Below the pieces are notes generated by a model. It saw only the letters and a list, made by a program, of their open reading frames with translations, was not told the origin of the DNA and made no database searches. Below are positions 1-64,000 of a DNA stretch of 64,000 bases, one piece after another. The translations under genes and the position numbers were made by a program. The DNA is from Ceratodon purpureus (lineage: Eukaryota; Streptophyta; Bryopsida; Pseudoditrichales; Ditrichaceae): the NCBI GenBank assembly GCA_014871385.1, contig CM026428.1, positions 12,650,041 to 12,714,040 of the forward strand, in the 5' to 3' direction. Numbering within the stretch: position 1 is the stretch's first letter; every line of letters starts with the position of its first letter.

Positions 1-20
1 GGCAAGGAAGCAAAGCTCAC

Positions 21-110
21 CTGTTCGATCGCCTTTGGAATAAATTTTGAAAGGTAGTCATCAACTTGAGGGCCAGATGAATTGTTTTTACCATCCACAT
101 GAGGGAAGTG
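21..110 (-). CDS. possible partial exon of a gene running off the left edge
   Basis: On the minus strand an open stretch runs into a good donor (CAG|GTGAGC, exon end at 21) and would encode an acidic segment ending IPKAIEQ. A second frame is also open, so the reading is not certain, and no acceptor was found. The rest of the gene would lie left of the window. I do not recognise the protein. It could equally be 3' flank of the SKU5-like gene. Confidence 0.22.
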
Positions 111-463
111 AGGGCGTTAGTGGTGGATAGCTTAGGGGAATGATTGTCGTGCAGGAGAAAGTGGACATGGTTCCCTTAAAAAACCGGGTATGATTTTCAC
201 ATATCCATGAAAGTACGCCCGGGTGTTGTCGGTAGCTAGGTTCCAGTAACTCGTGGAATTTTTATTCCACTTTGCACAGCTTCTTTCTGTGAGAACAATT
301 TTTGAAACATGCTTAATCTGAACAGATTTACCCAGTTCATCTTGTCGGTACATATCTGGGAGGTACATGATTACTGTACTGTCCTACCATACTAAGAAGG
401 TGTAGAATTTTATCCATACGATAGATTGCAGGACAATAGAATCGATGACTGTGTTGCTCGACG

Positions 464-3400
464 TCAACCAGCGTCATGGATCAGCGCTCTGCCACAAAGG
501 AGAAGGTTGTGGGGAGGAGGCTCCTCCTGCATCTTCACATCGTTCCCAGCAGGATTCACGACTCGGAGATACAGCTCCTGCCCCAGCCATTGTCGCTGCA
601 GCTCCTGCGATCGGATGTTCCACAGCCCCGGATTGTCCAGCTCCACCAACACTGTTGTCCATGCGTTGCCATACACCTGCCCGACACAGTTTCTTGTCAC
701 TCTCTGAAATTGCTTCACTAGTACAGAGCGACCTGAACCAGTCGACTGTCAAAACAGTCTGTTTTCATACCTGAGTGGTGGTGCGAGCAACTGCGTCCAC
801 GAGGTTGTAACCGCGCTGTGATTCTCGACTCCACCGCCCGGGCCCCATTCTGAAACATTAAGAATTGGGACAATTCGTTCAGGTAATGAATGTTCAACGC
901 ACAAGTGACAAAGAGAAAAATTAGGATATCATGTTTCGCTTGGATGTTGGATCAATCCTGTGAGTCAGTATGTGTGCACATTTCGGTGCAAGTTTAGCTT
1001 CTTATGGAAACAGGATTACAAATATAGAGACTGTCTTGTGGCATACCCGACGACGAAGAATGCGTAGCCATTGATGTGCCAGGACTGCAGAGCATTCTCT
1101 GGATTCTGGAACACAATCTCGACGAATGCCCGGAAGTCACCAGCAACCACTGAGCTTGCAACCGAGGGTGTCGCCCAATCAATCGGGTGGTCGGGGATGG
1201 ATCCGACATGAAAGACTCCATCGATCTTCAGATAGTCAGCCAGCTTGAGCGGCGTGCTAGGTCGGAGAGAAGATACACCATTGACCATGAACCGTTGCTT
1301 CCCTTTCACTTTGAGCGCTGAGTTCGCGAAGACGTAAGTCTTGTTGACTTTGATTTGTCCATAGTGATATGAGCCTTGCGGATTCGGCCGTGCAGCACCT
1401 GCTGTCAAATTCATCCTGCAAGCTTGCACAAGGCAATCATATTATGTTTCATGGCATTCCCTCCGGTGTGTGAGCTATACATCTAGAAGTTCAGAAGTTG
1501 CAGCAGGGACTGAGCATGCAAGACCTCACCGTATGCTCCGTGCTTGCTCATAGGAGGATTGTACATCATTCGGAGCTGGAGGCAGATCTCTAGAAACAAG
1601 CCCCCTGTGTGAAGTTGAATAATGAAGGACGGCGAGGCCATAAAGCGTTGGCCACGTAAATCTGGAGCTTGCCACTATGTGAAAATCTGCAGGGATACTC
1701 TGGTCCATCGTAACCAAGACAGAGTAGGACTGTCCCACATGAACGTCTAGTGTGGAGTAATAGGTTTGTGCTACATAGGATCCTTCAGTCTCCACAAGCA
1801 GCAAGCGGTGTCCTTGTATCCTGAAATTGAGTGTCTGCGTGAGCCCCACGTTGGAAATTCGAAGCCGGTATGTTTTTCCTTTGGACAAAAGAGGTAAGTC
1901 ACTTAGAGCACTGGATGGTAATAGCAAGTTTCTGAATATGTGCATAATATTCCATCTTCTTTCTCATGCATCTGAAGTTATTTTGACAATGCATTCATCC
2001 TAAGTTCGCTTGAATTCAATTTAATTGTAGTGTAGATACTATGGAGCACGCACCTTGTTCGACAGTGAAGGAGCTCTCAAGAGGTCCCCGGCCATTGATA
2101 AGGACACCATCAGGCGAACCTAAAAGGCGCCCTTCGTCCAGGACAGATCTCATAGTCTGTTTGAACAAATCACAGAATTCTTGTCAAGCCTACCGCTGGT
2201 ATTTGTCAATATCCTTCAATGACTCAGGCATTATTTTGAGCACGAGGGAGGAATGCTCGTGAAACTTGAGATTTGAAATCCCACCTTAAGTCCATTGCCA
2301 GTTACTTACTTCATTAGACTAATTCCTTGAGCAGAGTTACGATTAATTTGATAGTGATAACAATGGAACAAGTAAGGCAGTCGAGCAGTAATCTTAATTG
2401 GTTACGATTGGCATTTCTGGTAATGGATCATGACAAACCTTGTGGTCGGTCTTGTACCAGTCCCCAATAAGTACTACAAAATCAGCTGCGGGAGGGGCAA
2501 ACGGACAGGGAATGTTACGGCGGGGGTTTACACGAATACTGCCAAATCCTCCAGCTGCTTTCTGAAACAACAAGGAGGGGTAGTAGTAGTAGCTTCCGAT
2601 CTGGTCTTTCATTTTGAAGTTGTAAGTCCAACTTCGGCCCGGCTGAATCGGACAGTTGGTCCCCGCTACCCCATCTTGCCAAGCGTTCTTTCTTTGCTGA
2701 ATTCCGTCCCTGAAAATGAAGTAAAAATATAGGATTCAGTTAAGCTATTGTTCAAGATGGAATGATGTTATCAGGGTGGCAAAAAGTGTGAGTCTCAGGT
2801 AATTGATTGGGGGCCTCACCAAGTGATGAGGAGGGGCTCGTCAAGTTCATTGTGTACTCTGATTACCAAATTGTAGTTGGTTGTCGTCTCCAGCTGTGGT
2901 CCTGGAAACTGATCATTGATGGCTATTACCTGCCATTGCGTTACAAACCCGTTAGCGAAATGTCCAATGAATCAACCTACATCAGCAGGCATCTGAGATT
3001 GGCGTGCTTATACACCACAAGGTGAATATCCAGCAAATGCTACAATGTTTACAAAATGGTGAATGTATGAATTACGTAGAGATCTGCACATGCAGTACTG
3101 AACAAAGTCAGAATATATTTTTCCAAAATCACATATATGTTTCTGAAGCAGACTTCTAATTTCAACGAATAAGATGTTCGATGACACATAGGTTTTGACT
3201 GTTTGCTCGAATCTTCGATGGCCGTTTCAGGTCTCCATGGTCACCGTATAGAGAAGTATGGGAAGATCAAGAAACTGATACTGAGCAAGGACACCGTAGC
3301 GACTCACCATTATCAATCTACTTGTGGTGACCTAACAGTTTTCACAACCATGAGTTTCGAGAGAATATCTCAATCTACGCTTCTTGTGATGAGGGACGTC

Positions 3401-3778
3401 CTCTATGGCAAGAATAGTAGAATCCAGTAGACTTGTTTCATACTTCCACCTGAAGAGATATCATTTGAGATACAAAATGCAAGCACTCGGCTAGCCGTGG
3501 GATTGTACGCAAAATTAGGTGTGGTTCAGCAATTCAATACTATGGACACCAAAGGTAAGAAATCCCTATGATCAGTGCAAAGCTGAGATGAGAAGGCTAA
3601 GTGAGCCACTTACTTTCTGCATAACCCCTAATGGTGAAGCATCGATGTAGGAGACTGTCCAATCCTCGTACTGATATGGGTCGTTCGCAACTACTAGAGT
3701 CCCCCCAAAAATAATCATAATACATAATGCTATCGCCATTTCGCCACTTCCAAGTTGATCAACACTACAGCTTCTCAT
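464..3778 (-). CDS. SKU5-similar (SKS) multicopper-oxidase-like protein, 8 exons, 552 aa
   Basis: Homologue of the plant SKU5/SKS monocopper-oxidase-like glycoproteins, cell-surface proteins linked to directional growth. Exons, all with GT-AG junctions and consistent phase: 3614-3778, 2820-2929, 2439-2709, 2054-2156, 1530-1878, 1047-1415, 771-849, 464-676. They sum to 552 residues plus TGA, a normal length for the family. An N-terminal hydrophobic signal is followed by YEDWTVSYIDASPLGV, then QRKNAWQDGV, DQIGSYYYYPSL, GKTYRLRISNVG, DVHVGQSYSVLVTMDQ, ARPNPQGSYHYGQI, WHINGYAFFVVG and LDNPGLWNIRS: the three cupredoxin domains in order. The His clusters of real laccases are missing (ITWDG where laccases have HWHG; WNIRS where the type-1 His-Cys-His lies), as is usual in SKS proteins, so oxidase activity is unlikely. 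An in-frame ATG at 3739 gives a cleaner signal peptide and may be the true start. No GPI tail is evident. Confidence 0.93.
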
Positions 3779-6700
3779 GTCACTGAAGCGCCCGACTGCC
3801 CTGTTTCCACATCACTCACGTAGCCCAAGAAGTATGACTAATGTGTTTCTTCATGATGCACCACTGGCAGCTTCAAGGTCAAGTTACCACACATAACGAC
3901 CAATTGAAAGATATACCAGCAACGAAATATTGCGAGGTTAGGGAAATGATCTTCAAAGACCCCGCAAATGAGAAACCCCCAAGCACCCAATTGCAGAAGA
4001 TCACACCTACAATGGAGAACCAAATGGCTCACCCTCCTCCGTCTTGTGAAAGAAACAAAGATGCAATCTACACTCTCGCAATACTGATGTTGATGTCACG
4101 AGACACAAAGAAAAATTGCTTGCAACAAACCACTTTACTTACTGACGCTCATCTACTCTTCGAAGCTCGACAATCAGTGGAACCTATCCTCTCTTTAGCA
4201 TCACACCTATGATCTCTTGGTCCTGCAAATCTGAACACATATGAGGTATCCATCAAGAACTTTCATCATAAGTCTTGGTCCATGGAACGCACAGTAGCGA
4301 TTGCGGCAAGAACATGAAATGGGTATTCCTACGAATCACTGTAATATCTGTGAGCTCTAAAATTTGTGAAATGGTCCGGATCAATGCAGGCAGATGTTGT
4401 TCTTGAGGACGGGTCCTAATCCAGCAAAGCATTTGAATGATATGATTCCTTTCCCGCCATTCGTAACGGTAACCATTTAGTAAACCCTGCTTATGACTCA
4501 ACCACCTGGCCCAGACCATATTTACTTTGAAATGCTACTCATTCGACGTTTTGGTAGCGCGCGGAGAAAACCTCCACAGCTCTCAATGTTACTTTGAGTG
4601 TCTCGATTAAGTTCTGATTCGGATTGTTCATTTCTACCACTATGAAATGACACCAGCACATTGAGAGCACCGAACTGGGAGTGGGAGCTTGACGTCCACG
4701 ACAGAACGCTTACATCTTACAAAAGAGACTGATGCCGAGGATCAATGGAGTTGACAAGATTGGAAACTGAGCTTCTTTCAATGGTTTCAGGACATGGTGA
4801 TCAAGAATATCAGCTGGTACAGTGTTTGTCCGGAAGACTGAGTTATGAATCAGTTGATCATTGATTGAAGGTTTGGAATATAGATTAGAATTCGAGTTTG
4901 TGAATCCTACATCGACGTGCCTTTGCTTGGCTAAGCAGTGGATAAGGGAAAGTGTTCCGTTAATGGCAGGACAATAGGACTGAGGTATTTTCACATGGAA
5001 GCAAGGTTTCGGAAGAATGCAAGCAGCAAATCACCATTCACTCATTTGAAGCAGTGGGACATGATGCTACAAATTGCGGAAAGAATCCATTAAATGCTTT
5101 ACCTGCATGTGAACAAAATTAAGTGCTTCAAAGATCTGAAAATCACAAAACGTTTTGGTCAAGCGCAGGAAAGACGTTGATGCTGAATACTATATGCGTT
5201 TCTCAGAACGTCAATGCAGCCCATAAATGTTGAAGTGACAGGCATTAGAAAAGGACAAAGTTACTTCTCGTAACGATAAGAAATATGTTAACCAAATCTT
5301 CTTAAATTGATTACCTCCACCAAACCATTTCAGTAGCTCGAAGCTCCACCTGTTGTGAAAGTGAGAGAAATCCTCATTGCAACATGATTATTGATGTGCT
5401 CGTATCAACAAGCTCTGATTTTTCTAGAGACCGTTATCACTAAGTACTGTGTAGAACTTACTCCGTAGTTAATCATAAGCCGAGCTTGTATATTCTACCC
5501 AAATTTCTCGCTTCTGACAAGCCACCGGACAAATATTGGGCTTTCCCGAGTTCCGAGACAGTTATAATCATGCACATGGAACTCTGAAGTACAACATGGT
5601 ATCATCAGAGCTTCACTATGCTCACGCCCATCCAGAACACATCAGGCTCTGCTCAGGGTCCCAGTGTACTCGCTGATGTGTCCAAACTCCACCTTGGGAA
5701 TGTGTGAAATAATTCCCTTCAAAGTTATTGAGTCATCACAGGCTTCATGAAATCACACTTAGATAAGATTATTTTTTTATATTAACTGCTTGGCCTCCCA
5801 ATAATTCCTGTTTTCTTATGATAGTTCCAACTTCCATGCAAGGCGGAGTCAAAAAACCAAGATTTTTGAGGATGATGATGTCTCTGCTGTCTACCTCCAA
5901 CAGCAACTCCTTGACCCTGCTTGTGATTGATGTGAAGCTCTGGCAGGACCACCAAAAAATTTAGAGTAAGAATTCTGCTACTAGCGCCTCTTTCTTCACG
6001 TACTTTTGCATTGCATCCGTCGTTGTGCTGAAATTCTGGGCAAAGAGTGAACCATATTCTGGAGAACATGATTAATCGCAGAACCTTTCGAAGCTGCAGA
6101 CGACGGTGAGAGAGATGGTGATGGTGATTACTTAATTACTGTTGTGTTTTAGTGCATCTCCAGCTGCACTTCATCTTTGGATGAGTCCTTCTAAGGTAGG
6201 GAAAGCAACTGGAGCCATGGGTATGAAGTGAAGGGGCACCGTTGATGGTGCCATGGTTCTAGGTGTGTACTCTGCAGCTCCTCAAGGTTGTGAAATTCTT
6301 TGTTTCGTTGCTGTTGTTGTGATCGTTGCGAATGGTGGGTCATCTTTTGAGTGCTCTCCGGTTGAGAGAAGGCTAGACATGATTCCTAGTTTGCATCTTC
6401 ACTCCATGCTAAGGTCATCAACCATAGCTTGTTTTTGAAGGGTATGTGGTTAGACATCCTTTCCAGCGCAGCTTACTTGCTCTGATTTTCGAACTTCACG
6501 TCCTGGCTCCAGGTTTTCCAGGTGTAATGGTTACCGGTTACGCTGTTCCTCTTCTTGGGCTTTGAAACAAGAGTAACTGAAATCGAAATCTGTCTAATGT
6601 ACTTCCGAGGACATGGTGAGGCGTCTGTTAATGTCGGGTGAAGAAGGAATCTGGGAGCTTGAACTAGAGCAAGTTGGTTAGCACTGTGCTGCGGTGAGGA

Positions 6701-7119
6701 GATCAACTCCAAGTGTTCACCTCCTTCGCCGCTTTCCACAATCCTCCGCTTCATTTCTCGTTGTCAAGCACTTCATGATCACGTCCAGGTACTAATTCAT
6801 GCCACTTTTGGAATTGGAGGATGTGGGATAATTAGTCAAAGTGGAGAGAATCAGCACTGAGTTAACCACTCTTCCATGTTTTGCACGTTTTTCTTATGTG
6901 TCGTTCCATGATCACGCAGACATGATCCTAAATCTTTTCAATCAGTTCAAATAGCTGCGGATTGAGTTCCGGTTGCTGCAAATCGGTAACCTAACCACCA
7001 TATACGATTTATTGTACATGATGTGGGTTAGCCTAATGATGAAGTCTCCTAAGGATGCACTTAGAGCACCTCTGTTGAAATTATCCTTATGCCAAACTCA
7101 TGTTCTGCAGATCAGCAAA
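3779..7119. other. intergenic region between the SKU5-like and dumper-like genes
   Basis: About 3.3 kb upstream of both genes, so it should contain both promoters and probably a 5'-UTR intron of the plus-strand gene. Only short, low-complexity open frames are present and none shows splice-consistent family motifs. I see no repeats or RNA genes. Confidence 0.5.
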
Positions 7120-7614
7120 ATGAGTGGGTGCCATAGCTACAGATACGCATACACCGAGAACGATGACTGCTCAGCTCACCACTCGGCATCCGTATTCTAC
7201 TTCATATCCACAATCGCAGCCATGGTTGTACTCGGCAGCATCACCCTTCTCTTCTTCTGCTGCATCTACTTCAAACGACGCAGGATAGCGGAACGGTTAC
7301 GAAACGCTCGAAACAGAGGTCAGCAAATCACCAGTGCAAACTCCCCGGTCATGTACGTCTGGCCCGGCACCGCAGACGAGGCTGCTGCAGGTCCAACCTC
7401 CCAAACCACCCATACTGCAGCTTTGGCAGAAGCAAATTATAACATCTCCAAGGGGATGGGTACATCTCCAAGTGAGCCTCTGTCGTGTGTGATCATGGCC
7501 GGGGAAGATCGCCCCACCCATCTCGCCAAGCCCTTGCCCAGAGAGGACTTTGAGCATGTCGGGTTAGACAGGAAAGTGGATGATCTGGAGCGAGGCAAGC
7601 GAAGGCAGCCCTAG
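7120..7614 (+). CDS. GLUTAMINE DUMPER-like single-pass membrane protein with VIMAG motif, 164 aa
   Basis: Plant-specific membrane protein of the GLUTAMINE DUMPER (GDU) type; overexpressed Arabidopsis members increase amino-acid export. A short outer N-terminus with two Cys is followed by one membrane segment (about residues 23-50, rich in I, V, L, F), a basic stop-transfer (FKRRR), a linker, and the diagnostic CVIMAGEDRPTHLAKP at about 123-138. VIMAG is the family signature needed for GDU1 function. The tail is charged. ATG 7120 was chosen because it lies just after a good acceptor (TTCTGCAG), implying a 5'-UTR intron, and the frame upstream has no other convincing start. The stop is TAG at 7612. 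Length is close to the usual 110-160 residues. Confidence 0.85.
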   Translation: MSGCHSYRYAYTENDDCSAHHSASVFYFISTIAAMVVLGSITLLFFCCIYFKRRRIAERLRNARNRGQQITSANSPVMYVWPGTADEAAAGPTSQTTHTAALAEANYNISKGMGTSPSEPLSCVIMAGEDRPTHLAKPLPREDFEHVGLDRKVDDLERGKRRQP

Positions 7615-8786
7615 TTCAACATCCTCAATAATCGATCAGCAGTTTTGTAGCACATGGGCTTTGCTAGATTAGGGATTAATTAACGGCATTTGTGTGTAGC
7701 TTAAAGGTATGGAAGCCTTGCTCGGAAAGAGCAATCGTACTAAGCTTTGTAAGATATATTCGAGACGACCCCATAGCTGAAGTTTTTGAGTTACTGCTTG
7801 ATTTGTATAAGTTCTAAATTGGAGGTTTTTTCTTAGACTGATCAATGTTGCACAATTGTGGCAACTGATGTGGAAACTGTTAGTGTTGCACAATTGTCAG
7901 TTTTCTTGATGATTAATGAAGATTGCGTTGATGTTAGGTAGATGATTCTAGGTACCTTGAGTGAAAATAGGTCATGCTGAATGTGTGGATACTGTAGATG
8001 ATGGAGTGCTGTTGATGTTTTGGAGCGCTTATCCTGTGGGTGCAGAGCAGCGCAAACAGTGTGGTTGTCCCGAACCACCACATGGTTAAATATGATAAGA
8101 AGATGTCATTGTATATATCATCTCGGTTGACGGGTTGTTTTGGTTTCGTGTAACGACAGTAAGAAATGAAGGTTGTCGTGTTTGGATTTAGACTACAATT
8201 CAGGTGGCTCAAGGTTAAAACTAAATCTTCATTCTTAGCACTGACGTGTTTTGTCACTATATTTCACCGAGTTACATGACCAGAGCTCGGATTTGGTGAC
8301 TACGTTATGTTCTAGTATGATCAATGCAAGTATCCACACTGCACTTCCTCAGTAAATTGCATGGCTAATTCTCTTTAATTACCATCAAAAGGTGTTAGCA
8401 TCGGAGGAGAAGGAAATAATGCCATTTATTAACGCAAAGCAGCACTTCCTTAACACGGGCTCAAGTGAGATCAAAATATGATACTGTAGCTGTATTGCCA
8501 TGCCCACATGATACAACGTGGATATCCTCAACTTTGAAGAGAATAAGCAAATTATCACTCTAAAAATCTGGAAGACTGGAAAAACGCAACCCATTCATAT
8601 CCACGGTATCAATTGTGAACCAGGCTTTGCTGTCATAACTAAGTCGTTGATTGAGCCACAGCCACAGGAGAATGTAAAACGCAACACATTGTCTTGCATC
8701 AGTGAAGAATTACTGTCAGACGCAAAAGAGAAGACGCTCTTTGTGCCGTAACTAAAGAGCAGCCTTACACTTGGTTATCGAATTCA
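7615..8786. other. intergenic, convergent 3' ends
   Basis: Lies between the 3' ends of the plus-strand dumper-like gene and the minus-strand EF-hand gene, so it should hold both 3' UTRs. It is AT-rich with several short open frames on both strands, none with recognisable motifs. An imperfect local repeat of a GTTGCACAATTGT motif occurs near 7845 and 7883. Confidence 0.5.
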
Positions 8787-11525
8787 CTAACGGATAGAAG
8801 GGCGACGCGAGGCTGGGTAGAGGAAGGGGCTACCCTTCACCTGCCAGGCTCCCTTATTGTAAAAATCACGCAGGGTCTTCACTGCTTGAACATGTATAAT
8901 CTGCGCCTTTTTAGCCTCTTTGTGCCGCAACTGTGTTTCAATTTCATCATTCATTCACAGAATGAACACTCGTAGATTGCATTGTACTTCATGCCACATG
9001 AGAGTCTATCAGCTAGAAATTTCTACTAGAGACGTAGCAATATGATAATAAAAATTGAAATTGGGTGGACTTACATCTGTTCGGAACGTTCCAAGCTTGT
9101 CCTCTAGATAGGCCTTGGTCAATACCTTACCTGGAGCAATAGAAGGTGAATGCGTTCATCAAATTTTCTAAGACAGTTCTGAAGTTTGATAAAAGAAAAC
9201 CCCTCATCAGCAATTTGATTGTTGATGTACAGTACAGTGTATTGAGGTTTAGTAGGCATTTAATCTGAAAAAATAACATTAATACGTATCATGCCTGCAA
9301 ATCACCTACAAGCACTCAACTTATTCATTCTTATTCAATCAGAAATCTATGCAGAAGAAGCCACTCAATAGACAGTGACAAACTTTTGTACCTGAACCAT
9401 CCCTCGACAATATTGGTTGATCAATTTCAATGCTCTTGTTTGTTGGGGGCACAAACTTGACTTCTGAGTCAAGTGCAGCTTTTATTACTTCATTCCGTTT
9501 TTCTCCGAGTAGAAGCTCTTTCACGTCAGGTCCAGCATTATCCACTACGTAGGAGAAGACTTCCGGCTCTGCGAGTGAATTCCAAAGCAGAATTAGGTTT
9601 TCCCAATTGAGCAGTTGGAGAGGAGTATGTTTCTTAAACACAGCTAATGGGTCGTCGATTCTGAAATAGACGCAGCAACAGTTATACGCATAGAGCAAAC
9701 TTTTACGGAAAGAAGAGACATAGAAGTGGTTTAGATTAACCAGCCTTTAATTTCAGGTTTTGGAGGAATGTACATTGGCTTCTTCAGGGTTGCGGCTCGT
9801 GCCCTCTTCTTTTCTCTCTGCAGAGTCCAAAGGTTCACTTAGAGTGAGCCTTCCTCAAAGCATTTCAGCAGTTTCCTTCTCCAACTCATCCATGATGGAA
9901 CATGTGTATGCATTGTTTATTCGAGAGAGATGTTGAAATCTTGCAATCAACGACGCATGAAAAGCTCAAACACTTACTAGCATGAACATCAGATTCGTCA
10001 TTCAAAAGAGCAAGGTTAAGCAACGCACAGGAGTCATTTCAAGAGTCATGTTCAAAGATGATTTAGGTGGCTGCACACATAGCAGTTCACTGAAATGGTT
10101 AGAACAGTGAAATCACATCTTTTGTGCAGGTAGAGTTAAAAGTACTCCAACGTAGATAAGGACGCCGATACTTCTGATGAACAAGAGCATTGATAGAAGT
10201 GAAGTTCCAGTCTCATTGCTTCTAGAATTATTCAAAGATACAGGAAAACCAGACCTTTGTGGACTTCCCAGCTGCCAAATCTCGTAATGCTTGTCGCTCT
10301 TGAATAGCTTTTATAGATCGATAATTCATCCGGTCTTGTAACGATTTATCACCTCCCATTACTGCCTCTATCAGCTGCGTAGCACCGTGCAATTGATAGT
10401 TGAACGTCAAACGTCAATCGCAAATAGTTGCCCCCTATCTGTCCTGGGAGTAGTTCAATATCAAAGCATCTGCCCTATCAGTCAACTTCACACAATACTT
10501 CATGAACAAGGAATCACGATCGGCTTCTACAGGGACACAATCTCATTCCATTGCAACAGAGAACATTCTACACACCCCGGGTCAGAACAAGTTAATGAGA
10601 GTGTTCTACCTTCCTTCTCCTGTACGCTTGAGCAAAAAAGGGGAATGGAAGCGTGTACTCACCCTTTTTAGGCTTACCTGCAAATTTCAACAGCTCAACA
10701 CCTCTTTAGAAAATCACAACTTCCACACAGTAGCTTCATCAGTGTAGTCTCTCCCCACAGATAGCTCTCAAGCCTCCCACACCTTGCTACCCATCTTTTC
10801 TCACATTCACGGATTGATTCTTGCACTCTAACACATCCTGCTATTGAAACATCAACAAATATTTCACATGCAAATTCATGAGGATCATAAAAGTTGGTGT
10901 ACAGATACCACTATCTGTAGACCCATAATACTCGCTAGGAATCTTGTCCAGCATTGACAGCATCATTTGAATATACTGGGGGTACTCCATCTGCCATGAA
11001 CAACACATTTGGAAGCTCAATACTGCCCTCCGACTGCACTTCTCTCGGCACTCGTTCAAGGCAACACAGATGCAGAGACCAAAAAGTTCAGTTGCCAAAT
11101 TCCTATCATCTCACAGCTACTTCAAGAGAAAGGGGTAGTACAATGGGCTTTTCACCGTTGAATTCTTCCACTGCAGCGTCGATCTCGTGCTTCTTCACAT
11201 CCATGCCCAGCACGGTGAACACCAACGGCACTTCGTCAGCCGCTATCGCTCCTGAAATTCCACCCCTTCAAGTCATACGAGAATTCGCACCACACATGAA
11301 TCCATGTACCATCTGCAAGACCTAATCACTCGCAAACAGGTGCGCCATAGCCTAACTCATAAAACAGAGCGCTAATCCGCCTCCATCCTCCAACAGGTTG
11401 AGATCGAAAAGAAGAGATAGCATTTCGAGAGGCAAGCCCACAACAGAGCAAGAGCATTTACCAGACCCGTCAGAATCAATCAATTCGAAACACTCCCGCA
11501 GTTCCAGCGCTTGCTTCTTCGTCAT
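8787..11525 (-). CDS. EF-hand protein with a long C-terminal region, multi-exon (model incomplete)
   Basis: Exon 11462-11525 starts with ATG 11525 and reads TKKQALELRECFELIDSDGS. It splices in phase to 11156-11251 (AIAADEVPLVFTVLGMDVKK), rebuilding a canonical calcium loop (D-S-D-G-S-G-A-I-A-A-D-E), centrin-like in style. A possible third exon from 11038 would give a degenerate second loop with Gly6 and Ile8 in register; its 3' end is unclear. Downstream exons with good GT-AG sites are 10255-10374 (SLQDRMNYRSIKAIQERQAL), 9741-9817 (LKKPMYIPPKPEIKG), 9392-9660 (VFKKHTPLQLLNWENLILLW), 9075-9130 (VLTKAYLEDKLGTFRTD) and the last, 8787-8930, ending PSIR-TAG. The 9741/9660 junction as drawn makes TGA, so that junction is wrong or the gene is damaged. 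The EF-hand assignment is strong; that all exons belong to one gene is inferred from order and phase. I do not recognise the C-terminal family. Confidence 0.65.
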
Positions 11526-12638
11526 CTCGGGCCTTTTCAGCTTACCATGAACTCGCAGCCACGGCTCAGCAGCCCCCCTTGCGAGCACAATCTGCGCAAC
11601 GCTCACAAGACGATTAATCCCCACTTTACTCCCTCATCTGCAACCTCAAGACCCAATCCACCGCAGCCTGCTACTCTGCCCGAGCATTGGAACCTTCAAC
11701 TCTGCATATCTGCACTTATAAGATGTGTAACCATGAATGCGTGAGAAAGGATGAGCATGTCATACAATGGCCTCCTTCTGTGAGACTTTCGGGAACTTCA
11801 TTTGCGACACCATGACCACGCAATCGGCAGCAAAGTGATCCCAGATCACAATTCAGATTCTCGGCTTGGCCTCTTTCTCTCTCCTCGGTTCTCCTGGTGT
11901 GCGTTTCTGTGGGTTTGACCCAAGTGCCCCTTCTTCACCCCCAACGCCGTCGCTTCGACGCCGCTACGCACCTTTCATGTTCACATGACTCCACTCGATG
12001 AAAGTTGGCAGCAAACAACATCACAAAATACCGGTTCTGTAGAAGACATGGTCGTAGATACCAATCCTCATAACTGCCATGCCTCACCATCATGACACCA
12101 CAGTGAACTCCTCATGCTCAAGACCTTTGGGTTTAGTTCTCCCTCCCATTTCATTCCTTTGCTGGTTCTTGTTCCAGCGATGGTTTTGGCTACGAAGGTC
12201 TGAAGATTGTGTTGATCTCAGCGATCTTTACATCTTTGCTGCCGACACCATCTCATCATGGCCGATGAAGTTCTATGGAGTTTCATAAATGACCCTCACC
12301 AGGAAATGGTTTTTAAAGATGACAACGTGCTTTTGTTTTTTTATTTACCAAAATGTGGGTAACAGGAAGGTTGCAGTGATGTGAGTGATTTGGGTCGCCA
12401 GCCAGTTGCAACGAGGGAGCAGCTTTCGTGCATCAGATCTGCGGAGGTATATCCGGCGAGTTCTGCCGAGGTTTGACATTCCCGGTAGAGAGATTAACAG
12501 TCTTTGGTGAGATTTACTGAGATTTTCTGCAGCGTGTTTCTTTTGATTGCGTTGTGTTGGATCTGGTGGAGGTTTGGAGGATTAGGAATTGGGTTTAGGT
12601 TTGCAGGGGTGGTGACTGAGATCAAGGTGCCAGAGAAG
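11526..12638. promoter_or_regulatory. divergent intergenic region shared by the EF-hand and Nudix genes
   Basis: The two ATGs point away from each other with 1.1 kb between them, so both 5' UTRs and promoters lie here. A likely 5'-UTR acceptor (GGTTTGCAG) ends near 12606, just before the Nudix start codon. The open frame starting at 12504 has no ATG (it begins TTG) and overlaps this probable intron. I found no sharp TATA box. Confidence 0.4.
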
Positions 12639-14207
12639 ATGTTCAAGCCGGAGCATCCACACTTCGTGACGGGGAGTTTCACTCCGCAGAATGTGTTTCT
12701 CGGGGACAAGGAGTATGGGCTGGCGCTTGATTGCTTGGTGAAGGCGTGCACGGATCTGCTCTTGCTCGACTCCGACCAGCCCGATTGCAAAGTGCTGCTG
12801 GGCAAGCGCATTGTGGAGCCCCAGCCAGATTGGTGGTACACTTCTTCCACATTACTTTTGCTCTTCTCTTTATCAAGGTGGTAATATATTAGTATCTCAA
12901 TCTCTTCCATCCGGCAAGTCGATCATGCATTCTTTCTTTTCGCAGAGAAACATAAACCCTATTTCTTGACACACCCATGACACCTCATAAAACCCAACCT
13001 AAAGAATTCTGAAACCTGTACCTGCAGGAAAAAAAATCTGTACTTTAAATGTGTACCCTCTTCACCAATTGTTTAGAGATCACATCCTTTGCAATGGCAG
13101 CAGAGTTTTCTAGAACTCCAAATTCCTTGCCCTAAAAACGAAACAGATTATGTAGTTAAAATCTCGTCCCGTGATCTTCTAATGTGTAGGTTTGTGGGAG
13201 GGAGAATGAAGCCGGGCGAAAGACCAGAGCAGTCAATTGCGAGACTAGTGAAGCGGGAGCTGCACCTCCTTGTGGAACCCAGCCGCTTCAAACCGTTGGG
13301 CACTCACTCATACGCCTGGGCAAGGAGACAGCAAGCCCCCATGGACAATGGCACCTGCGACATCTCTGTTGTGTTGACACTGGTGCTTCTCTCCGGAGAA
13401 GCTGAGCGGATCCACATGGACGAGAAAGAGTATGCAGAATTCAGGTATGCAATCTTCACCATGAATTGAGGCTGTTCATCTGCTGATGTGCTCCGGCATG
13501 GTTTTACAAATGTCTGCAGTTTTTCTCATTTCTTAGTTGTGGTTTTGGCACAGATGGTTCTCAATTTCAGAAATCATTACTGGTGAAAGCTTCCACCCTG
13601 CACTTCGAGCTTCTGCAAGGTATGTAGCACATGTTTCTCTCCTCTCGTCTCCAGTTATTGGCAGTTTTTAATGAAGTTGACACATCCAAGCAAGCAATCT
13701 AATGCATCTAGTGTAACTTATATAATTCATTTGATCTTGCTTGTATTTCATTATCAGTGACGGCGATCCCAAGAGTGGCTAAATTCCGCATAAAAGCTAC
13801 CAAAATAATGTAGACTGCTACATCTACAAAGGAAAAAAAATGAAAATTCATACCATGCTATGAATTTATAGCAACTTCATGATATGGTTTCTATAGATGT
13901 CATTATGGTATCACCTTAATATCCTAGTGGTATTGTAGGATATCATAGAGTTATTGTATGCACCAGTTAGTAGAAGTAGCTACCATTTATGTGGGAGGTA
14001 GCATCCTGTGTTTATGTCATAAAATGGTCCTGGGATCACTTATCAGTAACTCTAATTCTAAAGAGATTGCATTGCTGCAGAGACATCCGGCAACGACAAG
14101 CCTGGCAAAAGCTCGTGGGAGAGGTTCGGAATGGAGGCAGCTCGGAATCCATTGCAGAAACTGCTAAACAGCTTGTGTCATTGAGTGCTGTACCCAGTGA
14201 AGTGTAG
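12639..14207 (+). CDS. Nudix hydrolase of the GDP-mannose mannosyl hydrolase type, 4 exons, 214 aa
   Basis: Exons 12639-12835, 13190-13444, 13554-13619 and 14081-14207 join in phase at GT-AG junctions to give 214 residues. Residues about 66-92 read WFVGGRMKPGERPEQS then RLVKRELHLL. That is the altered Nudix box of GDP-mannose hydrolases (short GGR...E...EL form, lacking the REUxEE helix) rather than the classical box. Such enzymes cleave nucleoside-diphosphate-linked substrates with a divalent metal; the substrate here is unknown. Later segments are CDISVVLTLVLL (a core strand) and a WFSISEII turn formed across the exon 2/3 junction. The last exon (RQRQAWQKLVGEVRNGG...) is an extra helical tail. 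ATG 12639 is the first in-frame Met; a start in an upstream exon is possible. Confidence 0.82.
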
Positions 14208-15785
14208 CCATTGACAAAATTGATTGATGAAGTTTGAAAGATTGATTACCAATAATCTAGAAGCTCATGCATTATCTATCCAAGACCAAGGCTTTTCTGA
14301 ACCTACCTCTCCTTTCATGGCTCTTCATCCATGCTAATTTTTTAATTTTTTTTATAGAAGTTGATGATTTTTATATGTCTAATATTACCTTGTCTTTATG
14401 CAAAGAGTTCAATGAGGGACATTACTAAGTAGTTTATTTGGATATCGTTGATGGAATTGATAAACTTCCTCAGGGGCGTTATGGATATTGGATGAAGCCT
14501 TCTATGTTTGTTCATTGATAGTATTTCCTTTTCAATGAAAGAAACACTCCTATCATCCATTTTTGAACCAATACTCAAAAATTCTAGTGAGTTGATATTT
14601 TTCTACACCTTTGTCTTTAATTGAAGGAGGTCAAAGAAGTTTCCCACCTTGATATGAGATTCATTGTAGGTTTCTATAAATAAATATAAAACCATAATGC
14701 ATTTGCATTCAAGATGGTAAATTTAGGTAATAACTTTACAATATGCTAATTTTAGGCCGATTTTTACTCCATGAATTTAAAATCTTCTCTTCCAAAAAGT
14801 GTAGATGATGTGTATTCTATAATCCAATTCGATGTCATTTGAAAGTGCACGAATTTGGTAAAAACTTGAAGGAATAACCTTGAAGATTCATTATTTGTTA
14901 AATTTTTAATGCATGGAATGAAATGAATTGTCTTGGTTAAACAGTTTACCATCATTAGAATAGAATATTTTCAATTTGAACTCCAAAGATTTGTGATGAT
15001 TCTATGGATAAAGATAACAATAGACCTTCAATCTTGAAAGTGAATGTAAAAGCTCCTGTGGTCTATATTGTGGTATTAGTGGTTGTTGTATTAGAAATTG
15101 CCAACGCTTTCAATATGAGGTTTATTGACTTCAAGAAATTTATATAGTTGTCTTGTTTCACAATCATGTCTAAAGTTTTTAAAGCAAAATACGCCAGATA
15201 AGAAAGAGCATCCAAATTTATTTGAAGAATGTCTTTGCCCTATGTAACACTAGTAACAATATTAGGTTGCAGAAGGTTGCAACATATTATAATGTTCTAA
15301 CTTAGAATTTATATGACTTTATGCCAGTAAAGCACTAGTGACTAGTCCTTACGCAACTTAATCTTTGTTGCATTTTTGGCTGCCTCTCAAGTATGCGGAT
15401 TTCAATACAATTTTTGTGCAAGTAGCATGGGCTCAATATCGTAACGCCATAGCAAGTTTGCCGCCTGGTGAACAAATGTATATTTTTTTGAAAGAATAAA
15501 ATTTGCCTCTCAAAAATTGAATTTCTCAAATTTTGTTTATTAGCAAAAACATTACTAAAAATGACTTTGAATGACTTGGAAATAACAAAATGTTACAAAA
15601 CTTATTATTCTATTTTTGTTTCCTAGTCTTTGTAATTTTCCAATTCTTATATTTGCTATTTTTAGCATTATTTTTTGCGAACCTGCTATGGTACTACAAT
15701 AATAAGGTGCATTGATTAGTACTCAGTGCTATAAAAACCAAATCTTTTGTTTGGTAGAGTTACTTTCACCACGGTGAAAGATGAC
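14208..15785. other. AT-rich intergenic DNA
   Basis: Very AT-rich sequence downstream of the Nudix gene with only short chance frames. No coding motif, RNA gene or tandem repeat was recognised. Confidence 0.5.
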
Positions 15786-16526
15786 GGGGGGGAAGCACAA
15801 TAAAGTGAACCACAAAAGTGCTTATCTTTTTTCCAATTTCAGTCCCTTCTGTAAAGACTAGAGAAAGTGGGATTTACGTTATGTTGATGCAAAATTAAGT
15901 TTGGGATACGGAAAGTAGACTTGATCTTCTTCAACTTCCCAAAGTTGCGAGAAAAGATATTGACTTTACAATGGAAAACAGAGACGTCAAAGTCAGGCAA
16001 AGTGAATGGTCGTCATTTGGAAAAGTGAACATAACGGTTTAGGGTTTTGTCCAAAATCACTTTTAATTTCGCGGTGCACTCTATATGTTTAAGAAGTATT
16101 CTATAATAGTCAATTTATATAATCATTGATTGGTTTAGGGTTCCAAAAGTACCGCAAGGATACTTTTTAAGAGGGTCACTTCCACGGTACTTTTTGTGCG
16201 TTTTTTTTCACCGAACATTGTTTTTCAAATTGAAAAAAACATCCTTTAAAGACAATAGATGGCTCCAAATGAAGAAATTAAGACTTTGGAAAAGTTCATT
16301 TTCATGAATTAGAACTAGTGGTCAAATTAAGTTTCAATTGAAGATATTCTTTTTATGAAGATGTATATAAGATACCTTATGACACCCTAGAAAGTGACTA
16401 AAATGCTCAAAAACTACACCAAAATGCTCAAAATCAGCTTTGAGCCTTAAAAAACAGCACACTTCATATTCACTTGTTGGTGGTCACATTTTGCACTTTG
16501 TGGTCCACTTTATTGTGCTCTCCCCC
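15786..16526. mobile_element. non-autonomous DNA transposon, GGGGG-ended, copy 1
   Basis: A 741-bp non-coding element starting with a G run and GAAGCACAATAAAGTG and ending with the inverse (CACTTTATTGTGCTCTCCCCC): terminal inverted repeats of about 30 bp. The trinucleotide GAC flanks both sides. A second copy lies at 35723-36459; their right halves match closely (for example GGCTCCAAATGAAGAAATTA in both). No transposase frame is present. TIRs plus a possible 3-bp duplication suggest a cut-and-paste MITE; the superfamily is not assigned. Confidence 0.75.
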
Positions 16527-18663
16527 GACGCCTCCCATTTCCTCCGGCAACCCACCTGATTAAAACCAAATTTACACTAATACCAACTTCTTTATATTCA
16601 CTACACATTTACTTAACCCTTTAACGTCCTGATTCATCACTGTTTTCAAAGATTTGTTATAAAATGGTTGATGAAAATAGAAAATTGATTTGATGTAAAA
16701 AACAAAGTTGTAGATGTCAATGTGAAGATAACATATGTGCGATTGGATTCATCATATTTATCAATAATATTTTTAAAGTAATTTTGTAAGGTTTCTTTCG
16801 TAATTCAATTAAAAATCCAAAATCAACACTAAAAAATTTAAGAATGTTGTAATGAGATTGGAATAACATGCATTACAAGATGGTATAGTTTCCATTATTT
16901 GATTCTACTTATTATGAAAAATCATGTTTAAGGTCTCTCTTTTTGAACTAAGATTGAAACCTGACATAAATCACTTTTGTAATTTTCAAAAATTCTCATT
17001 ATCTTATTCTGAAAATCCAAACCATACAAATGGTGTAAAACTAGCACAAGAATTGGAAAAACAAATGGATGAAAACATCCCGCAAGACAGAAAATGAGCT
17101 GCTGAAATTCATCTAGCGTCCAGATTCTGGACGCCGGCGCGTTAAAGGGTTAAAAACAGTGCATTTGTTGTACATGGAGTAGAATAATAGCAGTAAGAAA
17201 ACTTCTATTCACTGAACCAAAAACAATGATTCAAAAAGACTTCCAAATTCTTTCAAGAAACTTTGGATGATGTAATGACATACTCTTGCTCAACAGTAAT
17301 TCTGGTGTACAGACATTATTTAAACATCAGTAATTGCACAGCTAATTCCTTGTTATGCAGTATCCGGTTTTTTAGTTTTCTGAGTTTGTAACTTATTCTT
17401 TTCCGCCGGCGCTTGTCACTTTCAAGTGATAAAGTTTGCATTGGTCATTCTTTGCAGTAATAAAGTTTATAACTACTTATGTAATATGCACATGTAAGCC
17501 TAAAAAATGGCTACAAGCCTTTACTCCTGATTTGGCAATTACTCCATAAGTCTGCACAATGTGAGGAAGATAAACATTACAGGACTTCAACTCTCTGGTT
17601 TTAATAACAGTCCACAGCTCCCGCTTCACCCTGCATTGCTTATGGAGTCTGCAACTTCTTCATGATCAACCTCGTGCTCATCCGGCCAGTTTAACTTCAG
17701 CATACATTTGAAGCCGTCTGCGACGTCTTCATCGCGTTGTTGCTCATCCCACCACGTTACACAGACCACCAATATACCTGGTAATCAGCGTTTCATGTTG
17801 AAGTTGAATCTTCTGTGTTTGATGGAATGTTGTACTATGATTTTCGCATTGTTGATTAAGTTTTTTCCAATTCCGAGTTCCTCTCGTTTTTGGACCTGTT
17901 TTGAACTTCTTTTTGAAGCGCTGAATCTCTCTAGTCAAGGTGACAGAGCTCTGATACCTGTTCTAGAAGTTTCAGATTATGTGCGATGCATTCTTGAGAA
18001 TTCTGTAGTGATGTCCCTGAGTATGTACATGTATTAACTGCTCGGATCGGTGTCGACTGACTTTCTCTCTCACTCTTTCTGCTAACTAAATTAACTCTGA
18101 TAACCCCTCCTCTCCTCAATGGCGGGTTTGAGAGTGGATGAATAGATCCACTGGTTTTAAGAAGATTTGAGAACATTGATCACCTATGTGTTTGTAAGGT
18201 TGTTTGTGATTTAGAGGTTGGGTCTCCATCTCCCACTTTGTAGGGGTCTTTCTTCTTTGTGAGATTCACTAGACATCCCTCCATAATGCAATTTGCAATT
18301 GGGCACTCTGACAACCTAGACTAAAGTATTCAACATCCAGTGTAGTAAAAGTTGATTTTAAGTTTTTCCCGGAATTTTGTGAACACTGCTTTAACTCCCA
18401 GTTTGAGAACAGAGAGAGGTGGAGAGCAATTGCAGGATTAGGATTTGAAATGACAATAGCCTATCTACGCTTTATAAATTGATACTGCAGGTTTAAGAAA
18501 AAACAAATGTTGTACTCGGGGATGATCAAAGTCTGCATATTGCTGTAAAGAACCATATACTCAACATACTTCATCGGTTTACAAAGCGTAAGTATCTGTT
18601 ACTTCCCCTCCAGTTTGGTCTTCAAGCTTGCACTGATCTATTTCTGATGCATTTCAGAAAAAG
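16527..18663. other. AT-rich intergenic DNA
   Basis: Upstream of the NNC-motif locus. Several short frames around 17708-18176 overlap on opposite strands and have no motif. I see nothing supportable. Confidence 0.45.
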
Positions 18664-19326
18664 ATGTCGAGGTTTTCTAGTTTGGGCAATGAGGATCATT
18701 ATCGACAGGGTTCGTTCACTCCCCCTACTCTCTTTCGGATTTTCGTTCTGTTGGCCTTTCCGGTTCTCAATCAACTAATTTATTCGAATATCTTAACCGA
18801 ACTTCAGGCATTTGTGATTATTTCAGGTTGCTCATGTAAGATGAAGAAGATTGATCATCGAGAAACTGTTTTCTGTGCACCTGACAACTGCACTATTTGT
18901 GTTGGGCTCATGAACTCTGCAGAAGAACTTCCACCTGCCTGGATGAAACAAAAGCTCATGCTCTTGGATGGTATTTCTATCTGGGAGAGACCTGTTGATA
19001 ATCTCTTCGGTGAGACTACATTGCCATTGAACTCAGATCGCTTACTAAACAAATGTTCTCATTTCACATAGTTGAAAAAATGGACAAACCGGTGGAGTTT
19101 CCAGTTCGATCTCAACTGCGATTATGTCAAGATGTCTAGTTTTGAAGGGCCTAAAGAAGGCCACACTTGTCGCTTTTTCTCGGATCTCAAGGGGTCGAGG
19201 GTGCGAGTTCAGGATTTGACAAGTATTTTGGAGCAAGAGGGCCACACTTATGACGTTGGTTCAAATAACTGTTGGCATTATGCCCATGCCACAACTCAGA
19301 TGGTCAGATGGTCTATAATGCGATGA
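18664..19326 (+). pseudogene. decayed gene with Asn-Asn-Cys-Trp-His motif (NlpC/LRAT/PPPDE-like catalytic style)
   Basis: Exon 18664-18709 (MSRFSSLGNEDHYRQ) joins in phase to an exon from 18827 encoding SCKMKKIDHRETVFCAPDNC, ending at a good donor near 19016. An acceptor (TTCACATAG) precedes 19072. In the phase dictated by splicing the next exon soon hits a stop. In another frame it reads through FFSDLKGSRVRVQDL and TYDVGSNNCWHYAHAT, a motif resembling the NC-H active site of NlpC/P60, LRAT and PPPDE-type proteins. Just after it a ~21-bp unit (AGATGGTCTATAATGCG) is duplicated at 19307-19349, shifting the frame. One frameshift plus the duplication point to a damaged gene; an unusual splice form is the alternative. 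Confidence 0.5.
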
Positions 19327-19349
19327 CAGATGGTCTATAATGCGTGACC
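19307..19349 (+). repeat. direct duplication of ~21 bp
   Basis: The unit AGATGGTCTATAATGCG followed by (A)TGAC occurs twice in tandem, with a one-base length difference. It sits directly downstream of the NNC motif and changes the reading frame. Confidence 0.8.
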
Positions 19350-21937
19350 ATCAGGATCTCAAGAAAGTGGAACGTGTCTTGCCCGACGATGCTGGCCGAT
19401 TATTTTCAATCATTTCGATCCTGGGAACTTGAAAACGTTGCACATATTAAAGGCAAGGAGCGGCATCAAACACAAAATGTATGTATGTAACATTGGTAAT
19501 GTATGTATTTATTTTAATTTGTAAATGCTTACAATTTAAATCTTCTTTCACGTGGTTGTTGTGAGCATCATATCCACTGTTAAGCTTGACAGTAATCATC
19601 AGAGAAGAGGACATTGCATACTAAAGTACGTGTAGAGACTTGCACCCGTTCTGCTCTATTGACTGTCACTCTTAGAAGGCAGCAGATATCCTTTCTCACC
19701 TCAGTTAACATCTGAAGTCCGCTCGTCACAGATGGCTACATCTTTTATTCACAATGACTGAACCATGGTCGCTTTCAGGAAATGTAAGAAATCCCCAGTT
19801 GTTAAGAAGAGGCGAGTTTTTGGTTCACTTTAGTGTTTCCTCTCAAGTTATAAAGTAATCTGCCTTCGGAATGGTGGATCAAGTGACTCATCCAACATCA
19901 ATTGACTCGAAGCGGAGTGTCAATTAACGTTGGATGAATCACATGTTTGATAGAGTAATTTGTGATGGTATTGGAATTGCAATTGCAACGCTTGAAGGGA
20001 AAGTTGCTTCAGAATGTTGATTTCACATTTTTGTATGGAAAAGCACGGGTGAATTATTACCGTGAGATTGCAGCACAGGAACGAAAAGGAAAACTAAACG
20101 ACTCAAACAGACTTGGAGAAGAGCGGGTTGCTGTATGTCAACAATGTTAGCAGAAGTGGATACGACTTGGCATACGTCGTTCACCACCTAGATTCGTGTA
20201 CTTTGAAGGCCAGATGCGCTTGCAGGATGAAACAACTATTGCCAGCTCCTCAATTGGAGTACGTCGTTCCTATTAATCTCCACCATGGACACCAAGTGAA
20301 CGAGTTTCATAATATTAGTCCGTGTGGAAGTTTGGAGTCTGTTATCATGTGAATCTGTGTTCTCTCTACTTGGATGAAAAAATACAGTGGTTGAGAAGAG
20401 AGTCTTGGAATGATGGAAACATGTGAACATTGAACCATGTAGGAAGAACCAAACAGCCTCTTCATACATACATTGAAGTTATCTAGCAACGTATATTCTA
20501 GCAAAAGCTTGTTCTTGAGGTTGGCTAAATTACACGGAATCCATGGCAGACATTGCAAAAATCTTGTTGTCATTGAGTGTTGTCCCCAGGGAAGGAAAGC
20601 GATTAGGGGTGTCACAGGTGGTGTTAGTATTCGCGCTATGAACAGAGGGAGAAAATTTACTCCAAATCACTTATACATTCCATGAATAGAGTTATACTAG
20701 AATACATGGAATTTTGCTACATTATACAAAGTTGTATCACCCACTGTGACACCCTTATTGATGATGCAGCTGATTGATGAAGTGCTTCCAGTATGAACTA
20801 CCGGTTAGTATGCAACCCAGTCATCCGCCACGCCAGCTTGTACTTTTCAGACAACGAAGTGGGCAGAGGGTGCGATTTGGTACTGTTGGTTTGAACTGAA
20901 ATACTTGAGTCTTGAGCATGCGAAGGTGGTGACGTGCCACTGATGCATATAGTTTGCAACTTTCCACTTAGTAACTGACAGTTGTGGGACAGTTCAGGTC
21001 ATTTCTAACAGAGCAAGTGTAGGGAGGTACGCAGTCGTCTCATAAGATTCATGTCTTTGTGAGACATGGTTGATGAGGATCACACATTGTTTCATTTCAT
21101 AAATGCAGACAGCTTGCGAGTAAGCTGCTCTGTCCTATTCGTTTCAATGTGAATTCGCCAGCTGTGTGATGGTTCCTCTTTCACCATAGTTCTGGAACAC
21201 AACTGCAAGGACTTCTCCTGTGAGTTGACGAGTTCAGCAGGTCGGGAATCGTGAACTTGTCAATCTATGGAAACCAGAATCAACATAAGTTTGAGAAGAG
21301 AATTTATCTTAAATTTTTTCTTCTGAAAAACCGCAGTCCCAATGGACATTGGCAGTGACCCAACTTGTTATTCTTCGCCTAAGCAACGCTATCACTTGAA
21401 AGGGTACCTCACACAGTTCGAGAATCACTCACTTCAACGTTTTCTGCACAACTTTAAATGGTCTCCAAAAACACGTATAACTTAAGTGACTTTTCAATGC
21501 ATGCTGCGAGAATGTCAAGTAGACATGCATAAAGCACTCTTCGGCGGAAATGGAGTCAAAGTGGTAGCTTTAAATATCTTTTTACACCTAGTTACAGAAT
21601 ACATCAGATCAATCTATCCCAAGTCCACCATTTCCTCGGCGAATTCACCTATCAGCTCATGTTTAGAGCGTAAATTGAAACTCTCTGATAACGTTCACAA
21701 CACCAGTCACGAAGTGGATTGAAATTGAAGTCTACAAAATTGCCCTAAAGTCCTAATGCCCCCCACATCTTGAGATTAAAAACCAGTGCGGGAAATCACT
21801 CTACGAAATGCTAGCTATTCCGAAGCCCCACATATCACTACGACGAATCGCCGGACAAGGCCTGCTGGAAATGAGCCGCACTCCATTGAAAACTCGAGAA
21901 TCCGCGAGCTGTCAAAAATAAGCCCAGACATAGCGTG
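19350..21937. other. intergenic region with short coding-like remnants
   Basis: No complete gene. A frame near 19962-20150 reads LKGKLLQNVDFTFLYGKARV without clear start or splice sites and may be a relic. A segment at 20536-20594 resembles the last Nudix exon and is listed separately. The rest shows no motif. Confidence 0.4.
20536..20594 (+). pseudogene. fragment resembling the last exon of the Nudix gene
   Basis: Fifty-nine bases align without gaps to 14144-14202 of the Nudix gene, with about three quarters identical by eye. In the same frame they read ESMADIAKILLSLSVVP against ESIAETAKQLVSLSAVP. The Nudix stop codon is absent. This is either a relic of a duplicated gene or the end of a related tail domain; no matching Nudix box was found nearby. 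Confidence 0.4.
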
Positions 21938-22930
21938 TTAGAGGCGAGGTCGATCGTCAGGAGGAGCCTCCGGTGGTTCGGATTCTGCTTCTTTCTCGCA
22001 CCTGGTCTTGCCATCCACTTCGCTGTCCACGATTTTCAGCTTGTCAACGTCTTTTTCGCCGTCAACCAGGAACGGCTTCGGGAGTGCGAAGAACTGGGGC
22101 TTTTCATCGCCGGGGAGTTGGACCAAGACCGCATCGTCGTATTCCGGGGAATCAACAGGGACGGTGTGCCCAGTTGCTGTATGCCCAGTTGCTGACTGCG
22201 AGAGAGTGGATCCGGTTGGATTCGCAGCCTGCTCTCGGCGTTGGCGGCGCTGCTTAACGACGGACCAGCAGAGCAGAACCAAGGCCACGGTAACGAGGAA
22301 CATCATGCACGACATGCCTGCCAGCACCATGACGAGCGTGTGGGGATTATTGCAGCTAACAATCTCCCCCGACTTCAAGTCTCTACATGGGGCGCTTGGT
22401 CCCGGTGCTGGCTGGGGCAGCCGGTCCTCTTGCGACGCTAGCAGCTTCCGAGGCCCTGAAAATCAGAATGACAAACTTCTCAGACTGCGTGGCATTAAAA
22501 GATACCATTGGAAAATACCCAACTCCACGAAATCCTCTCGAAAAACACAAGAATCTAAACATGATCATGTACAACCTTTGCAACTTCTCCGTGCAATCCT
22601 GTAAACAGCTCCTCAAAGAATGCATAATTCTCCCAGAAAGTAGACCAGAGAATGTTGAGAAAAGCATAAACAAGCTCCTCACAACGAAACCACTCAGATC
22701 ACAGCTCAGACAAGAAACAAACTCTACTTCATCGTTTGCCTCCGCCAATATAACCACTCCAGCAAAACAGCACCACGGACGGCCCAAATCCTACACAACT
22801 CACAACTCCACTCCCGGATTCCTCAAACCGGTCATGCCAATCCGAGGAGGGAAAAACGACAACCATATGCACAAGGAACCACCCACTCACCAGCTTGAAA
22901 GTGGAACCCATTCCGATACCCAATCTCCAT
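21938..22930 (-). CDS. divergent GLUTAMINE DUMPER-like membrane protein, 2 exons, 185 aa
   Basis: Exon 1, 22891-22930 (MEIGYRNGFHFQA), joins in phase 1 across a GT-AG intron to 21938-22455. After a Pro-rich N-terminus comes one membrane segment (about residues 53-78: VMVLAGMSCMMFLVTVALVL), a basic stop-transfer (KQRRQRR), a linker with a small TGHTATGHT repeat, and LVQLPGDEKPQFFALPKP at about 124-141. That aligns position by position with the VIMAG box of the gene at 7120 (V-I-M-A-G-E-D-R-P against V-Q-L-P-G-D-E-K-P). The tail is acidic. It is likely a diverged GDU-family member; because the signature is changed, function is less sure. Without exon 1 the longest in-frame ATG is at 22330, starting inside the membrane segment, which favours the spliced model. 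Confidence 0.68.
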
Positions 22931-23690
22931 CGATACAATTCTAATGAATGTCGCAGCTCAAAGAATCCGAAGAGAGCGAAACATAAACACTAATCCTTGA
23001 ATCAGCTGAGTACTACTAACGCCCAGCTCCCTAGCATTGACTTCGACTCAAAACTCTAGAAAAAGTTGCAATGAACCAAACTCATGATCTAACATATGCA
23101 ACCTGAACAACACCAGTAAGTAACTACACACCCAGCTCAAGACCACGATGTGCACAATATATTCTCATGACCAGTACTAGTACTAAGTTAGCTTGGTAGC
23201 TAGCATTGCCATCTCACATCCAAAGCGTAAGTGCACAAGAACCTGCCAGAAGAAGAATATTAGTAGTGATCTAGGGAGTACAGTAGATCGATCTCCAGCC
23301 AGTGAAGAGGTAGGCTGAGCCTGAGCGTCCCTTGGAGGTGACGCCCCCCAGCTAAGTTAAGTTAAGGGCTGGGTATATTCCCAAGTGCAGGTAAGTGTGA
23401 GGAATCAGAGCCGCCTTCAGCTGCAAGGCGGAACGATTTGGGGAGTGGAGTGGAGTGGAGTGGAGTGGCGTGGGGCCGGAATAGCAAATTACTGGCATCC
23501 GGCAGTGGCGCTGGCGCTGTTGCGAGTACTGTGCGAGGTCAGAAGGGTGGGGTGGCGCCGTGCGGTTGTCCCTTTGTGGCGTTGTGCCGAGGTGCGCATG
23601 ATGCCAGCAGCGTCCCTCAATGCCTGGGCCTCAGGGCAAAGTCAGGTGCTTGCAGCAAGCTCCCATGGACCAGCACTTTGCAGAACTGTG
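22931..23690. other. upstream region of the divergent dumper-like gene, with pentanucleotide repeat
   Basis: Presumed promoter and 5' UTR. A GGAGT pentamer array of about five units lies at 23443-23468. No other feature seen. Confidence 0.5.
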
Positions 23691-23919
23691 CATATTTTGC
23701 AGGACTTTGCCTATTTTGCAGGACTTTGCCTATTTTGCAGGACTTTGCCTATTTTGCAGGACTTTGCCTATTTTGAAGGGCTTTGCTTATTTTGAAGGAC
23801 TTCGCCTATTTTGAAGGGCTTTGCCTATTTTGAAGGAATTTGCCTATTTTGAAGGACTTTGCAAATTTTGAAGGACTTTGTATATTTTGAAGAATTTTGC
23901 ATATTTTGAAGGACTTTGC
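23691..23919. repeat. minisatellite, 19-bp unit, ~12 copies
   Basis: Unit CTATTTTGCAGGACTTTGC and variants are repeated about 12 times. The first four to five copies carry GCAGGACTT and are almost identical; later copies carry GAAGG and drift progressively. Frames across it encode simple peptide repeats (FAGLCLF) and are not genes. Confidence 0.95.
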
Positions 23920-24203
23920 ATGTGGGGTGTTGAATGTGTAGGATTTTGAAGTGTTTTCTTTGAGGGCCCATTTTAAAGAAAAGATGAAATCAAGTTGAAA
24001 TATGACTTTTGAACCAATACTTGCAATGCTTTTGTGAAGATGAAATGTCATAGTTGTTTCATCAATGTGCACCAAACCAATGGGAATAAATTTCATGAAC
24101 TTGAGTTAATAGCAGGACCACACCTAGCGGCCGAGCACTTCTGGCCACAAAAACCATGAGCCTAGTTCAATCTCTTGGAATTTTGGAAAGTACTTTCAGC
24201 TAC

Positions 24204-24322
24204 CACTAGTGGAAAGGTGGTCTCGCAAGACTAACAAATATACAAGCCATTTGATAGATTGACATTTTTCACCAACTCATTGATATACTTGTTGGTTTTC
24301 TTAGACCATCTTTTCACTAATA
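24204..24322. mobile_element. CACTA-ended foldback element, copy A
   Basis: A 119-bp sequence starting CACTAGTGGAAAGGTGGTCT whose right half is the imperfect reverse complement (ending ...AGACCATCTTTTCACTAATA). It consists of ~40-bp arms around a ~35-bp centre. A related sequence lies at 25474-25590. CACTA termini suggest a miniature CACTA-type element, though no clear 3-bp target duplication is seen. Confidence 0.5.
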
Positions 24323-25473
24323 TAATAGAGTGGATAGGGGGGAGGGGATAGCCTTCCAAGGAGCAACTCCAGCTCAAAACAATTAGGTGAACTCGGCTAG
24401 ATCATGTCTTGTGACCCTCCTATGAGCGCGCTGAATAAGATAAATTGATGGTTGATGATTTTATAGTAATCTACAACTAAAAGGGATGCTTCTTTTATAC
24501 ATAATTGAAAAATTACATGGGATTTTCTAGTAACATATCATTTGTATTAAGCATCTAAATCAAAGACTATTAATGAAAATGCTCCATGATTGCTTTAAGT
24601 TCTTTTTACTAATTGTGCTATTGGATATCATAACATTGGTTTTGTATATGATTGTGCCAATGACATACATTAAACATAAGCTTTTGAATGTTTTCATAAA
24701 CTTTTATAACGTGTAGAGAATATCATATTGTGTAGGTCTATTTTTTAACCATATATGAGATATACTCACAATTACCATTTATGGTAAGGATATGGTTTGT
24801 TCTTGCTCTACAATGTCATGATATGTTTGGGTATATAAAGTCCAAGGTAGCACAATTGAAACTTACCACTTCTTTGAAGCATTTTAAATAATTAAATGGC
24901 ATGGTTAGTGTGAAAAATTTACATAACAATTTGGCAATTATAGATATTATAGAATATGAAAAGTCATCAATTTGAATTTTTTATGAATTCAATTTAAAAT
25001 TTCATATGCTCCTACTTGCTGCTAGTAGTTATTGATTCATCTAGGCTTAGAAGTTGGTTCTGTACAGTTACTTGTGTTGTAACCTTGTAAATATTTTATA
25101 GTGATAACTTTTTGGTATAAAGTAACAACACCATTAATTGTCCAGTTCCATTATCCTACACGAACCATCATAGAAGACACTATTTCTTTCACAAGTCAAT
25201 GCCATCATCGTTGATCCACCACTCACTATTCTATAATACTTGTTTCTGATAACCTTCTATTTTTGGTTCTAATAACCACTTATTATTAGCGATTAGAGCT
25301 CTAATTCCTAAACCTTTAAAAATTCAATACAACCCAAAAAAATTGAGTTTCTTTTGGTCTATATTTCATGTAATTGCCCAACCTTTGTATACCTTTGTTG
25401 TGCACCAATTTTGCAATTTAATTAGTAGAAAAGGCTCTAAAAGTGGCAATTTTTAGCGCTGCTACCGTGCACC
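24323..25473. other. AT-rich intergenic DNA between the two foldback copies
   Basis: No gene or repeat recognised. The stretch between the two foldbacks could be the body of one larger 1.4-kb element, since outer ends at 24204 and 25590 are also inverted repeats. Confidence 0.4.
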
Positions 25474-25590
25474 CACTAGTTGAAAAATGGTATAGGGCGA
25501 CGAGCGAGTATACGAATGAAGTGGTGGACTAGCAGTTTACACGAGCTTAGTGGTGTACTTGCTGGTCGCGAGACCATCCTTCCATTAGTG
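25474..25590. mobile_element. CACTA-ended foldback element, copy B
   Basis: A 117-bp sequence starting CACTAGTTGAAAAATGG with its imperfect reverse complement at the right end (GGTCGCGAGACCATCCTTCC then ATTAGTG). Same length and design as copy A. Confidence 0.5.
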
Positions 25591-26780
25591 ACTCATTTGC
25601 ACCCATTTGCAATAGCGAGGAGTTGTGATGATAATCTAAAAACCTGGAGGTTCTCATGAGGGCGCTGGTGCTGCAAAGGAGGGCGTCATTGGGCATGGCG
25701 GAAGTCGGTACAGAAAGCCCGGAAGCTTCACTCTGACTCAATGCAAACCTTGTCTCGCAAGACTTGTGTGTTTGAGCTTCGGACTGAACCGGCAACAAGC
25801 TCCCCCGGTCACCTCATTACCTCCAACGCCCTCCTTTTCTGCACACACTGTGCCTCAGCTGCCTCCCACGTCACCCTCTCCTGGTGAAATGCAGCTCAAG
25901 TGCATCTTAGTTCTCATTTTTTAATCTTATTTTGGCTCAAATTCAACCAAGTTCCACTAATTGCAAGGCAGGTGAAAGTAGAAGTGAAGCCATAATCTAC
26001 GCCGCGCCTGCAGACACTGTTGCTGCCTCTAGGTCACCTTGTGGCCAGGTGAAGTGTATCTGATGTGGATGCTGAGTTTTTAGGCCTGCTTCAATTTCCA
26101 CCGAAATTTCTAATTCACTAGATTTATGTAAAGCTTATCCAATAATTCACTTAAATTATTATTATATTCTTCACCTCCTTCATGTCTGTGATTGGGGCGT
26201 ATAATGTAGCATCATAGTAGGGTTGCCACCCATTGAGAAAATATATTTTAATCCATAGAAAAAATAAGGTTCAACTTTCAAAAAATAAGGTTTTTGATTT
26301 ATGATTTATTGGGGAAATCTTGTAGAAATGGCCTCAAAAGGCTCATAAATAAGAAAAGATTATTAAGAAAAGAATTCTTTATATTTGTTATTTTGTCCTT
26401 CTAAATACTTTTGGGGCTAACTTGCTATGGTGGTAGAGCATTTCATTACCATGATGTTTGACGTTCTTGATTAGAGCACATATTTCAATGCAAGAATTTT
26501 GAGTCTCAATGCAAACATCTTAGATCATTCACCCACTTCTTAACAATAAAAGGGGTAGATTTACAAATCAATAGTAGGTTATGGAACAACTTAGTTTGAA
26601 GATAATTCATTTCACAATCCAATTTCACTTCAAATTCAATTCATGTCATGAAACCAAATATACAAGCTTTAAGATATATTAGTTGCATAAATTGCATTGT
26701 GATGGAATATCACTTGTCGACAAATTTAGAAGGGTCTCATACTTAAAAGTTAGTTTCAACACAACTTTCTTATCAAGAAT
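25591..26780. other. intergenic DNA
   Basis: A short GC-richer patch near 25600-26050, then AT-rich DNA. No supportable gene. Confidence 0.4.
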
Positions 26781-26904
26781 GAATATTGTGTAAATAGACA
26801 TTGAATGGGTGTTGTGGAAATAGACATTGAATGGGTATTGCGAAAATAGACATTGAATGGGTATTGCGGAAATAGACATTGAATGGGTATTGTGGAAATA
26901 GACA
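26781..26904. repeat. 26-bp tandem repeat, ~4.7 copies
   Basis: Unit GAATGGGTATTGCGGAAATA followed by GACATT, with near-identical copies. The minus-strand frame across it is a peptide repeat caused by the array. Confidence 0.93.
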
Positions 26905-28332
26905 ATTAAAGACAAACAATTCCAATTGAACTACACTCAATAAAAACTCAACTCACCTTTACACTCTATGTGCCAAAGTCCTACTACAATTGGAAGAAGG
27001 ATGTGACAAATGCTGGCATGTCATGAAAATGACGAGAAAGAATATGCGTGAAAACTCACATCACTACCTACTCAAAAAATTGAGGACTTCTTGCATGACA
27101 CTCCTAATATGCACATATGCATAGGACCGTAAGTTAGTAGCCATTGGAAAGAGAGAGACCCACTTTCCTCATGCAAGAGGTGATATCAATGTGACAAAAT
27201 TGCTGTACCTAGATGCAATTTTGTAGTTTTCTGATTGACTCTTACACAGCCCAACTGTCCAAGTCCATTTGAAGTGTACAATGTGCTCAATTACGTGCTT
27301 CATGGCAGAGACAGATAAGAGCACAGTCATGCTCCAGCAATGTTGTGTGAAATAAGGAAATGATCCCACATCAGCCCATCATGAAAAATGAGAGGAACAC
27401 TTCTTGCAGAATCATGTACGGGAGTGATAGACTGACTGTATTGATAAAGAGGGCATGTGTTACTGGAGGTGGCTCTAAGGGGAGCTTGCCCGGAACACAT
27501 TGGGTTGGAGTCTAAAGAAATAGAGAGTTTTTCATTGATAAATAGCCTTGGCACCTAGTGTTGGATTTTATGTATTATGAGAAATAAAAAATGTTGTTGG
27601 AATCATACATGACAAAAGTAGATCATTTGTACATTAACAATGTACAACATCAGGACGAATTACTACCAAAAAGTGGTAAATTTCTTCTAGATGGCATTCA
27701 TTCAATCTCCAATAATATTCTAAAATCTTGTGGTTTGTTGACTTTGAGCACATGTGAAATTTATAGAAATGGGGTAATAAGTGAGTTTCCTATGCTTCGT
27801 TTTATGTTCAAACAATTCACAAAAAATCCCTTAGAACATAATTCATAAAGAGCCCTTAATATTAATTACTTATAAAATTAAGTAATAAAAAAATGTTAAA
27901 AAATTACCACTTTTAAAGTGTCACGTTTTTAATCCATCACAAGAAATTTCATCCATAGATTGTAAGCATCTTTGTTTATATTTGATTTTAATTTTGAAAT
28001 TCATTTTTCAAAAATTGGAATTTTTAATTTTTTTAAATTATAAAAAAATATCAGTAATAGCAATCATAAATTTAATCATATGGACGTGAACTAAAATTCA
28101 TGTTCTACAATTTCATTTTGAACATCGACTTATAATTTTTCCTATTACTTGTATTTTATAATGAACATCTCTATGCCGACCTCTTGAAGGAGAAGTCTAC
28201 AGTGCAGACAAGGAGTTACTTTGAATTATTCTATTGATATGTCAAAAGTAGTTGGGATTGGAAGAAAGATCCGAAAGAGGTGGAGAGCCTTTACAAGATT
28301 AGAGTTAGAAATGGCACATGCCCGTTCCCGAT
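26905..28332. other. AT-rich intergenic DNA
   Basis: No gene, RNA or repeat recognised. Confidence 0.4.
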
Positions 28333-28336
28333 TTAA

Positions 28337-29178
28337 CCCCTAAAGGACAATAGTCCTAGAATGGGCCTTTTTGAAACTTGGGCATGTACCTACCGTTGCA
28401 ATTTAAATTGTGATTTTCTGAAATTTTAAATGGAGGTGTGCCGTTCCGAGAGCTCCGTGTGCATAATTTTATTTTTCAATTCCGACATCGAGATCAAAAG
28501 TTATGAAGGTTTAACTGTCAAAAGCAGCTCGTTGGGCAGCTGCTGAAATTTTCTAAGCCACTGTGAATGCAGCAAATTCTGCCCAAAACTGCCCAAAACT
28601 GCCCAAAGATGAAACTTTGAAATTCCACCAAAAATTGAGATTTTGATATTTTTCAAAAATAAAAAATTCTGTTTATAGATAAGGCAGTAGAGCATGTTTC
28701 CACTGTTCGGATTTTCAATCCAAGAATTTTTCATATATTATTTTTATTGTCAAAAAACAGCCTTTGTATGTGAATTTCAGCATACCCCCTAGCGGAAAAT
28801 GATTTTTTTGGAAACCTTCCACAACTTTTTTGAATATGGTATTTTTGGGACATGTACCTAACTCAATTAGGAACAATAATATGGAGAGATTCATTCCATA
28901 TCTACTTTAAAAAATGGTGTTTTGGGCCTTCAAAACTTTGCTGTCCCCTTTCTTCGCAAGGGAAAAAAAACTTGTTTTTCTACTTTGAACGTTATGATCT
29001 TGCAATGGGTGAGGAATAAGTGTGTGAGATTTGGTGGACATGTAGACATAGAAGTTAGCTACAAGATCTTACGGTTAGGTGTATCAAAAAAGACCCCAAG
29101 TTTGCAAAATCCACCTTGCTTTGAAGAGGGGATGTTTTGAGGCAGTTTTGATGAAAAATACCCTCAGAACTTTAGGGG
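28337..29178 (+). mobile_element. TTAA-flanked non-autonomous element, copy P1 (piggyBac-like ends)
   Basis: An 842-bp element beginning CCCCTAAAGGACAATAGTCC and ending AGAACTTTAGGGG, with TTAA directly on both sides (28333-28336 and 29179-29182). The CCCC start and TTAA duplication are the marks of the piggyBac superfamily. Copies P2 (same orientation) and P3 (inverted) share the body. Frames inside are short and shared only because the DNA is repeated; no transposase. Confidence 0.72.
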
Positions 29179-29201
29179 TTAAATACTTGTATCCGGTTTT
29201 A

Positions 29202-29770
29202 CCCCTAAGCGTCCTCACCCATGTCCATTTTAGGCAGTTTTATAAAGATGCATTATAAAATGCAATCAATATGAATATTTAGAACTTGATGTATAAATAA
29301 AAGTTATACATCTTGAATTTTAGATTCCATCTCTACGGTTAGATCTATGACTGCTTTTATTAATCTTTTTATATAGATTTTGAAACATAAAATAAAAAAT
29401 TATTTTGAAATTCAATTACAAATAAGATATTGACAATAAGTGGATGAAATTTGTTGTGATGGGTTATAATGTAGTACTTTAGGTGTACTGATTTTTGGAG
29501 ATTTTTTGGATGCTCGATTTTATGAGTTTATTTTTTCAAGAACACTTTTAGACTAAAATCCTCAAAATTTTGGGTGGAACACTGCAAGACAAAATGAAGC
29601 ATAATTTCTTCAAAAATTGTTTCCTTTTCGATCGGATGACACATATGAGAAGCTAACTTCCCACAGAAAATTCAATAAAAAAATCACACCACAAAAAGTG
29701 CATGACGGATGAGAAAATGCGGATGGAATCTGTGCATCAGGCCAAAATGGCCTGCTTAGGCAGTTAGGGG
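29202..29770. mobile_element. TTAA-type element E4 with CCCCTAA ends
   Basis: A 569-bp stretch beginning CCCCTAAGCG after TTTA and ending GCAGTTAGGGG before TTAA. Ends match those of P1-P3 for 7 bases; the body is different. It lies only 19 bp from P1's right duplication. Could be a second family using the same transposase. Confidence 0.45.
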
Positions 29771-29914
29771 TTAAATAGGACCGGGGTTCTTCCATCTCTT
29801 ATAATGAATTTCTATAATTATACAAATTTGGAAAATGGTTAAGGTTGATTGTCTTGTAACCACCACCTTCTCCATTTATGACATCTAGAATTTTCTTGGC
29901 GTGACCACAATTAA

Positions 29915-30776
29915 CCCTTAAAGGACAATAGTCCTGGAATGGGCGTTTTTCAATTTTGGGCAGGTTCCTGGAATTCCAATTTAATTCCTAAATCTTTGAA
30001 AAAAACAATGTAGGTAGGTATTTTGAAGAGGTTTGTGCAGAATTTTTTTATTTTTTTTTTGAACATTCCAAAAAAAAGTTACGGGGTTTTGAGTGTCAAA
30101 AGCTGCATTCAGCCAAACTTCGGGCAAGCTCACAGCCACTGTGAATGCAGCAAATTCTGCCTAAAACTGCCCAAAACTGCCCAAAACTGCCCAAAACTGC
30201 CCAAAGACGAAACTTTGAAATTCCACCAAAAATTGAGATTTTGATATTTTTCAAAAATAAAAAATTTTATGTATAGAAAAGGTAGTAAAGCATGTTCCCG
30301 CCGTTCGGATTTTCAATCCAATTTTTTTTCATATGCTATTTTTATTGTCAAAAAACGGCCTTTGTTTGTGAATTTCAGTATACCCCCTAGCGGAAAATGA
30401 TTTTTTTGGCAACCTTCCACAACTTTTTTGAATATAATTTTTTTAAATAAAATTAGCTAACTCGGTATTCTTTGACGTGCATCAAAACCCCCAAAACCCA
30501 TTATGCAAAAAAATGGTTTTTTGGGCCTTCAAAACTCTGCTGTTCCCTTTTTCCGCAGGGAAAAAAAACTTGTTTTTCAACTTTGAACGTTATGATCTTG
30601 CAATTGGTGAGGAATGAGTGTGTAAGATTTGGTGGACTTGTAGACATAGAAGTTAGCTACAAGATCTTATGGTTAGATGTACTAATTAAGACCTCAACTT
30701 TGCAAAATCCACCTTGCTTTGAAGAGGGGCGGTTTTGAGGCAATTTTGATGAAAAATACCCTCAGAACTTTAGGGG
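29915..30776 (+). mobile_element. TTAA-flanked element, copy P2
   Basis: An 862-bp copy of the same family as P1, same orientation, with TTAA at 29911-29914 and 30777-30780. The left end is CCCTTAAAGGACAATAGTCC and the right end AACTTTAGGGG. The tract CCCAAAACTG is repeated four times inside, against two or three in P1. Confidence 0.72.
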
Positions 30777-30780
30777 TTAA

Positions 30781-31590
30781 GACCCAAAATCACCAATTTC
30801 ACTAGTCAACTAGACCAATGCTCCCCAAGCATGACAAAAAAAATAGGTGGTGGTTTTGGGTATCATTATGAGTAAAAATTTGTACCATATGGTGTGAACA
30901 TGGAAAAATCTATAGAGCAATTTTCGATCACGAATTACTTTTGCCTTTAGAAATTTCTATCTATTTCAATATTGATAAGAAAATTCCGGAAAAAATCGCA
31001 TTCCGTTAGAAAACATCTTTCGTACGTGGGAAAAATATACCCCAAAAATAACCCTGCCAAAAAATGCTCATAATCCTTAAGTTGGTGGTTTTAGGACATC
31101 AACCTGAGGTCCACCAGGGCCCCCTAAACGGCAATGGGAACAAGCATGGGAACAGCTGCCAACTGACGCAAACTGACTTGACGAAGTGCTACGTGGAAGT
31201 GTCCTCGTGAACAGACAATTCACAACCGGCTGCAACCAGTCACTGCAATAACCGCCAGTTCCAAGGGACAGTTGCATACCTTTCGGAAAAGATCGTTACA
31301 AAAGATGCAACAATTTAATTATGGTTAGAAAATAGCCTCTTGCCTTGGGGACCAAGTCAGCAATGAGCATTCGGATTTGCAAACAAGTGGAATTATACTG
31401 GTACATTACAGTACCAATGAAAAGGACTGAATGCAGGCCATCCAATTATCTCAAAGTCAGAATTGGGTAGGTTAAGTTTTGCTTTTTTCATAATGTTGTG
31501 GCGGCATTCATTAGAAACAAAAAGTGGACCAACCTTGTCTGCTACCCCAAATCTTATGTTAATTTTTTTTTCTATTAATCAGTTATTTAA
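30781..31590. other. intergenic DNA between TTAA elements
   Basis: Ordinary AT-rich sequence with one short GC-richer patch (31080-31280) that is open on the minus strand but without motif. Confidence 0.4.
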
Positions 31591-32152
31591 CTCCTAAAGT
31601 TCTTTTTAAATCCAATCCATGTTTTTGGGTCAAATAAAGTAGTAATAAGTCATATTTGTGGGTTAAATATTTTGAGGGGTAAGATTTTACTGCAAATTAA
31701 TTGTGTGATTTTTTTGGTGAATTTCCGATTTTCTCGGAGTTTTTCATTGATGAACCCGTTTTCTCTTCAAATTTTGGCAAGAAAAAACTTTTTATCTTTT
31801 GAGGTTTTAAAAAAAATAAAAATTATTGTGATTTTTTCTTAACCAAATTCTTACTCAAATTACCAAGTGAATCCAAATTTGAGTATATGAGTTTTACAAG
31901 GGCATGCTTCAAAGTTTGAAATAAAAAATTCTATAGTTGTTGAAACAATAATTTGGCCTACTTTGGTATTATGATTTTGCAAATGAAGAAAAATCCTTGG
32001 TTCAATTTTGGTACATGAATAATATGTCAAGTTAATTTGAAGATGTTATGGCTAAATCTACTAAATAGTACTATATTGAGACATATCAAATCTGAAATAA
32101 AAAAAAGTTAGTTTTGGCACTTCTGCTCCAAAACACCAAGGAAATTTAGGGG
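31591..32152. mobile_element. TTAA-type element E5, abutting P3
   Basis: A 562-bp stretch starting CTCCTAAAGTTC after TTAA (31587-31590) and ending GGAAATTTAGGGG before TTAA (32153-32156). It shares that TTAA with P3, so the two stand head to tail on a single tetranucleotide. Confidence 0.42.
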
Positions 32153-32156
32153 TTAA

Positions 32157-32999
32157 CCCCTAAAGTTTTGAGGGTATTTTTCATCAAAATTGCCTCAAAA
32201 CAGCCCCTCTTCAAAGCAAGGTGGATTTTGCAAACTTGGGGTTTTTTTAGTACATCTAACGGTAAGATCTTGTAGCTGACTTCTACGTCTACATGTCCAC
32301 CAAATCTCACACACTCATTCTTCACCAATTGCAAGATCATAACGTTTAAAGCAGAAAAAACAAGTTTCTTTTCCCTGCGAAATAAGAAAACAACACAGTT
32401 TTGAAGGGCCTAAAAACCATTTTTTTGCATTATGGATTTTGGGGGTTTTGATGCACGTCAAAGAAGACTGAGTTAACTAATTGTAAATTAAGAAAATTAT
32501 ATTCAAAAAAGTTGTGGAAAGTTGCTAAAAAAATCATTTTCCGCTAGGGGGTATACTGAAATTCGCAAACAAAGGCCGTTTTTGGACAATAAAAATAGCA
32601 TATGAAACAATTTTGGATTGAAAATCCGAACGGTGGGAACATGCTCTACTGCCTTGTCTATACATAGAAATTTTTATTTTTGAAAAATATCAAAATCTCA
32701 ATTTTTGGTGGAATTTCAAAGTTTTGTCTTTGGGCAGATTTTGGCAGTTTTGGGCAGAATTTGCTGCATTCACAGTGGCTTAGAAAAATTCAGCAGCTGC
32801 CCAACGAGCAGCGTTTGACACTTAAACCTTCATAACTTTTGATCCTGATGTCGGAATTGAAAAATAAAAATACCCACATGAAGATCTCCGAACTGCCCAC
32901 CTTCAATAAAAATTTCAGAAAATCCTAATATAAATTGCATTTATAGGTACATGCCCAAATTCCAAAGAAGCCCAAATGTGGCAGATTGTCCCTTAGGGG
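32157..32999 (-). mobile_element. TTAA-flanked element, copy P3 (inverted)
   Basis: An 843-bp reverse-oriented copy of P1/P2, starting CCCCTAAAGTTTTGAGGG and ending TTGTCCCTTAGGGG. Left flank TTAA, right flank TTAT (one base changed). Confidence 0.7.
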
Positions 33000-33003
33000 T
33001 TAT

Positions 33004-33489
33004 GATAATTACATCAAGCTTTTGGAGTTGTTAAAATATATTATCAAAACATTATACAACATTGGCAATGATTAGAGAGATACTACTACCTCACGTGAAA
33101 ATATTCAGACACCTAACTAGTAACATAAAAAATGCTACAGAAATTTCAAGAGTAGGTAAGATTCCTTCGTTTTAACATTAACAATTGCATTCTCGAGAGA
33201 GAGGAAGGTGATCCGGGAGATGCCTCATCAAACATTTTCAAGAAGCCGCTTCACAGCACTCATTTATCATATTTTAAGTGCTCATATTCGTCAAGTTGGC
33301 CCAAACATGAGGAATCGTTGAGTGAGTTATTGTTGGTAGACTGAAGTGGCCAGGATTTTAATGGAATCAGAGTCAACTTTCCATACTTAGCCCACAGGAG
33401 GTGAAAATTCAACTCCGAGGTTCAGCCACTCATAGCTTCGGCAACAAGATTGGAATCATTCCTGTGGTAATTGTTCCAAGCAATCACAG
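33004..33489. other. intergenic DNA
   Basis: AT-rich; nothing recognised. Confidence 0.4.
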
Positions 33490-33931
33490 TGATACCAGGG
33501 CCACACCAAAGGGCCCAGCACCCTAGCGAGGACAAAACCGAAAAACACCAGCCCTTGAGAATAGGGCTGGAGTTTGATAGCAAGGCCACACCGGGCTCCC
33601 CAACGACCCTAGCGGCCCCAGCGACCCCAGCCACGCCAAAAAGGAAAAACATCAGTTAAGGGCTGGAGCTGGAGCGGCTGGAGTCGCCCGAAGCAAGGGT
33701 TTGCCCTGCATCCAGCGGCTCCAGCCGCTCCAGCTCCAGCCCTTCAAAGGAGGGCTGATGTTTTTCCTTTTTGGCGTGGCTGACGTCGCTGGGGAGGCCG
33801 GTGTGGTCCTGCTATGAGCGGCTGGAGACGTCGGAAGCAAACGCCGGAAGCAAGAGCTATTCTCAAGTGCTAGTGTTTTTCGGTTTTGTCCTCGCTGGGG
33901 TGCTAGGGCCCTTTGGTATGGCCATGATATG
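33490..33931. repeat. long GC-rich inverted repeat (foldback), ~440 bp
   Basis: The left arm (from CCAGGGCCACACCAAAGGGC) recurs as an imperfect reverse complement in the right arm (ending GCCCTTTGGTATGGCCATGA), with arms of about 200 bp around a short centre near 33700. Shared blocks include AAAACCGAAAAACACCAG and GGCTGGAGCTGGAGCGGCTG. Sequence is far more GC-rich than its surroundings. Likely a foldback transposon or an inverted duplication; open frames inside are by-products. Confidence 0.8.
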
Positions 33932-33970
33932 AGTCAACTGCCTGCAATTTTTAATTAATGCTGAAAGTGT

Positions 33971-34084
33971 AGGGTAAGCTCCTGGACCGAGGTGGTTCAT
34001 GGAAATAAGCCTTCACCACGAGGGCGTAACGCGAGGGGTGAATGCTTATTTCCATGAACCACTGTGGTCCAGGAGCTTACCCTG
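33971..34084. repeat. near-perfect hairpin, ~47-bp arms, ~20-nt loop
   Basis: Left arm 33971-34017 (AGGGTAAGCTCCTGGACCGA...) pairs with right arm 34037-34084 (...GTCCAGGAGCTTACCCTG) with only a few mismatches. The size and pairing resemble a plant microRNA precursor or a tiny foldback MITE. Nothing in the sequence alone decides between them. Confidence 0.7.
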
Positions 34085-35722
34085 CGTAAAGGACGAGGAG
34101 TTAAAATAGAAACAAGTTTAGTAAAAAAGGGTGGTTACGAAATGTAACATCACGTTATAGATTTTCTTTACTCCGCCGGTGAACTCCAGTCTATTAAGGA
34201 ACATTATTGGATATAAGCTATACTTTTTTACACACAGAAATTTCCCCAAATCCTTTACGTCATTGTATATCATGGCTCAAGACTCAAGACATTCTGCAAG
34301 TTGGAAAGCTAAAGTCCGGCCATATGCAAATTCTTTCAAGGGGTGGAGGTTTCCTTCCTTCCAAGTTTTCTGTTTTGAAGCATCTCCACTCCTTGGCGCC
34401 AATGTGGTCGTTGATGGGGTTGATGGAGTGTTTGATTTTAGCAAATTACAAAGCTCACCGGAAGCATTTCATTGTTAAAGTATTGTCAATTGAGCCGTAG
34501 AATTAAGACTTAGTAAATAAAAATATGTAGTGGGTATTTTTGAGTTTTTGATTACTGTTTTAGGTGAAGGTCAGGGAATTCAATGCACAAGTAGATGAAG
34601 GCCCACATGAAGCTCTAAAATTTCTATAATTTCTTTTTTGGCGATGAGGGTGGTTGTAGCGGTGGAATAACGACAAAGTTTTTAAGCTTTGCTCAATTTG
34701 ATGCGAGTTTGGAATTTAACAGTGTGCAATATTAGGTTCAACTTCTTTTCAAAATCTGTCATCTGCTGGGGGTTTTTGCCTTGGCGTATACTGTGAATTA
34801 TGGTATTGGGGTTGGGATGGATTGGTTTTGATTATGAATCAAGGTGTCAGCGAATATATATGTTGTTCTTATGCTTGGTTGAAGATACTTTAAGCCCAAT
34901 GCTACGCGGTACATGAGTCTATTCTGAGGCCTTCGATCTCATATCAATCTGATTGAACCTTCTATTTACATTCCTCCTATCAACTGAGATTCATAAGTGA
35001 GGAATTAAACATTGACACCATAGTATTTTTAAAAATGTTTAGACATAGGAAATGGTCACTAGGGTATACAAGTTGAGAGAACAAAGTTTAACAAACTCAA
35101 AGCACATGTATAATTGACAATGTATGGGTGGGTTGTTTAGATTGTGAACTCTCGCATCAGAGCCCGATGGTGGCGCTAACATTAGCTATATTCTTACTTT
35201 GTTTTTGTTATGTTGAGTAAAGTGCTTCATTTGATTATAAAAAATTATTTTAAAAAAAATCTTATTAAACATTACCATGTTTTGCATTTAATTTTCTTAA
35301 GTGATTTTTATTGGTAATAAAATTTTGCAAGATTTTCTTTTTTTAAATTCTAAATAAACATGTTGGGACCTTTTAAGATTTGCCTTAGAGTTGTTTGAAA
35401 AAATATCCATGTTCTCATCTTATTAATTGCTTCCAATCTTTCTTTTTCCTATTTAAAATTCAATTCTTATAAGTAAACCACACAATTTAATGTGTATAGA
35501 TATTTTGATGGAGCATCTTCAATCACTCACCTACTTTCAAACACAAATATGATGAATTTACAAAACATGCAATTAATAGTTGAAAATTTTCACTTCAAAA
35601 ATCATCAAACTTTTGTCACCATGTTGGAGCAATTTTTTTTTTTTTTTTTCACAAAACATCGACGACAACAGACAAAGAAGGGTTACCACATGAATCAGCT
35701 TCATTTCTGCATACATGGACAC
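34085..35722. other. AT-rich intergenic DNA
   Basis: A region at 34207-34500 has Leu-rich frames in two phases (KFSVLKHLHSL in one) that could be a faint leucine-rich-repeat relic; support is weak. Otherwise nothing. Confidence 0.35.
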
Positions 35723-36459
35723 GGGGGGAAGCACAATAAAGTGTACCACAAAAGTGCTTAGCTCATTGCCAATTTCAGCCATTGTTGTAAACACTAAGAA
35801 AAGTGACATATAATTTGATGAGATGTTGGAAGGGGCTTCGGGTATAGAAAATAGACTCGGTCATCTTGAGTCTACAAAATTTTGGAACCGATCTGTGCCT
35901 TTTAGGAAGCCTTACGAGTCAGGGCAAGTGATCCAAAGTGAATGCTGTCATTTGAAGAAGTGGACAAAAAAGAGTGCACAAATGTTAGAAATCACTTTTG
36001 ACTGCGCTGTACCCTCCAATTGTGAATTGCGGTTTCAAAAATGAGCCTAAGCAATTCCTTTGGAAGTTTGTACAGCCAAAAAGTTTCGTTGGGACGTTTT
36101 TGAGGAGCTGTTTTCGACGAAACTTTTTGAGAGGTTTTTTTCACCGAACACTGTTTTTTAAATTGGAAAAAACATCCTCTAAAGACAGTAGAGGGCTCCA
36201 AATGAAGAAATTAAGACTTTGGAAAAGTTCATTTTCATGATTTAGAACTAGCGGTCAAATTAAGTTTCAATTGAAGATGTTTTTCTTATGGAGAAGCCTG
36301 TAAGATACCTTGTGACACCTTAAAAAGTGACTAAAATGCTCAAAAAGTACACCAAAATGCTCAAAATCAGCTTTGAGCAATAAAAAACAGCACACTTCAT
36401 ATTCACTTCCTAGTGATCACATGTTGCACTTTGTGGTACACTTTATTGTGCTCTCCCCC
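35723..36459. mobile_element. non-autonomous DNA transposon, GGGGG-ended, copy 2
   Basis: A 737-bp second copy of the element at 15786-16526. Ends GGGGGGAAGCACAATAAAGT and CACTTTATTGTGCTCTCCCC form terminal inverted repeats. Flanks read ACAC on both sides. The middle third has diverged from copy 1 more than the ends. Confidence 0.75.
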
Positions 36460-38750
36460 ACACCCCAGGTTGTAGGAAATTTGCACTCTTGTGCATGACT
36501 TGTTGTATAATGCAAAGAATCTCATGAATAGAATATGCTTACACATGGGTTCAAGAAGGCAATACAAATTTTGAGGAGCCTGAATCTAGCTAAGGTCGAG
36601 GCACCTATAACCGGCTAGTTAAGAGATTTCCACTGAGATTGGAGGCGTATGAGTTGAGGGAGATTTTTCCTTGAAGGGGAAATAGGTTTAAGGAGTAACT
36701 TTAAATGTCATGTTTACTTCAATATTTAATTTACTATGAATTTTGAAAAACATTTTTTTTGTAATACATATTACCAATATGTAGGCTCACCTAAAACCAA
36801 CCACCATGACACCAAAACTTGATCATTGTGCTACTACAAGAATATTCCCATATGATTCCTTTTCTACCAATCATGCTTGATACTTTTTTCTAGATCTCCC
36901 AAGATTTTGAATTTAAAAACTGGTCGGAAATGGAAAAGTCTACTGATCAGTTATGGGTACCTGGTCAGTTATGGGTACCTGGTCGGCTATGGGTGCCTCG
37001 ACCTTACTTGTGACTACTACAATGCCTCAGTTTGCATGTTGACCAAAACATTTCCACCAACATTTATTGTTGCTATCATCACATCATCAGTAGAACACAT
37101 TTCATCTCCATTACATTCTCTCTCAAAACTTCAAATGCTTCCCAAACACGCCAACATTCTTTACAATGCATACAATCCGCTAGTGCAAATGGAAATTCAT
37201 CCAGATTTCTTAATCCTTCTTGCTGCAATTTTGCTGCTCTCTCGTGTCAAGCATGCCTTTCGGAATGTACGTGTTTGCACAGCAGGCTTGACGTCAACAC
37301 TAGTTGCTCTTGAACTGAACATCTTGAGAAAAAGTTGGTTTGATGCGGATTAAATTTCATGTCGCAAACGAAAGTGGTGAAGAGGTGTTGAAGGAGAATC
37401 TTACGAAGCTATGAAAGATATCTGGATGAGCATGTTTGAGTTTGTGTTCATTGATCATGACAAACTGACCTCTTGCTGCTCACTGATCACGGACTCACGG
37501 CCCAAGTATCGGCGATACATACCTGAAGAAGCATCCGTAGCAAATCGAAGATGTGCAGAAAAGGTGTGGATTTGAGTACATTTCATGGTTGCCTGATAGC
37601 CGCATGGTGTCCATCTGCAAGGGATCTGTAGCCTAGCATCAGTAGAAGATATTACAACGAGGGTTTGATCACACTGCTAGGAAACCAGTCGTTCTTGATC
37701 CCTGGAGGGGCGGAAGGTGGACGCTTTTGATCGAAAACATCTGAAATTAGTAGTTCCCGGTGTCCGAGGGAGTTCGAGAGCAGTCACGGATCCGGGGGCC
37801 TATCAGTGCTCTTCATTCTGAAATGAACAGTTCATGTGTCAGTGGCGGGGTCAGCATTCCCGTGTCATTTACATGGAGTAATTGTTTCATCTCATGTTAT
37901 TAGATAAATCCTCGGAGATCCTCGGTAAAGACGGCCTGGGAAGTGGCCGAGGTGACAATCTATTTCAAAGTTACGACGACATATCAATTGGGCATCTGGA
38001 AATGTTTACGCTCGTCTCTCTTACAGTACGAAATTAAAAGGTTAACCACCACAAGAACTGTACAACCGAGGCAATGGTAATTTGAAACACTTAAACAGTT
38101 CTGTTTCATATATTGAAGGACAACTTTATGTACACTTACAACATCAACTGATTCTGCATAGTCCTCAACATTGTCATCTTGATAGCAGTTTCTTCAGGAG
38201 TCTAACACATGGAAATCAAACGTATCCTGTAAATATATGTAGAGAAAAGGATTGTAAAAAGGGGAGACGTAAGAGGAGCCAGAGAAATTCTCGAGAAACT
38301 ACTGGTAAAAGGAAAACGAAGCTTCACGAATGTCCCGAAGGCAATTGAAAATGAGCATGGAATGAAATGTACGTTTCAGATTCTTTGTATCTAATCTCCC
38401 CCTTGTAACCCTACTGTAGCATAAATTTGCTGATATATCAGAAGTATATGTATTCCTTCGACTACGACGTCTGAAAAATGAATGTTTGATGGCGCATTCT
38501 GTGTTTAATTCAGTACAACTATCAGCGAAGCTCCCGTGAAGTGGACCTCGCATTGTCTTCGGAAACCATACGAGTCTCAGGCCTACAGGTTTCACGTCCT
38601 CGCTAATCTGTACACATTCCCGTGCACAAAACGTGAGCATCTTCCTCATTGTTCAATTCTAGGATTTCACATTAAACTGTGCATAAGATTAACGCCCTTC
38701 TACTAATAATGAAGAATGACCATCCAAACGAAGCACAAGAAACTAGAAGT
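36460..38750. other. intergenic DNA with a short tandem repeat
   Basis: An 18-bp unit CTGGTCAGTTATGGGTAC occurs three times at 36943-36996. Plus-strand frames at 36877-37353 overlap in two phases and show no motif. No supported gene. Confidence 0.4.
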
Positions 38751-39416
38751 TCAAAGTGACGAAGAGGAAAAACCTTGAAGTTCTTGTGCTATGCCGTAGA
38801 GAGGGCGGTCGACACCGTAGAGAGGGCGGTCGAATCCTGGCGTCGGTTTCAGGTTGAGGTGGTCGCGAATGTCTGATTCAAATGACCTTAGGTTTGGGAA
38901 GTCCTTCGCCTGTCTGTTGACATCCCAGTCGTCTGCTGCCCCCTCGACGTCGTCCTCTGCGATTGCGTTGCCTCCATTGGAAAGTCCGTCGTCGAAGTCC
39001 CTCCTCCAGTTGGCGATGTCCACATTCCCCCTGTGGCACTGCTTACACGCAAAAGCCGCCCAGTTCACCAAGTATCCTCTTTTCTCAGCAATAATGCCTC
39101 TTGCAAAAGATAGTCCAATTCGCTTGGATCTCGGAAATGGTCGCTGATGAACCTTGCGGTAAAGAGTCTGAATTCGATGAGACATTCTGGGGCTTTCGCT
39201 CCACCCATGACGGGTTATGGTAAAAGCTCCATTGGACTTCCTCCCCCATCGTTTGATGCAATCATTCTTGTCAGCTATTCGGTCCGGCATGTAACCTTCC
39301 CGGCCCCGTCTAATTCCCGGAACCCAGCCTTTGTTGTTGAGTCCATGGACGACGTGAAACCACTGGATGCTGCCCGGCAGTATAGGCTCCGCATTTGCAT
39401 CTTGTCCAGACTCCAT
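38751..39416 (-). CDS. unrecognised protein, ~221 aa (last exon or whole gene)
   Basis: The longest non-transposon frame in this part. From ATG 39416 (MESGQDANAEPILPGSIQWF) to the stop at 38751 it encodes a soluble, basic-to-acidic protein with Trp-rich and Cys-containing stretches (HGWSESPRMSHRIQTLYRK; NWAAFACKQC). An acidic part (DDVEGAADDWDVN) and a tandem heptad (DRPLYGV/DRPLYGI from a 21-bp duplication at 38806-38848) follow. The frame stays open to 39614 without ATG except 39590. A good acceptor (TTTACATTGTTCAG) at about 39452 suggests an upstream exon. I do not recognise the family; no membrane segment or signal is clear. Confidence 0.4.
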   Translation of the reverse strand: MESGQDANAEPILPGSIQWFHVVHGLNNKGWVPGIRRGREGYMPDRIADKNDCIKRWGRKSNGAFTITRHGWSESPRMSHRIQTLYRKVHQRPFPRSKRIGLSFARGIIAEKRGYLVNWAAFACKQCHRGNVDIANWRRDFDDGLSNGGNAIAEDDVEGAADDWDVNRQAKDFPNLRSFESDIRDHLNLKPTPGFDRPLYGVDRPLYGIAQELQGFSSSSL

Positions 39417-40593
39417 AGCGACGGAGCACGTACCACCTTCGCCTGGAGATGCTGAACAATGTAAACACCTCCGTGAGTGGTTCAGGGTTACTCTACGAGC
39501 TAACGGCGACACACTTCCATCACTACACACTCGCAGAGAAAAAGTGGAACCAAGGAAGAACAATCCCGAAGGAGCCCCTAACCCTACCATGCATTGCTCA
39601 AACCGACAATTCACTCATTCGGAAAGCAGTAGGCGACCAAGTACACAATAATATATTTCGACACACCCACATTGAAAGCATAGCTCCCTACATACACATA
39701 CAGGTAACCGCGTACAACATATGGAATCACCGAATTGCACAATCAAGAGCCCTGTTGAAATACAGAGAGAGGAAAGCAGAGACTGGAGGAAGAGACAGAG
39801 GCAGACATGAATCGAAATGAGAGTGAAGGAGGGTTAAACACAAACCAAAATGAAATGCGCAATTCAGTGGAGTTCCCGGGATGCCCAACGTAATGCCCCA
39901 ACCTTCAATGCCTTCTTGCGTTTTATAGTCCCCAGTAAGTTGGAATCCTCGAACCCATCGCCCAGAAATTCAGTTGCGATTCCACCAACGGGGTAGACGT
40001 TTACAGATCGCATACTCATCATTGGAAACGCAGCATGGGTGACGGGAGAGAATGGAAGTCGACTGGGACTGAAGGTCACAGACTTGGAAATGATGAGAAG
40101 AGATATTGAGAACCTCATTTCGATCCACCATTACGGCTGCCATCTTCCCGAATGATGAGATTTGGGGAACATGAAGTTGAGAAGAGACCCCCCACTTCCA
40201 GCCATGGCCTGATGTTGAGTTCACTGCTGGGGCTCCGCTGTGATTGAGACGATGGGCTACATCAAACGCGTCCCATCTGCACCCAAACCTGCTAGCATTT
40301 AATTCCGTCAGTGACGGTTTTATGATGCTAGAATTCTATCACTGCAAGAACTCTGCAGTCATTCAGTGCGGTGCACTTGCAGATCGACGGGAACGGCAAT
40401 AGCAGAGAATGATACAGTGAATGTGATAATTAGCGCCGGATCCAGCTTTCATTGAGGACAGCATTTTGCTTCTTTTATCGACTTCTGATGTTTGTTCCTC
40501 CACAGTAATGGAAAATTCCGTGAACTGAAAAAATCAACCATACAACACCTTACACCATAGCCAAATCTGCTGCACTTCAGTACACATGATATT
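39417..40593. other. region left of the retrotransposon insertion
   Basis: Moderately GC-rich, with several short frames on both strands and no motif. It should be contiguous with 53966 onward before the element inserted. Confidence 0.4.
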
Positions 40594-41528
40594 TGTCGGA
40601 ACACGGAAACGCAACTAACATCCGGATAGCGCTCAAATTGAGCGTAAACTTCCGTACTGTCACTAGGTTCCGAGTATCGTCCAGGGATTCAATAGTGTTT
40701 CACCAAGTAGTTACTTCTAATCGTTCCGAGCCTTGCCACTGCTCGGATAGTGTCTTCGGAACGTAACTCCCGAACTATCTCCTTCTCTATTCTTCTCTCA
40801 TGAGGTGTTTCGTCCACAAACCCCAACGTCTCGGATCAGTTACCGTCTCACAACTGTCCTAGAGTACTCTGGCCAGCAGGTCACACAAACGGTCCTCTCC
40901 GATCCGTGGGACTACAACGACAAACCAATCCGGATCTGGGAGAACCAGGATCCGATTATCCCTAGGCGACCCGTACCACGTTCCGACTCCCCCTCTCACT
41001 GTGCACGGAACCTCTTCAGAAGTTCAGGGAGCCCGACCAAGTAGTTCTTGATCCGCTTCGACCCTAGCGACGGCTATTCCGTATGAGGTTGATTTGGGGA
41101 CGGAACAGTGAGGCTTCACTCCTACGACAATCCGCTAAATCTTTCCGCTCAATCCCATTTCCTTTCCGGTTCGGGTCTCGTCGCAACTCCCATCACCTTC
41201 CTATCCGAGCTACAGCGGAACTCTCATATCCTTCCCGGATCATTCACACTTAGCGGGAAATCACGCACAGTACTTACAAAACACAAATACTTTACTGATA
41301 AGGATTATAGGGGGGAAAACATGCAAAACGAAGACCCGGACCGCCTCGCCTGCCTGGTTTAAGTAAGCAGGGGCTTCCACAAAAGCGGCGGCGCCGGCAG
41401 TTCAATCAAAACCCTAATCCCTAACTATCTACCTAGAATTTTACTTTACGACAAGAACGGATCCTCCGATCCGGAATCTACTCCTATAAATCCGGAAAGT
41501 TACGACAAGTGGCAGTGAGAGGAATCTA

Positions 41529-43724
41529 TCACTTCTTTGTCTTCTTGTGGCTCTCCTGCTCGCGATCCTTCGACCTGGTCACCCGCGGCTCTGATCCGCC
41601 CGCCCCTGCTGCTCGTGCCGCCTTGCGCCTAGCACTCCGTTCCGCCTTTGACTCTCTCTCCTGAGCCTCCAAGGACAACCGGGTAACGATCCGGGGTTTG
41701 GGAGAATTGGGCGATTTCGGGATCATATGTGCGGGAGGAGTTCCGGACGTCGGAGTCTGAGTTTCAGTTCCGGTGGTCCTGACCGGAGAGCTCCCATGTG
41801 TCTCTGAGTTGGACTCGGAAATTGTAATCGGTTCCTTCCTTTTCCGCAACCTCCGGAACTCACCGGCAGTGTTCGGAGGGGAACCCGCTGCTGGCGTTCC
41901 GGTGGGAGTAGGCGTCACCGTTCCGGTCTTGGCTGTGGGTGAAGGGGTCAATCCCCCCTCCTGAGTTACTCGGGTCCGTCCGGGTGGTGAAATAGGTCGT
42001 CCCCATTCCGGTCCCGCTACCTCCCCGCGGTATTTCGCAATGATCACTTCATCTCCGAGTCGTGGAAGAACATCCGGCGGCACGGTCCGAGTCACCTGTT
42101 CCGAAACCGTCCTCTCCTCGATCCGCCTCTCGGTGACTGTCGTTCCGGTCACTTGCACCTGTCCGGTGGGGATCGCGCAGCTCTGCTGGACTGTACTGGT
42201 TCCGGGTGACGCCGCCTGTGCTTGGACTTCCCGGATCGCCTCCGCAATCGTCCGATTTGTCATGGCGGCCTCTTCGACCGTCATCTGTTCTGCTGCTTGG
42301 AGGTTACTCCCTATCGGGGTTCGGAACCCAACCCCGCGAGATTCTCCTACCACGGCACGAGAGGGCGATCCGGGGAGCGGAAGACCCCGGCCAGCGCCTA
42401 CGAGACTGGGACTTCCGGTGCTCGGATTGAGCAGCTGCCGGACCTTCTTCAGGATCATGTTCATCGAGTGCTCGCATTTGGAGAGGATCTTGATGATCTT
42501 CTGCTTGTCCTCGAAATCAGCCGGCTGCACTACGTTCTCATCGAACAGCCGGGCCTTGTTGATTACCGCTCCCGAACTTCCCACCAACTTCCGAAGCTCC
42601 CCCAAAGTCTCCTCCTGCTCGGCGTGGAACTTACGGATCTCGTCACTCTTTGCCGCCAGCTCCTTCGTCAACTCCTGCAACTGAAGCTCCAGCCGCTTCT
42701 TCTCACTCCGGAGAGTTGGGGCATCCTTCAACAACTCCACTTCTCGGATCACCTCTTCCGGTAAGCACCCTCCCAGCGCTGTACAGACCCTCCGGAACAG
42801 GGTTTCGATCCGATCATAAGAAGCTTGAGCCCGATGAGTCTCCTCCCGAATCCCCCGAAACAGGTCCACCGGAAATCCCCGATCGGAACTGACCTCTCTC
42901 CGTTCCGGATCTCCCCGGGCCGTAGACGGTTCCGCATGTCGTGACGCTGGCTGCTCCGATCTCGATCTGGACTGAGCCCTAGCAGCGCCAGGGTTCGGAA
43001 CCTCCCTCGTATCGTCCTCATCTTCCGAGTCCGTTGTATCAGAGGGCTCACCTCGTGGATCGGGTTCCATTCCGGGCGGAATCTCCGAGAAGTTGAGGCA
43101 GTTCTTCGCGTGCGTATACGTCTCGTCCTCCTTATCGGTCAGCAAGTCATACGTATGGTAAAGGTGAAAGAGGTAAGGGGAGAGCGGGGTCGGCTTCTTT
43201 CCGATCGTCGGAACCATCTTCTGCACCACTTCCGCCATGAGTGCAGCCCAATTCACCGGGCGTTCTCCTGTATACGCTCCGAGGATGGTATTCCCGACCG
43301 TAATGGTAACTTGTGCCGGTTTCTGCGGATACAGGATCGGAACGAGGAAAGCTAAGACCTGCCTCTGCCTCCTATCCTTGCAGGCGTCTATCTCGTATCC
43401 ATTGTTCCTATGGATCTTCCCGTGGAACCTATCCTGCACGTACTGGTCCGTCCGGGTCGCCCAAAGGAGTCCCTTCTGCTCGAAACCGTAAGCTTCCGCC
43501 CACTGTTCCGCATTCCACAGCGTGGGCTTGCCTCGGACCGTATTATCCCACCGGTTGTCCGGACCCTCCAGGACCTCCCTCACCATCACCTCACTCTTCA
43601 GTAACCACGGCCGTGCCAACAATCCCTCACACCTCATCCGAGTGAGGTCGGTGATCAGTTCCTCCATATCCGATTCCTTCACTGGAGTTCCGGGGCTAAG
43701 GACGCAACACTGTACGCGCGCCAT
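41529..43724 (-). CDS. LTR-encoded ORF, 731 aa (3' LTR copy)
   Basis: ATG 43724 to a TGA stop at 41529, lying wholly inside the LTR. Residues ~1-230 form a compact region containing GAYTGERPVNWAALMAEVV and PLSPYLFHLYHTYDLL. ~230-290 is acidic then Arg/Ser-rich. ~310-430 is a predicted coiled coil (KKRLELQLQELTKELAAK). The remainder is Ser/Thr/Pro-rich, ending in a basic tail (ERSARRKAARAAG; KKTKK) that could be a nuclear signal. It differs from the 5' LTR copy by two residues (A/T and N/D). Neither gag, pol nor envelope. The N-terminal motif resembles the region found in the second gypsy element at 58266-60476 and, loosely, the 'putative plant transposon protein' domain. Function unknown. Confidence 0.88.
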   Translation of the reverse strand: MARVQCCVLSPGTPVKESDMEELITDLTRMRCEGLLARPWLLKSEVMVREVLEGPDNRWDNTVRGKPTLWNAEQWAEAYGFEQKGLLWATRTDQYVQDRFHGKIHRNNGYEIDACKDRRQRQVLAFLVPILYPQKPAQVTITVGNTILGAYTGERPVNWAALMAEVVQKMVPTIGKKPTPLSPYLFHLYHTYDLLTDKEDETYTHAKNCLNFSEIPPGMEPDPRGEPSDTTDSEDEDDTREVPNPGAARAQSRSRSEQPASRHAEPSTARGDPERREVSSDRGFPVDLFRGIREETHRAQASYDRIETLFRRVCTALGGCLPEEVIREVELLKDAPTLRSEKKRLELQLQELTKELAAKSDEIRKFHAEQEETLGELRKLVGSSGAVINKARLFDENVVQPADFEDKQKIIKILSKCEHSMNMILKKVRQLLNPSTGSPSLVGAGRGLPLPGSPSRAVVGESRGVGFRTPIGSNLQAAEQMTVEEAAMTNRTIAEAIREVQAQAASPGTSTVQQSCAIPTGQVQVTGTTVTERRIEERTVSEQVTRTVPPDVLPRLGDEVIIAKYRGEVAGPEWGRPISPPGRTRVTQEGGLTPSPTAKTGTVTPTPTGTPAAGSPPNTAGEFRRLRKRKEPITISESNSETHGSSPVRTTGTETQTPTSGTPPAHMIPKSPNSPKPRIVTRLSLEAQERESKAERSARRKAARAAGAGGSEPRVTRSKDREQESHKKTKK

Positions 43725-43875
43725 CTCTACTCCTCACTTCTCTCCCTCTACGATCCGACAGCAAGAAACCCGGCAATCCAACTGCCGGTGAATCGGAAAA
43801 GACAAGGACACCTCACCGCTCTTTCACTCTCTACTCCCAGTTCGCAAAAAGGAACTCCAAACCCTAACACCCTCG

Positions 43876-43883
43876 CTTATATA
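43876..43883 (-). promoter_or_regulatory. TATA box of the LTR (3' LTR copy)
   Basis: TATATAAG on the minus strand, 152 bp before the LTR-ORF start codon. The same site in the 5' LTR (53588-53595) would drive the genomic RNA, making the LTR ORF the first gene on it. Confidence 0.6.
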
Positions 43884-44248
43884 CCCCAGGCATAATAAAC
43901 GCTGTGGCGGCCCGTAATTGCAGCCGCCAACGTACCGGGGTAAACGCCTATCCGAGTCATGATGACTTCCGCGTCGCTTCGGATCCTTGACGCGGTTACA
44001 GTAACGGTCAGTACTCGGATCGTCCACCCGTTCCGTATCTTATCTTCCGAGTTTCCGGAATCCAGGTTCCGGGAACACTTCCTACGTTAACTGTTTTAAC
44101 GTTTCTGGAGTATCCGATTTGCGTTAACTGCTAATGCTGCTAGTGTCTGGCCAGTTTTTACCTAATTAACCAAAAAAATGAAAAATAAATGGAATACTTA
44201 CGCCGGCTGGGGCTCTTCCGGTTTATTCTGAGTTTCTCGGATCCCACA

Positions 44249-44263
44249 TTACCCCATTTTCAA
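44249..44263 (-). promoter_or_regulatory. polypurine tract overlapping the pol stop
   Basis: Minus-strand TTGAAAATGGGGTAA lies directly before the 3' LTR. Purine-rich AAAATGGGG fits the plus-strand primer. The final TAA is also the pol stop codon, so pol ends exactly at the LTR border. Confidence 0.65.
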
Positions 44264-47200
44264 ATGTGAGAGTCCCCGCGAACACTTTTCTTCTTCCTCC
44301 CCTTCCGGGCTTTCGCTTCCTTCGGTGTCTGTGAACTCCTCAGGGTTGTAATTCTTCACTCGGGATCCGTTCACCCGGGTTTCGAAGCTATTTCCCTGGA
44401 GGTCCGCCAGTTGTAATGATCCGTTCTCAAAGATCCGCGTAACCCGGTAAGGTCCCATCCATCTCGTATGTAACTTTCCCGAAAACTTTTGGTGCCGGTT
44501 ATCGTATAAGAGCACCAAGCCTCCTTCTATCACCTTATTGTCCTTAGGAATTCTTTTGTCGTAGGTCTCCTTACGTTTTGCCTGGACATCTACGGCCTGC
44601 TGTAGAGCGCCTCTCCTGACTTCTTCCAGATCCTGTAGTGCCACGATCCGGTACCCCGGATCCTCGACTCTCGTCCCGTGACGGGCAGCCATAACCCGTA
44701 AGGTTTCTACCTCCAACTCCACTCCGTGAACTGCGGATTGTCCAAAAACTAGGAAGAAAGGACTCTTACCCATGGTTTTCTTCTCGCTGGTATTGTAGGC
44801 GTGTACAGCTGAAGGGAGCTTCCGATCCCAATCCGTCTTATGAGCCGAGACCATCTTGTTCTGAATCTTTCCGACGATGCCATTAGCTCGTTCCGTCAGT
44901 CCATTCGCTTTCGGATTATAAGGGGTCGTCTTCCTGTGCTTGATGAGATACCTTTCCGTGATATTGATGATGACATCGTTTAGGAAATGTTTTCCTCGGT
45001 CACTCACCAGTTCTAACGGATGTCCAAATCTCATCATTATTTCTTCAAAGAGAAATGTGGCTGCGGCTGCGGCGTCATTCTTCACCGTTGCTCTTGCCTC
45101 TACCCATCTGGTCGCATAATCCGTAGCCAGGATAATGTATCTCCTCTTCCGGGCTGTGACCGGATTGATCGGTCCGATAAAGTCTATCCCCCATTTTTCA
45201 AACGGAGCCAAGGGGATAATAGGAGTGAGGGGCCAGTGGTTTCGGAACGAGGGTGCCCCGGTTCTTTGACACTGGTCGCACTGCCCTACGAATTCCTTTA
45301 CGTCTCGGGAGAGGTAAGGCCACCAATATCCGGCTGATCGGATTCGCTTGATGGTTGTCTCCGAGGCGAAATGGCCGCCCGAGGGTCCGGCGTGTAAGGC
45401 CCTCATGACCTGCCTTCGTTCGGACTCCTCGAGGCACCTCCGTAACACATCATCCGGTCCCATCCGAAAAAGTACTCCGCGGATCAGTGTGAAAGGAGCT
45501 ACTGTATTCTGAAATACCATCTTCTCCTCCCGCGTAAATCCCTCCAGGTACCTCCGTTGGGTTAAATACTGGATAATTTCCGAATAATCGGAGTTCTCCG
45601 TTCCGGAAATGTGAAATACCTCCGCCTCTTCCGGAAACTCATCCGGAAACGTGGCGGTGATGTCCGAGACTGCTTCCGGGCCTCGCATCCTTGACAGGTA
45701 GTCAGCGTTGGCATTGGCCTTACCCGGTTTTACTACTACCTCGTAGTTGAATTCCTGGAGCAGCAAGATCCATCGTGCAATACGCCCTGAGAGATCCGGT
45801 TTATTTACCAAATACTTCAGGGAGTCATGATCCGTATGGAACACGATCTTGTATCCGAGAAGGTAGTGTCGGAACTTCTTGCAGGCGTATACTACCGCCA
45901 AGGCTTCCCGTTCAGTGGTAGTATATTTCCGTTCCGCAAGGCTCATCTGCCTGCTAGCATAATAGATCGGATGCTCCTTCCGATCCTCCCCTTGCTGCCA
46001 CAGAATCGCCCCTAGGCACCACCCGGAAGCGTCGATTGTCACATGGAATTCCTTCGACCAATCCGGTGCTGATAGGATCGGAGCGGTGGTCAGGGCCTTC
46101 TTCAGTTCCTCGAACGCCTGCTGTCTCCGTTCCGTCCACAAAAACTCTTCTTCCTTCTTCAACAGTTCCGTTAATGGGGCTGCCAATTTGGCATACGCAA
46201 TAATAAACCTCCTGTAGTATCCGACGCATCCTAGGAATCCTCGGACCTCTCGGACGTTGGTGGGAGACACTAGAATAAGGATAGCTCGTACCTTATCCGA
46301 ATCGACTTCCAACCCGTTCCGACTTACGATGTGTCCGAGAAGAATTCCGGAAATCATCCCCATAAAACATTTTCCGGGGTGTAATTTCAGTCCGGTTTCC
46401 CTGCACCTCTGGAAGGTCCTTCGGAGGTACTCGAGATGTTCCTTCCACTTACTGAACACCGCGAAGTCATCGATGAAGACTTCTAGAAAATGCCTCAAGA
46501 AATCTCGGAAAATATCCACCATCAGCCTTTGGAATGTTCCGGGAGCGTTACACAGTCCGAAGGGCATTCTGTTGAAGGCGAACGTCCCCCATTCCGTGGT
46601 GAAGGTCGTCTTCAGCTGATCTTCTTCCCGGATCGACACCTGGTTGTAACCGGAAAATCCATCAAGAAAGCTGTAGCACTCCTGCCCTGCCACGTGATCG
46701 AGGATAATGTCCGTAAAAGGTAACGGAAAGTAATCCTTCTTTGTGGCCGCATTCAGTTTTCGAAAATCTTGACAAACTCGGATCTTGACTTTCCCATCCG
46801 ATCCAACCTTCTTCGGAACGACGACTATGGGCGATACCCACTCGGAATTATTTACTGGATAAATGAATCCGGCTTTCAGGAGGCTATCGATCTCTTCCTT
46901 CACCATCAGAGAATACTTCGGATTGAGCCTGTACTGGCGTTGTCTGACCGGAACTGATCCGTCAACCAAGTCTATATGATGTTGGCCGAGTTCCGGAGGT
47001 ATTCCCTTGAGGTCGGATGGTGACCAAGCGAATACGTCTAAATATTCTTTTAGTAAATCCACATACTCCTTTCTCTGCTCCTTGCTCATGCTTCGCCCTA
47101 GCAGAAATGTTTTTCCGGGGGCTACTTCCACCTTCTCATAGTCGGATGGTTTCACAACGTTCTTGACTCGTTCCGATTCCTGTTCCTCTCCCTGATCCGT

Positions 47201-48436
47201 CCATGCGCTCCACACCCGGACAGGGGTGTCCGGATCGAGACCCATGGCGGGCAGGTTTCCCTCCTCGACCTGTTGTCGGAACCATTCGGCTGAGAGTGGA
47301 ACACTCCCCTCTCCGAGAGAGCGATCCTCCAGTACCGAGAATTTCACGCGCTCCGATGATGGTTGGGGTTGCTCACTGATCGGATTATGAAATCGGAAGT
47401 CATCCTCGGTAACTTCCGAGAACTGATTCACGAAATAACTAAATACTTCGTCATCCTCCTCTTCCGGGTCGGACCAATCAGGCGTATACCCATCCGAGCC
47501 ACTGGTTTCCCCTAGATATCCATCCATCTTCCACGGAATCCGCTGATTGGTTTTTCCGAGTACGAATTCCTTGGCTCCCCAATCAACGAGGACTCGTGCC
47601 ATGTATAGCCAGGGTCTTCCCAACAACATCGGGAAGGGACGGCCCGTACTAACTCGGATTATCACGTAATTCAAGAGGTAGGTTACCTCTCCGATCGTGG
47701 TCGGAACTTGGGACAACCTTCCCACGGGTTTAACTCTAGATTGATCCGCCATTCGTAACACCTGATCGGTGGATTCGAACGAGGTGTATCCGAGTTCAAA
47801 GGCCGTATCCTCCAACATCAGGTTCACACCGGATCCTCCATCTACCGGAACTTTCGGGATAGCGCATCCTTCTATTAGCACTGTCAGTTCCGGGGCTCCG
47901 TGATCCTCAACCTGTAAGAAATTAGTAGCTACAGACGGAAGTTTCACCCCTCGGCGCCTCCGCTTTGTCCATGCCTCTCGGATTACCTTCTGGTAATTCA
48001 CATTGTCATGGAGCAACTGTCCAATCGTGACATTTGCCTTGAGGGATTTGATGTCCCCAAGAATGTCATACTCGTCCACTCTGGGATCGGAAGGAATAAC
48101 CACCGGAACGTCATCAAACCGGACCGAAGGCTTGGTGATCTTCCGGACAGGGGGATCCGTGAGCTCCTTCCGAACTTCCTCGCTGATATCTTCCGGGAGG
48201 TTCCCTCCTTCCACCCCATTTTCCGCTCTTGGACGGTCATTTTCTTCTGGTAAAGCTCTGGTTACCGTAGAGGGTTCGGATCCCGAATCCGAATCCACTC
48301 TTCTGGATCTTACCCTCCTCCTGGTCTTCCGGGGTCTCGGAAGTTCCGGTTCCTGGGCACGTTCTCTAGCGGAACTACGGGTTGATACTCTGTGCACTGG
48401 TACTTCCGCGCCCTCCTGTAGTTCCGTCACGAACCG
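44249..48436 (-). CDS. pol: pol polyprotein: protease, reverse transcriptase, RNase H, integrase (~1395 codons)
   Basis: Makes the enzymes for copying and inserting the element. Counting from GTG 48430: Arg/Lys-rich leader; retropepsin site VDGGSGVN (Asp ~197); RT with VCQDFRKLNAATKKD (~552), MPFGLCNAPGTFQ and catalytic FIDD (~652-655, instead of YVDD); RNase H with TIDASG (~798) and HTDHDSLKYL. Integrase zinc-binding His ~1013/1020 and Cys ~1051/1054, then the D,D,E triad at ~1083 (GIDFIGP), ~1144 (SDRGKHF) and ~1180 (NGLTERANG). All key residues are intact. There is no ATG at the start; the frame is the same as gag and the zinc-knuckle block and begins right after an in-frame UGA, implying readthrough. 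The stop TAA abuts the 3' LTR. The plus-strand frames across this region are shadows. Confidence 0.95.
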   Translation of the reverse strand, partial: RFVTELQEGAEVPVHRVSTRSSARERAQEPELPRPRKTRRRVRSRRVDSDSGSEPSTVTRALPEENDRPRAENGVEGGNLPEDISEEVRKELTDPPVRKITKPSVRFDDVPVVIPSDPRVDEYDILGDIKSLKANVTIGQLLHDNVNYQKVIREAWTKRRRRGVKLPSVATNFLQVEDHGAPELTVLIEGCAIPKVPVDGGSGVNLMLEDTAFELGYTSFESTDQVLRMADQSRVKPVGRLSQVPTTIGEVTYLLNYVIIRVSTGRPFPMLLGRPWLYMARVLVDWGAKEFVLGKTNQRIPWKMDGYLGETSGSDGYTPDWSDPEEEDDEVFSYFVNQFSEVTEDDFRFHNPISEQPQPSSERVKFSVLEDRSLGEGSVPLSAEWFRQQVEEGNLPAMGLDPDTPVRVWSAWTDQGEEQESERVKNVVKPSDYEKVEVAPGKTFLLGRSMSKEQRKEYVDLLKEYLDVFAWSPSDLKGIPPELGQHHIDLVDGSVPVRQRQYRLNPKYSLMVKEEIDSLLKAGFIYPVNNSEWVSPIVVVPKKVGSDGKVKIRVCQDFRKLNAATKKDYFPLPFTDIILDHVAGQECYSFLDGFSGYNQVSIREEDQLKTTFTTEWGTFAFNRMPFGLCNAPGTFQRLMVDIFRDFLRHFLEVFIDDFAVFSKWKEHLEYLRRTFQRCRETGLKLHPGKCFMGMISGILLGHIVSRNGLEVDSDKVRAILILVSPTNVREVRGFLGCVGYYRRFIIAYAKLAAPLTELLKKEEEFLWTERRQQAFEELKKALTTAPILSAPDWSKEFHVTIDASGWCLGAILWQQGEDRKEHPIYYASRQMSLAERKYTTTEREALAVVYACKKFRHYLLGYKIVFHTDHDSLKYLVNKPDLSGRIARWILLLQEFNYEVVVKPGKANANADYLSRMRGPEAVSDITATFPDEFPEEAEVFHISGTENSDYSEIIQYLTQRRYLEGFTREEKMVFQNTVAPFTLIRGVLFRMGPDDVLRRCLEESERRQVMRALHAGPSGGHFASETTIKRIRSAGYWWPYLSRDVKEFVGQCDQCQRTGAPSFRNHWPLTPIIPLAPFEKWGIDFIGPINPVTARKRRYIILATDYATRWVEARATVKNDAAAAATFLFEEIMMRFGHPLELVSDRGKHFLNDVIINITERYLIKHRKTTPYNPKANGLTERANGIVGKIQNKMVSAHKTDWDRKLPSAVHAYNTSEKKTMGKSPFFLVFGQSAVHGVELEVETLRVMAARHGTRVEDPGYRIVALQDLEEVRRGALQQAVDVQAKRKETYDKRIPKDNKVIEGGLVLLYDNRHQKFSGKLHTRWMGPYRVTRIFENGSLQLADLQGNSFETRVNGSRVKNYNPEEFTDTEGSESPEGEEEEKCSRGLSHLKMG

Positions 48437-48439
48437 TCA
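48370..48439 (-). promoter_or_regulatory. candidate stop-codon readthrough signal (UGA-CGG plus 9-bp stem)
   Basis: The zinc-knuckle frame ends AAA-TGA (48439-48437), followed by CGG. Ten bases after the stop a perfect 9-bp stem begins: CGGAACTAC (48426-48418) pairs with GTAGTTCCG (48378-48370) across a 39-nt loop. UGA-CGG followed by a distal stem is the 'type II' readthrough context of tobra-, furo- and pecluviruses. Because pol continues in the same frame without its own ATG, this is the likely route to pol. Confidence 0.62.
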
Positions 48440-48754
48440 TTTGTCCGGATTCTCTATCCCACCCGAGTGACCGTAGTTTAGCCCAGTCATCTCTCTCGGA
48501 GGGACCTCCACCTGTTTGAAAGTCGGGCGGGGTTGTGCCGGTTTGGCACACTGAGGAGCCGTATGACCGTACTCTCCGCAATTTTGGCACGGAAGGATCC
48601 GCGGTGCTCCCTGCCCCTGTCGCTCAAACGGACAGTTAGGTGCGTAATGATCCGGGCTCCCACAGTTAAAGCAGTACCCGTGGGTCGGCTTTGGGTACAT
48701 CGGCCTACCCGGAACGTTCTGTGGGATCCGGTATCCGGCGGGAGGACGGGCTAT
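48437..48754 (-). CDS. zinc-knuckle block between gag and pol, in frame (105 codons)
   Basis: In-frame continuation after the gag UAG up to UGA 48437-48439. It carries two CCHC nucleic-acid-binding knuckles, CFNCGSPDHYAPNC and CQNCGEYGHTAPQC, so gag has one knuckle and the readthrough form has three. An internal ATG at 48700 (MYPKPTHGYC) offers an alternative start. Likely made as a C-terminal extension of Gag. Confidence 0.72.
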   Translation of the reverse strand: MARPPAGYRIPQNVPGRPMYPKPTHGYCFNCGSPDHYAPNCPFERQGQGAPRILPCQNCGEYGHTAPQCAKPAQPRPTFKQVEVPPREMTGLNYGHSGGIENPDK

Positions 48755-48757
48755 CTA
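48755..48757 (-). promoter_or_regulatory. in-frame UAG between gag and the zinc-knuckle block
   Basis: Context ATC-TAG-ATA. It does not match the UAG-CAA-UUA or UAG-G classes of known leaky stops. A weak stem could form about 30 bases downstream. Suppressible stop or a later mutation. Confidence 0.4.
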
Positions 48758-50107
48758 GATCGGAGCCTTCCCCCGTCCGTAAGTGGTCTGAACCTGATAT
48801 ACAGGTTGGTACTCCTCCATCTGAAACTCTTCCTCTTCCGGATAGGCAAAGTATACTTCTTCTTCCGGATGGACGTAGTGGATACGTTTCTGGCGGGGTT
48901 CAGTACACTCCGGAGGATAGTGTCCTTGCTTTCCGCAGTTAGCACACCACACATTAGCTCTGCTGGTGGGAATCATCTTACGAGGTTTCCGATTCTCGGA
49001 AAGGTGGACGTTGAGTTCGGCAATCGATTCTCGGATCTCCTTCATCTCCTTCATGACCTTCCGAGAATCGTCATCCTCCACCTTCACCTTGATCAACTCT
49101 CGGTTCCGTCTAGGCCGGGAGTCTCTACTGGAACCCCCTCGGCGTTTCGAGGCTCCCCTGGAGTCCTCTTCCGACTGATCGGAACTGGATGAAGTGGAAT
49201 CGCTCTTACTGGTAGAGTCGGAATCTTCCGAAGAGGACTCGTGCCTCCGCCGGCGCTCTCTCTCCTTCCGGATCTTCTTACCCCGCTTCTCGGTATGCTT
49301 CAGAGACTTCCGTAGAGATTGGGCCGAGTTCTCATAGTTCTGAGCCGCTTCCACGGCTTCCTGAAGTGTGGCGGGACGGGTTTGTCGGATCTGAAACCCC
49401 ATCTCCTCTGGGAATCCGGCGACAAACCATTCCACTTGTACACTCGGAGCTATGGCCGTAGTGAGTTTCTGTATGAGCGCCTTTACCCTCTGACTGTACT
49501 TCCGTACTGACTCGGAAGATCTCATCGTCATCTGACTCAGCTTTCCGAGTGCGCGAGCTTCTCCTCCGGCCTCACGGAACGTACGTCGGAACAAGGTCAC
49601 GAAACTGGTCCAGTCGTTACGTGTACGTTCCGGAACGTCTTGGTACCACTGGAGAGCTTCTCCCTTCAGAAGACCCTGGAAAATCCTCCTCTTCGCATCC
49701 GGATCTTCCTGATTGGCCAGAGCGATGGATTCGAACTCACAGAGCCATTCGTCCACGTCTTGACTTCCGTCCCCTTTGAATCTGTTGTACTTCAGTCGGG
49801 TAGAGGGTGCCATTGGATTGTCTTCCTCGTCTTCTTCCTCTTCCTCGGTCTCCTCTTCTACTCCTGCGTCGGCTCCGACTTCGTCAGCTACGACCTCTTC
49901 TTCTTCCGGATCTGGAGCTGTACCTGCTCCGGCTGTGGAGGTTCCGGCCAACGACACCACGATTACGTCTCCTTCTCGTTCTACAGCAGTCTGGATCCGG
50001 GGAAGTAGATTCGTTCCCGGTAGATCGTGTACCAAAACTCTTCCCCTCTTCTGTAGCAACCGAGTGGATCTTCTTCCCCCTAACTCTTCCGGTTGCGCCC
50101 CAACCAT
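48755..50107 (-). CDS. gag: gag: capsid/nucleocapsid polyprotein, 450 aa
   Basis: Structural protein forming the particle and packaging the RNA. From ATG 50107 (MVGAQPEELGGRR). An acidic stretch (EEETEEEEEDEEDN) is followed by the retrotransposon gag domain (KYNRFKGDGSQDVDEWLCEF ... GEALQWYQDV ... FRRTFREAGGEARALGKLSQ), an Arg/Glu and Ser-rich linker, and a CCHC knuckle CANCGKQGHYPPEC near the end. The stop is TAG at 48757-48755, after which the same frame stays open. The frame is open upstream to 50257 but lacks ATG there. Confidence 0.92.
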   Translation of the reverse strand: MVGAQPEELGGRRSTRLLQKRGRVLVHDLPGTNLLPRIQTAVEREGDVIVVSLAGTSTAGAGTAPDPEEEEVVADEVGADAGVEEETEEEEEDEEDNPMAPSTRLKYNRFKGDGSQDVDEWLCEFESIALANQEDPDAKRRIFQGLLKGEALQWYQDVPERTRNDWTSFVTLFRRTFREAGGEARALGKLSQMTMRSSESVRKYSQRVKALIQKLTTAIAPSVQVEWFVAGFPEEMGFQIRQTRPATLQEAVEAAQNYENSAQSLRKSLKHTEKRGKKIRKERERRRRHESSSEDSDSTSKSDSTSSSSDQSEEDSRGASKRRGGSSRDSRPRRNRELIKVKVEDDDSRKVMKEMKEIRESIAELNVHLSENRKPRKMIPTSRANVWCANCGKQGHYPPECTEPRQKRIHYVHPEEEVYFAYPEEEEFQMEEYQPVYQVQTTYGRGKAPI

Positions 50108-50277
50108 GGAAGAGATTGGGAATTCTTCTTCCGATTCCTCGGAAGGCGAGATCTGCACGTAAGACTTCCGCCTACCGCATATCCACCTGAATGAAGCCTT
50201 CACGGTCTGACTCCACTTTTCTTCAAATCTGCGCTCACTTATCTTCCGAGTATCCACCTGGTTCGCAGCTTATCGAA

Positions 50278-50295
50278 TCCCCGGCAGCGGCGCCA
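50278..50295 (-). promoter_or_regulatory. primer-binding site, tRNA-Asp type
   Basis: Minus-strand TGGCGCCGCTGCCGGGGA, starting 10 bases after the 5' LTR. From general knowledge it is complementary to the 3' end of plant tRNA-Asp (GUC) with one mismatch, ahead of the usual tRNA-Met PBS in likelihood. Confidence 0.75.
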
Positions 50296-51240
50296 GATTT
50301 TTACGTGTCGGAACGCGGAAACGCAACTAACATCCGGATAGCGCTCAAATTGAGCGTAAACTTCCGTATTGTCACTAGGTTCCGAGTATCGTCCAGGGAT
50401 TCAATAGTGTTTCACCAAGTAGTTACTTCTAATCGTTCCGAGCCTTGCCACTGCTCGGATAGTGTCTTCGGAACGTAACTCCCGAACTATCTCCTTCTCT
50501 ATTCTTCTCTCATGAGGTGTTTCGTCCACAAACCCCAACGTCTCGGATCAGTTACCGTCTCACAACTGTCCTAGAGTACTCTGGCCAGCAGGTCACACAA
50601 ACGGTCCTCTCCGATCCGTGGGACTACAACGACAAACCAATCCGGATCTGGGAGAACCAGGATCCGATTATCCCTAGGCGACCCGTACCACGTTCCGACT
50701 CCCCCTCTCACTGTGCACGGAACCTCTTCAGAAGTTCAGGGAGCCCGACCAAGTAGTTCTTGATCCGCTTCGACCCTAGCGACGGCTATTCCGTATGAGG
50801 TTGATTTGGGGACGGAACAGTGAGGCTTCACTCCTACGACAATCCGCTAAATCTTTCCGCTCAATCCCATTTCCTTTCCGGTTCGGGTCTCGTCGCAACT
50901 CCCATCACCTTCCTATCCGAGCTACAGCGGAACTCTCATATCCTTCCCGGATCATTCACACTTAGCGGGAAATCACGCACAGTACTTACAAAACACAAAT
51001 ACTTTACTGATAAGGATTATAGGGGGGAAAACATGCAAAACGAAGACCCGGACCGCCTCGCCTGCCTGGTTTAAGTAAGCAGGGGCTTCCACAAAAGCGG
51101 CGGCGCCGGCAGTTCAATCAAAACCCTAATCCCTAACTATCTACCTAGAATTTTACTTTACGACAAGAACGGATCCTCCGATCCGGAATCTACTCCTATA
51201 AATCCGGAAAGTTACGACAAGTGGCAGTGAGAGGAATCTA

Positions 51241-53436
51241 TCACTTCTTTGTCTTCTTGTGGCTCTCCTGCTCGCGATCCTTCGACCTGGTCACCCGCGG
51301 CTCTGATCCGCCCGCCCCTGCTGCTCGTGCCGCCTTGCGCCTAGCACTCCGTTCCGCCTTTGACTCTCTCTCCTGAGCCTCCAAGGACAACCGGGTAACG
51401 ATCCGGGGTTTGGGAGAATTGGGCGATTTCGGGATCATATGTGCGGGAGGAGTTCCGGACGTCGGAGTCTGAGTTTCAGTTCCGGTGGTCCTGACCGGAG
51501 AGCTCCCATGTGTCTCTGAGTCGGACTCGGAAATTGTAATCGGTTCCTTCCTTTTCCGCAACCTCCGGAACTCACCGGCAGTGTTCGGAGGGGAACCCGC
51601 TGCTGGCGTTCCGGTGGGAGTAGGCGTCACCGTTCCGGTCTTGGCTGTGGGTGAAGGGGTCAATCCCCCCTCCTGAGTTACTCGGGTCCGTCCGGGTGGT
51701 GAAATAGGTCGTCCCCATTCCGGTCCCGTTACCTCCCCGCGGTATTTCGCAATGATCACTTCATCTCCGAGTCGTGGAAGAACATCCGGCGGCACGGTCC
51801 GAGTCACCTGTTCCGAAACCGTCCTCTCCTCGATCCGCCTCTCGGTGACTGTCGTTCCGGTCACTTGCACCTGTCCGGTGGGGATCGCGCAGCTCTGCTG
51901 GACTGTACTGGTTCCGGGTGACGCCGCCTGTGCTTGGACTTCCCGGATCGCCTCCGCAATCGTCCGATTTGTCATGGCGGCCTCTTCGACCGTCATCTGT
52001 TCTGCTGCTTGGAGGTTACTCCCTATCGGGGTTCGGAACCCAACCCCGCGAGATTCTCCTACCACGGCACGAGAGGGCGATCCGGGGAGCGGAAGACCCC
52101 GGCCAGCGCCTACGAGACTGGGACTTCCGGTGCTCGGATTGAGCAGCTGCCGGACCTTCTTCAGGATCATGTTCATCGAGTGCTCGCATTTGGAGAGGAT
52201 CTTGATGATCTTCTGCTTGTCCTCGAAATCAGCCGGCTGCACTACGTTCTCATCGAACAGCCGGGCCTTGTTGATTACCGCTCCCGAACTTCCCACCAAC
52301 TTCCGAAGCTCCCCCAAAGTCTCCTCCTGCTCGGCGTGGAACTTACGGATCTCGTCACTCTTTGCCGCCAGCTCCTTCGTCAACTCCTGCAACTGAAGCT
52401 CCAGCCGCTTCTTCTCACTCCGGAGAGTTGGGGCATCCTTCAACAACTCCACTTCTCGGATCACCTCTTCCGGTAAGCACCCTCCCAGCGCTGTACAGAC
52501 CCTCCGGAACAGGGTTTCGATCCGATCATAAGAAGCTTGAGCCCGATGAGTCTCCTCCCGAATCCCCCGAAACAGGTCCACCGGAAATCCCCGATCGGAA
52601 CTGACCTCTCTCCGTTCCGGATCTCCCCGGGCCGTAGACGGTTCCGCATGTCGTGACGCTGGCTGCTCCGATCTCGATCTGGACTGAGCCCTAGCAGCGC
52701 CAGGGTTCGGAACCTCCCTCGTATCGTCCTCATCTTCCGAGTCCGTTGTATCAGAGGGCTCACCTCGTGGATCGGGTTCCATTCCGGGCGGAATCTCCGA
52801 GAAGTTGAGGCAGTTCTTCGCGTGCGTATACGTCTCGTCCTCCTTATCGGTCAGCAAGTCATACGTATGGTAAAGGTGAAAGAGGTAAGGGGAGAGCGGG
52901 GTCGGCTTCTTTCCGATCGTCGGAACCATCTTCTGCACCACTTCCGCCATGAGTGCAGCCCAATTCACCGGGCGTTCTCCTGTATACGCTCCGAGGATGG
53001 TATTCCCGACCGTAATGGTAACTTGTGCCGGTTTCTGCGGATACAGGATCGGAACGAGGAAAGCTAAGACCTGCCTCTGCCTCCTATCCTTGCAGGCGTC
53101 TATCTCGTATCCATTGTTCCTATGGATCTTCCCGTGGAACCTATCCTGCACGTACTGGTCCGTCCGGGTCGCCCAAAGGAGTCCCTTCTGCTCGAAACCG
53201 TAAGCTTCCGCCCACTGTTCCGCATTCCACAGCGTGGGCTTGCCTCGGACCGTATTATCCCACCGGTTGTCCGGACCCTCCAGGACCTCCCTCACCATCA
53301 CCTCACTCTTCAGTAACCACGGCCGTGCCAACAATCCCTCACACCTCATCCGAGTGAGGTCGGTGATCAGTTCCTCCATATCCGATTCCTTCACTGGAGT
53401 TCCGGGGCTAAGGACGCAACACTGTACGCGCGCCAT
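51241..53436 (-). CDS. LTR-encoded ORF, 731 aa (5' LTR copy)
   Basis: Second, nearly identical copy of the 41529-43724 ORF, with GEVTGPEW and SESDSE where the other has A and N. In the 5' LTR it lies downstream of the TATA box and upstream of the primer site, so it is the first long ORF on the genomic RNA, ahead of gag. Same domain layout as described for the 3' copy. Confidence 0.88.
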   Translation of the reverse strand: MARVQCCVLSPGTPVKESDMEELITDLTRMRCEGLLARPWLLKSEVMVREVLEGPDNRWDNTVRGKPTLWNAEQWAEAYGFEQKGLLWATRTDQYVQDRFHGKIHRNNGYEIDACKDRRQRQVLAFLVPILYPQKPAQVTITVGNTILGAYTGERPVNWAALMAEVVQKMVPTIGKKPTPLSPYLFHLYHTYDLLTDKEDETYTHAKNCLNFSEIPPGMEPDPRGEPSDTTDSEDEDDTREVPNPGAARAQSRSRSEQPASRHAEPSTARGDPERREVSSDRGFPVDLFRGIREETHRAQASYDRIETLFRRVCTALGGCLPEEVIREVELLKDAPTLRSEKKRLELQLQELTKELAAKSDEIRKFHAEQEETLGELRKLVGSSGAVINKARLFDENVVQPADFEDKQKIIKILSKCEHSMNMILKKVRQLLNPSTGSPSLVGAGRGLPLPGSPSRAVVGESRGVGFRTPIGSNLQAAEQMTVEEAAMTNRTIAEAIREVQAQAASPGTSTVQQSCAIPTGQVQVTGTTVTERRIEERTVSEQVTRTVPPDVLPRLGDEVIIAKYRGEVTGPEWGRPISPPGRTRVTQEGGLTPSPTAKTGTVTPTPTGTPAAGSPPNTAGEFRRLRKRKEPITISESDSETHGSSPVRTTGTETQTPTSGTPPAHMIPKSPNSPKPRIVTRLSLEAQERESKAERSARRKAARAAGAGGSEPRVTRSKDREQESHKKTKK

Positions 53437-53587
53437 CTCTACTCCTCACTTCTCTCCCTCTACGATCCGACAGCAAGAAACCCGGCAATCCAACTGCCGG
53501 TGAATCGGAAAAGACAAGGACACCTCACCGCTCTTTCACTCTCTACTCCCAGTTCGCAAAAAGGAACTCCAAACCCTAACACCCTCG

Positions 53588-53595
53588 CTTATATA
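53588..53595 (-). promoter_or_regulatory. TATA box of the 5' LTR
   Basis: TATATAAG, 152 bp before ATG 53436. Presumed core promoter of the element. Confidence 0.62.
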
Positions 53596-53960
53596 CCCCA
53601 GGCATAATAAACGCTGTGGCGGCCCGTAATTGCAGCCGCCAACGTACCGGGGTAAACGCCTATCCGAGTCATGATGACTTCCGCGTCGCTTCGGATCCTT
53701 GACGCGGTTACAGTAACGGTCAGTACTCGGATCGTCCACCCGTTCCGTATCTTATCTTCCGAGTTTCCGGAATCCAGGTTCCGGGAACACTTCCTACGTT
53801 AACTGTTTTAACGTTTCTGGAGTATCCGATTTGCGTTAACTGCTAATGCTGCTAGTGTCTGGCCAGTTTTTACCTAATTAACCAAAAAAATGAAAAATAA
53901 ATGGAATACTTACGCCGGCTGGGGCTCTTCCGGTTTATTCTGAGTTTCTCGGATCCCACA

Positions 53961-55454
53961 ATATTCCTATACGGTTCATCGAAATTAATATCACAGTCTA
54001 GGATGACGTACACTTACAGGAGGGAATGAATACGTTGCTCATGCATGGATTCCATACGATGGATTCATAACTATGAGATAATGACCATTACGAATATTTC
54101 GTATACCGTAAATGGAGGATGTGGAACACTCGGCCTTGGAGGCGGATTACGAAGGCGGATTAAGAAGACCAGTATGTCTGCACCCGTTCTCTCCCACTCA
54201 TCCGAGAATCCAGACGCCAAGTACTGTCCAGAACAGAAGCCTCCGCCTGCACATGATGACAGGAAGAAATCAAGAGACTGCTAAATTCTGTGTTAATTTG
54301 AAAGCTCGTTATTGCAGATTATATCATCTCAAGAAACATAGGAACGAATTTGTACGTAACTATAGCGCTACGTATACCTCTGCAGCATCCCGAACGACTC
54401 AAATCTCTATTTCATTGCGGCTGCCTTCTGCAAACATGCACAGGTCCAGGATTCCACGGTCGCAATTCCTGTAATCCACGATCACATAAGCATTGTGCAG
54501 AATGTCAGGAACCTGGAATCATTCCAGAGAGATTGAGAATACTATGCATCAATTGGAACTGTTGAAATCAAACCAGATGGAGGGAGCAAGCACAAGAGAT
54601 CAATTAAGGCGGTAAGGTACCTTGCTGTCGTATCTTTCATCCATTTCATTCAAGGACTGTGATCCATATGCCATAACTCTCACAGGGGTGGACTTCGCAC
54701 AGACTGTCATTAGTTAAAAGAATTGGCAGCATTTTCCTACAAGAGTGCCGCCTCTGTTCTTGGTGAACCGGTTGCAGTTCTTATCTTCCACGAGAAACAG
54801 AAAGCGGTGCTCCCGAATTTCAACAATGCCGACATTTCCTACCGCATTCTGCTTCACCTGTGCAACCAGCTCAACCACCGCCCGTATGTACTTCTACTCG
54901 AGTGTGAGTTGTAACAGAATATCCGACCGTGCGTTCACAGCTTCCAAGACCTGTATGTATGATTCCAAAAACCAGATCCCTTAGAGAAGAAGCCCTTCAT
55001 TGCATTCACAAAATTAGGAAGGCGGATTACGATGTTACCCTATTATGAAGGGGATTACAAAGACCATTACAGAAATCATCACAGACATGTAATTCATTTT
55101 CGTGACTGTTGGAAAGTGGATACTCTAGGCAGTGCAATCACACCAAAACGGGTGCATGTGTGGCATCCTTTATACCTATCACTTCGCTTGTGAAGAACCG
55201 TACTGTGCCATACATCGTTAAGACCTACATTGAAATATCAGAAATCAAAACACTGAAGTTAGTCAGTGCAGGAGTTAATAGCACACGACGAACTTTGTGA
55301 ATTCCTTAGATACGTTATGTAGTATTACAGGGCTGTACCATCCGAAAACAAAAATAAGAGAAGTTCTAAGATCGCCGAGTCATTACCAATGACATACTGG
55401 ACGGTTTCATCCACTGCAAGAGTAGCGCTACCCACGAACTCATGGTCATTGCGT
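53961..55454. other. region between the retrotransposon and the transposase gene
   Basis: Begins with the ATATT duplication. Short coding-like fragments on the plus strand (for example ADISYRILLHLCNQLN near 54830) lack starts and splice sites; possibly relics of a gene or of the CACTA element body. No terminal CACTA repeat located. Confidence 0.4.
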
Positions 55455-57510
55455 TCAGAGGACTGCGTCTTCACCGATCCATTCGTCCTCATCCTCCAGT
55501 CCATCCACGAAATCCGTGTCCTCGTATGGGGCTTCTTCTCCTTCCATTTCCTCTCCAGCCAGAACTTGCTCTAACTCTGCTCTAGCGACTGCCTCAGCTG
55601 TACCATTCCCTCCCCGAAGTGGATTTCTTCTTACTCCGGGGTCTGACATGGTGGTAGCATCCACCCTGCCTACAGCGCTTAGCGTTTGCCCCTCTGTCTC
55701 CGAAGTAACTCTTCTAGACCGGGGTTCTCTTTGTCGCACCACCTTCCACTCATTATCGTTAACATCATCGACGAAGTATACCTAAGCCACAGAACTTCTG
55801 TTTCAATTCTCTGGAGCCAAAATTGAAGACACCATAAAGATGGATATTTCACATCAGATAAAGCAACATGGTATCTGGTGGATGTGGTTCGGAAACACAT
55901 ATGGCTCTATGTCTGGGCTTTGACGAGCATTGTATTTCAGCGACCAGAAACCGTGCTCATCCTCACGCATGGTCCGTGCTCCCCCTTGGTTCGGTTTCAC
56001 CCACGAACACTTAAGTGCTGTAAATTTGTGAACACCGTAGTCCACGTGAACAATGTCTTTGATGATACCAACGTAATTTAAATAAGCCTCAACAGGATTC
56101 CGATCTGCTCGTGACGATCTACAACTCTGAGTTATAATGGCCGCCACTCTAGAGTCGAATGTTACATGAGACCTACCCTGCTCGTCGTCTGTTCTCAGGT
56201 GGTACCCATACGCCCACATAGAATTATAGTGCCTAACTGTGGGGGTTGGCAACCTCGACATGGTCTGCAGAGATAGGTCTGGGTTCAAGCCATCCCGTAC
56301 CATGGACGTCACACGTTCTTTCAGCCAGTCGGTAAAGGTGGAGAAAACTCTGTGCCTCCTCGCGTCTGATGCGTTTCGCGCCCCAATGTATTCACTGCAA
56401 CAGCATGATGTACTCCCTGACGGTTACACTTTGAAAAAAATAAAAACATCAAAAGCATCGGCAAAGATAGCATGCTGGACATGGTGGTTTATCCCTTGAC
56501 ACTCTGATGGCCACACATATGACACACATGCTGTCCAGCAGGTTTATGCATACGATGCACTCAGAATATAATATAAATTTTCTTATCAAACCACGTCAGT
56601 CGTTATATGCGTCGAGAATCGAGGGTCGCATACTGTACCTGTAGAACGGTGCAGTAATAATGTTGTGTCGAATTATGAAGTCGTGCAGCTGGAGTAGCTC
56701 CCCCTGCTCCCAATCGCGCTCTCGGGGCTTACCTTCCAATACCTCACCACAGTCCTTCTCGTCCTCCTCCATGTCCCAAATAACACGAGCCATGCCTGGA
56801 TACAATCGAAAATGTTCCGTTACGAAGCCCAATGCCTCTTCGTACATGTAACCCATTGCTATGGAGCCTTCGGGTCTGGCTTTGTTCCGAATGAGTGATT
56901 TCAAGTGACCTAAATTCCTTTCGACCCCGTACATCCAACGGGAATGCACTGGGCCACACCAGTAAAGTTCACGAGGTATGTGCAAAGGTAAGTGAGGCAT
57001 AATGTTCCAGTACCCAGGCGGAAAGTGGAGCTCGAGTAAAGCCAAAGTTTCAGCGACGTAATTCTGAAGGTCCAGAGTGCCGCTTCTACTAATGACTTTC
57101 TCCGTAAACCTTTTGAAACAGTGAGCCAGTCGGATAATGGCAACTCGGGGCCCTTCCGGAAGTGATGATCGAAGTGCCACTGGTAGCAGCTCCTGCAGTA
57201 GTACGTGCCAATCGTGACTTTTCATGAACTGTAACTTCACCTTGTCCATGTTCACCAGTTTCTCAAAATTCCCACAATGCCCCGACGGTGTTTTGATGTC
57301 TCTAATTGTCTCGAGAACCTGTTTCTTCTCCTCCGGTAGCAATACATAAGGCGCCTGTGGCTTCAGGAAATTTTCGTTATCACCATGCCTCACCATGTGT
57401 ATTTCAAGCATCACGCCCGCAGCTTCAGCATCTCTTCGGACAGCGACAGTGTCGAGTTCGCCTAAGAGGAAACCCATTGTCGTTGCCGCAATGTTTTTCT
57501 CGATGTGCAT
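55455..57510 (-). pseudogene. CACTA (En/Spm, TNP2-type) transposase, 3' part, 5'-truncated
   Basis: Three exons: 56639-57510, 55875-56394 and 55455-55781, 573 codons in phase. Exon 1 has the TNP2 hallmarks MHIEKNIAAT, HDWHVLLQELLPVALRSSLP, HFPPGYWNIMPHLPLHIPRE and RWMYGVERNLGHLKSLIRNK then RPEGSIAMGY. Exon 2 has GIIKDIVHVDYG and FTALKCSWVKPNQGG (DUF4216-like). Exon 3 starts VYFVDDVNDNEWKVV and ends in an acidic tail. The first ~half of TNP2 is missing: the sequence switches at 57511/57512 to the second gypsy element. The exon 2 donor should read GTACCATG but reads ATACCATG, so splicing there is probably lost. Confidence 0.78.
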
Positions 57511-57511
57511 C

Positions 57512-58265
57512 TGTTAGCCTGGGTCGAGATGGATGTCTGAGACTTCAGAGAATGGTAACCGGCCGGTCCGAGGAGTGGTAACAAGAGGAGACGAAGGTAT
57601 CGTGTGTGGGTGACCGGCGGAGGCGGTTGAGGTGTGCCTTAACAGGCTGAGCCGGTTTTAATTAGTAAAGGTCAGGCAGCGTGACCAAGGCGATATCCAA
57701 GGTCTATGGTATGCTCTGGGAACCGTGGCGGCCTTGGTAATTCTAAGTATTCTAAGGTAGATGGAGAGACAGGGAATGGTAAGGGACAGGATAGAAGATG
57801 AGCAGGTGAGGTCAAGCAAGTGATAATGGTGATCAGACAGTGGTCATACGAAGCAAGGGAAAACAAAGCATATCTGAGTTATTAAGCCGCAGGTTGCAGG
57901 AGCTGCAGAGCCTTCCGGTAGATACAAGAGAAAAGAGAATGCCAAGTAGTCTTAGAACGGTGCCCTAGAAGTCTTCTTCTCTGTGCTCAGTCTTTTACAA
58001 AACGAGCTCAAGAGCCGTGGAAATTCAAGAGAGTGACTACAACGCTATGCTATCCTTTTATACTATCTGAATACTGCTATTCCTGTGCTCCTAACTCCCT
58101 GTTTACTTCGGTGACGATCTTGGAACTCCTAGTTGGCCTCGGTGGTCAATCCTTCTAACTGCTAGTTTATCTTGGTCTGTCTTCCAGTCTGTGCCATGGT
58201 GCCCGTGGACGGGTAACATTTTGCCTTCCTTAGTAGAGAGCAATTCGTCCTCGAATTTGCAGGGG
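57512..58265 (-). repeat. putative end region of the 3' LTR, non-coding
   Basis: About 750 bp between the LTR-ORF stop and the proposed border. No coding motif. The matching region in the first element is ~935 bp. Confidence 0.4.
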
Positions 58266-60476
58266 CTAACGTCGCGTGCGTCGGCCAGCAGGTCTCCTGT
58301 CGGGGCGGGTTGCTTCACGAGGAATCTGCAGCTGACGTCTGGGAGGATCTTGGTTTCCGTAGAGGGTGGCTATGGCCGCGGCTACGCCTCGGTGAAGCAC
58401 ATTGTGCTTAGACCTGGAGGTACGGGCATGTTGATACACATCAAATACTGTTTTGCCCAAGAGCTTGTTACAAGCTGGACATTGAACGTTGGCTGCCTCG
58501 GGGTTAGCGTATCTATTGGCTAGATCAGGGTGTGCAGTAAAATAATCTTTGACTGCGGTGATGGCTCTCTCGGTATCTTCTTCAGTATCACTATCCTCGC
58601 TATCCTCACCCTCCATCTCATACTCTTCTTCCAACTTTTGTAATGCAAGTTTATGCTGTATGAAAGGTATGGGTAGAGCAGGTACCATGGGATTGGGCTG
58701 ACTTGGTGTGGCGTGGGGTGTTGGTGCCGGTGTTAGGCTGATGAGCTGCCGTGGTGATGCGTGGGGGGTGTCCTCCGTGTCGGTCGGTGCATCAGGGATG
58801 TGCACGCGATCAGATGGCTCGTTTAGCTCAGCAAAGACAGCTGCGACAGGTACATGCACCACCTGTTCTTGATGAAGGGGAATTGGAGGAGCTACCGGGT
58901 TTGTGGTGTTGTCGAGTGCTTCCTCAAATTCTGCTCCCATGGCGGCCATGGCATCCACAGACATCCCTTCCATATCCGTGTCCCAAGTTGGTTCGGATTG
59001 TTCTAGATCCAGCTCGGCCAGAGCATCATCGATGCAGGCCTCCAAAAATTCTGATGATGGGACAGCCGCGGTCGGGGGGTTATCGTATAGTAAGCGGTAG
59101 ACACGCGTGGTGATCAACCTGGCTGCGTGCTGAACCCAGTTGGCCTTGTTCGCTTCGAAATTAACTCTGTCATTCTCGGTATCCGTACGTATCTGCTGCA
59201 GCCGAGCCAATTCTTCGGTGTTCCCTGGTGCCGAGGTAAGAGCCAGAGTGCCTTGGGCGGATGATTCACTGAGGTTTTTGAATTTGGCTATTGCCTCAGC
59301 ATTTCGCTGCTCCAATTTGTGTGCCCTCTCCTCAGCCAAGGCCTTAGCTTTTGCCATGGCATCCACCTGCTCGTGGGCAGCAAGCAATTCTACCTCCATG
59401 TTCGCTACTTGGTTCCTGAAATTCCCTATGGTTTGCTGGGCTTCTGTCAGCTGCGTTCGGCTCTCCTGGCGAATTTCGTCAATGGCCTTCTGGGCTCGAG
59501 ATTGAGCGGCTTGGATGGCCTGGGCTGTCTTTCGCTTGGCACGTTCTTCTACTTCTCCTTGGTGTGCCGTGATGGAGAGTCGCTCCTGCTCCACGGTGTG
59601 TACGAAATGCAGCATCCGCTCCACACAGGTAGTGAGCTCCTTGCTCTGCTCCTGGAAGTTGCTTGCTTGCGGTCCAAACTCGGCTCTGATGTCTATTCCC
59701 TCGTGTGTCTCAGGAGCTGATACCCTCGGGCGTTTGCTTGGGCCTGGTGCGTTTGGGTCACGTGTTGCTGCTAATGCCAGCTCCCTCTGAATGTCAAGGA
59801 AGGTTCCCACCTGTGGTCCTTGGTTGTGCATTCGGTGGTACGCCAGAAACTTATTGATGTAGGCGGTCAAGAAGGGTCCTATCGGGCTGGAGTACTCGGG
59901 ATCCCTGCGGTAACCACGAAGCTGAACTCGGAACTGATCATCCAGGATCAGTCCCCAGTTAATCTTCTCTCCTTTGTCAGCGAGGAGAAGGACACTCAGA
60001 TGGTCGGGCTGTATCCGGTTACAGTCGTTTTTAAAGAAAATCTGGCTCACTACCCCGCGCATTCTAGCAAACCAAGGTTCCTTTAATGCACTGCCAAGGG
60101 CAAATACATCGTACCTGCCTTCTTCGTCGGGATGGACACCCTTGATGGCTTCGGTGACGTTGGGTCGTGGTGTCGCGCACTCCGGAGTCCACTCGGTAAT
60201 CCCCGTTCCGTCCCAACCGAAGAAAGCGTGAAGATACCGTGGCGAGTATGTGACCAGGACCCCTTCTACGTAGCCCGCTGGAAAAAGTTCCTCCTCGCTG
60301 CGCTCCCCATTTGATCGCAGGAACTCCATGCATCGAGCAATGTCGATTTTGCCGTCCAAGCGAGTCCAATATTTCACCAGGTTTGTCCGTGTTAACCATG
60401 CGCCATCGGTCTTCCTCTTCCACTCTCTCACCATCCGAGGCGTATAAATTGGTCCCATGGAAGTCTTGGTGCTCAT
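58266..60476 (-). CDS. LTR-borne ORF of the second element, 736 aa, with coiled coil and zf-XS-like finger
   Basis: From ATG 60476 (MSTKTSMGPIYTPRM) to the stop at 58266. N-terminal ~230 residues include KGEKINWGLILDD and SSPIGPFLTAYINKFL, placed and patterned like GERPVNW and PLSPYLFHLY of the 731-aa ORF. Next is a long coiled coil (RKTAQAIQAAQSRAQKAIDE; LAEERAHKLEQRNAEA), then acidic segments (EGEDSEDSDTEEDTE). A C-terminal CPAC-x11-...VYQHA...H...H cluster follows, resembling the zf-XS finger of plant SGS3/IDN2-type silencing proteins, then an Arg-rich end. The frame is also open upstream, continuous with pol. Length is near that of the first element's ORF (731). Function unknown. Confidence 0.72.
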   Translation of the reverse strand: MSTKTSMGPIYTPRMVREWKRKTDGAWLTRTNLVKYWTRLDGKIDIARCMEFLRSNGERSEEELFPAGYVEGVLVTYSPRYLHAFFGWDGTGITEWTPECATPRPNVTEAIKGVHPDEEGRYDVFALGSALKEPWFARMRGVVSQIFFKNDCNRIQPDHLSVLLLADKGEKINWGLILDDQFRVQLRGYRRDPEYSSPIGPFLTAYINKFLAYHRMHNQGPQVGTFLDIQRELALAATRDPNAPGPSKRPRVSAPETHEGIDIRAEFGPQASNFQEQSKELTTCVERMLHFVHTVEQERLSITAHQGEVEERAKRKTAQAIQAAQSRAQKAIDEIRQESRTQLTEAQQTIGNFRNQVANMEVELLAAHEQVDAMAKAKALAEERAHKLEQRNAEAIAKFKNLSESSAQGTLALTSAPGNTEELARLQQIRTDTENDRVNFEANKANWVQHAARLITTRVYRLLYDNPPTAAVPSSEFLEACIDDALAELDLEQSEPTWDTDMEGMSVDAMAAMGAEFEEALDNTTNPVAPPIPLHQEQVVHVPVAAVFAELNEPSDRVHIPDAPTDTEDTPHASPRQLISLTPAPTPHATPSQPNPMVPALPIPFIQHKLALQKLEEEYEMEGEDSEDSDTEEDTERAITAVKDYFTAHPDLANRYANPEAANVQCPACNKLLGKTVFDVYQHARTSRSKHNVLHRGVAAAIATLYGNQDPPRRQLQIPREATRPDRRPAGRRTRR

Positions 60477-60903
60477 GGCGCTAGTGAAAACTACGAAGGC
60501 AGACAGAAAGGGAAACCCGGAGAGAAGGAGCGTGGTATCCTCGGTAGCTGAGATGCACACACAGAATGAGGAGCTGGTGGCTTGGGAAAGTAGAAGTAGA
60601 GAATATGGAAGAGGAGGGAGGAGAGGCAGCGCGTATGGAGGCGGCTCATGATGGGATGGCGGGGTGAAAGAGATGACAGCAGAGGTCTGCTCTGGTGGGC
60701 TGCCCGGGGTTGATGGCGGCCGGGTCCTATCGATGCGGGAGTGCTTGGAGTAGATGGGATGGCTGGGTCCCTGACATGCCTGCTGTCCATAGGAGGAGAT
60801 CATGGAGGCGAGAGAGTAGCTTGGGTTCATGGTGAGTGGCCTTGGCAATCCCTGGTGCTCATGATCACTGACTTGATGGTTGTATGCTTGGATGTCTGTG
60901 ACA

Positions 60904-63900
60904 GGGGTAGCCCCCCTTCCTTGGTGTCTATGATGTTTATGGTGCCCTTGTGGAGGGGACATGCTAAAACGGTTTATGCGGTTGGCGATGGGACGTCTGG
61001 GAGTTGTCCCATGACATGCTTCATACCCGGGGTATGTACTTGGGGACACCCTGTCGTGGTATGGGCAGAGTCGGCTTCTAAGGCCCGGCTGGTATTTCGG
61101 TCCAGGGTAGATATCCGCCGGGGGCGAGGTGTAGCTACCCTTCTCAACCCGGATATGGCTGACATGGATGTGTGGGTATGGTTCCGGAGGGTCTAACTGG
61201 GTTTCATCCCTGTCGATCGTGGAAACCGAGTCATCCTTGGCGAGCGGGGAAGTCGAGTCCTCCAAGGCTTGGGCTTCAGTAGTGAGGTTGTTGTAAATTT
61301 CGCCCAAGCTGAGGGTAGGAGAAACACTGGGTGCTGTAGTATGATATTGTTTGAGTTTGTTGGTGTTAACAATAGTGGCATGGGGGTCATAATAGTCGTC
61401 ATTTACTAGGAGTGCTGTGTTGTTTGGCAGGACTAACTGGACCCTGAATGGCCCATGCCACACGGATTCGAACTTGGTTTTTCTGAGTTTCGGATCGCGA
61501 GGACACCAAAGGACTCGATCACCCTTCTGAAATAGTCGTTCTGGTTTGGAGGACTGGAAATACTTGGCACTCAGTGCTTGTGTGTCCGTGATATTTTTAA
61601 TGGCTAATTCGCGGATTTCCTCTAAGTGGTGGATATCCTGAATGCGAGTAGCCAAAACCTTGTGTGGTGAGTAGTCCCTGGGGTTCATGGATTGGAATGT
61701 CGGGGCGATGTACTCAGTGGGCAGTAACGGCTGCGTGCCGTAAACTAACTCAAAGGGACTCCGTTGGGTCGCAGTCTTGGTTGCTACGCGGTAAGCCCAG
61801 AGGGCAGCTGGAAGACAATCATCCCAATCCATTTGGTTGGCGTGGATGAACCTACGCAGCATGTTGATAATTGTTTTGTTGGTTGATTCCGCTTGGCCGT
61901 TGCCTTGGGGGTAGTAGACCGTGCTAGTCCTATGTTTAATAATATGTTTATCCATGAGCTCCTCGATTACTCCATTTACGAAGTGGGAGCCTTGGTCGGA
62001 CACAATTTCCAGAGGGCAACCAAATCTAGTGATAATATTATCGTAGAGAAAAGTTGCCGTGACCACCGCGGTGTTAGTTCGGAGCGGCTTGGCTTCCACC
62101 CACTTGGTAGTGTAGTCTGTGGCTACGAGAATGTATTTGTAGCCTTGACGGGTTGCCGGGCGAATGGGTCCCACGAAGTCCAAACCCCATCGTTGAAACG
62201 GTCCCAACGGTGGTGTGGATTTTAAGGGAACCTTTCCCTGGTATTGGAAATTCGTGGTGGATATCTGACAAGCGTGGCAATTTTTTATGTAGGTGTATAC
62301 GTCCCGATGGAGAGTCGGCCACCAATATTTGGCTGTTAATATTTTCTTTATAGTGGTTTCAGGGCCTTGGTGACCGCCAGCGGGGCCATCGTGGAGGTGG
62401 GAGAGGATGGCCTGTTGTTCCACGAGAGGTACACACAATCGGACTTCATGGTCTGGGCCACGACGATACAGACGACCATGGACGACCGTGTAGGGTAGCG
62501 TGGTCCTTACGAAGCTGGTCTTTCTTGTTCCTGTGAGTCCTGGTGGGAAGATGCCGACTGTCAGGTACTGTATGATTTTATCAGTCCAATCGGGGTCGGC
62601 TTGTGTCACCATGGTGGCTGCTTGAATATATAACTCATTAAAGGAATCATCGATCCCCTCCTCGGTGGTATTGGTATCCCTGGACAAATAATCTGCCACA
62701 ATATGTCGTTTTCCCGGTATGTACACAACCTCGAAGTCATATTCTAATAGTATCATGATCCATCTAGCAACTCTACCAGTGACCAAAGGTTGATTTACCA
62801 AGTAGGAGAGACTGTGGTGGTCGACCATGAATTTAAATTTCTTTCCCAAGAGGTAATGGCGAAATTTCTTCACGGCATAAATCATGGCAAGGGCCTCTCT
62901 TTCCGTCGTGGAGTAATTCCGTTCGGCCTGGTTTAATAATCTACTAGCGTAAGCAACGGGCTGATCGTGTTTGCCGTTGATATTCTGGGCTAGCATTACC
63001 CCGACTGCCAAGTTAGAGGCGTCTGTGTGTACGTGGAATGGCTTGGTCCAGTCTGGGGCTATAAGGATCGGGGCGTGAGTATAGGCAGCTTTGATCTTGT
63101 CCAAGGCTGCCTGGGCCTCCGGTGTCCAATCTCTAGGATAAGAGTATTTGGAGTGATTTAAAGCCGTGATCGGGGCTGTGATATGGGCTAATTTTTCAAT
63201 GTAGATGCGGTTGAACTGGGAGAGCCCCAACAGGCGCTGAACGCCTTTTTGGTCCTTGGGCGGAGTCATGTCCAAGATGTCCTTGATCTTGGCCGGGTCT
63301 GGGAGTTTACCATACTTACAGACGATGTATCCCAAGATGACCCCGGCAAAAAATAAAAACATGCATTTGTCCGCATTTAGGCTAACACCATTTGCCCGAC
63401 AAGCATCAAAAATTTGCTTTAAGTGGGCGACATGGTCTTGCATTTGTCCGTAGACAGTGCCATCGTCTAGGTAGATCCGAAAAAATCGTTTTAAGTATGG
63501 TCGAAATATAAGCTCCATCACCCTTTGGAAGGTCATGGGAGCATTTTTAGCTCCGAAAGGCATTCGTTCGAATTGGTAAGGCCCCCATTCTGTGGAAAAT
63601 GCGGTTTTGTTTTTATCTTGGTCGGCCATGGCGACTTGGTAGTACCCTGAGAAACAATCGAGGAATGAGTACATCTCGTGCCCTGCAACTTCGTCAATTA
63701 TCTCTTCCATGTAGGGCAAGGGATAGTGGTCTTTCTTGGTGGCTGCATTAAGTTTTCTAAAATCTACACAAATGCGTAATGCACCATTCTTTTTTGGTAT
63801 AATAACCATGGGTGACAACCATGGTGCGGAATCGACAGGGGAAATAAATTTGGCTTTTAGTAGCTTGTCGAGTTCCTCCTTGACTCGGGCAGCATAGTTT

Positions 63901-64000
63901 GGGTTCATTCGATAGCGCCGTTGTTGGACTGGCGTGGCGTTCGGTATCAAATCAATGGTGTGCTCTGCCAAAGTCCTTGGAATGCCCTTGAGGTCTTCGT
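60904..64000 (-). CDS. pol: pol of the second gypsy element (partial, 5' end outside the window)
   Basis: The frame is open from the window edge. Right to left it shows an RT core (VDFRKLNAATKKDHYPLP, MPFGAKNAPMTFQ, catalytic YLDD), RNase H (HTDASNLAVG, DHHSLSYLVN), and an integrase HHCC finger (H...GGHQGPETTIKKIL...C-x2-C). Triad: GLDFVGP, SDQGSHFVNG and GNGQAESTNKT. After VNTNKLKQYH a low-complexity Pro/His-rich stretch follows with no stop before the LTR ORF. Protease and gag are beyond the edge. No inactivating change seen. Confidence 0.9.

Follow-up and report, generated by a model that had tools for sequence, protein, structure and literature searches.

A protein-coding gene within the long terminal repeats of a Ty3/gypsy retrotransposon of the moss Ceratodon purpureus

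The window analysed here is a 64,000-nucleotide stretch of Ceratodon purpureus contig CM026428.1 (assembly GCA_014871385.1; positions 12,650,041 to 12,714,040), in which a complete Ty3/gypsy retrotransposon (element 1) occupies positions 40594-53960 of the minus strand; features of this and of a second element (element 2) are listed in Table 1. Element 1 is bounded by paired long terminal repeats (LTRs) with TG..CA ends and four differences between them, and possesses a primer binding site (PBS), a polypurine tract (PPT) and a 5-bp target site duplication (TSD). The PBS is, we presume, tRNA-Asp-like. The order of reverse transcriptase (RT), RNase H and integrase, together with the gag capsid, is that of Ty3/gypsy elements, and no chromodomain was found among the domain matches of pol. 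Because the PPT includes the stop codon of pol, U3 starts directly behind pol and all of the sequence beyond it is LTR. There were no Rfam matches in positions 40000-64000.

Table 1. Features of elements 1 and 2 (positions in the window)
Feature	Position	Strand	Remarks
Stretch dense in CGGA/TCCG (YCGGAW)	40594..53960	.	27-35 per kb
Element 1, 5' LTR	50306..53960	-	3655 bp; from boundaries, TSD and comparison with 3' LTR
Element 1, 3' LTR	40594..44248	-	3655 bp
LTR gene (731 aa), 5' LTR copy	51241..53436	-	LTR positions 525-2720
LTR gene (731 aa), 3' LTR copy	41529..43724	-	LTR positions 525-2720
TATATAAG, likely LTR promoter (TATA), 5' LTR	53588..53595	-	ATG 159 bp downstream
TATATAAG, 3' LTR	43876..43883	-	
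Element 1, PBS TGGCGCCGCTGCCGGGGA	50278..50295	-	
Element 1, PPT AAAATGGGGTAA	44249..44260	-	pol stop codon inside
Element 1, gag	48755..50257	-	Retrotrans_gag, Ty3_capsid; weak zinc knuckle
Element 1, pol	44249..48430	-	RT, RNase H, integrase
TSD AATAT, 5' side of element 1	53961..53965	.	
TSD AATAT, 3' side of element 1	40589..40593	.	
Element 2, protein X (736 aa)	58266..60476	-	internal; C-terminal part of gag-pol-X frame
Element 2, true 3' LTR	57512..58218	-	707 bp
Element 2, PPT AAGGAAGGCAAAA	58219..58231	-	downstream of X
Element 2, pol	60477..63971	-	RT, RNase H, integrase

An earlier note on this DNA had placed a 731-aa open reading frame (ORF731) inside each LTR of element 1. This is correct: both LTR boundaries, their ends and the TSD were located, and the frame lies wholly within both repeats, as it also does in solo LTRs. 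The likely TATA begins at LTR position 366, and no ATG intervenes before that of the ORF, an arrangement repeated at two other loci (L053 and L054). Since reverse transcription copies LTR sequence into both ends of an element, the gene is present at both. Genes in U3 are known from MMTV (sag), foamy viruses (tas/bet) and HIV (nef, which reaches into U3); the likeness is that of a protein gene duplicated through its location in the LTR. The comparison with sag drawn in the earlier note, one of position only, breaks down even there, as sag lies upstream of the LTR promoter whereas ORF731 is downstream of the predicted TATA.

The same note had assigned the 736-aa frame of element 2 to an LTR, which proved wrong. 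The LTR of this element is far shorter, its 3' copy being 100% identical to the 5' copy (locus L051; TSD GATGC), and X ends 47 bp before it as the C-terminal part of a single 2,706-codon open frame, in frame behind pol. X therefore lies outside the LTR, in the plant env-like eORF-3'F position (between pol and 3' LTR, in sense), which ORF731 does not occupy. The pol proteins of the two elements are 42% identical over 889 aligned residues. The eORF/aORF genes described for plant elements (Athila, Ogre, Retand, SIRE; PMC7264820, PMC6317226) are internal and mostly situated between pol and the 3' LTR. X fits this known kind; ORF731 shares with it the character of a gypsy accessory gene whose protein has no clear known domain, but differs in lying wholly in the LTR. 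In a literature search that covered few subscription papers, no plant LTR turned up that was described as harbouring an entire gene under selection. The nearest precedents are the CRM group A centromeric retrotransposons, in which the polyprotein frame runs on and ends in the 3' LTR (PMC3059260), and a Boea clone with predicted ORFs that have LTR-annotated BLASTP matches (PMC4031123). Element 1 resembles CRM in having coding sequence within a plant LTR, but each of its two LTRs contains an entire gene that stands apart from the polyprotein and has a likely promoter of its own.

The 731-aa frame is open in all 61 scored genome copies, which were chosen by protein score from 2229 candidates. Because such a ranking leans towards intact copies, we also took copies selected by their noncoding DNA, and the three obtained of the 17 sought (L055-L057) also have an intact ORF. 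Spacing confirms the anatomy: 47 of the 61 matches fall into 24 same-strand pairs 9,657-9,714 bp apart, and exactly 2196 bp separate the head and tail DNA queries in 10/10 LTRs matched by both. On contigs C1-C4, 70 of the 74 exact LTR starts are followed by the ORF motif at +937 to +945. Between subfamilies of the LTR gene, the dN/dS check proposed in the earlier note gave 0.216-0.268 (6/6 pairs of four sequences), and the 170 segregating sites are distributed over codon positions 1, 2 and 3 as 24, 30 and 116. Among loci ranked by protein score, LTR differences within elements comprise two synonymous and six nonsynonymous changes, versus 22 and three for alleles common to at least two elements (Fisher p 0.0017). 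A chance open frame, held by noncoding LTR constraint or by recent copying only, would be in keeping with the near identity of the youngest copies and with noncoding LTR parts that are more conserved than the ORF, whose silent sites diverge far more. We regard it as scarcely credible, and it is refuted by the dN/dS values, the excess of third-position sites and the existence of protein homologues at 33-35% identity.

Three older loci, chosen for the absence of stops, were inspected, and all three are solo LTRs carrying the LTR gene, two with exact TSDs and one with a mismatched TSD. Such open frames might be taken for domesticated genes kept by the host. This is very improbable: in one of the three solo LTRs both the TATA and the ATG have been lost, in another 7 nt are inserted after the ATG, and most older copies are broken (stops in 53 of the 65 listed). 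Twenty-two PBS sites were found on contigs C1-C4, seven of them lacking the ORF motif in exact form where it was expected, and three of these seven have no ORF motif within 12 kb. One of the three belongs to a second family, family B; the other two, at C2:362599 and C3:452734, showed no similarity in a 601-bp slice, so relatives without the LTR gene may exist. The anatomy of the LTR gene, selection on its protein and its presence in solo LTRs are shown by these data.

Family B encodes a 622-aa homologue of ORF731 (34% identity over 217 aa, E 4e-30), which was placed in the LTR solely from pair spacing and PBS distance. Of its 150 matches, 98 form 49 pairs spaced by roughly 9,380 bp, the distance being 9,372-9,383 bp in 45 of the 49; TATAAAAG lies 209 bp upstream of the ORF, with one ATG between TATA and ORF. 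The sequence comparisons strongly support a selected gene carried within the LTR of element 1 and, on evidence other than that of the earlier note, within that of this second family with its 34%-identical protein. The earlier proposal of a selected LTR gene thus stands for element 1 and falls for element 2, a separate family supplying the homologue instead.

The proteins of the ORF731 family consist of a conserved N-terminal region, a coiled coil and a Pro/Ser/Thr-rich tail with a basic end. Two motifs had been attributed to both ORF731 and X, of which PxxP[YF]L is indeed common to them; GE[RK]xxNW occurs in element 1 only (GERPVNW), since GEKINW of element 2 is one residue shorter and does not fit. 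BLASTP of the ORF731 protein against X gave nothing relevant. With hhalign, the N-terminal profiles of the ORF731 family (family B included) and X aligned at a best E of 0.0006 over 79 columns, both motifs in register, the score of 32.1 exceeding those of all 100 block shuffles, the best of which reached 25.7. The resemblance is only suggestive. It would suit an origin of the LTR gene as a displaced env-position (eORF-3'F) protein serving particle assembly, RNA handling or nuclear import, in which an ancestral gene between pol and the 3' LTR was pulled into the LTR by a new PPT at the pol stop codon; X occupies that very position, and the PPT of element 1 lies at that codon. Against this, the hhalign probability is just 28%, dropping to 17% without family B and 2.8% for full alignments, and the idea is silent on the dispersed DNA motif described below, which element 2 is without. 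We consider it possible and on balance unlikely. It is in part a story of origin, and compatible with the explanation that we prefer.

Searches for more distant relatives yielded none of ORF731 or of the element 2 protein (A2) in viral contigs, and none of the element 1 protein (A1) in prokaryotic genome contigs. The AlphaFold2 models are of low confidence (mean pLDDT 40.4 for A1 and 51.7 for A2), and no ten-residue block of either N-terminal region exceeds pLDDT 65. A PDB sequence search returned one match for A1 (E 0.72) and 22 for A2, the best of the latter being apolipoprotein A-I (E 0.0035), in the coiled-coil stretch; these, like the coiled-coil Pfam matches, we read as compositional. 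Assignment of ORF731 to PF20167 (Transposase_32) was not supported, none of the 13 members of its alignment giving a match up to E 10. The X family reached 23.6 bits at best genome-wide, under the 45-bit cut-off; some of its sub-threshold matches span most of the profile, whereas the ORF731 family has none.

A further characteristic of element 1 is the hexamer YCGGAW, singled out post hoc, whose density (Table 1) is similar in coding and noncoding DNA and compares with 3.9 per kb in positions 1-38000 of the window. Judged against that region, element 2 and five X-family loci, it is a short, dense and family-specific motif. Controls were first-order Markov models and synonymous-codon shuffles, which account for CpG and codon use. 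By the latter, z is 7.1 for ORF731, 7.4 for gag and 11.7 for pol, with no excess in element 2 (X, -0.2; pol, -1.2); the family B ORF contains 26 copies, whereas 300 shuffles averaged 11.2 and never exceeded 18. Among the 4-mers of that ORF CCGG ranks first, and among its 5-mers CCGGA. A comparable candidate in element 2, CCWWGG, reached z 3.6-3.7 only, without a standout k-mer, and was dismissed. Retention of CGGA between LTR subfamilies is 0.72, as against 0.515 for all 4-mers. On these comparisons the YCGGAW excess runs through the whole element and has been kept while the remaining sequence diverged.

The motif could be read by integrase, Gag or a host factor. An alternative of limited probability is that one of the first two or a host activator reads it, or that its excess arose as a by-product of mutation or composition, with the LTR gene an unrelated accessory. 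That coding and noncoding parts hardly differ in motif density agrees with this, as does a CpG observed/expected ratio of 0.98-1.16 in the parts of element 1 versus 0.6 in the host stretch. Yet the excess survives both controls, and element 2 in the same window is without it. Alleles confined to a single element disrupt the motif about as often as chance predicts (18 cases versus 15.2 expected) and show no preference for it, which disfavours mutation bias; shared alleles destroy it only marginally less often than expected (4 versus 8.0, P 0.06).

The VANC anti-silencing proteins of VANDAL DNA transposons in Arabidopsis offer a parallel. VANDALs are dense in a short motif, for VANC21 YAGTATTAY (PMC5735166, PMC10398659), and VANC motifs are mainly noncoding and spread by tandem repeats (PMC5735166). 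Element 1 would share with them an accessory protein of its own, in a role that we infer, and DNA dense in a short motif; it differs in being an LTR retrotransposon with the motif scattered over gag and pol as well as the LTR gene and the noncoding LTR. Any resemblance of the LTR-gene protein to VANC would be one of working manner, putative motif binding.

The explanation towards which we lean, by this analogy, is that the LTR is an autonomous regulatory gene unit, whose protein is possibly a sequence-specific, VANC-like anti-silencing factor. In this Ty3/gypsy group without detected chromodomain, the LTR itself would be the gene, laid out as a TATA promoter, a short leader, an ORF of about 620-740 codons and some 0.9-1.1 kb to the LTR end. 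That the gene lies inside the LTR of element 1 is clear; as to its function, the promoter of either LTR, or of a solo LTR, would give a short mRNA for a single protein, which would be nuclear and act in trans on the DNA of its own family. As a reader of the dispersed YCGGAW it may keep copies expressed, a role suggested only by the co-occurrence of ORF and motif in two families. The proposition in its entirety, a moss Ty3/gypsy clade whose LTR-encoded protein recognises an element-wide YCGGAW and averts silencing of the family, with intact solo LTRs as sources, is tentative and rather doubtful.

The usual view is that LTRs do not code for protein and that solo LTRs are inert leftovers. In two or more families here a conserved gene sits in the LTR, so that even a solo LTR can be a gene, and annotation that masks LTRs, or classification by internal genes alone, would overlook it or give it a wrong name. 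The element-wide motif, kept through synonymous codon choice and in noncoding DNA, makes self-marking for a trans-acting factor a testable idea. If true, this would be a self-recognition system within an LTR retrotransposon, and each solo LTR that is intact would remain a source of the factor.

The earlier note had placed a 731-aa ORF (ORF731) within both LTRs of the first gypsy element of the window, which corresponds to G000:C8:12650041-12714040, and this arrangement was borne out; element 1 extends from 40594 to 53960 and its gag and pol possess the expected domains in a domain search. Since the PPT includes the pol stop codon, U3 begins immediately after pol. A TATA sequence (TATATAAG) starts at LTR position 366, and no ATG intervenes between it and the start of ORF731, either in the window copy or in two solo-LTR loci, L053 and L054. 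By this reading, ORF731 is located downstream of a predicted LTR promoter, in R or U5 and not in U3.

Coordinates of the retrotransposon features (window positions unless a contig is named)
Feature	Position	Strand	Remarks
Element 1 LTRs	50306-53960 and 40594-44248	-	3655 bp each, 4 differences
Element 1 TSD			AATAT
Element 1 PBS	50278-50295	-	ten bases past LTR end
Element 1 PPT AAAATGGGGTAA	ends at 44249	-	includes pol stop codon
ORF731	LTR 525-2720 of element 1	-
Element 2 LTR	57512-58218	-	707 bp, TG..CA ends, TSD GATGC
Family B ORF	C1:18659300-18661189		within L063 (G000:C1:18659230-18661400)

All 61 scored copies of ORF731 (the best 61 of 2229 candidates in a protein search) are open, and 47 of these fall into 24 pairs of same-strand neighbours 9,657-9,714 bp apart. 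Used as DNA queries, the noncoding tail and the noncoding head of the LTR matched at 40 places each; in all ten LTRs common to both lists, exactly 2196 bp separate the two. A degenerate 24-mer for TITVGNTI matches 435 times genome-wide and the exact LTR start 357 times, with no matches for either reversed control; the two listings, some 100 places apiece, are complete for contigs C1-C4. There the ORF motif is found at +937 to +945 of 70 of the 74 exact LTR starts. Of the 89 ORF motifs there, 70 can be matched to an exact LTR start and 35 sit in LTR pairs. Most members of older subfamilies have decayed; among 65 entries, 12 are stop-free. Three loci chosen from these 65 for their absence of stops (L052-L054) proved to be solo LTRs flanked by TSDs (GTTAT in one, TTGTA/TCGTA with a single mismatch in another, CTAAG in the third), and their identity to the window LTR is 75-85%; no gag or pol was detectable in the 7-8 kb read at each. 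L052 is devoid of LTR positions 270-622, hence of the TATA and ATG, and L054 carries a 7-nt insertion after the ATG. Three LTR-gene copies at 9,711-bp steps constitute a three-LTR array at G000:C1:18184118-18205732. Twenty-nine of the 61 top copies are on G000:C6 (110.5 Mb, 30% of the assembly), the presumed sex chromosome; the Ceratodon purpureus U and V chromosomes are described as exceeding 100 Mb each, about 30% of the 360-Mb genome (PMC8000587).

For element 1 the proposal of a selected LTR gene is upheld by dN/dS values of 0.216-0.268 in the six pairs formed by the window, L052, L053, and L054 (NG86); by region, the same four sequences gave 0.148-0.258 for the N-terminal part, 0.083-0.304 for the coiled coil, and 0.264-0.377 for the tail. 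The 170 variable sites in 20 distinct young ORF731 sequences are distributed 24/30/116 over the three codon positions, and the ORF is intact in all three copies picked by noncoding DNA. Differences between the two LTRs of one element (seven pairs) comprise 2 synonymous and 6 nonsynonymous changes, compared to 22 and 3 for alleles common to at least 2 of 13 elements (p 0.0017) and 49 and 24 for single-element alleles; these allele counts are biased towards few nonsynonymous changes because loci were ranked by protein score. Identity of ORF731 between the window and L053 and L054 is 79 and 82%, whereas the flanking noncoding LTR parts are more similar (87-94%); dS is 0.66 and 0.51, respectively, far above the divergence of those flanks.

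Accessory ORFs of LTR retrotransposons have been described in internal regions (PMC7264820, PMC6317226), the coding frame of the CRM polyprotein terminates within the 3′ LTR (PMC3059260), and a Boea clone has predicted ORFs with LTR-annotated BLASTP matches (PMC4031123). The portions of the literature on LTRs and accessory ORFs that we found, including that on Retand, contain no account of a plant LTR housing a complete gene under selection.

A homologous gene is also found in a second family (family B). On C1-C4 the exact PBS occurs 22 times. At 15 of these sites the ORF motif lies 2,713-2,741 bp upstream; at the other seven it is on the 3′ side only (3), 9.7 kb upstream only (1), or missing within 12 kb (3). 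One of these last three, read as a 601-bp slice (L061), encodes a 30% relative (E 4e-13). Slices of the same length at PBS sites G000:C2:362599 and C3:452734 showed no recognisable LTR gene, and these are possible relatives without it. With the L061 piece as query, 150 of 1176 candidates were scored, 147 of them stop-free over 116 residues; 98 of the 150 form 49 pairs 8,806-9,698 bp apart, 45 of the pairs at 9,372-9,383 bp (about 9,380 bp). The family B ORF read at L063 is open over 629 codons and gives 622 aa when counted from the first ATG. It is 34% identical to ORF731 over 217 aa (E 4e-30), and its identity to P0003 is 28% across 467 aligned positions. TATAAAAG lies 209 bp upstream, followed after 22 bp by one ATG. 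The location of this gene in its LTRs rests on the pair spacing and on a PBS 1.07 kb downstream. Further proteins of this kind, with 33-35% identity over 52-58% of ORF731, occur on contigs of up to 803 kb.

The 736-aa ORF of element 2 (X), for which an equivalent LTR position had been claimed, ends at 58266, before the LTR, and its open frame, 2,706 codons in all, extends back through pol. L051, the sequence before the element 2 gag, has exactly one BLAST match in window 54001-64000, 707 bp long and 100% identical, and this stretch is the LTR of element 2. Only two same-strand X pairs less than 12 kb apart (8,472 and 6,464 bp) are present among the 63 matches listed, leaving aside fragments of single copies, a pattern that differs from the regularly spaced LTR-gene pairs. 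The LTR starts immediately after X in L021-L024 and L026-L028, L025 being truncated and the LTR too diverged for a judgement in the other 22 loci. This makes X a usual extra ORF in the env position. The notion of one selected LTR gene thus stands for ORF731 and falls for the internal X, and a common ancestry of the two is suggestive but not established. BLASTP detected no similarity between them; profile comparison gave a probability of 2.8% with full alignments, 17% with N-terminal profiles of more members (score 29.7, the highest of 60 block shuffles being 26.4), and 28% with family B included (E 0.0006; score 32.1, the highest of 100 block shuffles being 25.7). The AlphaFold models for comparing the folds were of poor quality.

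The C-terminal part of X (window 58347-58664) ends in a conserved, zinc-finger-like CxxC...H...H stretch, in a region modelled mostly at pLDDT 70-85; nothing comparable was noticed in ORF731. Transposase_32 gave 21 weak matches genome-wide (best 23.6 bits, below the cut-off of 45), both of the two checked being X-family proteins, and none in 14 control genomes. A DUF4218 match lies beside element 2 at 56596-57510. Element 2 lies inside what resembles a CACTA-type transposase gene, the part of L051 above 3139 having been judged by eye.

CGGA/TCCG, the core of the motif YCGGAW, occurs at 26.7-35.3 per kb in the LTR head, ORF, LTR tail, gag, and pol of element 1; the density is 3.9 in window 1-38000, and element 2 has 4.2-6.5. 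This excess, found post hoc, is the strongest of all 4-mers in element 1 (306 versus 128 expected, first-order Markov). Against synonymous-codon shuffles CGGA ranks first among the 4-mers of ORF731, gag, and pol, each taken alone, and the preferred form YCGGAW has z values of 7.1, 7.4, and 11.7; both strands show the excess, and all three frames are used in ORF731 and pol. The whole window contains 331 YCGGAW sites where 118 are expected. Retention of CGGA between LTR subfamilies is 0.72 (924/1288; six non-independent pairs, both directions) versus 0.515 for all 4-mers, third of 134. L053, L054, and L052 hold 60, 59, and 57 YCGGAW sites, versus 31.5, 35.6, and 21.6 after random substitution of the window LTR; the excess spans coding and noncoding DNA and has been kept despite divergence. 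Mutation bias is an unlikely source, since new alleles destroyed 18 and created 5 CGGA sites (15.2 and 4.1 expected), which are random rates; shared alleles destroyed 4 (8.0 expected, P 0.06). In the family B ORF the density is 31.6 per kb, the leading 4-mers are CCGG and CGGA, and there are 26 YCGGAW sites versus 11.2. Both families with the LTR gene therefore have the motif, and element 2 lacks it.

The closest working model for ORF731 is offered by the VANC proteins (PMC5735166; PMC10398659). In the proposed mechanism, each LTR would yield a short mRNA for ORF731, whose protein would be nuclear, would read the YCGGAW motif, and would relieve silencing.
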